Source of the DNA: Niveispirillum sp.
GTDB lineage: Bacteria > Pseudomonadota > Alphaproteobacteria > Azospirillales > Azospirillaceae
NCBI RefSeq assembly: GCF_017996735.1
Contig: NZ_JAGOGJ010000006.1
Location: forward strand, 1-46,294
DNA: 46,294 nucleotides
Direction: 5' to 3'
A program made the translations under genes and the position numbers. The notes beneath the pieces are model-generated. The model ran no database searches. It was not told the origin of the DNA and saw nothing but the letters and a program-made list of their open reading frames with translations. This document shows positions 1-46,294 of this stretch, piece after piece (the first letter of the stretch is position 1; every line of letters starts with the position of its first letter).

Positions 1-1197
1 AAGGAAAGAAATTATAAGTTTTTTTCTAACAGATTCCACAGCGTCATTGGTTAACAACTGGAGGGCCCGAGCCATTCTCCGTCTTTCCATCCATATATCA
101 ACGGCCAACGCAGCACTATATTTACCTGCACGCCGGATTGCTTCACTGACATAGTCAGAAACGGTGAGCCCTCCTCCAATTTCTCCAAATGCCCCCGAAA
201 AATGGATGACATTTGATAAGGCGCGTCCCGGGACAGGAGCAGAGGCACTACGCAGACCACCCCATAGGGCGGCATTATTCCTTACAGCCAACTCATTGAC
301 ATGCTTCGCTGCGACTGTCTGAACCACGGGGACGCAAGCAACCGGAATATCGAATTTACTCATAATACCCCCAGCAATATTAGCATCCGGAGATGGGTAT
401 ATCGAAATACACCGACCAGACATTTCTCCTTTAAATCCAGATTTAAGAATAAATGAAAGAACACATCTACTATCTCGTCCGCCTGTAATATCGACTACTA
501 CTTTTCTTTCATCACGATGCATCGCAGAGTAAACGGATTCAACATGCCGAGTTACGGATCTACTTGCACTCTCTAATAATTCCTCATAATTTCCGACTTT
601 CACATTGCTAAATTTTATGAATTTCAGAACATGGCTTCCGCGGATTTTACACCCGAACGGAACCAACCTGATCTGCTCCACATGCGTTGAACCAGCAATG
701 TTGCCGCCGAACACCATGTTCTCTATACATGAATCCAGGATGATATTTACATTCTCCCCATTTTTCGCCATGATAAACTGAATATACTGTATGTTGTTTG
801 AAACCAACCACCCTGATCCTATCCGGCTCCAATAGAGTGGGAATTGCCAAAGAGCATCAACAATCATATCGAGACCATCGGGTGTTACAAACCCAACGCA
901 GAAGACCCCACTGTCGGCTGATCTGGGGCCATCGGCGATCAGTTTATCAATGGTCCGACCCATCAATTTATCATCATATTTGGGCAGAAGATTGGAAAAA
1001 TAATTTCCATCTATAGAAAACTGACCGTCCATGATATAGCATTTATCTTGAAACGAATCATAATGGCAGCCAGTCATGCACAATTGGAAACTACCAATTC
1101 GCCTAGCAGACCATTGATCTGGACTTTCAAGGGAAATTGATTTCAGGGACTCCGAAAATTCCAGAATTTCGATTCCGTACCCAACAATAAAGTCCAT
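1..1197 (-). CDS. asparagine-synthetase-like / PP-loop ATP-pyrophosphatase protein, partial
   Basis: Reading down the minus strand from the ATG at 1197, the frame stays open for 399 codons to the window edge, so the C-terminus is missing. A GGAGAGAG ribosome site lies about 5 bases upstream of the start. Around residues 250-265 the protein reads VVVDITGGRDSR followed by a hydrophobic helix. This matches the SGGxDS-type PP-loop that binds ATP in asparagine synthetase B and related N-type ATP pyrophosphatases. The first ~250 residues do not start with the catalytic Cys of a glutaminase domain, so a normal glutamine-dependent AsnB is unlikely. Base composition is clearly more AT-rich than the neighbours, as is common for surface-polysaccharide genes acquired by transfer. 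It lies downstream of the methyltransferase/glycosyltransferase operon and probably modifies the same glycan or a peptide part of it; the substrate is unknown. Confidence 0.72.
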   Translation of the reverse strand, partial: MDFIVGYGIEILEFSESLKSISLESPDQWSARRIGSFQLCMTGCHYDSFQDKCYIMDGQFSIDGNYFSNLLPKYDDKLMGRTIDKLIADGPRSADSGVFCVGFVTPDGLDMIVDALWQFPLYWSRIGSGWLVSNNIQYIQFIMAKNGENVNIILDSCIENMVFGGNIAGSTHVEQIRLVPFGCKIRGSHVLKFIKFSNVKVGNYEELLESASRSVTRHVESVYSAMHRDERKVVVDITGGRDSRCVLSFILKSGFKGEMSGRCISIYPSPDANIAGGIMSKFDIPVACVPVVQTVAAKHVNELAVRNNAALWGGLRSASAPVPGRALSNVIHFSGAFGEIGGGLTVSDYVSEAIRRAGKYSAALAVDIWMERRRMARALQLLTNDAVESVRKKLIISFL

Positions 1198-1292
1198 TTT
1201 TCTCTCTCCACGCTCGTTGGTATATACATTTATGCTTCACACGGTTTCAAAAAACCATTAAACTATAATTATTTAATGATATAGAATCTGTC

Positions 1293-2600
1293 TCATCTAA
1301 CAATACGGGAAAAATCCCACTCTGCTGTATAAGACATACTGGTAGAATTGTCTGCTGGCACCGTAGAATCATCGGAATGTCCGCATTTCTGTATATAGAG
1401 GGAAATGATACCGGTATTCTCGGCCAACATGACGTCAATCACCGGCTCGTAATATCCGAGATCATCATCCCAAATGATCCATTGTTGCTCCGGTCGCACA
1501 ATGTAATGAGGCGGTTCGAGTACATCCGCAAGAAGACGGCCGCCTAGATCACCGCTTCGGTATATGACAATAACCCGACCATCGGGCAAGGCAGCGCACA
1601 CAGGTCGGCTATAAGCCAAATAGAGAGTACCCTTACCATTCAATTCTACTGAGTTTTCAAACTGGCTGACCTGCCTGGTACGCCACGTACCGGTTCTAGC
1701 TGGCCAGAACGCATGGACCTGTCTGGATCCGATCGTAGAGGCCCAGGAGGCAACGCCAAAGGGGCGGCCGTCCGGCAAGCGTGTCGCCCCTGACTGATTG
1801 CACAGTTCCCGACGCCATGGAACAGCGACAACCCGTTCGCTAATGGCGGGCGTCACCGGCGCGAAAAGCTTGACCCCGTCATAGGTCGTGTAGGTGCGAT
1901 CGGCTAAATCCGCTTCCAGATAATCTACACCGATGTTGCACACACGCGTCCGGGCGCCAGCCAGCGACTCAGAACGCCAGACAATAAAAAAACCTATCCT
2001 TCCGTCACGCGGACTGACTGCGGTGCTCAGGTAGGGACCTGCTGGCCAGGCATTCTGGCAGATGCCGCTGACCAGGAGGAAGGATTGCTGGTTCCACGCC
2101 CCGCCAATGTCGTCATATTGCGTGACGCGCCAAGAAGAGCGCGCCGGAACGCCATGCCTTGCCATGAAAAACAATCCCCCACGGCCATCCATGACGAAGG
2201 ACGGATAACTCAGCCGGTCATCGGACGCGAAAGGATCGGCCCCATCAGTATACAATTTCAGCGTGTTTTCGATTTCTTCTACGCGCAGGTAAAGCGGGCG
2301 GCCGACATGGGCGCCACCGGCCACATGGATGCATCCGTCGTTGTCGATACCCAGCGTCAGGCTGTAATGGGCGTCATGAGGAAGCGCCGGGGCATCCGCA
2401 GTGATCATTGCACAGGCTGAAGAACCGATGTCTCGTGCGAAGACCACAACCTTTCCGTCCGCATCATAGTAACATCCGAACTGCCTTCCCTCCCTGGAGA
2501 CCAAACCGAATTGCCTGTATGTCATGCCATTCAAGGCATTTCCCGCCCATGCCGGACCAAGCGGGCATAGGGTAGACGGTGGCAAGACGTTCCTGGTCAT
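1293..2600 (-). CDS. BNR-4 repeat-containing protein (predicted beta-propeller)
   Basis: A 435-residue protein without a clear signal peptide. The segments with LTLGIDNDGCIHVAGGAHV, then LSYPSFVMDGRGGLFFMAR, and later GTLYLAYSRPVCAALPDGRV look like the blades of the BNR_4 family, which is related to sialidase and rhamnogalacturonan-lyase-type propellers. Such proteins bind or cleave polysaccharides, but I cannot identify catalytic residues. The ATG at 2600 overlaps the stop of the methyltransferase gene by 4 bases and has an AAGG ribosome site, so translation is probably coupled. Followed by a 95-base gap before the PP-loop protein. Role in recognising or trimming the glycan made by the neighbours is inference. 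Confidence 0.65.
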   Translation of the reverse strand: MTRNVLPPSTLCPLGPAWAGNALNGMTYRQFGLVSREGRQFGCYYDADGKVVVFARDIGSSACAMITADAPALPHDAHYSLTLGIDNDGCIHVAGGAHVGRPLYLRVEEIENTLKLYTDGADPFASDDRLSYPSFVMDGRGGLFFMARHGVPARSSWRVTQYDDIGGAWNQQSFLLVSGICQNAWPAGPYLSTAVSPRDGRIGFFIVWRSESLAGARTRVCNIGVDYLEADLADRTYTTYDGVKLFAPVTPAISERVVAVPWRRELCNQSGATRLPDGRPFGVASWASTIGSRQVHAFWPARTGTWRTRQVSQFENSVELNGKGTLYLAYSRPVCAALPDGRVIVIYRSGDLGGRLLADVLEPPHYIVRPEQQWIIWDDDLGYYEPVIDVMLAENTGIISLYIQKCGHSDDSTVPADNSTSMSYTAEWDFSRIVR

Positions 2601-3298
2601 GCCGCTACCTTGTTAACAGACTTGGCCCGCATACCCAGCCGAATAGGAAGATCATGCCACAGGCGGGCCTTGGACAGGATGAAGCCGATATCTTCCCGGC
2701 GGGTGACGGGGTCCGTATCCTTGATCATCACACACCATGTATCAGGCAGATAGGCCTTGATCCTGTCAACGATGTCCACGCCATAGACACGATAATGTCC
2801 GTGATCTTTCGGATTGGGATAACCCCAGTCAGCGGTCTTCTGTCTCTCTGCCGGGTTGGGAACAGAGACGAAGGCGAAGCCCCGCGTACTGGTGATCCGG
2901 CATAATTCGGTGAAGGCCGCACGATCATCTTCGACATGTTCGATGACATGATTGCAGACAACGACGTCATAGGCGCCGACAGGCAGGGGAATCTTTTGAA
3001 GGTCGTATGAATTGCGCTTCCCGTATATTGATCGATCGCAACGGCGAAACCATTTCTCGTCGATCGACGGGTCCAAGCTGAACTGCAGGGCAATAAGGTC
3101 CGTGAACAACGAGGTATCCAGACGGTTGAATATCGACCGCAACGCACGGTGCCGTTCAAGTGACCCGCATTTCTCGCATGTCGGGGGAATGCCGTTGAAG
3201 CGCCGCCCGCCGGGACCGTCACGGAACGCCGTCGAGCCGCAAATATTGCAGGCACTCAGGGCTATATTCTTAAGAAACTTGTCCAGTTGCATCGTCAT
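2597..3298 (-). CDS. class I SAM-dependent methyltransferase with N-terminal zinc-ribbon-like motif
   Basis: A 233-residue protein. Residues ~17-45 carry two CxxCGS-type pairs (CNICGS and CEKCGSLERHR), a zinc-knuckle arrangement common at the start of polysaccharide-cluster methyltransferases. Residues ~105-150 hold the methyltransferase core: YDVVVCNHVIEHVEDD, a motif typical of Methyltransf_11, followed by an aspartate/glutamate helix and a FAFVSVPNP strand. The expected reaction is methyl transfer from S-adenosylmethionine to a sugar or other glycan precursor; the exact acceptor cannot be told. Its ATG at 3298 overlaps the stop of the glycosyltransferase gene in an ATGA arrangement, and its stop overlaps the next start, so the three genes form one operon. 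Confidence 0.82.
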   Translation of the reverse strand: MTMQLDKFLKNIALSACNICGSTAFRDGPGGRRFNGIPPTCEKCGSLERHRALRSIFNRLDTSLFTDLIALQFSLDPSIDEKWFRRCDRSIYGKRNSYDLQKIPLPVGAYDVVVCNHVIEHVEDDRAAFTELCRITSTRGFAFVSVPNPAERQKTADWGYPNPKDHGHYRVYGVDIVDRIKAYLPDTWCVMIKDTDPVTRREDIGFILSKARLWHDLPIRLGMRAKSVNKVAA

Positions 3299-6108
3299 AT
3301 CGCTTGGGCCTCCACAGTTTGCCGGGCAGCAAAGGGAACGGGTTCAAAGCTGGTGAAGCGCGGCGGCGGCTCATGCCCGGCCTGAATGATTTCGATCATC
3401 TGCCATACCTGTTCTGGCCATACGGGAACGTTGGATCGTAGGAACCGGAAGCGCTGCCGCCCCGTCCGGCCTTCGGAAAGCATGCGGACACGGTCGAGGA
3501 ATGCCGCATGTGTCGGGGCGATGAATATTCCTGGGTCGTTGCCATGGATGTTGCCCACATCGGTCGTCACCACCGGCCGACCGAGTGCCCGGTACACATA
3601 GATTTTCAGCGGATTCATCGAATCCGTCAGTTCGTTGGCAAGGTGGGGCATGATGGCGATATCGAACCCGGCACCGATCCGTTTCGCCTCTTCATATGGC
3701 ACCGCGCCCGTCATCATCACGTTGCGGATCGCGCCCAGCCCCTGCGCCTCCGCATTGCCACCGGTGGGCCCCACAAGGATGATCCGGTAGTTGGGGTTGG
3801 ACGTGGCGAGCTTGGTGATCAGGTCGATATCGATCCGGTCGCGCAAATTGCCGATATAGCCAATACGCGTCACGTCCTGACCGGGAAAGAAATCAATCAC
3901 GTCTTCCGACGCGACGGCCAGGGGCTCCGCCGCATTCGACACGACATGGATCGGATTGTCGACCAGGCTTGCGAAACGATCGGCAACCCCGGTGCAATTT
4001 GCAAAGACGCTGTGCGCCGCAAACAGAACCTGCCGGTAATTTTCCTGCAACTGCGCCCGGAATGTGGGGGTGGTGGTGAATGAACGTTGATCGTCAATCA
4101 GGTCGGCCACGATATGTTCAAACCGATGGGCCACGGTAACGGCATCAAAATCGAAGGCCACGGGGCAGACCCACAAGATGGCCTCCCGGCTCAGCCCCGC
4201 CGCCTTGAAGTCAGCTTCGAATAATTCGGCGAGATCCTTACGCCGGGGCAGGCCGGCTCCTAGGAAGTTGCGCCCCGCGTCGTCGTAGATTCGGGTGATT
4301 CGGCGGATCGACAATCCGTTGTCCAAGCCCAGCCAGCGCTTGAGGACGTTTTTATACACCAGCGCATCACCGGTCCGCTCGGCAGCAGCCTGCAGTTTCT
4401 GCACGGCCTGCAGGCTGATGGACGCATCATATTGGAACATCCGGCCGACAAAGCCGGATTTCATCATATATTTGATGAGCATATCGGACCGGCGGCCGTA
4501 CAGGCCCGTGTCGTTCTGCTTCCACAGGAACACCATGTCCCGCCCGACACCCTGATTGACAAAGGGCGCCTCGACAGCCGGCAGCAGATTTGCAACGGGC
4601 CGCGGGAGCAGAGCCCGGTCGAGCACCTCCACCATTTCCAGGTCTGGCGATTTCGCCTGACCGATCAGCTCATAGAGCGGTTGGCTGACCGATCCGACCG
4701 AGAAGTGGCAGAGAAATGTGTCACGGATGCTGGCCCTGTCCGGTACCCGGTCCAGCAATTCCCGCATCTGCGCAGACAAGGCGCGCTGGTCCCGGATGGC
4801 GATTCCCGGCAGCCCCTTCAGGTCGCGAAACGGCGGGAGGTCCTCCAGCAGCACAGGCACGCCCATGGCCAACGCGTCGCTCATCTTCGCCGGGGTCTGA
4901 TAGGCAGCGACGGGCGATCCGGCTTCGGACGGCAGACAGACAAGATCAGCACAGGCGATCAATTGCGGTAGTTGGGCAAAGGGCACACCGTCCGCCTGCG
5001 CGATATTCGCCATCATTCCCCGGAGTTCGGTGCGCAAACTCGCGTCATCAATGGGGCCGACAAGGACAAAATGAACCGACGGATCGTTCAATTCGACAAT
5101 CGCCTGGGCAATGCCCAGGACACCCTTATGACGCCGGATCGTGCCGGCAAAGAGCACGATACGATCTGATTCCGAGTAGCCGAGTTGTGCCCGAATTTTC
5201 TTGCGGTCGAACTTGCCGGGGTCGAATACTGTTCTGGAACGGGCATGCCGGATGATGGTCCCGCCGAACCGTTCCTTCAGGGCAATGCTGGAAACGGTCC
5301 GGTTTGGGAACTGATTGATCAGATTCTCAGCGATCTTCGTCGCTGCGGCGCCATGCGCCTCTATCCGCCCCGCCTCCAGCGCCTCCAGCAGACCCGCCGG
5401 GGTCATCTCACCTCCACTATCCTTGAAAAATGCCATCTCGTGGTCATCAATATCCAGAATGACCTTGCAGCCGCTGATTCTGGACAAGCGCCAGCCAAGG
5501 TAAAGGCCAGGCCAGCGGGGTTTGCAGATGTGGACAAGATCGTACCTCTTCTTGCAGAGGGTATCGGCGAACACCACCAGATCCTGAAAGGTGGCAACCG
5601 GTTGCGTGATGGTGGTCAGGTCCGGCTGACCGGCCAACGGCTTCCACAATGCGGTACCGAACTTCGCGAACAAGGGGCCGATCAGGTCGACTTCGCTATA
5701 GAGTGCCTTCAGGCACTCCACCAATACGAAGGCGCGTCCCGCCGGGTTGTGGGCCAGATCCCAGCAGACGACCGCGGCCTTCGCCGCCTTGTTCCACCGC
5801 CGGTCGATGGGGGCTGAATTCTCCGATCCCAAGGTCAGCTTCGCATGCAAGGCAAGCTCTGAATTGCCCAGCACCCGGACCACGATCCGGTGGGTCTTTC
5901 CGTCAACGAACCGGGATGGCTGCACCGGGATAGAAAAGCCACAGGGCCCAACCGCAAACCCCGCAGCGACCACATCGGGGCGTTCCTGGTCAACAACGCC
6001 GGCAGAAACAAATTCCCCGTCGATCTCCAATATCAGATGACGCTGATCGGTCTTCGCAATCCATCCATGAATACAGCCTTCGTGAAAGACATCAATATTC
6101 CCGATCAT
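3295..6108 (-). CDS. two-domain glycosyltransferase (GT4/GT-B type) with N-terminal beta domain
   Basis: 937 residues, first gene of the minus-strand operon. Residues 1-90 form a beta-rich module (GWIAKTDQ, LILEIDGEFV) seen at the start of some large bacterial glycosyltransferases. A first GT-B unit spans about 105-490: DRIVLFAGTIRRHKGVL gives the nucleotide-sugar-binding strand-loop, and EAGSPVAAYQTPAKMSDALAMGVPVL is the GT4 donor-site helix. A second, more divergent unit spans about 540-910 with TRIGYIGNLRDRIDIDLI and PLKIYVYRALGRPVVTT. The second unit keeps the donor-site Lys in PLKIY. Two active units in one chain would add two sugars, as in O-antigen or exopolysaccharide assembly; the sugars are unknown. 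Confidence 0.85.
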   Translation of the reverse strand: MIGNIDVFHEGCIHGWIAKTDQRHLILEIDGEFVSAGVVDQERPDVVAAGFAVGPCGFSIPVQPSRFVDGKTHRIVVRVLGNSELALHAKLTLGSENSAPIDRRWNKAAKAAVVCWDLAHNPAGRAFVLVECLKALYSEVDLIGPLFAKFGTALWKPLAGQPDLTTITQPVATFQDLVVFADTLCKKRYDLVHICKPRWPGLYLGWRLSRISGCKVILDIDDHEMAFFKDSGGEMTPAGLLEALEAGRIEAHGAAATKIAENLINQFPNRTVSSIALKERFGGTIIRHARSRTVFDPGKFDRKKIRAQLGYSESDRIVLFAGTIRRHKGVLGIAQAIVELNDPSVHFVLVGPIDDASLRTELRGMMANIAQADGVPFAQLPQLIACADLVCLPSEAGSPVAAYQTPAKMSDALAMGVPVLLEDLPPFRDLKGLPGIAIRDQRALSAQMRELLDRVPDRASIRDTFLCHFSVGSVSQPLYELIGQAKSPDLEMVEVLDRALLPRPVANLLPAVEAPFVNQGVGRDMVFLWKQNDTGLYGRRSDMLIKYMMKSGFVGRMFQYDASISLQAVQKLQAAAERTGDALVYKNVLKRWLGLDNGLSIRRITRIYDDAGRNFLGAGLPRRKDLAELFEADFKAAGLSREAILWVCPVAFDFDAVTVAHRFEHIVADLIDDQRSFTTTPTFRAQLQENYRQVLFAAHSVFANCTGVADRFASLVDNPIHVVSNAAEPLAVASEDVIDFFPGQDVTRIGYIGNLRDRIDIDLITKLATSNPNYRIILVGPTGGNAEAQGLGAIRNVMMTGAVPYEEAKRIGAGFDIAIMPHLANELTDSMNPLKIYVYRALGRPVVTTDVGNIHGNDPGIFIAPTHAAFLDRVRMLSEGRTGRQRFRFLRSNVPVWPEQVWQMIEIIQAGHEPPPRFTSFEPVPFAARQTVEAQAI

Positions 6109-6167
6109 GACTAATACCCCATCGAATCAACTGGATTCCTTGCAGCTACGATCGCGTCGGAACACTC

Positions 6168-6182
6168 TGATGCAGTGCATCA
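6168..6182. promoter_or_regulatory. palindrome upstream of the glycan operon
   Basis: TGATGCAGTGCATCA is a perfect 7-bp inverted repeat around one central base. It lies 60 bases upstream of the glycosyltransferase start, where an operator would be expected. The binding protein is unknown; chance occurrence is possible. Confidence 0.4.
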
Positions 6183-6503
6183 ACGAACTCTCGACCGGGC
6201 CGTCGAAATCCGTCACCGGAGGCGTATCCAGCAGCGCAGATGGACCTGCGGCTCCTGGTCGCTCCCTTGGGAACGGCTCCCGCCGCCGGGTTTCGCTCAC
6301 GGGCCCGCGCGGGCACAACGACTTGCCGTGTGGTGCGGAAATGCGGCCGCTCCCGCCAAACAGCTTTTCATGTCTCGCCCTTTCGCTTGAAGATTTTTAT
6401 CATGGTCAAATTCTATGCTTTTGCTTGACGCGAAGTGACATAACAGTTCTTCCGCACGGGGGCCGACGGTTCGCTTCTGCGCGCCCTTGTCTCCATCAGG
6501 AAA

Positions 6504-6563
6504 TTACCGTTTCGGTAAGATAATGTAAACCATATCGTTCAGGTGACCTTACTGAATCGGTAA
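6504..6563. promoter_or_regulatory. paired 15-bp operator-like palindromes before the XRE gene
   Basis: TTACCGTTTCGGTAA at 6504-6518 is a perfect inverted repeat; TTACTGAATCGGTAA at 6549-6563 is the same site with one arm mismatch. Both are followed by GAT. Their centres are 45 bp apart. The second ends 15 bases before the XRE start codon, so binding there would block its transcription or initiation. Autoregulation by the adjacent XRE protein is the simplest reading. Confidence 0.65.
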
Positions 6564-6577
6564 GATAGAATTGGCCC

Positions 6578-6994
6578 ATGAGCGCCTTGAGACACATCCG
6601 CGAGCAGCGCGGCCTGACCCAGCAGCAGTTGGGTGACTATATCGGCACGACGAGCGTGACGATCTCACGCTATGAGAAGGAGGATAACCGTCTGACGCTA
6701 CCGGTCCTGCGCCGCTTGGCGAAGGTCCTGCATTGTCGTGTCTCCGACATCATCGGCGAAACCCAACTCGAAGAGCCCTTTCCCGAGATTGAGATGCTGG
6801 CAGCCGTTAGGGCAGTCGGCGGCGCCGAGCGTATACGCGGCGCTGTGCGATCGGTTTGCGAGTTGCTGATCGCCGGTGCGCCGGACCGCGCTCTGATCGC
6901 TTCACGGATGCTGGTCCTGGAACTGGAAATGGCGCTGGCGGTTGCTCAATCGGAGGGGACATCCAACCCCAGCACCACATCCAAGTCGAGTTGA
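6578..6994 (+). CDS. XRE-family helix-turn-helix transcriptional regulator
   Basis: 138 residues. Residues 4-60 are a Cro/C1-type helix-turn-helix: LRHIREQRGLTQQQLGDYIG is helices 1-2, TSVTISRYEKE is the recognition segment, LTLPVLRRLAKVLHCRVSDII the closing helices. The remaining ~75 residues are helical with no known sensor domain. Two near-identical palindromes in its promoter suggest that it represses itself. Its 3' end overlaps the end of a possible small gene on the other strand. Targets other than itself are unknown; the nearby glycan operon and LuxR gene are candidates. Confidence 0.85.
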   Translation: MSALRHIREQRGLTQQQLGDYIGTTSVTISRYEKEDNRLTLPVLRRLAKVLHCRVSDIIGETQLEEPFPEIEMLAAVRAVGGAERIRGAVRSVCELLIAGAPDRALIASRMLVLELEMALAVAQSEGTSNPSTTSKSS

Positions 6995-7239
6995 CGACCC
7001 ATCCAGAAATCCTGGTGGATGACACGATGACCGGTCCTGACCAACGGGGCCCGTACCCGCATGGCAAATCCCCCGGCGAACGCCCCCCAGTCAGGCAATA
7101 GCTCAACCAGCCCGGCATGGCGGATATGGATATAAGATTCAGCAAAGCGATTGCTACGCAGCGCTTGCAGTTCTTTACCAGCGATCCAGACCGTGATTAT
7201 GGATGATGGTCGCCGGAAATCGGGAATAGCATGAAACAT
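6946..7239 (-). CDS. small hypothetical protein, convergent with the XRE gene
   Basis: A 97-residue frame if started at the ATG at 7239, which has GGAG six bases upstream; a GTG at 7254 would add five residues but lacks a ribosome site. The sequence has mixed composition (segments IITVWIAGKELQAL, YIHIRHAGLVELLPDW, VIHQDFWMGRQLDLDV) and looks like a real globular protein rather than a shadow. I recognise no family. Its stop lies 49 bases inside the end of the XRE gene, so the two transcripts would overlap tail to tail. Confidence 0.4.
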   Translation of the reverse strand: MFHAIPDFRRPSSIITVWIAGKELQALRSNRFAESYIHIRHAGLVELLPDWGAFAGGFAMRVRAPLVRTGHRVIHQDFWMGRQLDLDVVLGLDVPSD

Positions 7240-7254
7240 ATAACGCTCCATCAC

Positions 7255-7618
7255 TGTTAAAGAGTGGCGGATGGAGTGGAACGAACCACCTTTACCGGGA
7301 TACCTTTCTAACCGTTCTGGTATATGTTGGAAAGAATGACTAACCCTATATATACCAATACGGAGTTGGACAGCTATTAAAATTCTCTGTCCTGGCGTCT
7401 AGGTCGGTGATCGTTTCAGCCCGCCTTTTGCAAACATAAATATGCGTTACTGATACAGATCGACGGTTCTTACATAAAAGATAAATTCACACGTCTCTAG
7501 AAAGCAGCCATTTGGCTGTCATCCTCGACGCACTCAAGAAGATCGATTGTTTTCTGTCTCCGTTATCTTTGTTGGGGGCAGTTTTGTACGGTATGGACAG
7601 GAGCACAAGGTCATAAAT
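7255..7618. other. AT-richer intergenic region without a gene
   Basis: No coding frame with support. It contains an imperfect inverted repeat, CTTTCTAAC at 7304-7312 against GTTGGAAAG at 7326-7334 (one mismatch, 13-base spacer), which may be a regulator site for the small minus-strand gene. No lux-box consensus is seen. Confidence 0.4.
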
Positions 7619-8407
7619 TCACCTTGACATTCCCCGATTCTGAGCGTCAGAGCGATCGCTGATAGCCCTGATGGAATAGGCCCTGATCAGAGCCTGTCCA
7701 TCGGTACGGGCCCCCAGCTTCTCCGTTGCGGCTCTCAGATATCCGTAGACAGCCTTCTCCGACCGTCCAATGATCTGCGCAATCTCCTTGGGTCCATATC
7801 CACTTAGCTGATGTTCCAGGACGGTTTTTTCCTGGGGGGTCAATCCCACCTCTGCCCGCAGCAGACGGCCATGCAACTCCTCATGGTAGGCCCTGACCAG
7901 CATGTTGACGCCCCACCCGACATTTCGCCAATGGTCATTGATCTTCTCCTGCGTGATGGAAGAGTGGGCGCAGATGCCGATCCCCCCCACCCCGGCACCG
8001 GCGAAACCCGCCAAGGGCAATGTGTGGCCGACACACAACCCCGCTGACTCCGCAAGCCAGCCGTCGCATGCCCGCTCCATCGGGTTCATGATGGCATGAA
8101 TGGCCGGGTCACCCCACAGGATCACTTCCGTTTGCCGGTCACACTGCCAAGCATAGAAATCCTGATCGACAAAGGGCTGGCTGGTCTTCAGATAACGTTC
8201 CATGAAGGAAATCGAAAGTGTCGTGCGGAAGCTGACTTCCCGCGATATCCGTTTCTTGAGGTTTCCCACACCCCACCCGTAAATGTAATTCCCGTATCCC
8301 AGACGATTTAGGGCTGCCTGCATAATTTTATCGGCTTCGACCGCCGTATCGGCGGACCGCAGACGCTTGACATGCTCGCGGGCGACATCATCGTATCGGA
8401 CCGACAT
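7619..8407 (-). CDS. LuxR-family transcriptional regulator (autoinducer-binding-like)
   Basis: 262 residues. The N-terminal ~170 residues resemble the acyl-homoserine-lactone binding domain of LuxR/TraR proteins: YIYGWGVGN, then FMERYLKTSQPFVDQDFYAW, which aligns with the conserved W/Y-P-D signal-pocket region. The C-terminal ~65 residues are a GerE/LuxR helix-turn-helix (LTPQEKTVLEHQLSGYGPKEIAQIIGRSEKAVYGYL). The start at 8407 has GGGAGG six bases upstream. No AHL synthase gene of LuxI type lies in this window, so it may be an orphan (solo) LuxR responding to signals made elsewhere. A 233-base gap without visible features separates it from the divergent RyR-domain gene. Confidence 0.82.
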   Translation of the reverse strand: MSVRYDDVAREHVKRLRSADTAVEADKIMQAALNRLGYGNYIYGWGVGNLKKRISREVSFRTTLSISFMERYLKTSQPFVDQDFYAWQCDRQTEVILWGDPAIHAIMNPMERACDGWLAESAGLCVGHTLPLAGFAGAGVGGIGICAHSSITQEKINDHWRNVGWGVNMLVRAYHEELHGRLLRAEVGLTPQEKTVLEHQLSGYGPKEIAQIIGRSEKAVYGYLRAATEKLGARTDGQALIRAYSIRAISDRSDAQNRGMSR

Positions 8408-8640
8408 ATACGGCCTCCCATGAATGCTCTAATGGACGATAACGGCCGCACAATTCCCCAACAAGCTGAATTCAAGGTGAAACGCCGTAAAAGCCGAACA
8501 TGCGCTCCGGTGTGTTGTGCCCGCTGAGCCAGGGACCAGACCAAGGGTGAACGGTGACCGTCAATGAACAATTCCTTCCACCGCCGTATGGTCGGGTTTA
8601 AACAACCGGCGTCCGGTTTTGCGTCTGGGGAAACAGGCCC

Positions 8641-10938
8641 ATGGGGAAACAACCTCGCCTACTGACCATCGCCACCCTGTTGCTTGTCGCGGCGACGTTC
8701 CTGCTGGGTAGCATCGGCTGGTTCAGTCATGGGGACCTCCAGACTCTACCCACGCCTGCCGACCGTCTTCTCGAAGCGCTTTTCCGGACGTTGGTCAGTT
8801 TCAGCCCGGACGGGCTTTATGTGCAGGAAGAGCCGCGCCTGACCTGGCCCCTGCAGATCGCCCGTTGGACGGGTGCCTTGTCCACCCTCATCGTCCTGCT
8901 TTTTGCTGCCGTCACATTGCTGGGTGAGCGATATGACGCGCTGAGAACACAGCGGCGGCGCCATCACCATCTGCTGATCGGCGCCACGACATTTTCGCTG
9001 GTGCGGGCCGAGCGGCTGGCCTGTCAGTCGCAAAAGCCGCTGACCGTCCTTGTCCCGGAGCAGGAACGGGAGCGGATGAAGGCGGCGGCCCGCCAGCGCT
9101 CCACACGCATCGTCGCCATGGAGGATCAGGAGCTTGCCAGCCTGCCGCCACTGGCCGGGCGGGACTTCAGCCATATCGATCTGGGAAGCGCCTCGGCGGA
9201 TTTTAATCTGACCTGGGCCCGCACCCTGTCCGGATACCAGCCGGCAAGCTGGTCGATCCGAATCGAGGACAGTTCCATCGCCCGCGACTTCGAACCGCTG
9301 ATGCCCTGGCTAGGCCGCGCCGAACTCTATTCGGTGGGGCAGATCGTGGCGCGCAGTCTGGTTTCGGCTATGGACCTGCCTGGCATGGCCCTGATCAGGG
9401 GGCAGGAACGCATCCATGTCGTTCTGATCGGCATGGGCAAGACCGGGGTCAGCCTGATTGAAACCATCGCCCTGTGGTGCGCCGGCACCACCGACCGACC
9501 CATCCGGCTGTCCGTCTTTGACAACGAGATCGAGGCCGCACGCACCCGCCTGTTCAGCGCCATGCCGACGCTTGGCGACGTCCTGGATATCCGCTTCCAC
9601 GCCGTCGATGCCCGCTTGTTCAGTGCCGGCCAGGGGCTGGAGCAGTTGATCGGGGTTGAAAGCGAACTGCCGATTACCGCCATCGTCGTCGCCACGGGCA
9701 ATGACGCGCGCAATACCGGCATTGCCGTGCGGCTGCGTCAGGTGCAGTTGCATCGCATGCAATTGCGCGCGCCGATTTTTGTGCGCAACCAGTCCATGCC
9801 GACCGTCGCACCAGCACCCGTCACCGACCTTAGCGGCGGAACGGTGTTTTTCGGCGGGCTTTCCGTCGGCGAGGCGGAGGTGCGGATCGAAGACCGGATC
9901 GACAAGATCGCGCGGGCCATGCACGACGCCTGGCTGCGGGGCCAATCGGTGGACCAGCAGGCAGCACTGGCCTGGAACCGGTTGAGCCATCAGCAGCGCC
10001 GCGCCAGCATACGTGGCGCGGAAGGCATCCTGGAACTGCTGCGCACCGCAGGGCTGTCCCCTCCCGTCCAGGCGGGAAATGCCGATGGTGCCGCAGCCCC
10101 GGCGGACACCCATGCCGGTTTCGCCATCGCCGCGGCGGCGGCGACCGCCATCCTTGCCGACACGGCGGTGATGGAACGCCTGTCACGATATGAACATGAC
10201 CGGTGGCTGGCCGAGCGCCGAACCGATGGCTGGCGTCAAAGCCCCACGGGCCGGCGCGATGATGAAAAGAAACTGCACAAGGACATGGTTCCCTGGGAGG
10301 AACTGAGCGCGGAATCGAAAAGCAAGGACAGGGGCAATGTCGAACTGATCCTGCGCCGATGCGCGGAATGGGACGATGGCGGTGCCTGCTGGCGCCGACG
10401 CCTGAGGATCGGCCTTGTGGGGCGCCTGCATATGCGACAGGAGGTCCACCCGGACCGTATCCAGGAACTGCTGGAAGCCTGGATGCGGGAAACCGGCCGG
10501 CCGGCGGAACAGTTCGACCTGGAGGTGGTGACCCCCAACGCGCCGGGTTTCGACCGGACGGGTGCCGCAGCCCTGTTGACCGCGTGGGAGCATATTGCCG
10601 GCCGCAAGGGGCGGCTGCTGCGGCTGGAGGCGGCGCGGCCCGCGATGCTGGATACACTTGCCAAGGTGGATAAGGCGGAATGCCGGCGGCAATCGGCCCT
10701 GCTGGACCGCGCGGCGGCGGAGACGCGGGTTTGCGACATGCGCCCTCTTGGCATGTCCGACGCCGATATCCAGGGGTCAGACACCCTGTTCAAGCAGGCC
10801 CGCGCCGGTGTGGAAACACGTCTGGACGCCCTGTGTGATCTGGTGATCGTGGCGATGGAGGGCGATGACAGAAGCGAGAGCGGGGCGTTCCTGAACCAGC
10901 GCCTGCAAGCGGGACGCGCCTGTCTGCGCTTCAGTTGA
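8641..10938 (+). CDS. RyR-domain membrane protein with two RCK/TrkA-N-like domains and SLOG-like C-terminus
   Basis: 765 residues. Hydrophobic helices lie at ~8-25 and ~78-95, with the conserved-looking pore-side segment LLEALFRTLVSF between them but no TVGYG potassium filter. Residues ~108-235 look like a degenerate RCK-type fold and ~257-395 like a second one with VVLIGMGKTG, a GxGxxG-type nucleotide loop. Residues ~420-470 resemble a first ryanodine-receptor repeat (IARAMHDAW, WNRLSHQQRRAS). Residues ~512-575 are a clear one (YEHDRWLAERRTDGW, RRDDEKKLHKDMVPWEEL, KDRGNVELI). The last ~170 residues (IGLVGRLHM, then CDLVIVAMEGDD) look like a Rossmann fold of the SLOG group. This predicts a membrane protein, perhaps a channel, gated by nucleotide ligands. 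Role in conflict or stress response is inference; it stands alone, without an obvious operon partner. Confidence 0.78.
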   Translation: MGKQPRLLTIATLLLVAATFLLGSIGWFSHGDLQTLPTPADRLLEALFRTLVSFSPDGLYVQEEPRLTWPLQIARWTGALSTLIVLLFAAVTLLGERYDALRTQRRRHHHLLIGATTFSLVRAERLACQSQKPLTVLVPEQERERMKAAARQRSTRIVAMEDQELASLPPLAGRDFSHIDLGSASADFNLTWARTLSGYQPASWSIRIEDSSIARDFEPLMPWLGRAELYSVGQIVARSLVSAMDLPGMALIRGQERIHVVLIGMGKTGVSLIETIALWCAGTTDRPIRLSVFDNEIEAARTRLFSAMPTLGDVLDIRFHAVDARLFSAGQGLEQLIGVESELPITAIVVATGNDARNTGIAVRLRQVQLHRMQLRAPIFVRNQSMPTVAPAPVTDLSGGTVFFGGLSVGEAEVRIEDRIDKIARAMHDAWLRGQSVDQQAALAWNRLSHQQRRASIRGAEGILELLRTAGLSPPVQAGNADGAAAPADTHAGFAIAAAAATAILADTAVMERLSRYEHDRWLAERRTDGWRQSPTGRRDDEKKLHKDMVPWEELSAESKSKDRGNVELILRRCAEWDDGGACWRRRLRIGLVGRLHMRQEVHPDRIQELLEAWMRETGRPAEQFDLEVVTPNAPGFDRTGAAALLTAWEHIAGRKGRLLRLEAARPAMLDTLAKVDKAECRRQSALLDRAAAETRVCDMRPLGMSDADIQGSDTLFKQARAGVETRLDALCDLVIVAMEGDDRSESGAFLNQRLQAGRACLRFS

Positions 10939-11198
10939 CGGGAAAACCCCAGACAGGGCCGGAAGGGAATGTCGCGGCCGATTCGGCCCCCCTGCGGGAC
11001 TGCCGCCCTGCCTTGAGGGCAAGCTTGACAAGCCGGCATCGCTGTTCGACAAAACGGACCCGGCATGCGCCACCAGGCCTGATCAGGCAGGTGTCGCCCC
11101 TGCCCCCCAAAGGCCCAAGATCGGCGGATGGCCAGTGGTCAGCTCAATCCTATCCGCGACACTGGTGTTGGTTGCCCCGCTGTCGGCAACGGTCAGCC

Positions 11199-11552
11199 AT
11201 GCCCACTGAGATCCGGCACATCATCTTCACCAATGACGAGGTGATCCGCGCCGTGGTGGATTATCACCGCCGCGCCGGCAATCCCTTGCCGTCGGGCAGC
11301 ATCATCCGCCTGGAAATCCAGACGGAGCCGCAGGTGCGCTGCGCCCTGCATATCGGGCTGGATGACGGCAACCGCCAGGTGAGCTGGATCGATAATCCGA
11401 CCCTGGCCGCCTGTCTGATCTTCTATTGCATCAATCAGCGCATTCCCCTGCCCACCAAGTCGGCCAAGCAGTTGCACATGATGAACGACAAGGTGACGCT
11501 GGTGGTCCACAAGAATGCCCAGACCGACCGGGGCGGCGCGCGCGTCGCCTGA
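11199..11552 (+). CDS. small conserved-looking hypothetical protein
   Basis: 117 residues from the ATG at 11199. The frame is open upstream to 10935, but that part is arginine/proline-rich and shadow-like, so I start at MPTEIRHIIF. The body (FTNDEVIRAVVDYHRR, IIRLEIQTEPQVRCALHIGLDDG, TLAACLIFYCINQRIPLP) has normal alternation of strands and helices and looks like a cytosolic mixed-fold protein. I do not recognise the family. It is followed directly by the multi-hairpin repeat array. The stretch 10939-11198 before it holds nothing I can identify. Confidence 0.6.
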   Translation: MPTEIRHIIFTNDEVIRAVVDYHRRAGNPLPSGSIIRLEIQTEPQVRCALHIGLDDGNRQVSWIDNPTLAACLIFYCINQRIPLPTKSAKQLHMMNDKVTLVVHKNAQTDRGGARVA

Positions 11553-11844
11553 CCCGTTGGCTTGGCTTCACACGGCACGGGCCGCGCGGCGGCAGTCGCC
11601 GGCCTTCAAGGGGCATTCCATGCCCCTTGGTCTTTTGCACCTCAGGCGCCGGGCGCCGCCATCCGGCGGCTTGGCTTACGCGCCATCTGGCGCGGGCCGG
11701 CAGTCGCCGGCCTTCAAGGGGCATTCCATGCCCCTTGATCTTTGTACCTCAGGCGCCGGGCGCCGCCATCCGGCGGCCTGGCTTACGCGCCATGTGGCGC
11801 GGGCCGGCAGTCGCCGGCCTTCAAGGGGCATTCCATGCCCCTTG
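11553..11844 (+). repeat. tandem array of a multi-hairpin repeat (about 2.7 units of 107-108 bp)
   Basis: Two full units start at 11641 and 11748; a diverged partial unit occupies about 11555-11629. Each full unit holds four hairpins in a row. In the second unit these are GCCGCC/GGCGGC (11655-11670), CGCGCC/GGCGCG (11679-11694), GGCCGGC/GCCGGCC (11695-11712) and CAAGGGGCAT/ATGCCCCTTG (11715-11737, loop TCC). A constant linker TTGGCTTACG lies between hairpins one and two; the third unit reads CTGGCTTACG. The last hairpin is repeated exactly at 11607-11629 and 11822-11844. Single relatives lie at 40102-40204 and 43335-43433. Open frames across this array merely translate the repeat. Confidence 0.9.
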
Positions 11845-11912
11845 GTATAAGACGCATTTTATTAAATGTTGCAGTGCGGTCAGGATGGACAGCCGTGCCC
11901 AAGCGGCGCACC

Positions 11913-12491
11913 ATGACCGCTCCTGTCCAACATGGTGGTCACCGCCCCATGCCTTCTGGTACGGCCAGTCTGTCGCAGCAGCCAACGGCTGCTTTCCAGG
12001 ATCACCCGCCAGCCCTGCTGCAGCCTTTGCTGCCCTGGTGGCGGGCCTTACCGCGTGAAGGGGGCCTGCCCTTGTGGTCGGGGGAACTGGTTTTTGACCT
12101 GAAACCCTGGCTCGGTCACCTGCTGATGGCGCGCTTTCCCCGCAGCGGGGCGGAGGCACGCTATACATTATATGGTTCCGAATTGGTGGAATTCACCGGC
12201 CGCGACCTGACGGGCCGTGGCCTGCGCGATGCCAGCAAATCGCCCGGCTTCCGGGTCACCGCCGAATCCTATGTCACAACCCGTCAGAGCGGCCGCCCGC
12301 ACTGGAGCCGGATCCGTGTCGACCTGCCCGGCGGGGACAAGGTGCGGTATGACCGGTTGCTGCTGCCCTTCGGCTGCGCCGACGGCGATGCGCGTGTATT
12401 GGGCGCCATCCGTTTCGATCAGCGTCTGCCCCGGTTCTGGGATGCCGACGACATGCATCTCAGCATCGAGCAGGAGGCATTGCTGGCCTAG
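11913..12491 (+). CDS. PAS-like domain protein (PAS_5 type)
   Basis: 192 residues from the ATG at 11913. The frame continues upstream into the repeat array, which cannot be coding, and other starts (GTG 11895, ATG 11949) are possible because no ribosome site is decisive. Residues ~30-170 match the PAS_5 pattern of alphaproteobacteria: LLPWWRALPREGGLPLWSGELVFDLKPWLGHLL, then RYTLYGSELVEFTGRDLTGRGL, and a late DRLLLPFGCADGDARVLGAIRFD. PAS_5 proteins are small cytosolic sensor-like proteins with no output domain; ligand unknown. It stands alone between the repeats and a convergent small gene. Confidence 0.68.
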   Translation: MTAPVQHGGHRPMPSGTASLSQQPTAAFQDHPPALLQPLLPWWRALPREGGLPLWSGELVFDLKPWLGHLLMARFPRSGAEARYTLYGSELVEFTGRDLTGRGLRDASKSPGFRVTAESYVTTRQSGRPHWSRIRVDLPGGDKVRYDRLLLPFGCADGDARVLGAIRFDQRLPRFWDADDMHLSIEQEALLA

Positions 12492-12567
12492 AATCCGGCC
12501 GGTCGACATGACGGCGTTTCAACCGGGCGCGCCGTCGCTTCACCTGGAACCCTGCCATCCGTCGTGA

Positions 12568-12888
12568 TTAATGCTGACCGTCAGCCAGACCGACGATGCC
12601 CTTTCGCGCCTCGCCCAGGGCGCAGCTCAGCCTGAACAGCCAGGCATCGTCCAGGACATGGTCGGCGGCCACTTGACCGCGCCGGCGGGCCACCGCCAGA
12701 CGGGCGGCCCAGGCCTGGGCCAGCAGCCGTTGCCGCCGTGCCTGCCCCACCGCCAGATCAAGGACATCATTCCCCGCCATCAGGGCCGCAAGCCGCTGCC
12801 GCTGCGGGGGACGCCCGTCATAACGGGCATGTAAATCATCCAGAAGGGCCAGCGTGTCAGGGGACGGCAGGGGGCAGGAAGCGGTCAT
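12568..12888 (-). CDS. small hypothetical protein, Ala/Leu-rich helical
   Basis: 106 residues if started at the ATG at 12888, which has GGAG nine bases upstream; an ATG at 12906 would add six residues. The protein is mostly helical (TLALLDDLHARYDG, RLAALMAGNDVLDLAVGQARRQRLLAQAWAARLAVARRRGQ, AWLFRLSCALGEARKG) with no cysteine pairs or known motif. Possibly a regulator or structural helper; no family recognised. It is convergent with the PAS_5 gene, with 76 bases between stops. Confidence 0.5.
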   Translation of the reverse strand: MTASCPLPSPDTLALLDDLHARYDGRPPQRQRLAALMAGNDVLDLAVGQARRQRLLAQAWAARLAVARRRGQVAADHVLDDAWLFRLSCALGEARKGIVGLADGQH

Positions 12889-13080
12889 TGGGGGCGACTC
12901 CGGCATGGAAACACGGCATGCGCGGAGGATAGACCGGTAACGGCCCCCTGATCAATGATTTTATTCCTAGGACAATCAGGCCGCCAAATCCGACTCCCAA
13001 CCTGTCTTGCGACTCGGGTCACCGCACCCAGGACAAGGGGATCCATCACTAGCAGTTGGGGGTGGTCGCGTCGCAGACCC

Positions 13081-13737
13081 CTACTGGCTGGCCCACATGA
13101 TGCGCGCGATCCAGGCGACATCGCCCATGGCCAGGGACCGGTCGGGATGCGCACGGTTCAGAGAGGTCAGTTCCAGCCGATTGGCCGTCTGCCGCGCCAG
13201 TTGCTTGGCCATCACCTCCCCGTCGCGCGTGCGCACCACCACCCGGTCCCCCCGTCGCACCGAGGCGGCAGGGGAGATGATGATGATGTCGCCGTCGCGA
13301 TAGACGGGCTCCATGCTGTCACCCGACACTTCAAGCGCATAGGCATGATCATCGGTGACATGCGGGAATTCCAGCTCATCCCAGCCATTGCCGGCCGGAT
13401 ATCCCGCGTCGTCGAAATAACCGTCATTGCCGGCCTGGGCATAGCCGATCACCGGCACACGCCGCAGGCTGGGCGGCGGCGGCAGCGGCGCATCGCCGCC
13501 CCCGCCCCCTTCCCCTGTCATGCCGACAAAATCGGTGAAGCTGCTGCCCGTCGCTTCCAGCACCTTGGCGATGCTTTCCGTCGAGGGCCAACGCAGCTTG
13601 CCATCTGGCGTCATGCGCTTGGACTTGTTGAACGTCGTCGGATCCAGGCCGCCACGCTTGGCGAGCCCGGAAGCGGAGAGGCCATGTCGCTGCGCCAGCC
13701 GGTCGATGGCCCGCCATATGTCGGAATGTTTCAGCAT
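13081..13737 (-). CDS. phage repressor, HTH plus S24 (LexA/CI-like) peptidase
   Basis: 218 residues from the ATG at 13737; the frame is open 26 codons further up, but that part runs through the operator region and has no ribosome site. Residues ~5-62 are a helix-turn-helix (IDRLAQRHGLSASGLAKRGGLDPTTFNK). A Gly/Pro-rich linker (73-92) follows, then the S24 domain: cleavage pair Ala102-Gly103, Ser141 in SGDSMEP and Lys178 in VMAKQ form the expected self-cleavage site and Ser-Lys dyad. Such repressors hold prophage genes silent until RecA-dependent self-cleavage after DNA damage. It faces away from the phage genes starting at 13866 and probably controls them. Confidence 0.85.
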   Translation of the reverse strand: MLKHSDIWRAIDRLAQRHGLSASGLAKRGGLDPTTFNKSKRMTPDGKLRWPSTESIAKVLEATGSSFTDFVGMTGEGGGGGDAPLPPPPSLRRVPVIGYAQAGNDGYFDDAGYPAGNGWDELEFPHVTDDHAYALEVSGDSMEPVYRDGDIIIISPAASVRRGDRVVVRTRDGEVMAKQLARQTANRLELTSLNRAHPDRSLAMGDVAWIARIMWASQ

Positions 13738-13744
13738 GGGAGTC

Positions 13745-13813
13745 TTATCCCAGAAACCCCCTTGCCTGTCCCTAGGATAATTTTCACTTATCCGTTGACA
13801 TAGGAATTTATCC
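13745..13813. promoter_or_regulatory. candidate repressor operators (TTATCC half-sites) and divergent promoters
   Basis: TTATCC occurs at 13745-13750, 13788-13793 and 13808-13813, and its complement GGATAA at 13775-13780. The pair 13775/13788 forms an inverted repeat with a 7-base spacer. TTGACA at 13795-13800 between two of the half-sites would serve as a rightward -35 box. This is the usual layout for a CI-type switch between the S24 repressor gene and the phage genes. Confidence 0.55.
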
Positions 13814-13865
13814 ATGCAGTCTTAAGGGAAATTACCTATCGCCCATTGTCACGAAAGGTTCTTCG

Positions 13866-14252
13866 ATGACCCGGACCGCATGCATGCCCGGCCCCCTGCC
13901 GCGCGCCTTACCCCCGTTCCCCCTTGCCGGGACCACCCCCTTCGACAGCGTCGAGGAGGCCTGGTTCTGGTTCATCTCGGCACAGGAAGCCAAGCAGGCC
14001 GGCGCACGGGTGAAGGCGGGGCAGGGATTGATTGCCCGTCCCTGCGAACCGTCCGACATCCTGGGCGTGGTGGACCGGCTGCACCGCCAGCGCCGGCTGC
14101 TGCGCGACCATCTGTTGGTCCTGGCCCATTATGGCCGGCGCCAGATGGCACCGGAGGCCGACCGCCGCCGGGAGATGCGCGACCATGGCCTGTGGGTCGA
14201 AGCCTTGTCGATCCTGGCGCCGGTCCTGCGCGGCAAGGGCATCGTGCGATGA
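13866..14252 (+). CDS. phage-associated hypothetical protein, first gene of the outer prophage remnant
   Basis: 128 residues starting 9 bases after an AAGG-type ribosome site. A helical body with FDSVEEAWFWFISAQEAKQAGARVKAG, then ARPCEPSDILGVVDRLHRQRRLLRDHLLVLAHYGRR, and a terminal GLWVEALSILAPVLRGKGIV. I know this pattern only as an uncharacterised alphaproteobacterial protein type. Its position between a repressor operator and a portal gene, and the 4-base overlap of its stop with the next start, make it part of the outer phage operon. A DNA-binding or terminase-small-like role is conceivable but not shown. Confidence 0.6.
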   Translation: MTRTACMPGPLPRALPPFPLAGTTPFDSVEEAWFWFISAQEAKQAGARVKAGQGLIARPCEPSDILGVVDRLHRQRRLLRDHLLVLAHYGRRQMAPEADRRREMRDHGLWVEALSILAPVLRGKGIVR

Positions 14253-14899
14253 GAGGGCCGGCCCTGCTGGTCTTCTGCCACGACACGGAAATCGCCTGGC
14301 TGCGCCTTCTGCGCCCCGGCTTCCGGCATGTCTTCGTGGCTCTGCCCGTTGCCGGCGGCTGGGTCACGCTGGACCCGCTATCGACAAGGCTGGAGGTGGA
14401 GTTCCATCCCCTGCCCGCCGATACCGATCTGGCCGCCTGGTTCCGCACGCGCGGCCATTCCGTATTGCCAGTTTTGTTATGCCCGCCCCTGCCGGCCCAA
14501 TGGCCGCTGGCCCCCTTCACCTGCGTCACGGTGGCCAAACGGGTGCTGGGCATCCGCGCACCGTGGGTTCAGACGCCCTGGCAGCTCTACCGCCATCTGG
14601 GCGGCGACCCGCCTGCCCCCACCCCACAGAAGGAGTGTCCGATCTTGGCCCGCCTCGTCTCCTCCCCCAAACCGCGCCCAACCGTGGTGGCGGCCAGCCC
14701 CGCCCCGGCTGCGACGCTATCCCTTGCCAACCCCGCTCCGGCGGTCGCGACCGGCCCCGCCGCCCCTGCTTCCACCGCCGCCGAACAGAGCCTGCTGCGC
14801 CGGTCCACGGGGCGGGCCGGCACGGTGCTGACCGGCTGGCGCGGTGTGCTGGCGCCCGGCGCCCTGGCACCGGCGCGCAAGACCCTGCTGGGGGAATGA
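14249..14899 (+). CDS. phage-associated hypothetical protein with low-complexity tail
   Basis: 216 residues, ATG overlapping the previous stop (ATGA). The first ~115 residues look folded: LLVFCHDTEIAWLRLLRPGFRHVFVAL, GGWVTLDPLS, PFTCVTVAKRVLGIRAPWVQTPWQLYRHL. The Cys, His and Asp spacing in the first 45 residues loosely recalls papain-like phage proteins, but I would not assign catalysis. The last ~100 residues are Ala/Pro-rich low complexity ending in a basic stretch. Directly followed (3 bases) by the portal gene, so it probably acts in head assembly of the outer phage. Confidence 0.55.
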   Translation: MRGPALLVFCHDTEIAWLRLLRPGFRHVFVALPVAGGWVTLDPLSTRLEVEFHPLPADTDLAAWFRTRGHSVLPVLLCPPLPAQWPLAPFTCVTVAKRVLGIRAPWVQTPWQLYRHLGGDPPAPTPQKECPILARLVSSPKPRPTVVAASPAPAATLSLANPAPAVATGPAAPASTAAEQSLLRRSTGRAGTVLTGWRGVLAPGALAPARKTLLGE

Positions 14900-14902
14900 T
14901 CC

Positions 14903-15883
14903 ATGGCCCTGTCCGAACAGACACAGACCCCGCCCGACCCGCTGGCGGCCAGCCTGCTGGACCGCCATGCCCGCGCCGTCGCCCGCCGCGCCGTCTGGGA
15001 ACCGCTCTGGCGGGAATGTTATGAACATGCCCTGCCCCAGCATGCCGGCTTCGATCCCGGAGCCACGCCGGGCACGCGGCGCGGCGACCGCCTTTATGAC
15101 GCCACCGCCGCCGACGCGGTGGACCAGTTGGCGGCCTCGCTGCTGGCGCAACTGACGCCGCCCTGGTCGCGCTGGATGGGGCTGGCCCCTGGCCCGGCGC
15201 TGGATACCGAACTGGCGGCAAGCCTGTCGCCCCTGCTGCTGGAGGCTTCGGAAAGTTTCCATGCCCAGATCGATCGCTCCAACTTTGCGGTGGAGGCGCA
15301 TCAGGCTTTTTTGGATGTGGTGACGGGCGGGACCGGCTGTCTGCTGGTGGAGGAAGCCGCCCCCGGCGCCCCCTCCGCCCTGCGCTTCACCGCCGTGCCC
15401 CTGTCGGATCTGGTGCTGGAAGAGGGGGCGGAGGGCCGGCTAGACCATCTCTACCGCCGACAGCGCCTGTCCCTGGCCGAACTGGCGGCACGGGTTCCGG
15501 TGGACCGCATTCCCGAGCCGGTGAAACGCGACGGCGCCGCCGACCCCTCCCGCCGCTTCGCCATGATCGAATCGGTAATGGCGGAGGGAACGGCCTGGCG
15601 GTGGCGGCTGCTCCTGGCCGATGGCGACGAACCCGCATTGCTGGCCGAGGGCCGCTTCACCGACATGCCCTTCATCGCCTTCCGCTGGCTGAAGGCCCCC
15701 GGCGAAACCTACGGCCGCAGCCCCGTGATGAAGGCCCTGCCCGACATCAAGACCGCCAACAAGGTCGTCGAACTGGTCCTGAAAAACGCCTCCATCGCCG
15801 TCACCGGCATCTGGCAGGCTGACCAGTTATATTTTCCGGTATATTCGCGCCCTTTCCAGAATGAAGCCATCCTATTGAAATAG
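14903..15883 (+). pseudogene. podovirus-type head-tail connector (portal) gene, 5' part, split by insertion
   Basis: The first 305-306 codons match the T7-gp8-like head-to-tail connector family: LYDATAADAVDQLAASLLAQLTPPWSRWMGL near the start, HAQIDRSNFAVEAHQAFLDVVTGGTGCLLVE, and GETYGRSPVMKALPDIKTANKVVELVLKNASI near the break. At 15819 the reading frame runs into the inner element and stops after about 21 foreign codons. The rest of the gene lies 16 kb away at 31781-32369. Joining 14903-15819 to 31781-32369 gives 1506 bases, exactly 502 codons with stop, with the reading frame preserved across the 13-bp repeat. The truncated product would lack its C-terminal third and cannot form a normal portal ring. 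Confidence 0.9.
15807..15819 (+). other. attachment site, left copy (attL core)
   Basis: GCATCTGGCAGGC, identical to 31768-31780. The bases on either side differ between the copies, so the common core is exactly these 13 bp. It sits in the portal coding frame (codons for G-I-W-Q-A) and 172 bases before the integrase start, the usual position for the left end of an integrase-borne element. Confidence 0.9.
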
Positions 15884-15949
15884 CGTGGTTTTTGGCGTGA
15901 AAATCGGGCCGTTGGCAACGTGGGTAAACGACGGAATATTCCGCTTGCT

Positions 15950-15967
15950 GCTTACGTGGTGCTTACG
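15950..15967 (+). other. candidate integrase arm-type sites, left
   Basis: GCTTACG occurs at 15950-15956 and 15961-15967, 11 bp apart (one helical turn), between attL and the integrase start. The same pair with the same spacing occurs near attR. Paired direct repeats inside both ends are typical of tyrosine-integrase arm sites. Confidence 0.6.
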
Positions 15968-15991
15968 GGCTGCTTCCAAGAGGGTGGTGTG

Positions 15992-17224
15992 ATGCCGAAG
16001 ATCACGAAGAAGCTGGTGGATACCCTGGAGCCGGGGGAACGGGACATTTTCGCCTGGGATAGCGAGCTGCCGGGCTTCGGTCTGCGGCTTACTCCGGGCG
16101 GCTCCCGGACCTATCTGGTTCAGTACCGGGCTGGTGGCCGGTCCCGGCGGATGACGATTGCCCGGCATGGCGTCATGACCGCCGAAGAAGCGCGCAAGGA
16201 AGCCAGGAACATCCTGGCCGATGTAGCGCGGGGCCTGGACCCGGCGGAGAAGCGGGCGGAACAACGCCGCGACCTGACCGTCGCTGAATTGTGCGACCTG
16301 TATGTCGCCGAGGGCATGACCACGAAGAAGCCCTCCACCATCTCCACTGACAAGGGCCGGATCGAGCGGCATATCAAGCCGCTGCTGGGCAAGCGGCAAC
16401 TGCGCTCCATCACGCGGGCCGACATTGAACGGATGCAGGCAGACATTGCCGCCGGCCGGACGAAGGCGGACATCAAGGGCGGGTTCAAATCCCGCTCCAT
16501 CGTCACCGGCGGTCGGGGCGTGGCCACGCGCACCTTGGGTCTGCTGTCGGGGATATTCCAGTTCGCGGTGAACCGCTCGCTCCGGCCGGACAACCCAGTG
16601 CGGGGAGTGAAGCGGCACGCCGATAAGAAGATGGAGCGCTTCCTGTCGCCGGCGGAGATGGCGCGGCTGGGCAAGGCCCTGGCCGATCTGCTGGACGACG
16701 GCACCAACGCCCCGCCGGTGGGTGTGATCCGGCTATTGATCCTCACCGGGTGCCGGCGGGGTGAAATCACAGGCTTGCGGTGGGAGTGGGTGGATTGGGA
16801 ACGATCCTGCATCCGCTTCCCAGACTCCAAGACCGGGGCCAAGGTGGTGCCGCTGGGGACGCCAGCGCTGGAGCTGCTGGCGGAGATGAAGCCGGATCGG
16901 ACTGCCGGGCCGGTCTTCCCTGGACGCGGGCGGGATGGAACCACTACGGCCGTCTATCAGGCCTGGGAGAAGGCAAGGGAACGGGCGGGACTGCCGGGTG
17001 TCCGTATCCATGATCTCCGCCACAGCTTCGCCAGTGTGGGCGCGGCCGGCGGTGATAGCTTGGTCGTGATCGGCGCGCTGCTGGGACACCGGGACACGGG
17101 CACGACGGCGCGTTATGCGCACCTGGCCGATGATCCCCTGAAGGCAGCAGCCGACAGGATAGCGGGGAACATTGCTGCGGCTATGAGTTCCCAGATTTCC
17201 ATCTTAGCTGACAGTAAGCGTTGA
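15992..17224 (+). CDS. int: tyrosine site-specific integrase (P4/DUF4102 type)
   Basis: 410 residues from the ATG at 15992, which follows GAGGGTGGT; an upstream in-frame start at 15920 lies in the arm-site region and is less likely. Residues 1-90 are the DUF4102 arm-binding domain (LPGFGLRLTPGGSRTYLVQYR). Residues ~95-200 are the SAM-like core-binding domain. The catalytic domain follows: Arg256 in LTGCRRGEITGLRW, His340-x-x-Arg343 in HDLRHSF, His366 in LLGHRD, and nucleophile Tyr375 in ARYAHL. All key residues are intact, so the enzyme should be active. It recombines the element with the 13-bp site in the portal gene. Confidence 0.95.
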   Translation: MPKITKKLVDTLEPGERDIFAWDSELPGFGLRLTPGGSRTYLVQYRAGGRSRRMTIARHGVMTAEEARKEARNILADVARGLDPAEKRAEQRRDLTVAELCDLYVAEGMTTKKPSTISTDKGRIERHIKPLLGKRQLRSITRADIERMQADIAAGRTKADIKGGFKSRSIVTGGRGVATRTLGLLSGIFQFAVNRSLRPDNPVRGVKRHADKKMERFLSPAEMARLGKALADLLDDGTNAPPVGVIRLLILTGCRRGEITGLRWEWVDWERSCIRFPDSKTGAKVVPLGTPALELLAEMKPDRTAGPVFPGRGRDGTTTAVYQAWEKARERAGLPGVRIHDLRHSFASVGAAGGDSLVVIGALLGHRDTGTTARYAHLADDPLKAAADRIAGNIAAAMSSQISILADSKR

Positions 17225-17310
17225 TCGAATTCCATTGCATGACTACACCTATTTGATAGAGAAATAACTCTGGCACATGATATTAAGCGCATGATGTAAG
17301 GAATATTATT

Positions 17311-18285
17311 ATGCCATACGACGATAATGCGGTGCAAAAACCAAATGAAATAGTATTCATAGGCAGTTGGGCCTCTGATGAAGATTTTTCCATTCACCCA
17401 AAAGGCTCTCAGCCGAAGTCCACTGTTGTATGTCCGGACCCTGCCCCATTTGACTTTCTCATTCCAGGCCATCAGTACATATTTAAAACTTCGAAGAAGA
17501 AATGGCAAGAAATTCAACTTTGGTCGGAAGTTATATCATACAGGATATCCAAGATAGCCGGGATAAACGCACCCCCTTGCCACGTCGCTGTTAACGAAAA
17601 CACGGGTGAGGTTGGTGTTCTCATGGAATTTTTCTTCGGATACCCATTGGAGGCCGAGCCTCAGCGTTTTATTCATGCATCAGAATACTTAGCGCGCTTG
17701 CTATCCGATAGAAAACGAGGTCGCCCTCATGAGCTGAGAACGAATCTTCGATTCTGTCGGGCCCTTAAACTTCCCGATCCAGAAATTTGGTGGGCTCAAA
17801 TCTTGGCATTTGATGCGTTGATTGGAAATACAGACCGACACCCTGAAAACTGGGGATTTCTGGTGAATCAATGCACGGACGGAACACAGTCATTTCGATT
17901 CGCCCCGGCATTCGATAACGGGACCAGCTTGGGATACGAGCAGTCAGAAGATAAGTTGGGGGCTCTGTGTGAAAACGCGTCGCTATCGAGGTATGTGTCG
18001 AGGGGAACCCATCATTGCGGATGGAACGCTTCTGAAGATGGACCGTTACCCCATATGTCGCTCTGCGCAAAATACATCTCTGCCTATCCGCGCACTAGCG
18101 CGGAGATGCGAAATGTGATTCGATTCGAAAGGGGGCAGATCACCGCAATCTGTGACGAGTGCGCTGAGTTTGATGTGGGCGTTCGGTTCACGCCGGCTAG
18201 AGCGAGATTTGTTGCAGCGCTTGTCGAGGCTCGTAGGGCTGCACTTGCGGAGATTCTGGGAGGGTACAATGGCGAATTGGATTGA
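17311..18285 (+). CDS. HipA-like (CtkA/HipA_C-type) serine/threonine kinase
   Basis: 324 residues. Kinase signatures of the HipA/CtkA fold are present: Lys59 in QYIFKTS (ATP-binding lysine), Glu73 in LWSEVISYRI, Asp175 and Asn180 in GNTDRHPEN (catalytic loop) and Asp202 in APAFDNGTS (metal-binding). There is no N-terminal HipA subdomain-1 of full length, so it is closer to the shorter CtkA-like proteins. In known systems such kinases are toxins that phosphorylate translation factors or regulators. It is AT-richer than the rest of the element and overlaps the HIRAN gene by 17 bases, indicating a transferred two-gene cargo. No HipB-like antitoxin precedes it. Target and trigger unknown. Confidence 0.82.
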   Translation: MPYDDNAVQKPNEIVFIGSWASDEDFSIHPKGSQPKSTVVCPDPAPFDFLIPGHQYIFKTSKKKWQEIQLWSEVISYRISKIAGINAPPCHVAVNENTGEVGVLMEFFFGYPLEAEPQRFIHASEYLARLLSDRKRGRPHELRTNLRFCRALKLPDPEIWWAQILAFDALIGNTDRHPENWGFLVNQCTDGTQSFRFAPAFDNGTSLGYEQSEDKLGALCENASLSRYVSRGTHHCGWNASEDGPLPHMSLCAKYISAYPRTSAEMRNVIRFERGQITAICDECAEFDVGVRFTPARARFVAALVEARRAALAEILGGYNGELD

Positions 18286-19018
18286 GCGTGTTTCCGAACC
18301 GCCAAAGCTTTTCCTGGCTTGGCAGGCGCCGGATCATTTACAGTATCGCTTCAGGTGGGCTGTGGGCATTATCGCTCCGCATTCTGACGGGCTGTCTTTG
18401 CGCTACTTTGAAGATGGCGTCGAGTTTGAACAGCATAACCAAGGTCAAACGTATGCGAAGCTGCTGAGTTATGGGTACAAGGGATATCCTGCGTTCAGCA
18501 CGAAGCGCCTGCTCCACACTTCCGGTGTCGCCGATGTACTTGTTAGGAGGCTTCCCCCTAGCACTCGACCAGATTTTTCCGAATACAAGAAGCAGTTTCG
18601 AATTCCTTCGGAAATGAACTTGCCTCTTATATCTCTTCTTGGCTCCACCGAAGCAAAGCTTCCTAGTGACGGCTTCTCTGTGGTCGACCCACTGGATTCT
18701 AACGCGCAATACTGCGATTTAATGTTGGAGATCGCTGGATTCCGATATTATTCGGACACTTATACCCCAACAATCAATGAGCGTATTGAGGTCCTTGCCG
18801 AACCCGACAATCGATATGATGCTGGGGCCGTTAAGATATGTGCTGGTGGCAAGAAGATTGGGAATATTAATCGGCTTCAAGCGCCAACTTTTCTAAGCTG
18901 GATTAATAGTCGGAGCATAGAAGGAAATATCGAACGGCTTAATGGAAAGCCGACGAGTCCGAGGGCGTTTATTTTTGTTCGCGTTAGGCCAGCTGTGGCT
19001 ACGCTAGCTGCTGAATGA
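18269..19018 (+). CDS. HIRAN-domain protein, partner of the HipA-like kinase
   Basis: 249 residues from the ATG at 18269 with AGGG four bases upstream; it starts inside the end of the kinase gene. Residues ~150-240 are a HIRAN domain: IEVLAEPDNRYDAGAVKI carries the conserved E-P-x-N-x-Y-D pattern and GGKKIGNINRLQA the following strand. HIRAN domains bind DNA ends or stalled forks. Residues ~10-140 (YRFRWAVGIIA, YGYKGYPAFSTKRLLHTSGVADVLVRRLPPSTRPDF, LISLLGSTEAKLPSDGF) resemble the part that accompanies HipA-type proteins, perhaps the missing N-terminal subdomain in trans. As a pair with the kinase it may sense DNA damage or invading DNA; antitoxin function is inference. Confidence 0.75.
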   Translation: MANWIERVSEPPKLFLAWQAPDHLQYRFRWAVGIIAPHSDGLSLRYFEDGVEFEQHNQGQTYAKLLSYGYKGYPAFSTKRLLHTSGVADVLVRRLPPSTRPDFSEYKKQFRIPSEMNLPLISLLGSTEAKLPSDGFSVVDPLDSNAQYCDLMLEIAGFRYYSDTYTPTINERIEVLAEPDNRYDAGAVKICAGGKKIGNINRLQAPTFLSWINSRSIEGNIERLNGKPTSPRAFIFVRVRPAVATLAAE

Positions 19019-19101
19019 AGATGTCAGAATCCATTTTGGCTGCTTGACGAAAGCGAACAAACATGGAACAAGTTGGGCGTCAACGCCCGAAGTGTGTGAA
19101 G

Positions 19102-19130
19102 CCCGCCCGGTTATGCCGTGGCGGGTTTTT
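19102..19130 (+). terminator. Rho-independent terminator after the kinase/HIRAN pair
   Basis: CCCGCC at 19102-19107 pairs with GGCGGG at 19120-19125, followed by TTTTT. It ends the cargo transcript and lies across the 3' end of the convergent XRE gene. Confidence 0.75.
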
Positions 19131-19374
19131 CTTTGTCTGTGCGGCGGAGCCGGACGCCCGGCCCTTCGCCGTTCTCTTGGATGAAGATTACGCCGGCCGC
19201 TTCAAGGGCGGTGCGAATGGCTGTGAGGGTGCTTTGTCGGGCAGCACCTTCTTCAAGTTCAATTCGCGCAACGGTGCGTTCGGTGGTTCCCGCCTGATTG
19301 GCAAGTTCCTCCCGTGACCAGTTAACGAGGCCGCGCGCTGCTCTAAGCTGGGCAGGGGTAATTGCATCTTTCAT
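19111..19374 (-). CDS. small XRE-family regulator of the satellite
   Basis: 87 residues from the ATG at 19374; the open frame goes far upstream, but there it only mirrors the plus-strand gene. Residues 5-60 are a helix-turn-helix (TPAQLRAARGLVNWSREELANQAGTTERTVARIELEEG) and the tail holds LRTALEAAGVIFIQENGEGPGVRLRR, the typical ending of prophage helix-turn-helix proteins of this small class. Its start codon lies inside a 15-bp inverted repeat, so it probably represses its own expression and the divergent early genes, making it the likely master switch of the element. Confidence 0.8.
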   Translation of the reverse strand: MKDAITPAQLRAARGLVNWSREELANQAGTTERTVARIELEEGAARQSTLTAIRTALEAAGVIFIQENGEGPGVRLRRTDKEKPATA

Positions 19375-19406
19375 GAAATACACCGTTGCGAATTTCATGA
19401 AAGATG
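19365..19406. promoter_or_regulatory. divergent operator: 15-bp perfect inverted repeat
   Basis: CATCTTTCATGAAAT (19365-19379) and its exact complement ATTTCATGAAAGATG (19392-19406) flank a 12-base spacer. Each arm contains the self-complementary 10-mer TTTCATGAAA; centres are 24 bp apart. The left arm overlaps the start codon of the XRE gene. This is the expected target of that regulator. Confidence 0.8.
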
Positions 19407-19498
19407 ACATATCTTCTGCAAGTACACAAGCGGCCGGGCAGAGAGTTCGCACCTCCCTACCCGGCCTAACCACAACCGACCTTTCACGGAGGCGCGGC

Positions 19499-19906
19499 AT
19501 GGCTACTGCCGTCCATAGCACGACTTTGCCCGGATCGCCCATTGTCCACCTGCTGAGCCAGGCCAGCAGGGCTGATATCGAGGCGGCCATAGAAGCCCTT
19601 ATCGCTCGTCTGGATAGTCTGGACGGTGACCCGGACCTTGAACCGGAAACGGACGGCTGTGATGCCCATGATGATATCGGCACCAGCAGCGCCTTTTCCC
19701 GGCTGCTGGGTGATGATGGGCGGCCAAGGGATGCCGACGATACCGAAGAGGATAACGAGGACATGTGCCCGGCGGGTGACCATGGTGGGCGGTTGACGCC
19801 GCGCGCCTATCGCCCGCCGATTCTCATCCTGGCACGACCGGACCAGCCGGAGGGCAATGGTCAATGGGTGATGGTCACCCGGACGGGTGAGGTGGTGTCA
19901 TGCTGA
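19499..19906 (+). CDS. satellite early protein, acidic, unknown
   Basis: 135 residues from the ATG at 19499 with CGGAGG six bases upstream; earlier in-frame ATGs at 19373 and 19397 lie within the operator and lack a ribosome site. A helical segment (VHLLSQASRADIEAAIEALIARLDSL) is followed by a strongly acidic stretch (residues ~55-95) and a short folded end (PPILILARP, GQWVMVTRTGEVV). First rightward gene after the switch. No family recognised; the next gene overlaps its stop. Confidence 0.6.
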   Translation: MATAVHSTTLPGSPIVHLLSQASRADIEAAIEALIARLDSLDGDPDLEPETDGCDAHDDIGTSSAFSRLLGDDGRPRDADDTEEDNEDMCPAGDHGGRLTPRAYRPPILILARPDQPEGNGQWVMVTRTGEVVSC

Positions 19907-20316
19907 CCCGCCGCCACGCCCTTTCCGTCGTCGCCAGTGCCGCGCTGGTGCCTCCGGCTGCATCGGCGACCATCCACCCCGATGCTACCCTGTTGCAACT
20001 CGGGGATCAGTTCGAAGCCGAATGGGCCAAAGAGCGGGAGTTGTGGGCCGCTTCCCATCTTCACCCCTCGCCCGACGTCATCGGCAACGCCATCGCGGAG
20101 CAAGCTGAAGGCCAGAGCGACCGAACCGGCGAACTGGTGAAGCGGATTGTCAACATGCCGGCTCGGACATTGGAAGGCATCCGCATCAAAGCTCGTGCCA
20201 TCGCCTGGACTCACAGCGAGGAGCCCGTCGAAATGGACACGTTTGGCGAGACTACCGACTGTCGGCTGGTCGCCAGCATTTTGATGGATCTGGAGCGTTT
20301 TTCATCCACCGCATAG
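19900..20316 (+). CDS. satellite hypothetical protein with export-signal-like N-terminus
   Basis: 138 residues; the ATG at 19900 lies in the last codons of the previous gene. Residues 1-23 (MLTRRHALSVVASAALVPPAASA) have twin arginines, a hydrophobic core and an A-x-A end, like a Tat-type signal. The body is helical and charged (LLQLGDQFEAEWAKERELWA, IAEQAEGQSDRTGELVKRIVNMPARTLEGIRIKARAI). Similar proteins occur in alphaproteobacterial prophage early regions without known function. Whether the signal is used is not known. Confidence 0.6.
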   Translation: MLTRRHALSVVASAALVPPAASATIHPDATLLQLGDQFEAEWAKERELWAASHLHPSPDVIGNAIAEQAEGQSDRTGELVKRIVNMPARTLEGIRIKARAIAWTHSEEPVEMDTFGETTDCRLVASILMDLERFSSTA

Positions 20317-20373
20317 GTGATTTTGCCCCCTTATTTTGTGGGAGCAAAATCACCTCTTGAAATTATCAAGAGG
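20315..20373 (+). promoter_or_regulatory. two consecutive hairpins in the leader of the MerR-like gene
   Basis: AGGTGATTTTGC (20315-20326) pairs perfectly with GCAAAATCACCT (20344-20355); after one mismatch three more base pairs close the loop. CCTCTTGA (20353-20360) then pairs with TCAAGAGG (20366-20373). The two stems share three bases (20353-20355), so they compete slightly. No T-tract follows, so this is not a standard terminator; an operator or RNA-level control is possible. Confidence 0.6.
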
Positions 20374-20414
20374 CTGCTGTACCTCTGGTTAATGCCAAGA
20401 GGAAAGGAGTTCCC

Positions 20415-20882
20415 ATGATCCCCCCCAAGTTGACCACCGTGGCCGCCTGCCGTGTGGCCCGCATCGACCGTGACCGCTTCAATGAGCATGTGGCCGCCGG
20501 CCGCTTCACCTGCGCCCCAAATACCATTCCCGGCCGCGCACGTCTGTTCGATCCTAACGATATGATCGGACTGTGGCTGTTTCGGGAGTTGATGGATGAT
20601 GGCTTCGAGGCCGCGCGGGCTGGCAGGATTGCGTGTGAAGTCGCAGATGCCGCGCGGCGGCATCCCGAGACGCGCGCGATTTCCTATGTGGAGGATTACT
20701 TCGTCCCTCCCAGCGGTTCGGCTTTCCCTGCTGACCAAGTGCCCGCAGCTTCTGAATGGCACAAGGTGACTTTCAGCGGAACCGACATTCGTAAGGTCAC
20801 CACGTTCAATGTCGGCAAGCTGCGTGAGTTGATCGCGCACTACACCGAGGAAGAGCGTTCCATCATAGGCGAACGCGAATAA
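20415..20882 (+). CDS. MerR-like helix-turn-helix protein of the satellite
   Basis: 155 residues, with a strong GGAAAGGAG ribosome site. Residues ~5-75 look like a winged helix-turn-helix of MerR type: KLTTVAACRVARIDRDRFNEHVAAGRFTCAP, RARLFDPNDMIGLWLFRELMDDGF. The remainder has YVEDYFVPP and a helical end. It probably regulates element genes or directs excision. Preceded by the double hairpin leader. Specific target unknown. Confidence 0.6.
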   Translation: MIPPKLTTVAACRVARIDRDRFNEHVAAGRFTCAPNTIPGRARLFDPNDMIGLWLFRELMDDGFEAARAGRIACEVADAARRHPETRAISYVEDYFVPPSGSAFPADQVPAASEWHKVTFSGTDIRKVTTFNVGKLRELIAHYTEEERSIIGERE

Positions 20883-20934
20883 TCCAGCAGGCAGGGAGCA
20901 TGGCTTCCTGCCTTTAACCGAAAGGCCATTTTAG

Positions 20935-21228
20935 ATGACGACCATGACCGGTCGGCCGGAAGACTTCCGGCCGCAAACGCCCGAGCTTTGCCTGCCGCTG
21001 GCCCTGCGAAAGCCCCGGCTGCGTCGCTGGGAGGCCAGCGAGTATCTGGAGACCGCCCACGGCATCACCATCGCTCCCGCCACGCTGGCGAAGCTGGCGA
21101 GCATCGGGGGCGGGCCGCCCTACCAGAAGAGCCTGAAGACGCCCCTCTATCCGCGCGACGAGTTGGACACCTGGGCTTTGGCCAGGCTGGGCAAGCTGCG
21201 CCGCTCCACCAGCGACACGGGGGAATGA
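20935..21228 (+). CDS. small AlpA/excisionase-like DNA-binding protein
   Basis: 97 residues. The central part RRWEASEYLETAHGITIAPATLAKLASIGGGPPYQK followed by LYPRDELDTWALARLG is the helix-turn-helix pattern of AlpA/excisionase-type proteins, where the Y-x-x-x-x-L-x-x-W end is characteristic. In satellites such proteins activate integrase or replication genes. Its stop overlaps the next gene's start (ATGA). Confidence 0.7.
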   Translation: MTTMTGRPEDFRPQTPELCLPLALRKPRLRRWEASEYLETAHGITIAPATLAKLASIGGGPPYQKSLKTPLYPRDELDTWALARLGKLRRSTSDTGE

Positions 21229-21611
21229 TCATGCACCTTGAAGCCATCAAGGCCCATTTGGCTTGGGCACGCGAAGCGGCCGACCGTGCCCAACGTATCC
21301 AGGACGCTCCCCACGCCACCCGGCGCCCGTCCAGGATGGCCGCGGTGGCCGGTAACTTCGCCGCCGCCTACGAACACATGGATCAGGCCTATCAGGCCAT
21401 GGAGGCCCTGGCGGTTGCCCATAGTGACAACAGCGTCCTGGCACTCGAAGAGCTGAGGCAAACCATCGGCTTTTTGGAACGCATGGTGGAGAAGTATCGC
21501 CGGGCCGTGCTGGCGGCGAGTGTCCTGTCCGTTCATGTGCATGACCTGGAGGTCGGGATGCTCCTCGATCTGGACACCGACACGCACATTCAGACCGCCG
21601 GCCACGCCTGA
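21225..21611 (+). CDS. satellite hypothetical protein, helical
   Basis: 128 residues from the ATG at 21225 (overlapping the previous stop); an ATG at 21231 is equally usable. Nearly all helical: HLEAIKAHLAWAREAADRAQR, FAAAYEHMDQAYQAMEALAV, LEELRQTIGFLERMVEKYRRAVLAA. No cysteine or catalytic motif. Function unknown; its place in the early operon suggests a role in replication control or takeover. Confidence 0.6.
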   Translation: MIMHLEAIKAHLAWAREAADRAQRIQDAPHATRRPSRMAAVAGNFAAAYEHMDQAYQAMEALAVAHSDNSVLALEELRQTIGFLERMVEKYRRAVLAASVLSVHVHDLEVGMLLDLDTDTHIQTAGHA

Positions 21612-21632
21612 TATCGCTGGAGGAAGTCACCC

Positions 21633-22049
21633 ATGGGCGCCCTCTCGCCCTCCATCACCACGAAGCTGGCCAAGATGCTGCCCATGCTCGCGTCGGATCG
21701 GGATGGGGAGGTCGTGGCCACGGCTGCGGCTATCGGACGGGTGCTAGCCGGTGCCGGTGCGTCTTGGCACGACGTGGCCGCCTTGCTGTCTCTTCCTCCC
21801 GCTCAACGGCCCGCCACGGCCGAGCGACAAGCATCCTCCATGGCCTTCAGCTTCATTCACCTGAGCCCGGAAGGCGCCCGACGCAGGGTCGCCGAGTTGC
21901 TGGCGGGGAGCGGCTGGAACGACTGGGAGCGCCGCTTCCTCACCGATATGGAAAACCTGCTTCGGGGCAAGGCGCGAAACCCGTTGTCCTGCAAACAAGC
22001 CCAGCTTCTAACGGATCTGTACTGCCGTCATTGGGGTGTGAAACCGTGA
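21633..22049 (+). CDS. satellite replication-region hypothetical protein
   Basis: 138 residues with GGAGGAA upstream. The start LSPSITTKLAKMLPMLASDRDGEVVATAAAIGRVLAGAGASWHDVAALL is a pattern I associate with small proteins before replication genes in alphaproteobacterial prophages; the end has GWNDWERRFLTDMENLL and LSCKQAQLLTDLYCRHWGV. Its last codon overlaps the GTG start of the replication initiator, so the two are probably translated together. Biochemical role unknown. Confidence 0.65.
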   Translation: MGALSPSITTKLAKMLPMLASDRDGEVVATAAAIGRVLAGAGASWHDVAALLSLPPAQRPATAERQASSMAFSFIHLSPEGARRRVAELLAGSGWNDWERRFLTDMENLLRGKARNPLSCKQAQLLTDLYCRHWGVKP

Positions 22050-22882
22050 GCTATCGTTTGATCGACATGGCCTGGAAAGCCCGTGGCATCCAAACCACGG
22101 CCAAGACCGTCCTTGTCCGACTATGCGGCTTTGCTGATGACGATGGCGGCAATGTTTTTCCGGGCCTGCGTCGGGTTGCTGACGACTGCGGCCTGTCGGA
22201 AAGGGCTGTACGAGAACAATTTCGCCATCTGGAAGAAATCGGGCTTTTGGCTCTGGTGGAAGAGGGTGATCCCCGTTCCCATCGTCCGCGCACCTACCGG
22301 GTGGTGGTTGAGCGTTTGGAGACTATGAACGCTTCCCCACCCCCTGGGGAACAAGGTGCCCCAGCCCCCGGCACCACATGCCCCACCCTGGGGCATGATG
22401 TTCCCCACCCTGGGGCGCCAGATGCCCCACCCCCCGGCACCACGTGCCCCAGCCCTGGGGCGCCACGTGCCCCCAAAAAGTCAGTAAGAAAAATCATAGA
22501 AAGATCAGCAGGGGATTCCGTCATATCGCAGGCTGTGAACGATCAGTCCCAGGGAGACGACCCCGAAAAGCGTTTTGAGGAGCTCTGGGCCGCCTACCCG
22601 TCCAGGGGGGACAACCCCAATCCACGCAAACCGGCCCGAGAGAAGTTCCTCAAGCTGGTGAAGGCCGGCACCGCCCCCGACGAGATTATCCGGGGCGCGC
22701 TGGGCTATGCCGCCGCGATGAAGCGCAAGCAACAGGCACCTGAATACATCCAGCAGGCGGTGACTTGGCTGAACCAAGCGGGGTGGCAGCAGTACGCCAG
22801 CCCCCAGGCCAATGCCCCGCCGCATGCCGCCCGCCGCCAAGCCGCCGCAGAATCTGTCTTCGATCTGGTGAACACCCAATGA
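22046..22882 (+). CDS. replication initiator-like protein (phage O-type) with winged HTH
   Basis: 278 residues from a GTG at 22046 that overlaps the preceding TGA; the frame is open further upstream but mirrors the previous gene there. Residues ~1-90 are a winged helix-turn-helix (WKARGIQTTAKTVLVRLCGFADDDGGNVFPGLRRVADDCGLSERAVREQFRHLEEIGLL), as in phage replication proteins. Residues ~95-145 are a Pro/Gly-rich linker encoded by a palindrome cluster, the likely origin. The C-terminal ~90 residues (FEELWAAYPSRGDNPNPRKPAREKFLKLVKAG) match the domain common in such initiators. It should bind the origin and load the helicase encoded next door, as lambda O does with DnaB. Confidence 0.75.
   Translation: MSYRLIDMAWKARGIQTTAKTVLVRLCGFADDDGGNVFPGLRRVADDCGLSERAVREQFRHLEEIGLLALVEEGDPRSHRPRTYRVVVERLETMNASPPPGEQGAPAPGTTCPTLGHDVPHPGAPDAPPPGTTCPSPGAPRAPKKSVRKIIERSAGDSVISQAVNDQSQGDDPEKRFEELWAAYPSRGDNPNPRKPAREKFLKLVKAGTAPDEIIRGALGYAAAMKRKQQAPEYIQQAVTWLNQAGWQQYASPQANAPPHAARRQAAAESVFDLVNTQ
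22333..22461. other. candidate replication origin: cluster of CCCCA-TGGGG palindromes inside the initiator gene
   Basis: Inverted repeats lie at 22333-22351 (TTCCCC/GGGGAA), 22355-22375 (GGTGCC/GGCACC), 22380-22394 (GCCCCA/TGGGGC), 22403-22415 (CCCCA/TGGGG), and 22446-22461 (GCCCC/GGGGC), with a partial one at 22423-22440. Together they form an iteron-like cluster of about 130 bp. Lambdoid phages keep their origin inside the initiator gene in just this position. Confidence 0.5.
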
Positions 22883-24174
22883 ACATCTCCGCCCCAACCG
22901 ATCTGATCACCCTCCCCGCCATCCAGGCTCTGGTGGACCGGAACTGGAGCCAGGAAACCGAACTAATGGTTCTGGCCGCGGCGCTGAACCTGCCCCATGG
23001 CTTCGCGTTGACGGTTGGGCACTGCGATGCCGGCGACTTCTTCGACCCGATCCATGCGGCACTATTCACCGAGATCGCGGATCGCCGCACCCAAGGGCGG
23101 GCGGTTGACGCGGCCCTGTTGCGGGAGCTGGCGGAGAGGATGGAAGCTGAAGGACAAGCGGGGGTACGGGATCTGCTGCGGCATCTCACGGGCACGCTGG
23201 TCCTCGCAGCCAATGTCACCGGCTATGCGGAAGATCTGCGCAATCTTGCCCGTCGGCGCCGGTTGATGGAGGTGACGTTGACAGCCTGCCAGCGCGCAGA
23301 CCGAGCGGAGAACATCGACGACCTGGTATCCGCCACCATCGCGGAAGTGGAGGGGTTGGTGGGTGGCGGCAAGGCGCGACACCGATTCGAGGTGCTGCGC
23401 CAGGTGGTCAGTGGCTTGGAGCGGCCGGGCGCGATCTTCTCCACCGGCCTGCCGTCGCTGGACAGGGTCATGGGAGGCGGTTTGGAGGTTGGTCGGTTCT
23501 ACGCCATCGCAGGCCGCGGCAAAGCCGGCAAGAGCCTGCTGGCAGGCACGATCAGCCATCACTTGAACCGCCGAGGCGTGAAGCACGCCTATGCCGCCCT
23601 GGAGATGGGAGCGGCGGAGATCGAGACACGGAAGATCGCCCATGACCTGGGCACCAACAGCCTCGCCCTGCGTGGGCAGGTTGGGGCGGCATTGCTGGGC
23701 AAGGTCGGCACCTATGCCGCAGAGGCTCCCGACCACATGATCTATATCGACATGCCCGGCGGGACGATGCAGCAGCTCCGGGCCGAGGTGATGGCGGCAC
23801 GTCACAAGCATCGTTGCACCGGCATCATCATCGACTACTGGCAACTGGTTGGCGGCCGGGATCGGGCGGTATCAGAGGAAGAGCATCTGCGCATCGTTGC
23901 CCAATGGCTGGCCGCCGCAGCGAAGCGGCTGGGCATCTGGGTGTTGGTGCTGGCACAGCTTGCCGACGATGGGGAGGCGCCCGCCGTCTGCCGTACCGGC
24001 TTGAACCGGAATGCCGACCAGCTCTTCTTCATCCGAGGCGAGGCTGACAGTCCCGATCGCTGGCTGGAGATGAAGCTGAGCCGGTTCACGCCGGTGGCCG
24101 ATATCGGCGGGCCGGATGCCCCGGCTTTCCGCATCGAGGGACCGGGCCCGTTCTTCCGTGATCTGGCCGCATAG
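22879..24174 (+). CDS. DnaB-like replicative helicase of the satellite
   Basis: 431 residues; ATG overlaps the initiator's stop. Residues ~10-110 resemble the DnaB N-terminal helical domain. The RecA-like domain begins near 180 with STGLPSLDRVMGGGLEVGRFYAIAGRGKAGKSLLA (Walker A, GRGKAGKS at ~209-216). GIIIDYWQLVGG gives Walker B, and a later LGIWVLVLAQL is the sensor strand. It unwinds DNA at the origin and completes a self-contained initiator-helicase pair, so the element does not depend on the host's initiator. Confidence 0.85.
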   Translation: MNISAPTDLITLPAIQALVDRNWSQETELMVLAAALNLPHGFALTVGHCDAGDFFDPIHAALFTEIADRRTQGRAVDAALLRELAERMEAEGQAGVRDLLRHLTGTLVLAANVTGYAEDLRNLARRRRLMEVTLTACQRADRAENIDDLVSATIAEVEGLVGGGKARHRFEVLRQVVSGLERPGAIFSTGLPSLDRVMGGGLEVGRFYAIAGRGKAGKSLLAGTISHHLNRRGVKHAYAALEMGAAEIETRKIAHDLGTNSLALRGQVGAALLGKVGTYAAEAPDHMIYIDMPGGTMQQLRAEVMAARHKHRCTGIIIDYWQLVGGRDRAVSEEEHLRIVAQWLAAAAKRLGIWVLVLAQLADDGEAPAVCRTGLNRNADQLFFIRGEADSPDRWLEMKLSRFTPVADIGGPDAPAFRIEGPGPFFRDLAA

Positions 24175-24295
24175 TCATTCCCAGTAAGTGTAAGTAAACA
24201 CCCGAAAAACTAACTTCTCTCACCAACGTCGAAGACGTTGAAGTTCTCTCTTCGTTCCGCCCAGGGTGATCCGTTATTCCCGTGAGGGTTTTCGG

Positions 24296-25519
24296 ATGCT
24301 GGGCAGGATCAAGGCGCTATTGGCGCCGGAGCGGAAGAGTGGTGACGGATACGAGGTGTTGACCGGCAATATTTTGCCGACTGCCGCCGGCGTGTCAGTG
24401 TCCGCCGAATCCGCGATGCGATGCAGCACCGTCTATGGCTGCGTGAAGGCCATCGCCGAAACCGTCCAGCAAATCCCCTGGCATCTGTACCGCCGGCAGG
24501 GTGATGACCGCGTGCGGGCCACCGACCACCCCGCCTATGCCCTGGTCACCAAGGCCGCCAACGACTGGACTCCGGCCAGCGAGTTCCGGCTGATCCTGGC
24601 CACCCATCTCGCCACCTACGGCAACGCCTATGCCTTCGCCAACCGCGACCGCACCGGCCAGGTGGTGGAATTGATCCCGCTGGACCCGAGGCGGGTTTCC
24701 GTCCGCCAGCATCCCACCACCATGGCGCCAATCTATGCCGTCACCACGGGCGATGGCACCCGCGATTACGGCCGTGACGAGATCCTGCATATCCGGGGCA
24801 TCGGGCTAGACGTGACCCAGGGCGACAGCCCCGTGGCGCTAGCGCGGGAGGCCATCGGCCTTGCCCTGACTCTGGAGGCGCATTGCGCCGGGCTGTTTGG
24901 TCGGGGCGCCAAACCCAGCGGCCTGCTGAAGCACACGAAGAAGGTCGCCGACGATGTGCTGGTGCGTCTGCGCAACAGCTTCAGCGCCTGGTACACGGGC
25001 ACAGCCAATTCCGGCCGGACGATGATTCTGGAAGATGGCATGGAGTTCGAGCAGCTCCAGCTTTCCTCCACCGATAGCCAGACGCTGGAGATGCGCCGGA
25101 TGCAGGTGGCGGAAGTCTCCCGCTTCTGGCGGGTGCCGCTGTCGCTGCTGAATGATCTGGAACGGGTGACGCATGCGAACGCGGAGACGCTGGGCCAGCA
25201 ATACCTGACCTATTGCATGCTGCCCATCCTGCGGGCCTTCTGCGATGCCGCCGCCATCACGCTGCTGACTCCGGAAGAGCGGGACGAATATTATTTCGAG
25301 TTCCTGATTGATGACCTGACCCGCGCCGAAATCGCCAAGCGGTTCGAGGCCTACAGCCGGGCCATCAATGCCGGTGTGCTGAACCCGAACGAAGCCCGCG
25401 CCATGGAGAACCGACCGGCCTATGCCGGTGGCGAAACCTTCATGCGCCCGGTCAATACCGCGCCGGCCCCGGCTGCCACCTCCACCAATGACGAGAGCGG
25501 CGCCGATGGAACGGCTTGA
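24296..25519 (+). CDS. phage portal protein, HK97 family
   Basis: 407 residues from the ATG at 24296 with GAGGG seven bases upstream. Typical HK97-gp3 features: VSVSAESAMRCSTVYGCVKAIAETVQQIPWHLYRR near the start, DEILHIRGIGLD, the long helix region LALTLEAHCAGLFGRGAKPSGLL, and VAEVSRFWRVPLSLLND near the C-terminus, with NPNEARAMENRPAYAGGE at the end. It forms the dodecameric ring at one capsid vertex through which DNA is packaged. First gene of the structural operon; the 121 bases before it contain a short hairpin (CAACGTC/GACGTTG, 24224-24240). Its end overlaps the protease-capsid gene. This is a different family from the interrupted outer-phage connector. Confidence 0.93.
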   Translation: MLGRIKALLAPERKSGDGYEVLTGNILPTAAGVSVSAESAMRCSTVYGCVKAIAETVQQIPWHLYRRQGDDRVRATDHPAYALVTKAANDWTPASEFRLILATHLATYGNAYAFANRDRTGQVVELIPLDPRRVSVRQHPTTMAPIYAVTTGDGTRDYGRDEILHIRGIGLDVTQGDSPVALAREAIGLALTLEAHCAGLFGRGAKPSGLLKHTKKVADDVLVRLRNSFSAWYTGTANSGRTMILEDGMEFEQLQLSSTDSQTLEMRRMQVAEVSRFWRVPLSLLNDLERVTHANAETLGQQYLTYCMLPILRAFCDAAAITLLTPEERDEYYFEFLIDDLTRAEIAKRFEAYSRAINAGVLNPNEARAMENRPAYAGGETFMRPVNTAPAPAATSTNDESGADGTA

Positions 25520-27140
25520 ACTGAAGTTCGTCCAGGATGCCGGGGCGGCTGGGCTGATCGAGGGCATCGCCTCGCCCATCGGTGGCACGCCGGATCGGGT
25601 GCGGGATATCGTGGCGCCGGGTGCCTTCACCCGCACCCTGGCCGAACACAAGGCCGCCGACGCCATGCCGGCCATGCTGGTCGATCACAACCACAAGGCC
25701 GTGGCCGGCACCTGGCTGCAGATGACTGAAACGTCGGAAGGCTTGCGCGTCTCCGGCCGGCTGGCCCTTGGCACCGATGATGGCGACCGCGCCTATGCGC
25801 TGGCCAAGTCCAAGGCCATCACGGGCCTGTCCATCGGCTATCGCGCCATCCGCGCCACGGCAATGCCCGGCGGCATCCGCCGCCTGGACGAAATCGACCT
25901 GCTGGAAATCAGCCTGGTCAGCGTGCCCGCCGCGCCGGGCGCCCGGATCACCAGCGTCAAGAGCTTCCCCGCCGCCGCTGCGGCATCATCGAGAGAGAGC
26001 ACCATGGACGAGAATGAAGCCGGCGGCGGCACCCCCACCGTCGAAGAGCGTGTCAGCAAGCTGGAAACCGGCCTGACCGATCTGGACAAGCGCCTGAAGG
26101 CCGTGGAGGGCAACAGTGCCGCCGCCGCCAAGGGCGTGGACCGTATCGAAACCATGCTGCGCCGGCCGGGCGCTGCGGCGCCGGAGACGAAGGCGGCCGA
26201 TGGGGTGGAGGTCAAGGCCTTCGAGAATTATCTGCGCTTTGGCCCCACCGGCATGGAGTTCACCGAGGTGAAGACGCTGCGCACGGCGGAAGATCCGTCG
26301 GCCGGCTATCTGGCGCCGGCGGAGTTCATCGCCGAGATCGACAAGAACGTCGTGCTGTTCTCCCCCATCCGCCAGTACGCCACCGTGCGCAGCACCGCGC
26401 GCGGCACCGTGGAACTGCCCAAGCGCATCGGCCGTCCCACCGCCACCTGGGTGGAGGAGCTGGAGGACCGCGACGATACCGACACCGGCAGCCGCTACGG
26501 CAAGTCCATCTATGACGTGAAGGAACTGACGGCCTATGTGGATGTCAGCTTCTCCACGCTGGAGGATGCGGCCGTCAACATCTTCGCCGAACTGTCCGCC
26601 GATCTGGCGGAAGAGTTCGGCTATGCCGAGGGTCAGGCCTTTGTGAACGGCAACGGCGTGAAGCGCCCCATGGGCTTCATGTCGGATACCAGCATCCCCA
26701 CCGTGATCAGCGGCCATGCCTCCCTGATTACCGCCGACAGCCTGATTGATGCCTATCACGCCCTGCCCACGCCCTACCGGGCAAACGCGGTCTGGGGGAT
26801 GAACAGCACGACACTGGGGGCCTGTCGCAAGCTGAAGACCACGACGGGCGAATATCTTCTGTCCATGACCGGTATCGCCGGCTCCCCGGCCACCACCATC
26901 CTGGGTCGCCCCGTCATCGAACTGCCGGACCTGCCCGACGTGGCCGGTGGTGCCGTTCCCATCGTCTTCGGTGACTTCCGCCAGGGCTTCCGCGTCTTCG
27001 ACCGGGTGGGCTTCTCCATCCTGCGCGATGACCTGACCCAGCGGACCAAGGGCAAGGCCCGGTTCCATGCCCGCCGCCGGGTGGCCGCCGGGGTGCGGAA
27101 GTCCGAGGCCATCCGCAAGCTGATCGTGTCCGCGAGCTAA
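25506..27140 (+). CDS. fused prohead protease and HK97-type major capsid protein
   Basis: 544 residues from the ATG at 25506, overlapping the portal stop. Residues ~1-160 are a HK97/U35-type prohead protease with His in MLVDHNHKAVAGTW, Ser in AKSKAITGLSIGYRA and the ISLVSVPA strand. Residues ~185-245 are the coiled scaffold-like delta region (VEERVSKLETGLTDLDKRLKAVE). Residues ~250-540 are the capsid fold (LRTAEDPSAGYLAPAEFIAEIDKNV, VDVSFSTLEDAAVNIFAELSADLAEEFGYAEGQAFVNGNG). An in-frame ATG at 26004, preceded by GAGAGAG, could give the capsid protein alone, so both fused and separate products are possible. The protease would cut scaffold and fusion joint during capsid maturation. Confidence 0.9.
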   Translation: MERLELKFVQDAGAAGLIEGIASPIGGTPDRVRDIVAPGAFTRTLAEHKAADAMPAMLVDHNHKAVAGTWLQMTETSEGLRVSGRLALGTDDGDRAYALAKSKAITGLSIGYRAIRATAMPGGIRRLDEIDLLEISLVSVPAAPGARITSVKSFPAAAAASSRESTMDENEAGGGTPTVEERVSKLETGLTDLDKRLKAVEGNSAAAAKGVDRIETMLRRPGAAAPETKAADGVEVKAFENYLRFGPTGMEFTEVKTLRTAEDPSAGYLAPAEFIAEIDKNVVLFSPIRQYATVRSTARGTVELPKRIGRPTATWVEELEDRDDTDTGSRYGKSIYDVKELTAYVDVSFSTLEDAAVNIFAELSADLAEEFGYAEGQAFVNGNGVKRPMGFMSDTSIPTVISGHASLITADSLIDAYHALPTPYRANAVWGMNSTTLGACRKLKTTTGEYLLSMTGIAGSPATTILGRPVIELPDLPDVAGGAVPIVFGDFRQGFRVFDRVGFSILRDDLTQRTKGKARFHARRRVAAGVRKSEAIRKLIVSAS

Positions 27141-27151
27141 GGAAGCATCCC

Positions 27152-27577
27152 ATGCGCGACCTGATGAACAACATCCATCCCGTCCGGGCCATTTCCCCGG
27201 CGGCGGCCGTCACCGACAACACGCCCTTCGTGTCGCAGGTGATCGATACGCTGGGCTTCAACAGCCTGACCTTCGTGATCCTCACCGGGGCGCTGGCCGA
27301 TGCCGACGCCACCTTCACGGCGCTGCTGGAACACGGCGATGCATCGGACCTGTCCGATGCGGCGACCGTCCCGGATGACCTGCTGATCGGCACCGAGGCG
27401 CTGGCGAGCTTCACCTTCGCTGACGACAACGAAACCCGGAAGCTGGGCTATGCCGGCGGCAAGCGTTACGCGCGCCTCACCGTCACGCCGGCCGGCAACA
27501 GCGGTAACGCCTTCGTGGCGGCCGTCGCCTTGCTGGGCCATCCCAACCGCGCCCCCACCGCCAACCCGCCCACCTGA
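27152..27577 (+). CDS. head-associated structural protein (unnamed family)
   Basis: 141 residues with GGAAGC upstream, 11 bases after the capsid stop. The sequence MRDLMNNIHPVRAISPAAAVTDNTPFVSQVIDTLGFNSLTFVILTGAL is a pattern seen right after HK97-type capsid genes in alphaproteobacterial elements. Beta-rich, no signal, no catalytic motif. Its place suggests a capsid decoration or head fibre protein; this is not proven. Confidence 0.65.
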   Translation: MRDLMNNIHPVRAISPAAAVTDNTPFVSQVIDTLGFNSLTFVILTGALADADATFTALLEHGDASDLSDAATVPDDLLIGTEALASFTFADDNETRKLGYAGGKRYARLTVTPAGNSGNAFVAAVALLGHPNRAPTANPPT

Positions 27578-27590
27578 TCGGAAGGTCGGA

Positions 27591-28211
27591 ATGCTGACCA
27601 TCATCACCCCGGCGGAAAGCCAGAGACTGACCACCTTGGCCGCGATCAAGGATGAACTGCGGATGACCGCCGGGGCCGATGATGCTTTCCTGCTGACCCT
27701 GATTGACCAGGCAAGCGGGGCCGTGCGGCGCTGGTGCAACCGCACCTTTGCCGCCGAAACCGTGCGGGAGACGTTCCGCCTGTCCACCCTCACCGACAGC
27801 CTGATGCTGTCGCGCTGGCCGGTAGGCGCCGTGCTGTCCGTCACCCTGGCCGGGGCGACGCTGGGCGAAGCCGGGTATGAGGTGGAGGGGGCAACGGGCC
27901 TGCTTTATCGCCTTACCGACTCAGATGAACGCTTGCCGTGGCCGCCTGGCAAGATCGTGGTGGAATATGTCGCCGGCTTCGTTTTGCCCGGCAACCCTGG
28001 CCGCAGCCTGCCTGACGACATTGAACGGGCCGCCATCCTGCTGGTGAAGGCGGCATGGTTCAGCCGCAACCGTGATCCGCTGATCAAGACGGAAGAGGTC
28101 GACGGCATCGGCGCCAATTCCTATTGGGTGGGCGGGTTCAGCGACGGGGCCACCTTGCCGCCCGATGTACAGGGCCTGCTTTCCGCCTATCGTCAACCCG
28201 CCATTGGATGA
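27591..28211 (+). CDS. phage head-tail connector (gp6-like adaptor)
   Basis: 206 residues from the ATG at 27591 with GGAAGG upstream. LAAIKDELRMTAGADDAFLLTLIDQASGAVRRWCNRTF is the signature N-terminal helical pair of gp6-like adaptor proteins (the LKxxLR-x-D-DxLL-x-IxxA pattern), and IVVEYVAGF followed by IERAAILLVKAAWFSR is the typical second half. Such proteins sit below the portal as a 12- or 13-mer ring and accept the tail. It supports that the capsids are built to take a tail from another phage. Confidence 0.85.
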   Translation: MLTIITPAESQRLTTLAAIKDELRMTAGADDAFLLTLIDQASGAVRRWCNRTFAAETVRETFRLSTLTDSLMLSRWPVGAVLSVTLAGATLGEAGYEVEGATGLLYRLTDSDERLPWPPGKIVVEYVAGFVLPGNPGRSLPDDIERAAILLVKAAWFSRNRDPLIKTEEVDGIGANSYWVGGFSDGATLPPDVQGLLSAYRQPAIG

Positions 28212-28215
28212 CACC

Positions 28216-28623
28216 ATGTTGAACCCAGGCACCTATGCGCTGGCCGACAAGCCCGTCACCACCGCCGCCAACGAAGCGCAAGCCCCGATCACAGATCTTG
28301 AGGGCATGACCGCCGCAACGATCCAAGCCCGGTTCGCCTACGGCACCGGCGGCACGTCCGCCAAGGTCTATGTCGCCACCAGCCTGGACGGCGGCACCAC
28401 CTGGGTGGATATCGCCTGCTTCGCCTTCACCACCGCCGGCGGGGTGAAGGTGGTGAATGTGTCAGGCCTGACACCACGGACAGCCCCCATCGCGCCAACC
28501 GACGGCGCGCTTGCCGACGACACGACGGTTGATGGTGTGCTTGGCGACCGGCTGCGCGCCCGGATCGTGACCACCGGCACATACGCCAACAGCCTGTTGA
28601 CCGTCCGGGCGGTGGTGCGATGA
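28216..28623 (+). CDS. satellite structural protein, beta-rich, unknown
   Basis: 135 residues, ATG four bases after the adaptor stop. Alternating strands (ATIQARFAYGTGGTSAKVYVATSLDGGTTWVDIACFAF, RLRARIVTTGTYANSLLTVRAVVR) give it the look of a small beta-barrel or immunoglobulin-like structural protein. Possibly a head decoration or stopper protein; no family assigned. Its stop overlaps the next start. Confidence 0.6.
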   Translation: MLNPGTYALADKPVTTAANEAQAPITDLEGMTAATIQARFAYGTGGTSAKVYVATSLDGGTTWVDIACFAFTTAGGVKVVNVSGLTPRTAPIAPTDGALADDTTVDGVLGDRLRARIVTTGTYANSLLTVRAVVR

Positions 28624-28991
28624 ACCGGGAAATCGCCACCTTGGACCGTATGCTTGCCGTGGCCGGGGAATCCATCGTGCTGATGCGTCAATTCGGCACG
28701 ACGCCCAACAGCTTCGCCAGCGTCGAATGCCTGGCCTTCGTGCGCGGCTATCGGCCGGAAGAGCTGATCGGCAGCATCTCGCAGACCGACAGCTTCGTCG
28801 TCATCTCTCCCACGGAAATCAACCGGGCGAAATGGCCCGGTGGTTCCGGCTTGCTATCGGCCACGGATGCCCGCATCCCCCGCAAAGGGGACAGGGTCAT
28901 GATCCGGGGCCTTCAGCGCAATGTCGAGTCTGCTGGGCCGATCTATGTCCGCGGCGCTTTGGTCCGTATCGACATGCGCGTGTTGGGGTAA
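28620..28991 (+). CDS. head-completion-like protein
   Basis: 123 residues, ATG overlapping the preceding stop. Beta-rich with ESIVLMRQFG, SVECLAFVRGYRPEELIGSISQTDSFVVISPTEINRAKWPGG and PRKGDRVMIRGLQRNVESAGPIYVRGALVRIDMRVLG. This strand pattern resembles small head-tail joining or stopper proteins that follow gp6-like adaptors, with the PxxGDxvxxxG motif common to them. Assigned mainly from order and fold appearance. Confidence 0.6.
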   Translation: MNREIATLDRMLAVAGESIVLMRQFGTTPNSFASVECLAFVRGYRPEELIGSISQTDSFVVISPTEINRAKWPGGSGLLSATDARIPRKGDRVMIRGLQRNVESAGPIYVRGALVRIDMRVLG

Positions 28992-28994
28992 GCC

Positions 28995-29327
28995 ATGCCA
29001 TTCGCTCCGCCCCGTTCCTGCAAATGCGGCGCCCTGGTCCCCGCCGGCCAGCGGTGCCCGCGATGTGCCAAGGCCGCCGACATTGCCCGCGGTTCCGCCC
29101 GCCAACGCGGCTATGACCGGGATTGGGAGAGTGTACGGGCGGCATTCCTGGAACGCCATCCGACGTGCTGTGCCCCCGGCTGCGATCAGCCGGCCACGGA
29201 CGCGGACCATATCCAGACCGTGAAGGAGGCCCCGCACCGCCGGCTTGATCCCACCAACCTGCGCCCCTTTTGCCACCGGCACCATTCCCAGCGGACGCGC
29301 CGCGACCAGGGAGGGCCACGGGGATAG
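28995..29327 (+). CDS. HNH endonuclease
   Basis: 110 residues. An N-terminal zinc pair region (CKCGALVPAGQRCPRC) is followed by CCAPGCDQPATDADHIQTVKEAP and TNLRPFCHRHHSQRT. This is the phage HNH pattern: DADH with the metal-binding His, LRPFCHRHHSQRT as the second half. Phage HNH proteins beside TerS/TerL nick DNA to help genome packaging at cos sites, so cos-type packaging is likely here. Confidence 0.9.
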   Translation: MPFAPPRSCKCGALVPAGQRCPRCAKAADIARGSARQRGYDRDWESVRAAFLERHPTCCAPGCDQPATDADHIQTVKEAPHRRLDPTNLRPFCHRHHSQRTRRDQGGPRG

Positions 29328-29423
29328 GGGTTCCAGAGTTTCCAACCCGAGGGGGCCGGGACCGTTGGGGGGTCTTGCGCGCACTCACCTTGAAATTGGG
29401 GATTTTCCCGAAAGGGCTTTCAG

Positions 29424-29834
29424 ATGAAGGGTCGAAAACCGAATTTGCGGGTGATTGAAGGGGGTGCCGCCACGGGCCGCTGTCCCTCTCCCCCGACCTG
29501 GCTTTCCGTTCACGCCAAGCGGGAATGGAAACGCTGCGCTCCTGAACTGCATCGCCGGCGGCTGCTGACTGCCGACACGTTGGCAACGCTGGAAAGCTAC
29601 TGTGTCGCCGCCGGCCAGGTGCGGGAGTTTGAAGAGCTGATGGCCACCGACGGCCGGATGATTTCCGGGGAGGACGGGCCCAAGCCGCACCCGGCTTTCA
29701 AGATGCAACAGGCGGCAATGCGGGAATGCCGGCTGCTGGCGGCCGAACTGGCATTGACGCCACAGCGACAGGGCACCAGGGGCAAAACGGACGAAGGAAA
29801 AGGCGATGGCTGGGATTCTGACCTTCTCGCCTGA
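29424..29834 (+). CDS. terminase small subunit, P27 family
   Basis: 136 residues. MKGRKPNLRVIEGG at the start is typical for the P27 small terminase family (cf. KGRKP...L..lrG). The helical body KREWKRCAPELHRRRLLTADTLATLESYCVAAGQVREFEELM and KMQQAAMRECRLLAAELALTPQRQ matches the family's oligomer-forming region. TerS recognises the packaging site and loads TerL. A satellite carrying its own TerS directs packaging of its own DNA rather than that of a helper. It overlaps TerL by 29 bases. The 96 bases upstream after the HNH gene hold no visible feature and could include the cos site. Confidence 0.88.
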   Translation: MKGRKPNLRVIEGGAATGRCPSPPTWLSVHAKREWKRCAPELHRRRLLTADTLATLESYCVAAGQVREFEELMATDGRMISGEDGPKPHPAFKMQQAAMRECRLLAAELALTPQRQGTRGKTDEGKGDGWDSDLLA

Positions 29835-31419
29835 TCCGGAGCTTTACCCTGATCCGACCGGCCGTGCCGACCGGATGTGCCGCTTCGTCAACAAGCTCCG
29901 GCTATGGGAAGGAAGGTTCGCAGGCAAGCCGTTCCATCTGCATGATTTCCAACGGTCATTGGTCCGCCGCATCTATGGCCCGACCACGGACGACGGGCGC
30001 CGTCTGGTGCGCATGGCCTGCATCTGGATACCCCGCGGCAATGCCAAGACGACGCTCGCGTCGGCGCTGGCCCTGGCTCATTTCCTGGGACCGGAAGCCG
30101 AAGCGGGCGGACAGGTGATCCAAGCCGCAGCCGACCGGGAGAATGCCGGCATCGCCTTCAAGCACAGCTTCGAGATGGTGAAGCAGGATGACGCCCTGTT
30201 GCGCCGCGTGGCACCAATCGAAAGCCGGAAGGTGCTGAACCACACGAAGACCAGTTCCATCCTGAAGGCTATCTCGTCCGAGGCATACAGCAAGCACGGC
30301 ATGAACGCCTCGTTCTTCCTGGCGGATGAGGTGCATTCCTGGCCGCTGGCGGAGGGCCGGAAGCTGTTCAAGGTGGTGACGGACAGCATGGTGAAGCGAG
30401 AACAGCCACTGACCATCGTCATTTCCACCGCCGGGGAAGGTCAAGGCGGGCTCGCCTTCGACCTCTGGTCCTATTCGCTGGCCGTAGCGCGGGGCGAAGT
30501 GAACGATCCGACCTTCGCGCCCATCATCTTCGCCGCCGACCCGGAAGCGGATTGGCGCGATGAAGCGGCCTGGCACGCGGCAAACCCGGCCATCGCCGCC
30601 GGCTTTTGCAGCCTGGAGGAATTGCGCATCAAGGCCCGCCGCATCGAGCATTTCCCGGCGGAGATTGCCGACTTCCGCCGCTTCCATCTGAACCAGTGGC
30701 AGGAAGGGGCCGCAAACCCCTGGATGGATCTGGCCACCTATGACCAAGCCGCGGCGATGACCGCCCCCGATGACTTGATCGGCCGGCCCTGCTGGATTGG
30801 TGTTGACCTGTCGAGCGTGGAAGATTTGACGGCCGTGGCCGCAGTCTTCCCCTCTGGCGATGGCGACACCCGCACCTATGACGTGATCGCCACCTTCTTC
30901 CTGCCGGAAGCCGCCTTGGCCCGGAAGGCGGATCGTGACCAGGCGGATTATCTGCGTTGGCGGGACGCTGGGCACCTGAAGGTGACAGAGGGCAACCGCA
31001 TCGATTACGACGCGGTGATCGCCCACGTCGTAGAGCTGGCGGAACGGTATGCCGTCCAGGAAGTTGCCATTGATCGATGGAACTCCACGGCTGTCACCAC
31101 GGCATTGCAGCGGGAGGAAATCACCGTCGCCACCTTCGGCCAGGGCTTCGCCAGCATGGCCGCCCCCGTGCGGGAGTTGAAGCGGGCCATCCTTGGCGGT
31201 GAGTTCCGCCATGGAGATAACCCGGTCCTGCGCATGTGCTTTGGCAACGTGGTGGCAGAGAAGGACGCGGCGGAGAACGAGAAATTCACCAAGGAGAAGG
31301 CCCGCGGCCGCATTGATGGCGCGGTTGCCGCCGCCATGGCTATCGGCCGGATCCTGGCCAGCGAAGACACTGGTTCCGTCTATGAGGCCGCCCGGCCTGA
31401 AGGCTTCCTATTCGTTTGA
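29806..31419 (+). CDS. terminase large subunit (Terminase_1 type)
   Basis: 537 residues. ATPase motifs: Walker A PRGNAKTT (residues 76-83), Walker B with Asp174-Glu175 in FFLADEVHSW, coupling segment ISTAGEG. The nuclease half starts with Asp335 in WIGVDLSSVEDLTAV, with further acidic residues in EVAIDRWNST and KARGRIDGAVAAAMA. All expected residues are intact. It pumps DNA into the prohead through the portal and cuts it. Last large gene of the element; only one small gene separates it from attR. Confidence 0.93.
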   Translation: MAGILTFSPDPELYPDPTGRADRMCRFVNKLRLWEGRFAGKPFHLHDFQRSLVRRIYGPTTDDGRRLVRMACIWIPRGNAKTTLASALALAHFLGPEAEAGGQVIQAAADRENAGIAFKHSFEMVKQDDALLRRVAPIESRKVLNHTKTSSILKAISSEAYSKHGMNASFFLADEVHSWPLAEGRKLFKVVTDSMVKREQPLTIVISTAGEGQGGLAFDLWSYSLAVARGEVNDPTFAPIIFAADPEADWRDEAAWHAANPAIAAGFCSLEELRIKARRIEHFPAEIADFRRFHLNQWQEGAANPWMDLATYDQAAAMTAPDDLIGRPCWIGVDLSSVEDLTAVAAVFPSGDGDTRTYDVIATFFLPEAALARKADRDQADYLRWRDAGHLKVTEGNRIDYDAVIAHVVELAERYAVQEVAIDRWNSTAVTTALQREEITVATFGQGFASMAAPVRELKRAILGGEFRHGDNPVLRMCFGNVVAEKDAAENEKFTKEKARGRIDGAVAAAMAIGRILASEDTGSVYEAARPEGFLFV

Positions 31420-31426
31420 GGACACC

Positions 31427-31687
31427 ATGCGCCTGGATGTTATCCGAATCGACCGCCGCCACGACAATTCAGCCTGTATCGCTGTCGTGGCCGTTGCCAT
31501 CCCGAAAGCCGGTGTCGAGGTCCGCGGCATTCGGATAATCAGACGTGATGACGGCAGCGTCTACGCGAACATGCCCCACCAACGCGACCATCTTGGAGCA
31601 TGGTATCCCACCGTCCGGTTCATGAAGCCGGGCACAGTTGATGCCATCAAACGCGCTGCTGTGGAGGCTGTTTGCGGCCCGCAGTGA
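31427..31687 (+). CDS. small protein at the right end of the satellite (SpoVG-like appearance)
   Basis: 86 residues, ATG seven bases after the TerL stop. VIRIDRRHDNSACIAVVAVAIPKAGVEVRGIRIIRRDDGSVYANMP followed by WYPTVRFMKPGT resembles the compact beta-sheet of SpoVG-type nucleic-acid-binding proteins (strand, 'RIIRRDDG', 'MP'). The match is weak. Its role could be DNA binding near attR or accessory recombination. Confidence 0.5.
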   Translation: MRLDVIRIDRRHDNSACIAVVAVAIPKAGVEVRGIRIIRRDDGSVYANMPHQRDHLGAWYPTVRFMKPGTVDAIKRAAVEAVCGPQ

Positions 31688-31690
31688 GTT

Positions 31691-31708
31691 GCTTACGCCA
31701 CGCTTACG
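31691..31708 (+). other. candidate integrase arm-type sites, right
   Basis: GCTTACG at 31691-31697 and 31702-31708, 11 bp apart, the same motif, orientation and spacing as at the left end (15950-15967). They lie 60 bases inside attR. Confidence 0.6.
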
Positions 31709-31767
31709 GCAAACCATGCCATCCCACCAAGAGCATGAAAAGCAAGGGCAATGCCAAATTGTCCCTA

Positions 31768-31780
31768 GCATCTGGCAGGC
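31768..31780 (+). other. attachment site, right copy (attR core)
   Basis: GCATCTGGCAGGC, identical to the left copy. The following bases resume the portal frame at codon 306 (G-C-G for Ala, then Asp-Asp-Asp-Gly). Confidence 0.9.
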
Positions 31781-32369
31781 GGATGATGACGGGGTGCTGA
31801 ATCCCGGTGCCATCCGGCTGGTGCCCGGGACCATCATCCCCAAGGCCGTGGGGTCGGCGGGGTTGACGCCGCTGGCCAGTCCGGGGCGGTTCGATGTCAG
31901 CCAGTTGGTGCTGGACGACCTGCGCGCCCGGATCCGGCATGCGTTGCTGGCCGACCGGCTGGCGCCCGTGGATGGGCCGCGCATGACGGCGACGGAGGTG
32001 CTGGAACGGGGGGCCGAGATGGCGCGCATCCTGGGGGCCACCTTCGGCCGGCTGCAATCGGAGTTGCTGGTGCCACTGGTGCGGCGCTGCCTGTCCATCC
32101 TGCGCCGGCGCGGGCTGGTGCCCGACATCGCGGCGGACGGGCGCCAGGTGCTGATCCGCATCCTGTCGCCGCTGGCCCGGGCCCAGGCGCAGCGCGATGC
32201 AGAGGCGACGCTGCGCTGGCTGGAAAGCGTGTCGGCCCTGGGGCCGGACGCCCTGTCGGTGGTGGATCTGCCGGCCTGTGCCCGCTTCCTGGCCGATGCG
32301 GCGGGGGTGCCGCCGTTGCTGGTCCGCCCGCCGCCCGCCGCCATGCCGGTGGAGGGCACGGATGACTGA
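31781..32369 (+). pseudogene. podovirus-type head-tail connector (portal) gene, 3' part
   Basis: This is the C-terminal third of the portal gene whose 5' part ends at 15819. The frame is open from 31638, but the part before 31781 belongs to the inner element. GVLNPGAIRLVPGTIIPKAVGSAGLTPL, then DVSQLVLDDLRARIRHALLADRL and MTATEVLERGAEMARILGATFGRLQSELLVPLVRR, is the expected continuation of the connector family (the MTATEV segment is diagnostic). It has no start codon or ribosome site of its own. Its stop overlaps the Bbp19-like gene. Confidence 0.9.
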
Positions 32370-32628
32370 TCCCGGCTGGCCCTGGACCCAATCCGAAACC
32401 GAGGGCCCGGACGAGGATCATCTGGCCGCCGCCTGTGCCCGGCTGTTCGCCGGGGCGGATGGCCGCCTGCTCCTGTCCCACCTGACCCGCATCATTCTGG
32501 GGACCAGTCCCGGTCCCGAGGTGACGGAGGCAAGGCTGCGCCATCTGGAGGGGCAACGGGCGCTGGTCCTGGCCCTTCGCCATCTGGCCGCACGCGGCGG
32601 CCTGTCCCTGCTCCCTCCCCTCCTTTGA
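32362..32628 (+). CDS. Bbp19-like phage protein of the outer prophage remnant
   Basis: 88 residues; ATG at 32362 overlaps the portal stop. ARLFAGADGRLLLSHLTRIILG, then GPEVTEARLRHLEGQRALVLALRHLAARGG, matches the small Bbp19-type protein found directly after podovirus portal genes (the LRHLEGQRALV motif is its best marker). Function in heads is uncharacterised. It depends on the portal promoter upstream, so the insertion probably cuts off its normal expression. Confidence 0.7.
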   Translation: MTDPGWPWTQSETEGPDEDHLAAACARLFAGADGRLLLSHLTRIILGTSPGPEVTEARLRHLEGQRALVLALRHLAARGGLSLLPPLL

Positions 32629-32659
32629 AACCTTCCCACCATTGATTGAGGATATCGCC

Positions 32660-33379
32660 ATGGACATGACATCGACCGACGTCACGAACAGCACCGACGC
32701 CCATGCCCGCCCCGACCATGTGCCGGTCAAATTCTGGGACCCGGCCACGGGCGGCATCCGGGTGGAGGCACTGCTGAAATCCTATCAGGAACTGGAGCGC
32801 AAAATGTCCGGCCCCACCGATCCCGCAGCAGAGAAGGCCAAGGCCCTGGCCCTGCTGGGTGTGCCGGACAAGCCCGATGGCTATTGCATCCGCTGTGACC
32901 ACGGGCTGTTCGAGCCGGATGCGGAGATCAACAACCGCCTGCATGGCGCCGGCTACACGCCCGAACAGGCCCAGCTTCTCTATGACCTGGCAGCCGAGCG
33001 CATGCTGCCGCTGCTGCAAGAGATGGCCGCGGGATATCAGGCGGAGGCGGAGCTGGAAAAACTGGCCAGCCATTTCGGCGGGCCGGAGAAATGGCAGGAA
33101 CTGTCGGGCCAGATCCTGGCCTGGGGACAGCGCAACCTGCCATCGCCGCTGCTGGACGCGCTGTCGGGGACGGCTGACGGGGTGATGGCGCTGCACCGGC
33201 TGATGGGTGAGGGCGGGGGAGAACCGAAAGCCTTGCGCCGTGGCGCCGACTCCGATGCCACCGGCGGCGTGGGTGACCTGAACCGCATGATCGCCGATCC
33301 CCGCTACTGGCGCGACCGCGACCCCGGCTTCATCGCCAAGGTGACCGAAGGTTTCCGCCGCGCCTATGGCAATGGATAG
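32660..33379 (+). CDS. podovirus-type scaffold/capsid assembly-like protein, outer prophage remnant
   Basis: 239 residues from the ATG at 32660 with GAGG eight bases upstream; a TTG at 32642 is less likely. Features: VPVKFWDPATGGIRVEALLKSYQELERKM near the start, a helical charged middle (EQAQLLYDLAAERMLPLLQEMAAGYQAEAELEKLASHFGG), and a C-terminal MIADPRYWRDRDPGFIAKVTEGFRRAYG, a typical scaffold ending. Scaffold proteins guide capsid assembly, but no capsid gene follows: the outer element ends here, 29 bases before the stop of the convergent RluA-type gene. So the outer phage is incomplete even without the inner insertion. Confidence 0.72.
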   Translation: MDMTSTDVTNSTDAHARPDHVPVKFWDPATGGIRVEALLKSYQELERKMSGPTDPAAEKAKALALLGVPDKPDGYCIRCDHGLFEPDAEINNRLHGAGYTPEQAQLLYDLAAERMLPLLQEMAAGYQAEAELEKLASHFGGPEKWQELSGQILAWGQRNLPSPLLDALSGTADGVMALHRLMGEGGGEPKALRRGADSDATGGVGDLNRMIADPRYWRDRDPGFIAKVTEGFRRAYGNG

Positions 33380-33407
33380 GAAGCGGCCCTATCCAATCCC
33401 GGCGGCA

Positions 33408-34184
33408 TCATGCGCCGCCCGTCAGGACCGGACCGTCACCGCCGATCACGGTGGCGGGTCCTTCCACCCCGTCCCAACCACAGGCGGCAAGCGCCTTCCG
33501 CATGTGGTCGGGTACGGGGGCGGTGACGGTGACGGGGGGCTTGGTGGCCTGGATGGGGACCGTGATGGCGCGGGAATGCAGATGCAGCACATCGCCCACC
33601 CGTCCCGGCGCACCGGCAGGCAGGTAGATCGGGTCGCCCAGCAGCGGATGCCCCAGATGCTGCATATGCACCCGGATCTGGTGGGTGCGTCCGGTCTTCG
33701 GGTTCAGTTCCATGAAGGCGACGGGGCCGATGCCCGGGAGGTCGCCGCGCCCGCGCACGCGCCAGAGCGTGACGGATGGCTGGCCGTCCTCCTTGTCGAT
33801 CACCATGCGCCAGCCCCGCCGCGCATCGCTGATCTTGGTCAGGCCGGCATCGATCTTGCCGGTATTGTCAGCCGGATGGCCCAGCACGACGGCCCAGTAG
33901 GTCTTGGCCACCTTGCCTTCCTGGAACAGGATGCCCAGCCGGCGCAGCGCCTTGGGATGCCGGCCCAGGATCAGGCAGCCCGAGGTGTCACGGTCCAGCC
34001 GGTGGGCCAGCGACGGCGGTTTGGGAAAACCAAAGCGCAGCGCATCGAAATGCCGCTCCAGATTGTCACCCTTGCCCTTGGCCGTATCCGGACCCGCATG
34101 CACGGCGATGCCTGCCGGCTTGTCCAGCACCAGCATCAGGCCATCACGGTACAGCAGGCGGGAAAGAAGATCGTCAGCATTCAT
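33408..34184 (-). CDS. RluA-family rRNA/tRNA pseudouridine synthase
   Basis: 258 residues. The catalytic motif AHRLDRDTSGCLILGR (Asp for uridine isomerisation) lies at ~60-75, and GRTHQIRVHMQHLGHPLLGD, the second conserved block, at ~165-185. DGLMLVLDKPAGIAVHAGP is the typical N-terminal strand. There is no S4 domain, so it belongs to the shorter RluA/TruC/RluC-like proteins. The target uridine cannot be told from sequence. It follows the DUF2798 gene on the same strand, separated by a strong hairpin. Confidence 0.9.
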   Translation of the reverse strand: MNADDLLSRLLYRDGLMLVLDKPAGIAVHAGPDTAKGKGDNLERHFDALRFGFPKPPSLAHRLDRDTSGCLILGRHPKALRRLGILFQEGKVAKTYWAVVLGHPADNTGKIDAGLTKISDARRGWRMVIDKEDGQPSVTLWRVRGRGDLPGIGPVAFMELNPKTGRTHQIRVHMQHLGHPLLGDPIYLPAGAPGRVGDVLHLHSRAITVPIQATKPPVTVTAPVPDHMRKALAACGWDGVEGPATVIGGDGPVLTGGA

Positions 34185-34219
34185 GGAACGGGCCGGGAAA
34201 AGCGGGTGGGAAATGGAAT

Positions 34220-34250
34220 CCCCCTATCCGGCCGGGTGCCGGACAGGGGG
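34220..34250 (-). terminator. strong hairpin between the DUF2798 and RluA-type genes
   Basis: CCCCCTATCCGGC (34220-34232) and GCCGGACAGGGGG (34238-34250) form a 13-bp stem with a 5-base loop. The single mismatch becomes a G-U pair only in minus-strand RNA. No T-tract follows, so termination may be partial, or this may stabilise the upstream mRNA. Confidence 0.55.
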
Positions 34251-34260
34251 AACGGCGATA

Positions 34261-34554
34261 TCATGTCTGCGGGGACGCCACCAGCAGGCCCACCACCCGT
34301 CGAACCAGCGGCAGTATCACCAGCAGGGTCGGAAAGGCCACGACCCAGGACAAGGTCCAGTTCTGAAGCCACAGCCAATGGACGCCATCGGCGATGCCGA
34401 CGCTGCGCAGGGTGGCGATGGCGGATACGATGCAGGTCATGAAGACCGACAGGACAAAAGGCATCACGATGCCGGCATAACGGGCCTGCAGTTTGCGAAA
34501 CCCAAAGCGCCGCCCCATGCCGGAACGGCCGGTCCTGATGGTATCGTTCGTCAT
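34261..34554 (-). CDS. DUF2798 family small membrane protein
   Basis: 97 residues with a GGAGAG ribosome site. Two predicted membrane helices: residues ~30-52 (IVMPFVLSVFMTCIVSAIATLR) and ~68-90 (WVVAFPTLLVILPLVRRVV). The motif MPFVLSVFMT and the closing P-x-VRRVV are typical of DUF2798. Function unknown; family members occur widely in Proteobacteria. The 34555-34734 stretch upstream shows no gene and should contain the promoter. Confidence 0.8.
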   Translation of the reverse strand: MTNDTIRTGRSGMGRRFGFRKLQARYAGIVMPFVLSVFMTCIVSAIATLRSVGIADGVHWLWLQNWTLSWVVAFPTLLVILPLVRRVVGLLVASPQT

Positions 34555-34734
34555 TTTACGCTCTCCTTCCCCCGCCCCGCCGTAGCTGTCGCACATGTAC
34601 CGGCAGGGACCACGCTGTCGGGCGGGGTCCTGTTGGTACGTTGGCTGACGTAAACGCTTACGGCGTCTTGCGTTCGGGGCAAGCGCATCTCTGTATAACC
34701 CCCGCCCCCACCCTCTTGCAAGCGGGGCCGGCGC

Positions 34735-34769
34735 AAAAACAAACGGGGCGCCCGGTAAGGGGCGCCCCG
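34735..34769 (-). terminator. Rho-independent terminator of the petABC operon
   Basis: On the minus strand a perfect 10-bp stem (CGGGGCGCCC at 34744-34753 with GGGCGCCCCG at 34760-34769, 6-base loop) is followed by TTTGTTTTTG. It lies about 50 bases after the cytochrome c1 stop. Confidence 0.9.
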
Positions 34770-34820
34770 CTGCCATGGAAAAGGTGGAGACCACCCCATC
34801 CATCAATAATGATCAGACGA

Positions 34821-35606
34821 TCAATGCACTTCCGACCACAGGCGACGCTTCGCGGCGTACATGATGCCGGCGAAGAACACCAGGAACAGCATGACCATCA
34901 GGCCGACGCGACGGCGCTCTTCCAGCTTGGGCTCAGCGGCCCAGGCCAGGAAGGTCGTGACGTCGTGGGCCTGCTGTTCGATCGTGGCCTTGGTGCCGTC
35001 GGTGAAGGTCACACCGTCCGCGTACAGCGGCTGCGCCATGGCGATGGCGTGGCCGGGGAAGTACTTGTTGTAGTTGCTGCCCGGCGACAGTTCATGGCCG
35101 GCCGGAGCCTCGCCATACCCCGTCAGCAGAGCATAGATATAATCTTCGTGATGGGCGCGGGCCTTCACGATCAGCGACAGGTCCGGCGGAGCCTTGCCAC
35201 CATTGGCGGCGGCCGCGGCCTGCTTGTTCGGGAACGGGCTCTTGAACCGGTCGGACGGCAGGCCCGGCCGGGTGAACATCTCGCCCTGGTCATTCGGGCC
35301 GTCGGTGATTTCCACCGAAGCCGCGATGGCCTTCACTTCCGCCTCGTTGAAGCCGATGTCGTGCAGGTTGCGGTACGACACCAGATGCAGCGAATGGCAG
35401 GCGGAGCAGACTTCCTTGTAGATCTGGAAGCCACGCTGCACCGAAGCGTAATCATAGCCCTTGAAGAAGGACAGGAAGCTGTTCACCCCGCCATGGGCCC
35501 AGGTCTGGGCCGGCGGCAGGGGCGCGTCGCCGGCGGCCAGGGCCGTGCTGGTCAGGCCAGCAATGGTCATGGCGCCTGCGGCGATAAGGGTACGAAGACG
35601 ACGCAT
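34821..35606 (-). CDS. petC: cytochrome c1 of the bc1 complex
   Basis: 261 residues. A signal peptide with cleavage likely after residue 24 (STALA). Haem c site CSACH at 67-71, axial Met190 in HAIAMAQPL, and a C-terminal membrane anchor (~234-252, VGLMVMLFLVFFAGIMYAA) ending in a basic tail. In the ubiquinol-cytochrome c reductase it takes electrons from the Rieske protein and passes them to a soluble cytochrome in the periplasm. Last gene of the operon, 13 bases after petB. Confidence 0.97.
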   Translation of the reverse strand: MRRLRTLIAAGAMTIAGLTSTALAAGDAPLPPAQTWAHGGVNSFLSFFKGYDYASVQRGFQIYKEVCSACHSLHLVSYRNLHDIGFNEAEVKAIAASVEITDGPNDQGEMFTRPGLPSDRFKSPFPNKQAAAAANGGKAPPDLSLIVKARAHHEDYIYALLTGYGEAPAGHELSPGSNYNKYFPGHAIAMAQPLYADGVTFTDGTKATIEQQAHDVTTFLAWAAEPKLEERRRVGLMVMLFLVFFAGIMYAAKRRLWSEVH

Positions 35607-35619
35607 CAGGCCTTCTCCA

Positions 35620-36900
35620 TCACTTGGCGGTGGCGGCGTTGCCGCCGAGGACCGGATTGGCGATGCTGGCCGGCAGCGGCAGCGGCTTCTCGATCCGGCC
35701 GATGATCGGCAGGGCCAGGAAGAAGGCGAAATACATCACCGTGCCCAACTGGCCGATCAGCACGTAGGGCTGCTCAGCGGGCTTGCCGCCGGCATAACCC
35801 AGCATGAAGAAGGCCGGCACCAGGCAGAGCAGAACCCACCACTTGAAGATCGGGCGGAAACGGGCCGACCGGACCGGCGAGCTGTCCAGCCAGGGCAGGA
35901 CAAACAGGATCGCGATGGAACCGAACATGGCCAGAACGCCGCCCAGCTTCGCCGGAACCAGCACCACGTCGGTGAACGGCAGGCTGATGGCGAAGGTGAT
36001 GGAGCGCAGGATCGCGTAGAAGGGCAGGAAGTACCATTCCGGAACGATATGCGCCGGCGTCACCAGCGGGTCGGCCGGGATGTAATTGTCCGGGTGACCC
36101 ATGTAGTTCGGCGCGAAGAACACGAAGGCGGCGAAGATGATCAGGAAGATCGTCGCGCCGAAAATGTCCTTCGTCGTGTAGTAGGGGTGGAACGGCAGCG
36201 TGTCCTGCGGGCCCTTCGGCTCGATCCCCAGCGGGTTGTTCGAACCGGTGATGTGCAATGCGGCCACATGCAGGACCACGACGGCCAGCAGCACGAACGG
36301 CAGCAGATAGTGCAGGGCGAAGAAGCGGTTCAGGGTCGGGTTATCGACCGAGAAACCACCCCACAGCAGGGTCACGATGCTCTCACCCACCACCGGGATG
36401 GCCGAGAACAGGTTGGTGATCACGGTGGCGCCCCAGAAGGACATCTGGCCCCAGGGCAGCACATAGCCCATGAAGGCCGTGCCCATCATCAGCAGCAGGA
36501 TGACGACGCCGAAGATCCAGATCAGTTCGCGCGGGGCTTTGTAGGAACCGTAATAGATGCCGCGGAAGATATGGATATAGACGGCGATGAAGAACATCGA
36601 GGCGCCGTTGGCATGGATGTAGCGGATCATCCAGCCCCAATTCACATCGCGCATGATGCGTTCGACACTGTCGAAGGCCAGCAACGTGTTGTTGGTATAG
36701 TGCATCGCCAGGACGATGCCGGAGACGATCATCGTCATCAGCACGACCATGGCGAGCGCGCCAAAGTTCCAGAAATAATTGAAGTTACGCGGAGTCGGGA
36801 AGGACCCGTACTCCTTGTTCATCATCGTGAAGATCGGCAGGCGCTGGTCGATCCAGTTCACCACCGGGTTCTCGAAATTGGACTGTGGGGCGTGAGCCAT
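35620..36900 (-). CDS. petB: cytochrome b of the bc1 complex
   Basis: 426 residues, about eight membrane helices. Typical signatures are present: the haem-ligating histidines in GIVLAMHYT and in [17 protein letters not shown] segments (here [23 protein letters not shown]), the [14 protein letters not shown] and PVVG of the Qo side, and the [14 protein letters not shown] motif, where PEWY lines the quinol oxidation site. It holds haems bL and bH and carries out the Q cycle. Between petA (27 bases) and petC (13 bases). Confidence 0.97.
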
Positions 36901-36927
36901 CTGGCACTCCCTGACTGGATCTGTCTT

Positions 36928-37473
36928 TTAGCCGATCTTGACGCGGGTGTCGGTCAGGAACGCGTATTCCGGCACGTGCAGGTTCAGCGGCGCCGGACCC
37001 TTGCGGATGCGGCCCGACGTGTCGTAGTGCGACCCGTGGCAGGGGCAGAACCACCCGCCGAAATCACCCTTCGATTCGCCCGAGGAGGTGCCCAGCGGAA
37101 TGCAGCCCAGATGGGTGCAGACGCCGACCAGCACCAGCCAGTTATCCTTGCCTTCCTTGACACGGGCCTGGTCCGGCTGCGGATCGATCAGCTCGGCCGT
37201 GGGTACGGCGCGGGCGGCATCAATCTCTTCCTGGGTGCGGTTGCGGATAAAAACCGGCTTGCCGCGCCACATGGCCTTGATCGCCTGACCCGGCTGGATC
37301 GGGGCCAGATCGACCTCGATGCTGGCCAGCGCCAGCGTATCGGCGGCCGGGTTCAGGCTGTGGATGAAGGGCCACAAAGCAGCAGCGGCACCAACACCGC
37401 CCATGGCGGCGCCAGCCAGATAGATGAAGTCGCGGCGGGTCTGGCCGTCGCCCGCATGCATGGTGTCCGCCAT
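36928..37473 (-). CDS. petA: Rieske iron-sulfur subunit of the bc1 complex
   Basis: 181 residues from the ATG at 37473, nine bases after AGGAG; the ATG at 37482 touches the ribosome site and is unlikely. Residues 13-16 (RRDF) and the following hydrophobic stretch form the uncleaved Tat-type signal anchor. The [2Fe-2S] cluster is bound by Cys119 and His121 (CTHLGC) and Cys143 and His146 (CPCHGS); Cys124 and Cys145 form the disulfide. First gene of petABC. Confidence 0.96.
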
Positions 37474-37927
37474 ACCTCTCATCTCCTCGGCGAATGGACG
37501 CGGCCCCCGTCGGGCCGACGCCTTTTACTGAAAACAACGACATGGACCCGGGAACCCGGGCTGAATTGGGCTTGTCCGCCGGTCTTTCCACCCCCATTTC
37601 ACCATCGCGGCCCGCATCGGGGGATGCGGCACGACAGGCGGGAAAGGCCAGCACGAACGGAGCGGCCGGAGGCACCTCCGGTCGCGGATGTTCGATATAC
37701 ATGGCCCGCCAACGGTTGGGAAGCGCATGCTTCTGGACAATCTGTCGCGCTGTCCGGCGTCTGGAACATCGATCCCCCCGCGCGCGTGCATGGCGGCGCG
37801 CTTGCATCCGTCCCGGATTGGGAATATCCCTGATTTCACAGCGCAGCCGGCGTTCATTCCGCCCGCCGATTGTGCCGATTTACCGGCAAACAATCTGTCC
37901 GGCCCCGGAGCCGAAGGGATATCGCCC
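37474..37927. other. intergenic region between petA and coaBC
   Basis: Should hold the divergent promoters for petABC and coaBC. Visible features are GC-rich palindromes: CGGCCC/GGGCCG at 37502-37517 and CCCGGG-AA-CCCGGG at 37547-37560. The open plus-strand frame from 37688 is arginine/proline-rich and I take it as a read-through extension of coaBC rather than protein. Confidence 0.45.
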
Positions 37928-39172
37928 TTGTCCACCACGCCACCGCCTGTGCAATCACTCGCCGGCCGTCGTGTCCTGCTGATCGTGGCGGGGGGGATTG
38001 CCGCCTTCAAGACGCCCGATCTGGTGCGCCGCCTGCGTGAACGCGGGGCCTCTGTGCGTGTCGTGCTGACCGATGGCGGGGCCAAATTCACCACCCCGCT
38101 GACCCTGCAGGCCGTGTCGGAGGATACGGTCTATCAGGATCTCTGGTCGCTGACCGACGAATCGGCCATGGGCCATATCCAGCTTTCGCGATCGGCGGAT
38201 GTCGTGCTGGTGGCCCCGGCCACGGCCAATATCCTGGCCCGCATGGCGCATGGTCTGGCCGATGATCTCGCGACCACGGTGCTGCTGGCCACGGACAAGC
38301 CGGTGCTGGTGGCGCCGGCCATGAATGTGCGGATGTATGAGCATCCGGCCACCCAGGCCAATCTGGCCCTGCTGGCCGCGCGCGGTGTGGGCATTATCGG
38401 CCCGGATGAGGGCGCCATGGCCTGTGGCGAATATGGGCCGGGCCGCATGGCGGAACCGCTGGCCATCACCGATCATCTGGCCGGCTGGTTCGCAGCAAGG
38501 CAAGCGCCCAAGCCGCTGGCAGGTCGCCATGCCCTGGTGACCAGCGGCCCCACCCATGAACCGATCGACCCCGTCCGCTATATCGCCAACCGGTCCAGCG
38601 GCAAGCAGGGCCATGCGGTGGCGGCGGCCCTGGCCGCCCTGGGTGCCCGCGTGACGCTGGTCAGCGGGCCGGTGCGTCTGTCCGATCCGCCCGGCGTGAC
38701 GGCGGTGGCGGTAGAGACGGCAGCGGAAATGCTGGCCGCCTGCCGCACCGCCTTGCCCGCCGATATCTTCGTGGCCGCCGCGGCCGTCGCCGACTGGCGC
38801 GTGGAGGCCGCGGGCCAGAAGCTGAAAAAGGATGGCGGCGGGCCGCCGATCCTGAGCCTGACCGAAAATCCCGACATCCTGGCCACCCTGTCGGCTGCCG
38901 GGCCGGACCGCCCCGCGCTGGTCGTTGGTTTCGCAGCCGAAACGAATGACGTCGTCACCTATGCCCGCGCCAAGCGGCAACGCAAGGGCTGCGACTGGAT
39001 CGTCGCCAACGACGTGTCACCGGCCAGCGGCACCTTTGGCGGCGACCGCAATTCGGTGCATGTCATTCGCGCCGATGGGACAGAGGAAGCCTGGGAAAAC
39101 CTGGCCAAAACCGAGGTGGCAAGCCGCTTGGCCGCCGCCATCAGCAATCATTTCGAAAACGGAAAGAAATAA
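37928..39172 (+). CDS. coaBC: bifunctional phosphopantothenoylcysteine decarboxylase / phosphopantothenate-cysteine ligase
   Basis: 414 residues from a TTG at 37928 preceded by AAGGGAT; no ATG with a ribosome site lies near the conserved start, and the family is normally ~400 residues. CoaC half (1-~190): flavin site [31 protein letters not shown], and the active Cys in [13 protein letters not shown]. CoaB half (~200-414): [26 protein letters not shown]/phosphopantothenate region with VGFAAET and the DWIVANDVS segment. It makes 4'-phosphopantetheine for coenzyme A. Followed two bases later by dut, a common pairing. Confidence 0.93.
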
Positions 39173-39174
39173 GA

Positions 39175-39630
39175 ATGTCGGATATCAGCATTTCCATCCG
39201 TCGCCTGCCGCATGGCGCCGATCTGGCCCTGCCGGGCTATGCCACGGCGCTGTCCGCCGGCATGGACCTGCTGGCCGCGGTATCGGAGCCGGTGACCCTG
39301 GAACCCGGTCAGCGCAAGTTGATCCCGACGGGCATCGCCATCGCCCTGCCGGAAGGGTACGAGGCGCAGATCCGCCCGCGCTCCGGCCTGGCCCTGAAGA
39401 ACGGCATCAGCCTGGTCAACAGCCCCGGCACCATCGATGCCGATTATCGCGGTGAGATCGGGGTGATCGTCATCAATCATGGCGACCAGCCCTTCACCGT
39501 GGAGCGCGGCACACGCATCGCGCAGATGGTGATCGCCCGGCATGAACGGGCGGTGTGGACGGAAGTGGATAATCTGGATGAAACCGCACGCGGGTCGGGT
39601 GGTTTCGGATCGACCGGCACGAAAGGGTGA
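39175..39630 (+). CDS. dut: deoxyuridine 5'-triphosphate nucleotidohydrolase (dUTPase)
   Basis: 151 residues, two bases after coaBC. All five trimeric-dUTPase motifs are visible: [50 protein letters not shown], and the C-terminal [10 protein letters not shown] that closes the active site. It hydrolyses dUTP to dUMP, keeping uracil out of DNA and supplying thymidylate synthesis. Confidence 0.97.
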
Positions 39631-39639
39631 GGCACGGGC

Positions 39640-40095
39640 ATGCTGCGCATATCCAAAAAACTGATGTTCGCCATCGAGACGGTGCTGGACATCGCCTATA
39701 ATGCCGGCTCCGCCCCGGTACAGTCGGCGGAGATCACGCAGCGCCAGGGCATTCCCAAGCGTTACCTTGAGCAGGTGCTGCAGGCCCTGGTCCGGGCCGG
39801 CGTGCTGGCCGGGGTGCGCGGCCCCAAGGGCGGCTACCGCCTTGCCAAGGAACGCCGCCGCATCACGGTGGCGGAGATCGTGCGTGTCGTCCGCGCCCTG
39901 GAACAGGCCACCGACCCGATCGAGGAAGAGGTGGGCGCCGAACTGGGCCGGCAGGTCGTCCGCCCCCTCTGGGCCGAATTGCAGGACGAAGTGATGGCGC
40001 GCCTGGAACAGACCAGCATCGAAGACCTGTGCGTGCGCGCCCATCAGGCCGGCGTGGCCAGCGAGGCGGCCTCGAAGCTGGATTTCAGCATTTAG
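39640..40095 (+). CDS. Rrf2-family transcriptional regulator (cluster-free, CymR-like context)
   Basis: 151 residues. N-terminal winged helix (LMFAIETVLDIAYNAGSAPVQSAEITQRQGIPKRYLEQVLQALVRAGVLAGVRGPKGGYRLAKE) is characteristic of Rrf2. The three-cysteine iron-sulfur motif of IscR/NsrR is absent: the only Cys is in DLCVRA near the C-terminus. This fits CymR-type members, which sense cysteine status through cysteine synthase. It stands directly upstream of cysK, and a palindrome lies in the cysK leader, so control of cysK and perhaps other sulfur genes is likely. Confidence 0.88.
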   Translation: MLRISKKLMFAIETVLDIAYNAGSAPVQSAEITQRQGIPKRYLEQVLQALVRAGVLAGVRGPKGGYRLAKERRRITVAEIVRVVRALEQATDPIEEEVGAELGRQVVRPLWAELQDEVMARLEQTSIEDLCVRAHQAGVASEAASKLDFSI

Positions 40096-40101
40096 TAGTC
40101 C

Positions 40102-40204
40102 CTCAGGCGCCGGGCGGCGGCATCCACCGCCTTGGCTTACGCGACCATGGGGTCGCGGGCGCTCAATGCGCCAACCAACACGCAATAACATATTGCGTGT
40201 TGGT
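40102..40204 (+). repeat. single copy of the multi-hairpin repeat
   Basis: Starts CTCAGGCGCCGGGC like the 11.6-kb array. Hairpins: GGCGG/CCGCC (40116-40131), linker TTGGCTTAC, GCGACC/GGTCGC (40141-40156, loop ATGG), GGCGC/GCGCC (40158-40172), and a 14-bp perfect stem ACCAACACGCAATA/TATTGCGTGTTGGT (40174-40204, loop ACA). Stem sequences differ from the other copies but stay paired. Confidence 0.9.
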
Positions 40205-40213
40205 ATCGCCTCT

Positions 40214-40242
40214 TTGACAGCGTCACCACCACCCTATATACA
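40214..40242 (+). promoter_or_regulatory. sigma-70-type promoter of cysK
   Basis: TTGACA at 40214-40219 and TATACA at 40237-40242 with a 17-base spacer. Transcription would start near 40249, leaving a ~40-base leader before cysK. Confidence 0.75.
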
Positions 40243-40254
40243 CAAAAGCGACCC

Positions 40255-40273
40255 GGTATTTCCGATAAATACC
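40255..40273. promoter_or_regulatory. operator-like palindrome in the cysK leader
   Basis: GGTATTT (40255-40261) and AAATACC (40267-40273) form a perfect 7-bp inverted repeat with a 5-base spacer, just after the predicted transcription start. A plausible binding site for the adjacent Rrf2 protein. Confidence 0.65.
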
Positions 40274-40289
40274 ACAATGGAGATGTGAA

Positions 40290-41252
<963 letters not shown>

Positions 41253-41265
41253 GGGACGGCAGGAA

Positions 41266-41299
41266 CCGGGATGCGCCCAGGAGACCGGATGCATCCCGG
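41266..41299 (+). terminator. hairpin after cysK
   Basis: CCGGGATGC (41266-41274) and GCATCCCGG (41291-41299) form a perfect 9-bp stem with a 16-base loop, 14 bases after the cysK stop. No T-tract follows, so terminator function is uncertain. Confidence 0.45.
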
Positions 41300-41378
41300 C
41301 TTGCATCGCTGATATTATGCGTTGCATTCTTCTCACGACTTACCAGCGTGGGCGGTAAGGGTATCGTGGAGGAAATAA

Positions 41379-42464
41379 ATGCGACGTGCCTCCGTCGGAA
41401 TCATAATCGCCAGTATGCTTTGGGCCAGTTCGGCACTGGCACAGGTGCAAACTCCGGGTACCCGCATCCCAACGCCGCTGCGGGGCACTGTCACCGGTTT
41501 CGATTTCAAGTGCAATGGCAACCAGTCCTATCCCGAAATCGAAGCCAGGGGCGAGCGTGAGGGCTGGGTTGATTTACGCTTCACGTCGAAGGCGGACGGG
41601 AGCATTGCCGATATCACTATCCGGAGTCTTTTCGGCAGTACGGATTTCGCCGAAGCCGCTGCCCGTGCCTTGGCAAAATGTCGGATCGTCAATCCACAGC
41701 AGGAAAATGGCGTCGCGGTCGATACGGCGAACGTGCCCATGCGTTTCTTCTACAGGATCAGTACACCCGGGCGGACAAACACGCCGGGAATCGCTGAGAA
41801 AATGCAGAAAGTGCAGAGCCTTCTCACGGCAGGTGACCTGGACGGGGCGGAGACGTTGCTTGACGAGGTCGAAGCCGAAAGCACCCGTATTCACGAAGTC
41901 GCAAACGCTTTGCTACGGCGCTCAGTGATCATGGTGAAGCGCGGTCGATCGGACATAGCACTTCGCTATGTCCAGCAGATGCCAATGAACTCAAATGTGA
42001 TTGCGACGACGGACTCCGGAGGCCTGTTGCGGACACGTCTAGGCATTGAACTCACCCTTGGGCTTGTCGCCGATGCAGAAGAAACGGCGACAAAGCTGGA
42101 GCAAGAGGGCATCGACCTGAAAGGCGATCCTCTCCTGGAGGGATTGAACCGTTTGCGCGCGATCGGTCAATCCGGCCAGCCCCTGGGCGTATCCGGGCGT
42201 ATTCCAACCGAATGCCGCCCCGTCATCTGCGACATGGCCAAGCCCGACTGGTCTTATGTCCCCACTCATCGCATGCTGTCGCTGACCAATGTGAACGGCC
42301 GTGTGGACATGGTGTCTATCCGTTGTAACCGAAAAACATATGAGACAAAGGCGGCGGCCGATGTCACCTGGAGCGTTCCGGCCAAATGGGGCAACTGCCA
42401 AATCTCAGTGAGTGGGGATCCGGGAACCACCTTCACCCTGATTGACGAAATGCCGCCCGGATAA
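41379..42464 (+). CDS. secreted protein with TonB-C-terminal-like domain
   Basis: 361 residues. A Sec signal peptide is clear: MRRASVGIIIASMLWASSALA, cleaved after Ala21. Residues ~38-125 (SYPEIEARGEREGWVDLRFTSKADGSIADITIRSLFGSTDFAEAAARALAKCRI) match the TonB C-terminal fold (P-x-A-...-G-x-V-x-v-x-f-x-v-x-x-G...). A helical repeat region follows (MQKVQSLLTAGDLDGAETLLDEVEAE), and the end has an isolated cysteine-bearing beta region. It is probably a periplasmic protein; the lack of a membrane anchor argues against a true TonB. Function unknown. Confidence 0.7.
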   Translation: MRRASVGIIIASMLWASSALAQVQTPGTRIPTPLRGTVTGFDFKCNGNQSYPEIEARGEREGWVDLRFTSKADGSIADITIRSLFGSTDFAEAAARALAKCRIVNPQQENGVAVDTANVPMRFFYRISTPGRTNTPGIAEKMQKVQSLLTAGDLDGAETLLDEVEAESTRIHEVANALLRRSVIMVKRGRSDIALRYVQQMPMNSNVIATTDSGGLLRTRLGIELTLGLVADAEETATKLEQEGIDLKGDPLLEGLNRLRAIGQSGQPLGVSGRIPTECRPVICDMAKPDWSYVPTHRMLSLTNVNGRVDMVSIRCNRKTYETKAAADVTWSVPAKWGNCQISVSGDPGTTFTLIDEMPPG

Positions 42465-42518
42465 AGGGGGGCCCGACATGTCGATGCAGAATATCGGTTG
42501 GCGGGAAGGGCCGGCGAC

Positions 42519-43067
42519 ATGACCCCCGACGCCTTCCGCGCCCTGGTGCTTGCCAACCCCATCAACGCCACCATCCTGGACCAGTTGCCCTCTCTGGGCC
42601 TGGATCAGGCGTATCTGGTGGCGGGGTGTCTTTATCAGGCCGTGTGGAATGCGCGGGACGGGCGCGACCCCGGCTGGGGCGTGAAGGATTACGACCTGTT
42701 CTATTACGACCCGGACACAAGCTGGGAGGCCGAGGATGCGGTCATCCGGCGGGCGGCGGCGCTTTATGCCGATCTGGGGGTGGAGGTGGAGGTGCGCAAT
42801 CAGGCGCGTGTCCATCTCTGGTACCCGCAGCGATTCGGCACGGTGATCCCGCCGCTGGCAAGCAGCCAGGACGGCATTGCCGGCTTCCTGGTGCGCTGTA
42901 CCTGTGTCGGCATGTCGGCGTCAGGCGAGGTGGTGGCGCCCTATGGGCTGGACGATCTGGCCGCCGGCATCCTGTCCCCCAATCCCCGCACCGACAATCC
43001 GCCTCAGTACCGGATCAAGGCCGACAGCTACCGCGCCCGCTGGCCCTGGCTCGTTGAACGAGGGTGA
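42519..43067 (+). CDS. nucleotidyltransferase family protein (NTP_transf_6 type)
   Basis: 182 residues from the ATG at 42519 with GGGAAGGG upstream. YLVAGCLYQAVWN and GWGVKDYDLFYYDPDTSWEAEDAVIRRAA carry the VAGxLxQxVWN and DYDxFYxDxD patterns of this family. RVHLWYPQRFG and YGLDDLAAGILSPNP complete the signature. The Asp pair in DYDLFYYD would bind metal. Members are annotated as nucleotidyltransferases of unknown acceptor. Confidence 0.85.
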   Translation: MTPDAFRALVLANPINATILDQLPSLGLDQAYLVAGCLYQAVWNARDGRDPGWGVKDYDLFYYDPDTSWEAEDAVIRRAAALYADLGVEVEVRNQARVHLWYPQRFGTVIPPLASSQDGIAGFLVRCTCVGMSASGEVVAPYGLDDLAAGILSPNPRTDNPPQYRIKADSYRARWPWLVERG

Positions 43068-43137
43068 TGGAACAAACGCCGCTTTCGGTTGTTACCCCCG
43101 CATCGCCGGCTGATGGCCGGTTTCGATGCGAGAGGAC

Positions 43138-43287
43138 ATGATGAAGAAACGTACCCTGACCCTGGCGATCCCGCTGCTGCTTTCCGCCTTTGCGCTGTCG
43201 GCCTGCAATACTGTCGAAGGCGTGGGCAAGGACGTGAAGTCCGGCGGCAAGGCCATCGAAAGCACCGCCCAGGACGCCAAGAACTAA
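43138..43287 (+). CDS. entericidin-like small lipoprotein
   Basis: 49 residues from the ATG at 43138 (a second ATG at 43141 is equally possible), with GAGAGGA upstream. MMKKRTLTLAIPLLLSAFALSAC is a lipoprotein signal with lipobox LSAC; the mature part NTVEGVGKDVKSGGKAIESTAQDAKN is the entericidin A/B pattern. Such peptides are lipid-anchored, released in stationary phase, and form small toxin/antidote pairs in enterobacteria; only one copy is seen here. Confidence 0.88.
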   Translation: MMKKRTLTLAIPLLLSAFALSACNTVEGVGKDVKSGGKAIESTAQDAKN

Positions 43288-43334
43288 AAACCGGCGTCCG
43301 GTTGCGGGAGCGACGGCGAAGCGGTTTTTGTAGA

Positions 43335-43433
43335 CCTCAATCGCCGGCGCTGCATCCGCAGCTTGGCTACGCCGCACATGCGGCGCGGCGGCCATTGCCG
43401 CCGGAGCTGTTTCCGGTCATCCGAAAACAGCTC
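43335..43433 (+). repeat. single copy of the multi-hairpin repeat, diverged
   Basis: Starts CTCAATCGCCGGCGC. Hairpins: GCTGC/GCAGC (43349-43362, loop ATCC), linker TTGGCTACGC, CGCCGC/GCGGCG (43370-43385, loop ACAT), CGGCGGC/GCCGCCG (43386-43403, loop CATT), and GAGCTGTTT/AAACAGCTC (43404-43433) with an inner CGG/CCG pair. The same four-hairpin order as the other copies with different stem sequences. Confidence 0.85.
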
Positions 43434-43465
43434 TAGCAGGCTTGCCCCGGCGGGACGTTGGCGTC

Positions 43466-44053
43466 ATGGTGACGGCCATGAGCACGCCCCCCGCCGACCC
43501 TGCCAGCCTGTCGCCGCCACCGCCCAGCAGCGGTCCGCGTGTGCGCATGGTGCCGCCGGGGGAGGACCGGGAGCGGCTGGTCTGTCCCGATTGTTCCTAT
43601 ATCGCCTACGAGAATCCCAAGATCGTCGTCGGGGCCGTGGTCACCGACCAAGAGGACAGGTTCCTGCTGTGCCGCCGCGCCATCCAGCCGCGCAAAGGGT
43701 TCTGGACCCTGCCCGCCGGCTATATGGAACTGTCCGAGACGACGGAGCAGGGGGCCGCGCGGGAAGCGATGGAGGAGGCGGGGGCCCGCATCGCCATCGA
43801 CGCCCTGCTGGCCGTCTATAACATCCCCCGCATTTCCCAGGTGCAGATGATCTACCGTGCCCGCCTTTCCGATCCTGCCATTGCGGCGGGGCCGGAAAGC
43901 CTGGAAGTGGGCATGTTCCCCTGGAAGGATATTCCCTGGGACGAACTGGCCTTTCCCAGCGTCGTCTGGGCCCTGCATGAATGGCGGGACCGGCGGGAGC
44001 AGACGGGCTTTGCACCCGGCACCAACCCGCCGCCGCCCGTGGAGGGCTTGTAA
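43466..44053 (+). CDS. NUDIX hydrolase
   Basis: 195 residues from the ATG at 43466; an ATG at 43478 is also possible. After a Pro-rich lead comes [23 protein letters not shown], a partial zinc-ribbon-like start as in NudC/ADP-ribose-type Nudix enzymes (only one CxxC is kept). The Nudix box is complete: [34 protein letters not shown] precedes it in the usual way. It hydrolyses a nucleoside diphosphate linked to a further moiety; substrate not determined. Confidence 0.9.
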
Positions 44054-44111
44054 CCGCTGCCCTGTCCGGGCACAGTCGCGAACAGAAGCGACCAACAGCC
44101 GGACAGGAAGC

Positions 44112-45122
44112 ATGCGCCGTTCCCACACCGCCGCCCAGGGCACCATCCACCGCCTGACGCTGGACAGCCAGGTGCTGCGCGGCAACCTGCTGGGCGACAG
44201 CCCGTCGCGCGCGGTGCATGTCTATGTGCCGGCCGGACATGATGGGCGCGACCTGCCGCTGCTGGTCGATATTGTCGGCTATACGGCGGGCGGACCCGCC
44301 CATACCAACTGGAAAAATTTCGGGGAGAACCTGCCCGAACGTCTGGACCGGCTGATCGATAGCGGGGCCATGGCACCGGCCGTCGTCGCCTTCCCCGATT
44401 GTTTTACGCGCCTGGGCGGCAACCAGTACATCAATTCCACCGCCATGGGCCGCTGGATGGATTTCCTGTGCGACGAGATGGTGCCCTTTGTCGAAGGGCG
44501 CTTTGCCTGTGGCGGCACGGGCCGGCGGGCCATCTTCGGGAAAAGCAGCGGCGGCTATGGCGCGCTGGCCCATGCCTATCTGCGGCCCGATATCTGGGCG
44601 GCGGCGGCCTGCCATTCCGGCGATATGGGGTTCGAACTCTGCTACCTGCCCGACATGCCCGGCGTGCTGCGGTCGCTGGGCCGCCATGGCGGCTCCATCG
44701 AGCGGTTCATGAATGCGTTCGAAACGGCGCGCAAGGTGGATGGCAAGGACACCCATGTCCTGATGATCCTGTGCATGGCCGCCACCTATGACCCTGACCC
44801 GTCGCAGTATCTGGGCATCCGCCTGCCCGTGACGCCCGACACGTGCGAATTGATCGAGGAACGCTGGGCCAACTGGCTGTCCTGGGACCCGGCCCTCATG
44901 GTGGAGAAACACGCGGAATCCCTGCGCGGGCTGAAGGGCCTGTTCATCGATTGCGGGGACCGGGACCAGTATAATCTGGTGTACGGTGCCCGCCGCCTGC
45001 ACCGCCGCCTGGAAGCGCTGGGTATCGGCCACCGGTATGAGGAATTCCCCGACGACCATTCCTCGGTCGATTACCGGATGGATGAAAGCCTGCCCTTCCT
45101 GGTCCGCGCCCTGAACGGGTGA
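44112..45122 (+). CDS. alpha/beta-hydrolase, esterase D-like
   Basis: 336 residues, ATG at 44112 after AGGAAG. The catalytic serine lies in GKSSGGYGALAHAY (G-x-S-x-G), the acid in LFIDCGDRDQYNLVYGARR, and the histidine in FPDDHSSVDYR. Together with VHVYVPAGHD at the start this is the Esterase_D/PF00756 pattern. Likely a cytosolic carboxylesterase for an acyl or sugar ester; substrate unknown. Followed by an S4 gene 5 bases later. Confidence 0.88.
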   Translation: MRRSHTAAQGTIHRLTLDSQVLRGNLLGDSPSRAVHVYVPAGHDGRDLPLLVDIVGYTAGGPAHTNWKNFGENLPERLDRLIDSGAMAPAVVAFPDCFTRLGGNQYINSTAMGRWMDFLCDEMVPFVEGRFACGGTGRRAIFGKSSGGYGALAHAYLRPDIWAAAACHSGDMGFELCYLPDMPGVLRSLGRHGGSIERFMNAFETARKVDGKDTHVLMILCMAATYDPDPSQYLGIRLPVTPDTCELIEERWANWLSWDPALMVEKHAESLRGLKGLFIDCGDRDQYNLVYGARRLHRRLEALGIGHRYEEFPDDHSSVDYRMDESLPFLVRALNG

Positions 45123-45126
45123 GCGC

Positions 45127-45471
45127 ATGGCCGATCAGGACATCACCGCCCTTGACCCGTCCGATGCCGCCGAAATGGCCAAGGGCCGGCTGCGGCTGGA
45201 CAAATGGCTCTGGTACGCCCGCTTCCTGAAAACCCGCAGCCAGGCGGCCAAGCTGGCGGGTTCCGGCAATCTGCGCCTGGGCGGGGTGCTGGTGACCAAG
45301 GCCAGCCAGGTGGTGAAGGTCGGCGATGTGCTGACCTTCCCGCTGGGCGCCTATGTGCGGGTGATCCGGGTGAAGGCGCTGGCGGCGCGGCGGGGGCCGG
45401 CCCCGGAGGCGCAGGCGCTGTATGAGGACCTGGACCCGCCGACGCCGGAGGCACGGCTGCCGCGCCTGTAA
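45127..45471 (+). CDS. S4-domain RNA-binding protein (Hsp15/HslR-like)
   Basis: 114 residues. Residues ~20-85 are a S4 domain: LRLDKWLWYARFLKTRSQAAKLAGSGNLRLGGVLVTKASQVVKVGDVLTF, with the conserved R-L-D-K-W and the GDVL turn, the form found in Hsp15. Hsp15 frees stalled 50S subunits that carry nascent chains. It overlaps functionally with no neighbour; translated right after the esterase. Confidence 0.88.
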   Translation: MADQDITALDPSDAAEMAKGRLRLDKWLWYARFLKTRSQAAKLAGSGNLRLGGVLVTKASQVVKVGDVLTFPLGAYVRVIRVKALAARRGPAPEAQALYEDLDPPTPEARLPRL

Positions 45472-45487
45472 ACCCATTGGCCGCGCT

Positions 45488-45901
45488 TTACTTTTCAAGC
45501 AGCTTCCACACCCCGTCCACGCCGGCGACCGAACGGTCACCAACGGTCAGCATGCCACGGGCGTAGATGACGCTGCGGCCCGCCCGCAGGATTTCCCCCC
45601 GCGCCACGATGAAGTCACCCACGCGGCAGGCGCCGATGAATTGCATATTCATCTGGATGGTGGCACAGGGCCGGCGATCGACGCTGTCCCAGACAATCAG
45701 CCCGATACCGTGATCGGCCAGCGTGGCGATCATGCCGCCATGGATGGTCCCCTGTTCATTGCGATGTTTGGTCTCGCACAGGATGCCATAGGCCACGCTT
45801 TCCCCTTCCCGCCGTCGCCAGAACGGGCCGACCAGACCGGCATAATCGGCCCATTCCTCCGGCTGCCAGCCCGCCGCCCGCAGCGTTTCGTGCGTTTCCA
45901 T
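45488..45901 (-). CDS. hotdog-fold thioesterase, PaaI family
   Basis: 137 residues. Catalytic-loop motif GTIHGGMIATLADHGIGL (H-G-G-M with the following Asp) and the strand pattern CATIQMNMQFIGACRVGDFIVARGEILRAGRSVIYARGMLTVGDRSVAGVDGVWKLL are typical of PaaI-type acyl-CoA thioesterases. Probable substrate: a medium-chain or aromatic acyl-CoA. Convergent with the S4 gene and divergent from the following dehydrogenase. Confidence 0.9.
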   Translation of the reverse strand: METHETLRAAGWQPEEWADYAGLVGPFWRRREGESVAYGILCETKHRNEQGTIHGGMIATLADHGIGLIVWDSVDRRPCATIQMNMQFIGACRVGDFIVARGEILRAGRSVIYARGMLTVGDRSVAGVDGVWKLLEK

Positions 45902-46011
45902 CTCCCCTCACCTGTGTGTTCTTACCTCGCGCTTATTATACATAAACGTTGATATCCGTATAAATAAATCGTATCCCTGGGGCCGGAAACCATAAGGCCA
46001 GGGAGGACGGG

Positions 46012-46294
46012 ATGGATCTGCAGGGTCGCGCCGTGGTGATCAGTGGCGGCGGATCGGGGCTGGGAGCGGCCACGGCACAGGCATTCGCAGCGGCCGGGGC
46101 ACGGGTGGCGCTGCTGGACATCAACCGCGAAGCGGCCGGTCAGGTCGCCGAACGGATCGGCGGTGTGGCCGTGCAGGCCGATGTGACCAGCGGTGACAGT
46201 CTGGCGGCGGCATTGGCCACGGCTGCGGCCGCACACGGACCCGCCCGCATCGCCGTCAATTGTGCCGGCATCGCCCCGCCGGCCAAGGTGCTGG
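46012..46294 (+). CDS. short-chain dehydrogenase (3-hydroxyacyl-CoA dehydrogenase type 2-like), partial
   Basis: The first 94 residues are present; the window ends inside the gene. GGGSGLGAATAQAFAAAGARVALLDIN is the NAD(P)-binding TGxxxGxG-type loop with Asp after the second strand (NAD preference), and IAVNCAGIAPPAKVL the NNAG-equivalent. The pattern matches the HSD17B10-like 3-hydroxyacyl-CoA dehydrogenases of beta-oxidation. GGGAGG precedes the ATG. Together with the divergent thioesterase it suggests acyl-CoA metabolism. Confidence 0.85.
   Translation, partial: MDLQGRAVVISGGGSGLGAATAQAFAAAGARVALLDINREAAGQVAERIGGVAVQADVTSGDSLAAALATAAAAHGPARIAVNCAGIAPPAKVL

What the first reader, a model, noticed from the sequence alone, without database searches (positions are those of the whole stretch)
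15807..31780. A 16-kb capsid-forming phage satellite (cf-PICI-like) in an alphaproteobacterium
Between two 13-bp direct repeats lies a compact element with integrase, switch, initiator plus helicase, HK97 portal, fused protease-capsid, adaptor, HNH, TerS and TerL, but no tail and no lysis gene. Only 80 bases separate the last gene from attR, so a tail module is not merely out of view. This is the defining content of capsid-forming phage-inducible islands, which build and fill their own heads and take tails from a helper. The structural genes come before HNH-TerS-TerL, an order unlike the one I would expect for the described enterobacterial members. I do not know this element from memory.
Basis: partly seen in the sequence, partly recalled or inferred. 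Interest (0 to 1): 0.93.

Follow-up and report, generated by a model that had tools for sequence, protein, structure and literature searches.

The report
Phage satellite lodged in portal gene
A 16-kb piece of bacterial DNA carries genes for its own virus head but no recognised tail genes, so it likely borrows a helper phage's tail to spread, and it sits at one exact spot inside the portal gene of a widely inherited set of virus-particle genes, cutting that gene in two, which would switch the set off.

Summary
Bases 15807-31780 are an integrated element (15,961 bp core to core) with integrase, repressor-like gene, initiator plus DnaB, HK97-type portal, fused protease-capsid, connectors, HNH, TerS and TerL, and no recognised tail or lysis gene. 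Relatives speak against a deleted prophage: seven elements with this integrase are 15.1-16.9 kb, and siblings at tRNA genes are 14.9-18.4 kb.

Joining the flanks gives one unbroken 501-codon portal, gapless against an intact relative. All seven distinct elements found with this integrase sit at this codon, with two unrelated head modules (HK97-type, lambda-type) behind one integrase.

The interrupted gene does not look like part of an ordinary prophage. In the window's family (82 genomes) portal, capsid and TerL of this podovirus-type set are all present in 67, all absent in 14; the portal is under purifying selection; in the window's own genome the set lies in two loci. I read it as gene-transfer-agent-like. 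Other mobile elements have entered its capsid gene too.

Verdict: a capsid-forming satellite, new variant of a known kind, with a virion gene of a GTA-like set as attachment site. Excision, packaging, helper and any effect on gene transfer are inferred.

The parts
13081..13815 (-). S24 peptidase-like repressor beside the interrupted portal, syntenic in relatives
   Evidence: PF00717; conserved next to the portal in relatives
14903..15883 (+). N-terminal half of the podovirus-type portal, truncated by the element (portal sequence ends at the core, 15807-15819)
   Evidence: PF12236 positions 3-302, phrog_332
15807..15819 (+). attL core GCATCTGGCAGGC
15920..17224 (+). tyrosine integrase (conserved start MPKITKK lies at about 15992)
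   Evidence: PF00589; 76-77% identical in four same-site relatives
15950..15966 (+). arm-type repeat GCTTAC-N5-GCTTAC, left end
17311..18285 (+). HipA-like protein, PADLOC PDC-M03A (candidate defence cargo)
   Evidence: PF07804, PADLOC
18269..19018 (+). HIRAN-domain protein, PADLOC PDC-M03B
   Evidence: PF08797; PADLOC on the longer ORF 18152-19018
19111..19374 (-). HTH_3 repressor-like gene, divergent from the early genes
   Evidence: PF01381
19499..22049 (+). six small early genes (19499-19906, 19900-20316, 20415-20882, 20935-21228, 21231-21611, 21633-22049)
   Evidence: no accepted Pfam match (19900-20316 scanned only against PADLOC); 20935-21228 is found in most relatives compared
22046..22882 (+). 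replication initiator, O-like
   Evidence: HTH_36, phrog_270 and others
22337..22473 (+). six imperfect repeats of about 22 bp inside the initiator gene, possible origin
   Evidence: function inferred
22765..24174 (+). DnaB-type helicase (ATG at about 22879)
   Evidence: PF03796, PF00772
24266..25519 (+). HK97-type portal
   Evidence: PF04860
25422..27140 (+). fused prohead protease and major capsid protein
   Evidence: PF04586 and PF05065
27152..27577 (+). head-associated protein of unknown function
   Evidence: phrog_5707
27450..28211 (+). head-tail connector (gp6-like)
   Evidence: PF05135, phrog_442 head-tail adaptor
28165..28623 (+). all-beta protein, perhaps a decoration protein; weak fold likeness to tail-tip and fibre domains leaves its role open
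28620..28991 (+). probable head-closure protein
   Evidence: 31% over 88 residues to a protein after the connector of prophage C106; inferred
28995..29327 (+). HNH endonuclease
   Evidence: phrog_144
29424..29834 (+). TerS
   Evidence: PF05119
29806..31419 (+). TerL
   Evidence: PF03354, PF20441
31427..31687 (+). 86-aa ORF, last gene of the element
   Evidence: only matches below the curated cut-offs
31691..31707 (+). arm-type repeat, right end
31768..31780 (+). attR core
31768..32369 (+). C-terminal half of the podovirus-type portal
   Evidence: PF12236 positions 296-487
32642..33379 (+). T7-type capsid assembly (scaffold) protein of the interrupted set
   Evidence: PF05396; conserved beside the portal in relatives

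Best explanation
The element is an integrated phage satellite that carries its own head and DNA-packaging genes and no recognised tail gene, so it likely takes tails from a helper phage, and it sits inside and splits the portal gene of a conserved podovirus-type set that is probably gene-transfer-agent-like. Shown by sequence: att cores and arm repeats, the split portal, the unbroken site in relatives, the same codon in all seven distinct elements found with this integrase, their 15-17 kb size, and the exchange of head and terminase modules. Inferred: when the HTH repressor is relieved by a helper (a siphovirus like the prophage on contig C106 is a candidate), the integrase cuts the element out, the initiator and DnaB copy it from an origin probably inside the initiator gene, HNH, TerS and TerL fill its HK97-type heads, and helper tails dock on its connectors. 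While integrated it would block particle formation by the host's podovirus-type set; precise excision would restore the portal.
For: Gene content. Flanks joined at the core give one 501-codon portal, gapless over 500 residues with the intact portal of G008, 89.6%. Seven of seven distinct elements with an integrase of 73% or more sit at this core. Element lengths 15.1-16.9 kb. Siblings with other integrases lie at repeats matching tRNA genes, 14.9-18.4 kb. Lambda-type head module behind the same integrase in two elements. Resident siphovirus-type prophage with tape measure and minor tail protein on C106, whose connector matches the element's at 33%.
Against: No excision, packaging, induction or helper use was or could be observed. 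The protein of 28165-28623 has weak fold likeness to tail-tip and fibre domains (best PDB match: phage lambda tail tip complex, E 1.4e-4, TM-score 0.33). The distant sibling G039 carries head-closure, Neck1 and tail-terminator genes after terL. Pfam gave no AlpA match for the small conserved early gene. The element was not placed in a tree with published cf-PICIs. The GTA reading rests on conservation alone.
Confidence: 0.82

Rival explanations
1. It is a defective siphovirus prophage that lost its tail and lysis genes by deletion.
For: Its head genes are related to those of full phages, below 60% identity in all 957 phage records matched, and its host carries a related siphovirus-type prophage.
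Against: Seven same-site elements of 15.1-16.9 kb, siblings of similar size at tRNA genes, and relatives on short contigs all end shortly after the terminase; two of the seven have an unrelated head module and again no tail module.
Confidence: 0.07
2. It is a satellite, but its tail donor is the host's podovirus-type set itself: excision restores the portal and re-activates that set, whose tail parts then serve the satellite.
For: The own genome keeps MCP, tail tubular A and B, a fibre-like gene and TerL of that set on contig C250 (the tail names rest on likeness to the other clusters).
Against: The element's connectors are of the HK97/siphovirus kind and match prophage C106. A sibling (G039, tRNA-Pro) lives in a genome without the set.
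Confidence: 0.06
3. It is a satellite, but the portal gene is only a conserved, dispensable landing place, and its interruption has no effect that matters to either side.
For: The gene is found in 67 of 82 family genomes and the set is lost altogether in 14, so it is dispensable; prophages use its capsid gene too; many elements use conserved genes as sites (general knowledge).
Against: The portal is under purifying selection (dN/dS 0.00-0.36 in 22 pairs), and the insertion removes its C-terminal 194 codons rather than remaking the gene end.
Confidence: 0.45

Closest known systems
Capsid-forming PICIs (cf-PICIs)
   Same: Integrase, replication genes, portal, protease, capsid, connectors, HNH, TerS and TerL, no tail genes; 16 kb against a reported mean of 14 kb (PMC10690885, PMC10803314, passages read).
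   Different: Alphaproteobacterial (PMC10803314 lists mainly Enterobacteriaceae, Pasteurella, Morganellaceae and Gram-positives, though PMC10690885 calls them widely distributed); protease and capsid fused; attachment site inside a portal gene; two elements with this integrase have a lambda-type head. Gene order was not compared with published members.
Streptomyces satellites MulchRoom and MiniFlayer
   Same: Satellites that encode capsid and packaging genes (PMC10690885, passages read).
   Different: Reported there to use virulent helpers and to have direct terminal repeats; MiniFlayer has lost integration. Ours is integrated with att sites.
cf-PISP satellite-plasmids of Vibrio
   Same: Capsid-forming, tail-less, 15.8 kb (PMC13230959, passages read).
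   Different: Episomal and without an integrase; ours is chromosomal.
Alphaproteobacterial gene transfer agents (RcGTA, BaGTA), for the interrupted set
   Same: Conserved by descent, virion genes without replication genes seen, scattered over loci.
   Different: BaGTA has an HK97-type capsid (PMC9662315, passages read), as has RcGTA by recall; this set has a PF12236 portal and a PF19821 capsid. No particle is known to be made by it.

Membership tests
cf-PICI | Own capsid, protease, portal and head-tail connector genes | tested here: met
cf-PICI | Own TerS, TerL and HNH | tested here: met
cf-PICI | No tail genes | tested here: met
   No tail family in Pfam for the genes scanned or in PHROGs for those scanned there; the 28165-28623 protein stays open
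cf-PICI | Integrated at defined att sites by an integrase, about 14 kb | tested here: met
   15,961 bp, cores and empty site
cf-PICI | Stl- or AlpA-type regulator | tested here: inconclusive
   HTH_3 repressor-like gene found; no AlpA match
cf-PICI | Capsid in the clade of published cf-PICIs | not tested
   No published cf-PICI set was used for comparison
cf-PICI | Induced by a helper phage and moved with its tails | not testable with these tools
   Needs experiment
Gene transfer agent (the interrupted set) | Single-copy, co-inherited, maintained by selection | tested here: met
   All or none of portal, capsid, TerL in 81 of 82 family genomes; dN/dS 0.00-0.36 in 22 portal pairs
Gene transfer agent (the interrupted set) | Complete head, tail and packaging genes without replication or integration genes | tested here: inconclusive
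   Portal, scaffold, capsid, tail-like genes, TerL seen; no replication gene noticed in the ORF lists read, which were not scanned gene by gene
Gene transfer agent (the interrupted set) | Packages and transfers random host DNA | not testable with these tools
   Needs experiment

The most novel reading that the evidence does not exclude
A satellite lineage has specialised on a third, podovirus-type gene transfer agent of Alphaproteobacteria: its integrase uses the agent's portal gene as a reversible off-switch, disarming the host's own particle system while the satellite is resident and re-arming it on excision, and whole head modules are swapped behind this one switch.
Probability: 0.38. Interest if true: 0.93.

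Novelty: new variant of a known kind. Interest (0 to 1): 0.82.

Why it matters
It brings capsid-forming satellites into Azospirillum and its relatives with an attachment site that is a virion gene of a second, resident particle system. That makes it directly testable whether mobile elements switch off gene-transfer-agent-like systems. It shows two unrelated head modules moving behind one integrase. And it points to a conserved podovirus-type virion set in Alphaproteobacteria; none of the papers listed in the searches on this point showed in title or abstract start that it is known, and the passages read do not mention it.

Tried and rejected
Deleted prophage: set aside on relatives (see rivals). 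tRNA attachment site in the window: none found. Rfam features in 15000-32500: none at gathering scores. TerL of the podovirus-type set: a pelagiphage TerL found only a separate podovirus-like prophage on contig C81, and PF03237 gave hits in 3 of 11 genomes; the right one came from IMG/VR records. Shared descent of the G050 and G078 insertions as proof of frequent excision: not usable, their elements are mosaic. Repeat arrays in other initiators: my exact 10-mer test found none, but it also missed the window's own imperfect array, so it says nothing. Salmonella phage As1 record as a satellite yardstick: it is a tailed-phage fragment with terminase first. G055 portal interruption: a 46-kb island, no clear repeat, other position. 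G061: its second repeat copy is 5.9 kb away from the tRNA-Ser gene, so its right end is less certain; G079 and G069 lie near tRNA genes but no repeat was found; G077 gave neither. A lead not followed: particles with random host DNA of about 10 kb from A. lipoferum and strain B510 (PMC3899980, one section read); which genes make them is unsettled.
Full report
1. Observation. The element runs from a 13-bp core at 15807 to its copy at 31768 (15,961 bp core to core). The core occurs nowhere else in the window on either strand. Just inside each end lies GCTTAC-N5-GCTTAC (15950 and 31691), found in none of 100 shuffles, as integrase arm sites would be. Additions: an HTH_3 repressor-like gene on the minus strand at 19111-19374; a PADLOC candidate defence pair, PDC-M03A/B, at 17311-19018 in a stretch of 49% G+C against 62% for the whole element; six repeats of about 22 bp at 22337-22473 inside the initiator gene, a possible origin. 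No tRNA gene in the window and no Rfam match in 15000-32500. The last ORF ends 80 bases before the right core.

2. Where it sits. The flanks are the two halves of a podovirus-type portal: PF12236 positions 3-302 on the left and 296-487 on the right (phrog_332). Joined at the core they give one ORF of 501 codons, which matches the intact portal of G008 over 500 residues without a gap at 89.6%. The exact 13-mer is in 17 of the 19 site stretches fetched for comparison; of the other two, G064 differs by one base and the left G055 stretch lacks the codon. It is also in 38 of the 51 IMG/VR records (of 80 returned) whose portal spans the codon.

3. The site goes with the integrase. In 82 family genomes five integrases, the window's own included, are 76% or more identical to it; these five genomes have the portals split at this codon. 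The next best, 54-55% (G030, G043, G051), lie on other contigs than the portals of their genomes, which are unbroken. A scan of genome contigs gave 10 loci: four at 75-77%, the same four genomes, here named Azospirillum griseum, Azospirillum cavernae, an Azospirillum MAG and Roseomonas genomospecies 6, each with the portal half upstream; and six at 25-44% without it. An IMG/VR scan gave six: five at 74-79%, of which three appear to repeat those genomes and two (L126, L127) are new; four of the five have the portal half upstream and the fifth begins at the integrase; the sixth (38%) has none. So seven distinct elements, seven at this codon.

4. They look like satellites. Lengths, cores included: 15,974 (window), 16,231, 15,613, 16,889, 15,056, 15,582 and 15,744 bp. 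Five carry the HK97-type head. Two, in A. cavernae (G021) and L127 (G195), carry another: GpA-type TerL (PF05876, PF20454), lambda-type portal (PF05136), a capsid PF25209 with a long N-terminal part, and cement protein PF09956 (Pfam on the G195 proteins; G021 is 77% identical in nucleotides over 3.8 kb). In neither ORF list did I see a tail module. TerL moves on its own as well: the window's is 86% identical to those of G061 and G070, whose integrases are 23-25% identical to its own, but 41-42% to that of G050, whose integrase is 76% identical. Siblings with other integrases lie at repeats that match tRNA-Ser (G070, G044, and G061 with a less certain right end), tRNA-Leu (G045, G076) or tRNA-Pro (G039), 14.9-18.4 kb long. 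Except in G039 terL ends within about 1.1 kb of the right repeat. In G039 4 kb follow, with head-closure, Neck1 and tail-terminator families and no tail tube or tape measure among the five proteins scanned; G069 has a similar but unscanned stretch. That is the one result that softens the word tail-less for the wider family. IMG/VR relatives of the fused capsid (18 loci; 16 compared) mostly share the order portal, protease-capsid, HNH, TerS, TerL where the contig is long enough. The fused protein has 452 relatives among 7,995 scored candidates; many of the 120 listed are on contigs of 13-17 kb, with names such as Azospirillum, Rhodobacter, Sphingomonas and Methylocystis.

5. What is interrupted. 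Portal, capsid (PF19821) and a TerL-like protein of one podovirus-type set were searched in 194 related genomes: 97, 91 and 88 have matches (cut-offs 1e-3, 1e-20 and 1e-30; the portal count includes distant phage-like hits outside the family). Within the 82 family genomes, counted from those lists, 67 have all three, 14 none, and one (G014, fragmented) two. In several genera the genes stand close together: portal, scaffold, capsid, tail-tubular-like and fibre-like genes, TerL (the tail names rest on order and likeness, Pfam gave no match for three of them). In the window's own genome portal and scaffold lie here and capsid to TerL on contig C250:13515-21820. dN/dS between portals is 0.00-0.36 in 22 pairs; the highest is the window's own copy against G001 (0.36; the intact pair G008-G001 gives 0.29), the other split copies do not stand out, and both halves stay open, so insertion is recent or often reversed. 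Portal identity to the window follows that of the coaBC protein over 71 genomes, Spearman 0.65 (genomes without a value for both were left out, and identity to one reference is a coarse test). IMG/VR holds at least 600 stretches with this capsid; of the 80 returned, 17 are records of 12.0-13.5 kb and the longest is 36.5 kb, shorter or little longer than a full T7-like phage. I read this as a GTA-like set. That it makes particles or moves DNA is not shown. BaGTA has an HK97-type capsid (PMC9662315, passages), so this would be another kind.

6. Other insertions in the same set. The capsid gene is split by a 38.7-kb insert in G064 (19-bp repeat, an integrase-like ORF beside the junction, phage-like genes) and by a 43.5-kb insert in G043 that has a 2085-aa ORF of tape-measure length; G096 has its two capsid parts on two contigs with a 14-bp repeat; record L169 shows breaks at the capsid start and in tail tubular B, the latter beside an integrase-like ORF. 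These inserts were read from ORF lists, not scanned against families.

7. How it likely works. Inferred throughout: a helper relieves the repressor, the integrase excises at the core, initiator and DnaB replicate the circle, own heads are filled, helper tails dock on the connector. The helper is probably a siphovirus: the resident prophage on contig C106 has TerL-, portal- and capsid-like genes, a tape measure and a minor tail protein, a connector 33% identical to the element's, a following protein 31% identical, and a shared early gene 58% identical over 133 residues. While resident the element truncates the host portal and would stop the podovirus-type set. Whether this matters to either side is open: I give about even odds to a plain landing place (third rival; it shares the satellite claim, so the odds overlap).

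8. Comparison and novelty. cf-PICIs encode capsid, protease, portal, connectors, terminases and HNH and depend on a helper for tails (PMC10690885, passages); they average 14 kb and are given as mainly from Enterobacteriaceae, other Gammaproteobacteria and Gram-positives (PMC10803314, passages), though PMC10690885 calls them widely distributed. The element meets each content feature tested. The phage order in one record is terminase first, then portal, protease, capsid, tail; here the terminase comes last. A narrow five-term search for satellites attached in a portal gene returned 0 papers; the other satellite searches showed nothing of the kind in titles and abstract starts. The founding cf-PICI paper was not in those lists and is known to me by citation and recall only.

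Noticed in passing
17311-19018: HipA-like and HIRAN-domain gene pair, PADLOC candidate defence system PDC-M03A/B, in a low-G+C stretch of the element.
   Followed up: partly
L127/L132 (G195) and L093/L094 (G021): Elements with the same integrase and site but a lambda-type head module instead of the HK97-type one.
   Followed up: partly
L152-L154 (G064), L155-L157 (G043), L161/L162 (G096), L169: Inserts, two of them 38.7 and 43.5 kb and phage-like, split the capsid gene (and in L169 tail tubular B) of the same podovirus-type set.
   Followed up: partly
L163 (G000:C250:13515-21820): The rest of the podovirus-type set in the window's own genome: capsid, tail-like genes, fibre-like gene, TerL, between host genes.
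   Followed up: partly
L042/L043 (G000:C106): Siphovirus-type prophage with a 2146-aa tape measure, on a 21.8-kb contig; candidate helper; shares an early gene with the element.
   Followed up: partly
L147, L148 (G000:C81): A separate podovirus-like prophage with a distant portal (27%) and a pelagiphage-like TerL (37-38%) in the same genome.
   Followed up: no
L095, L158, L159, L096 (G055): A 46-kb island without clear repeat splits the same portal gene at another position.
   Followed up: partly
22337-22473: Six imperfect G+C-rich repeats of about 22 bp inside the initiator gene.
   Followed up: partly
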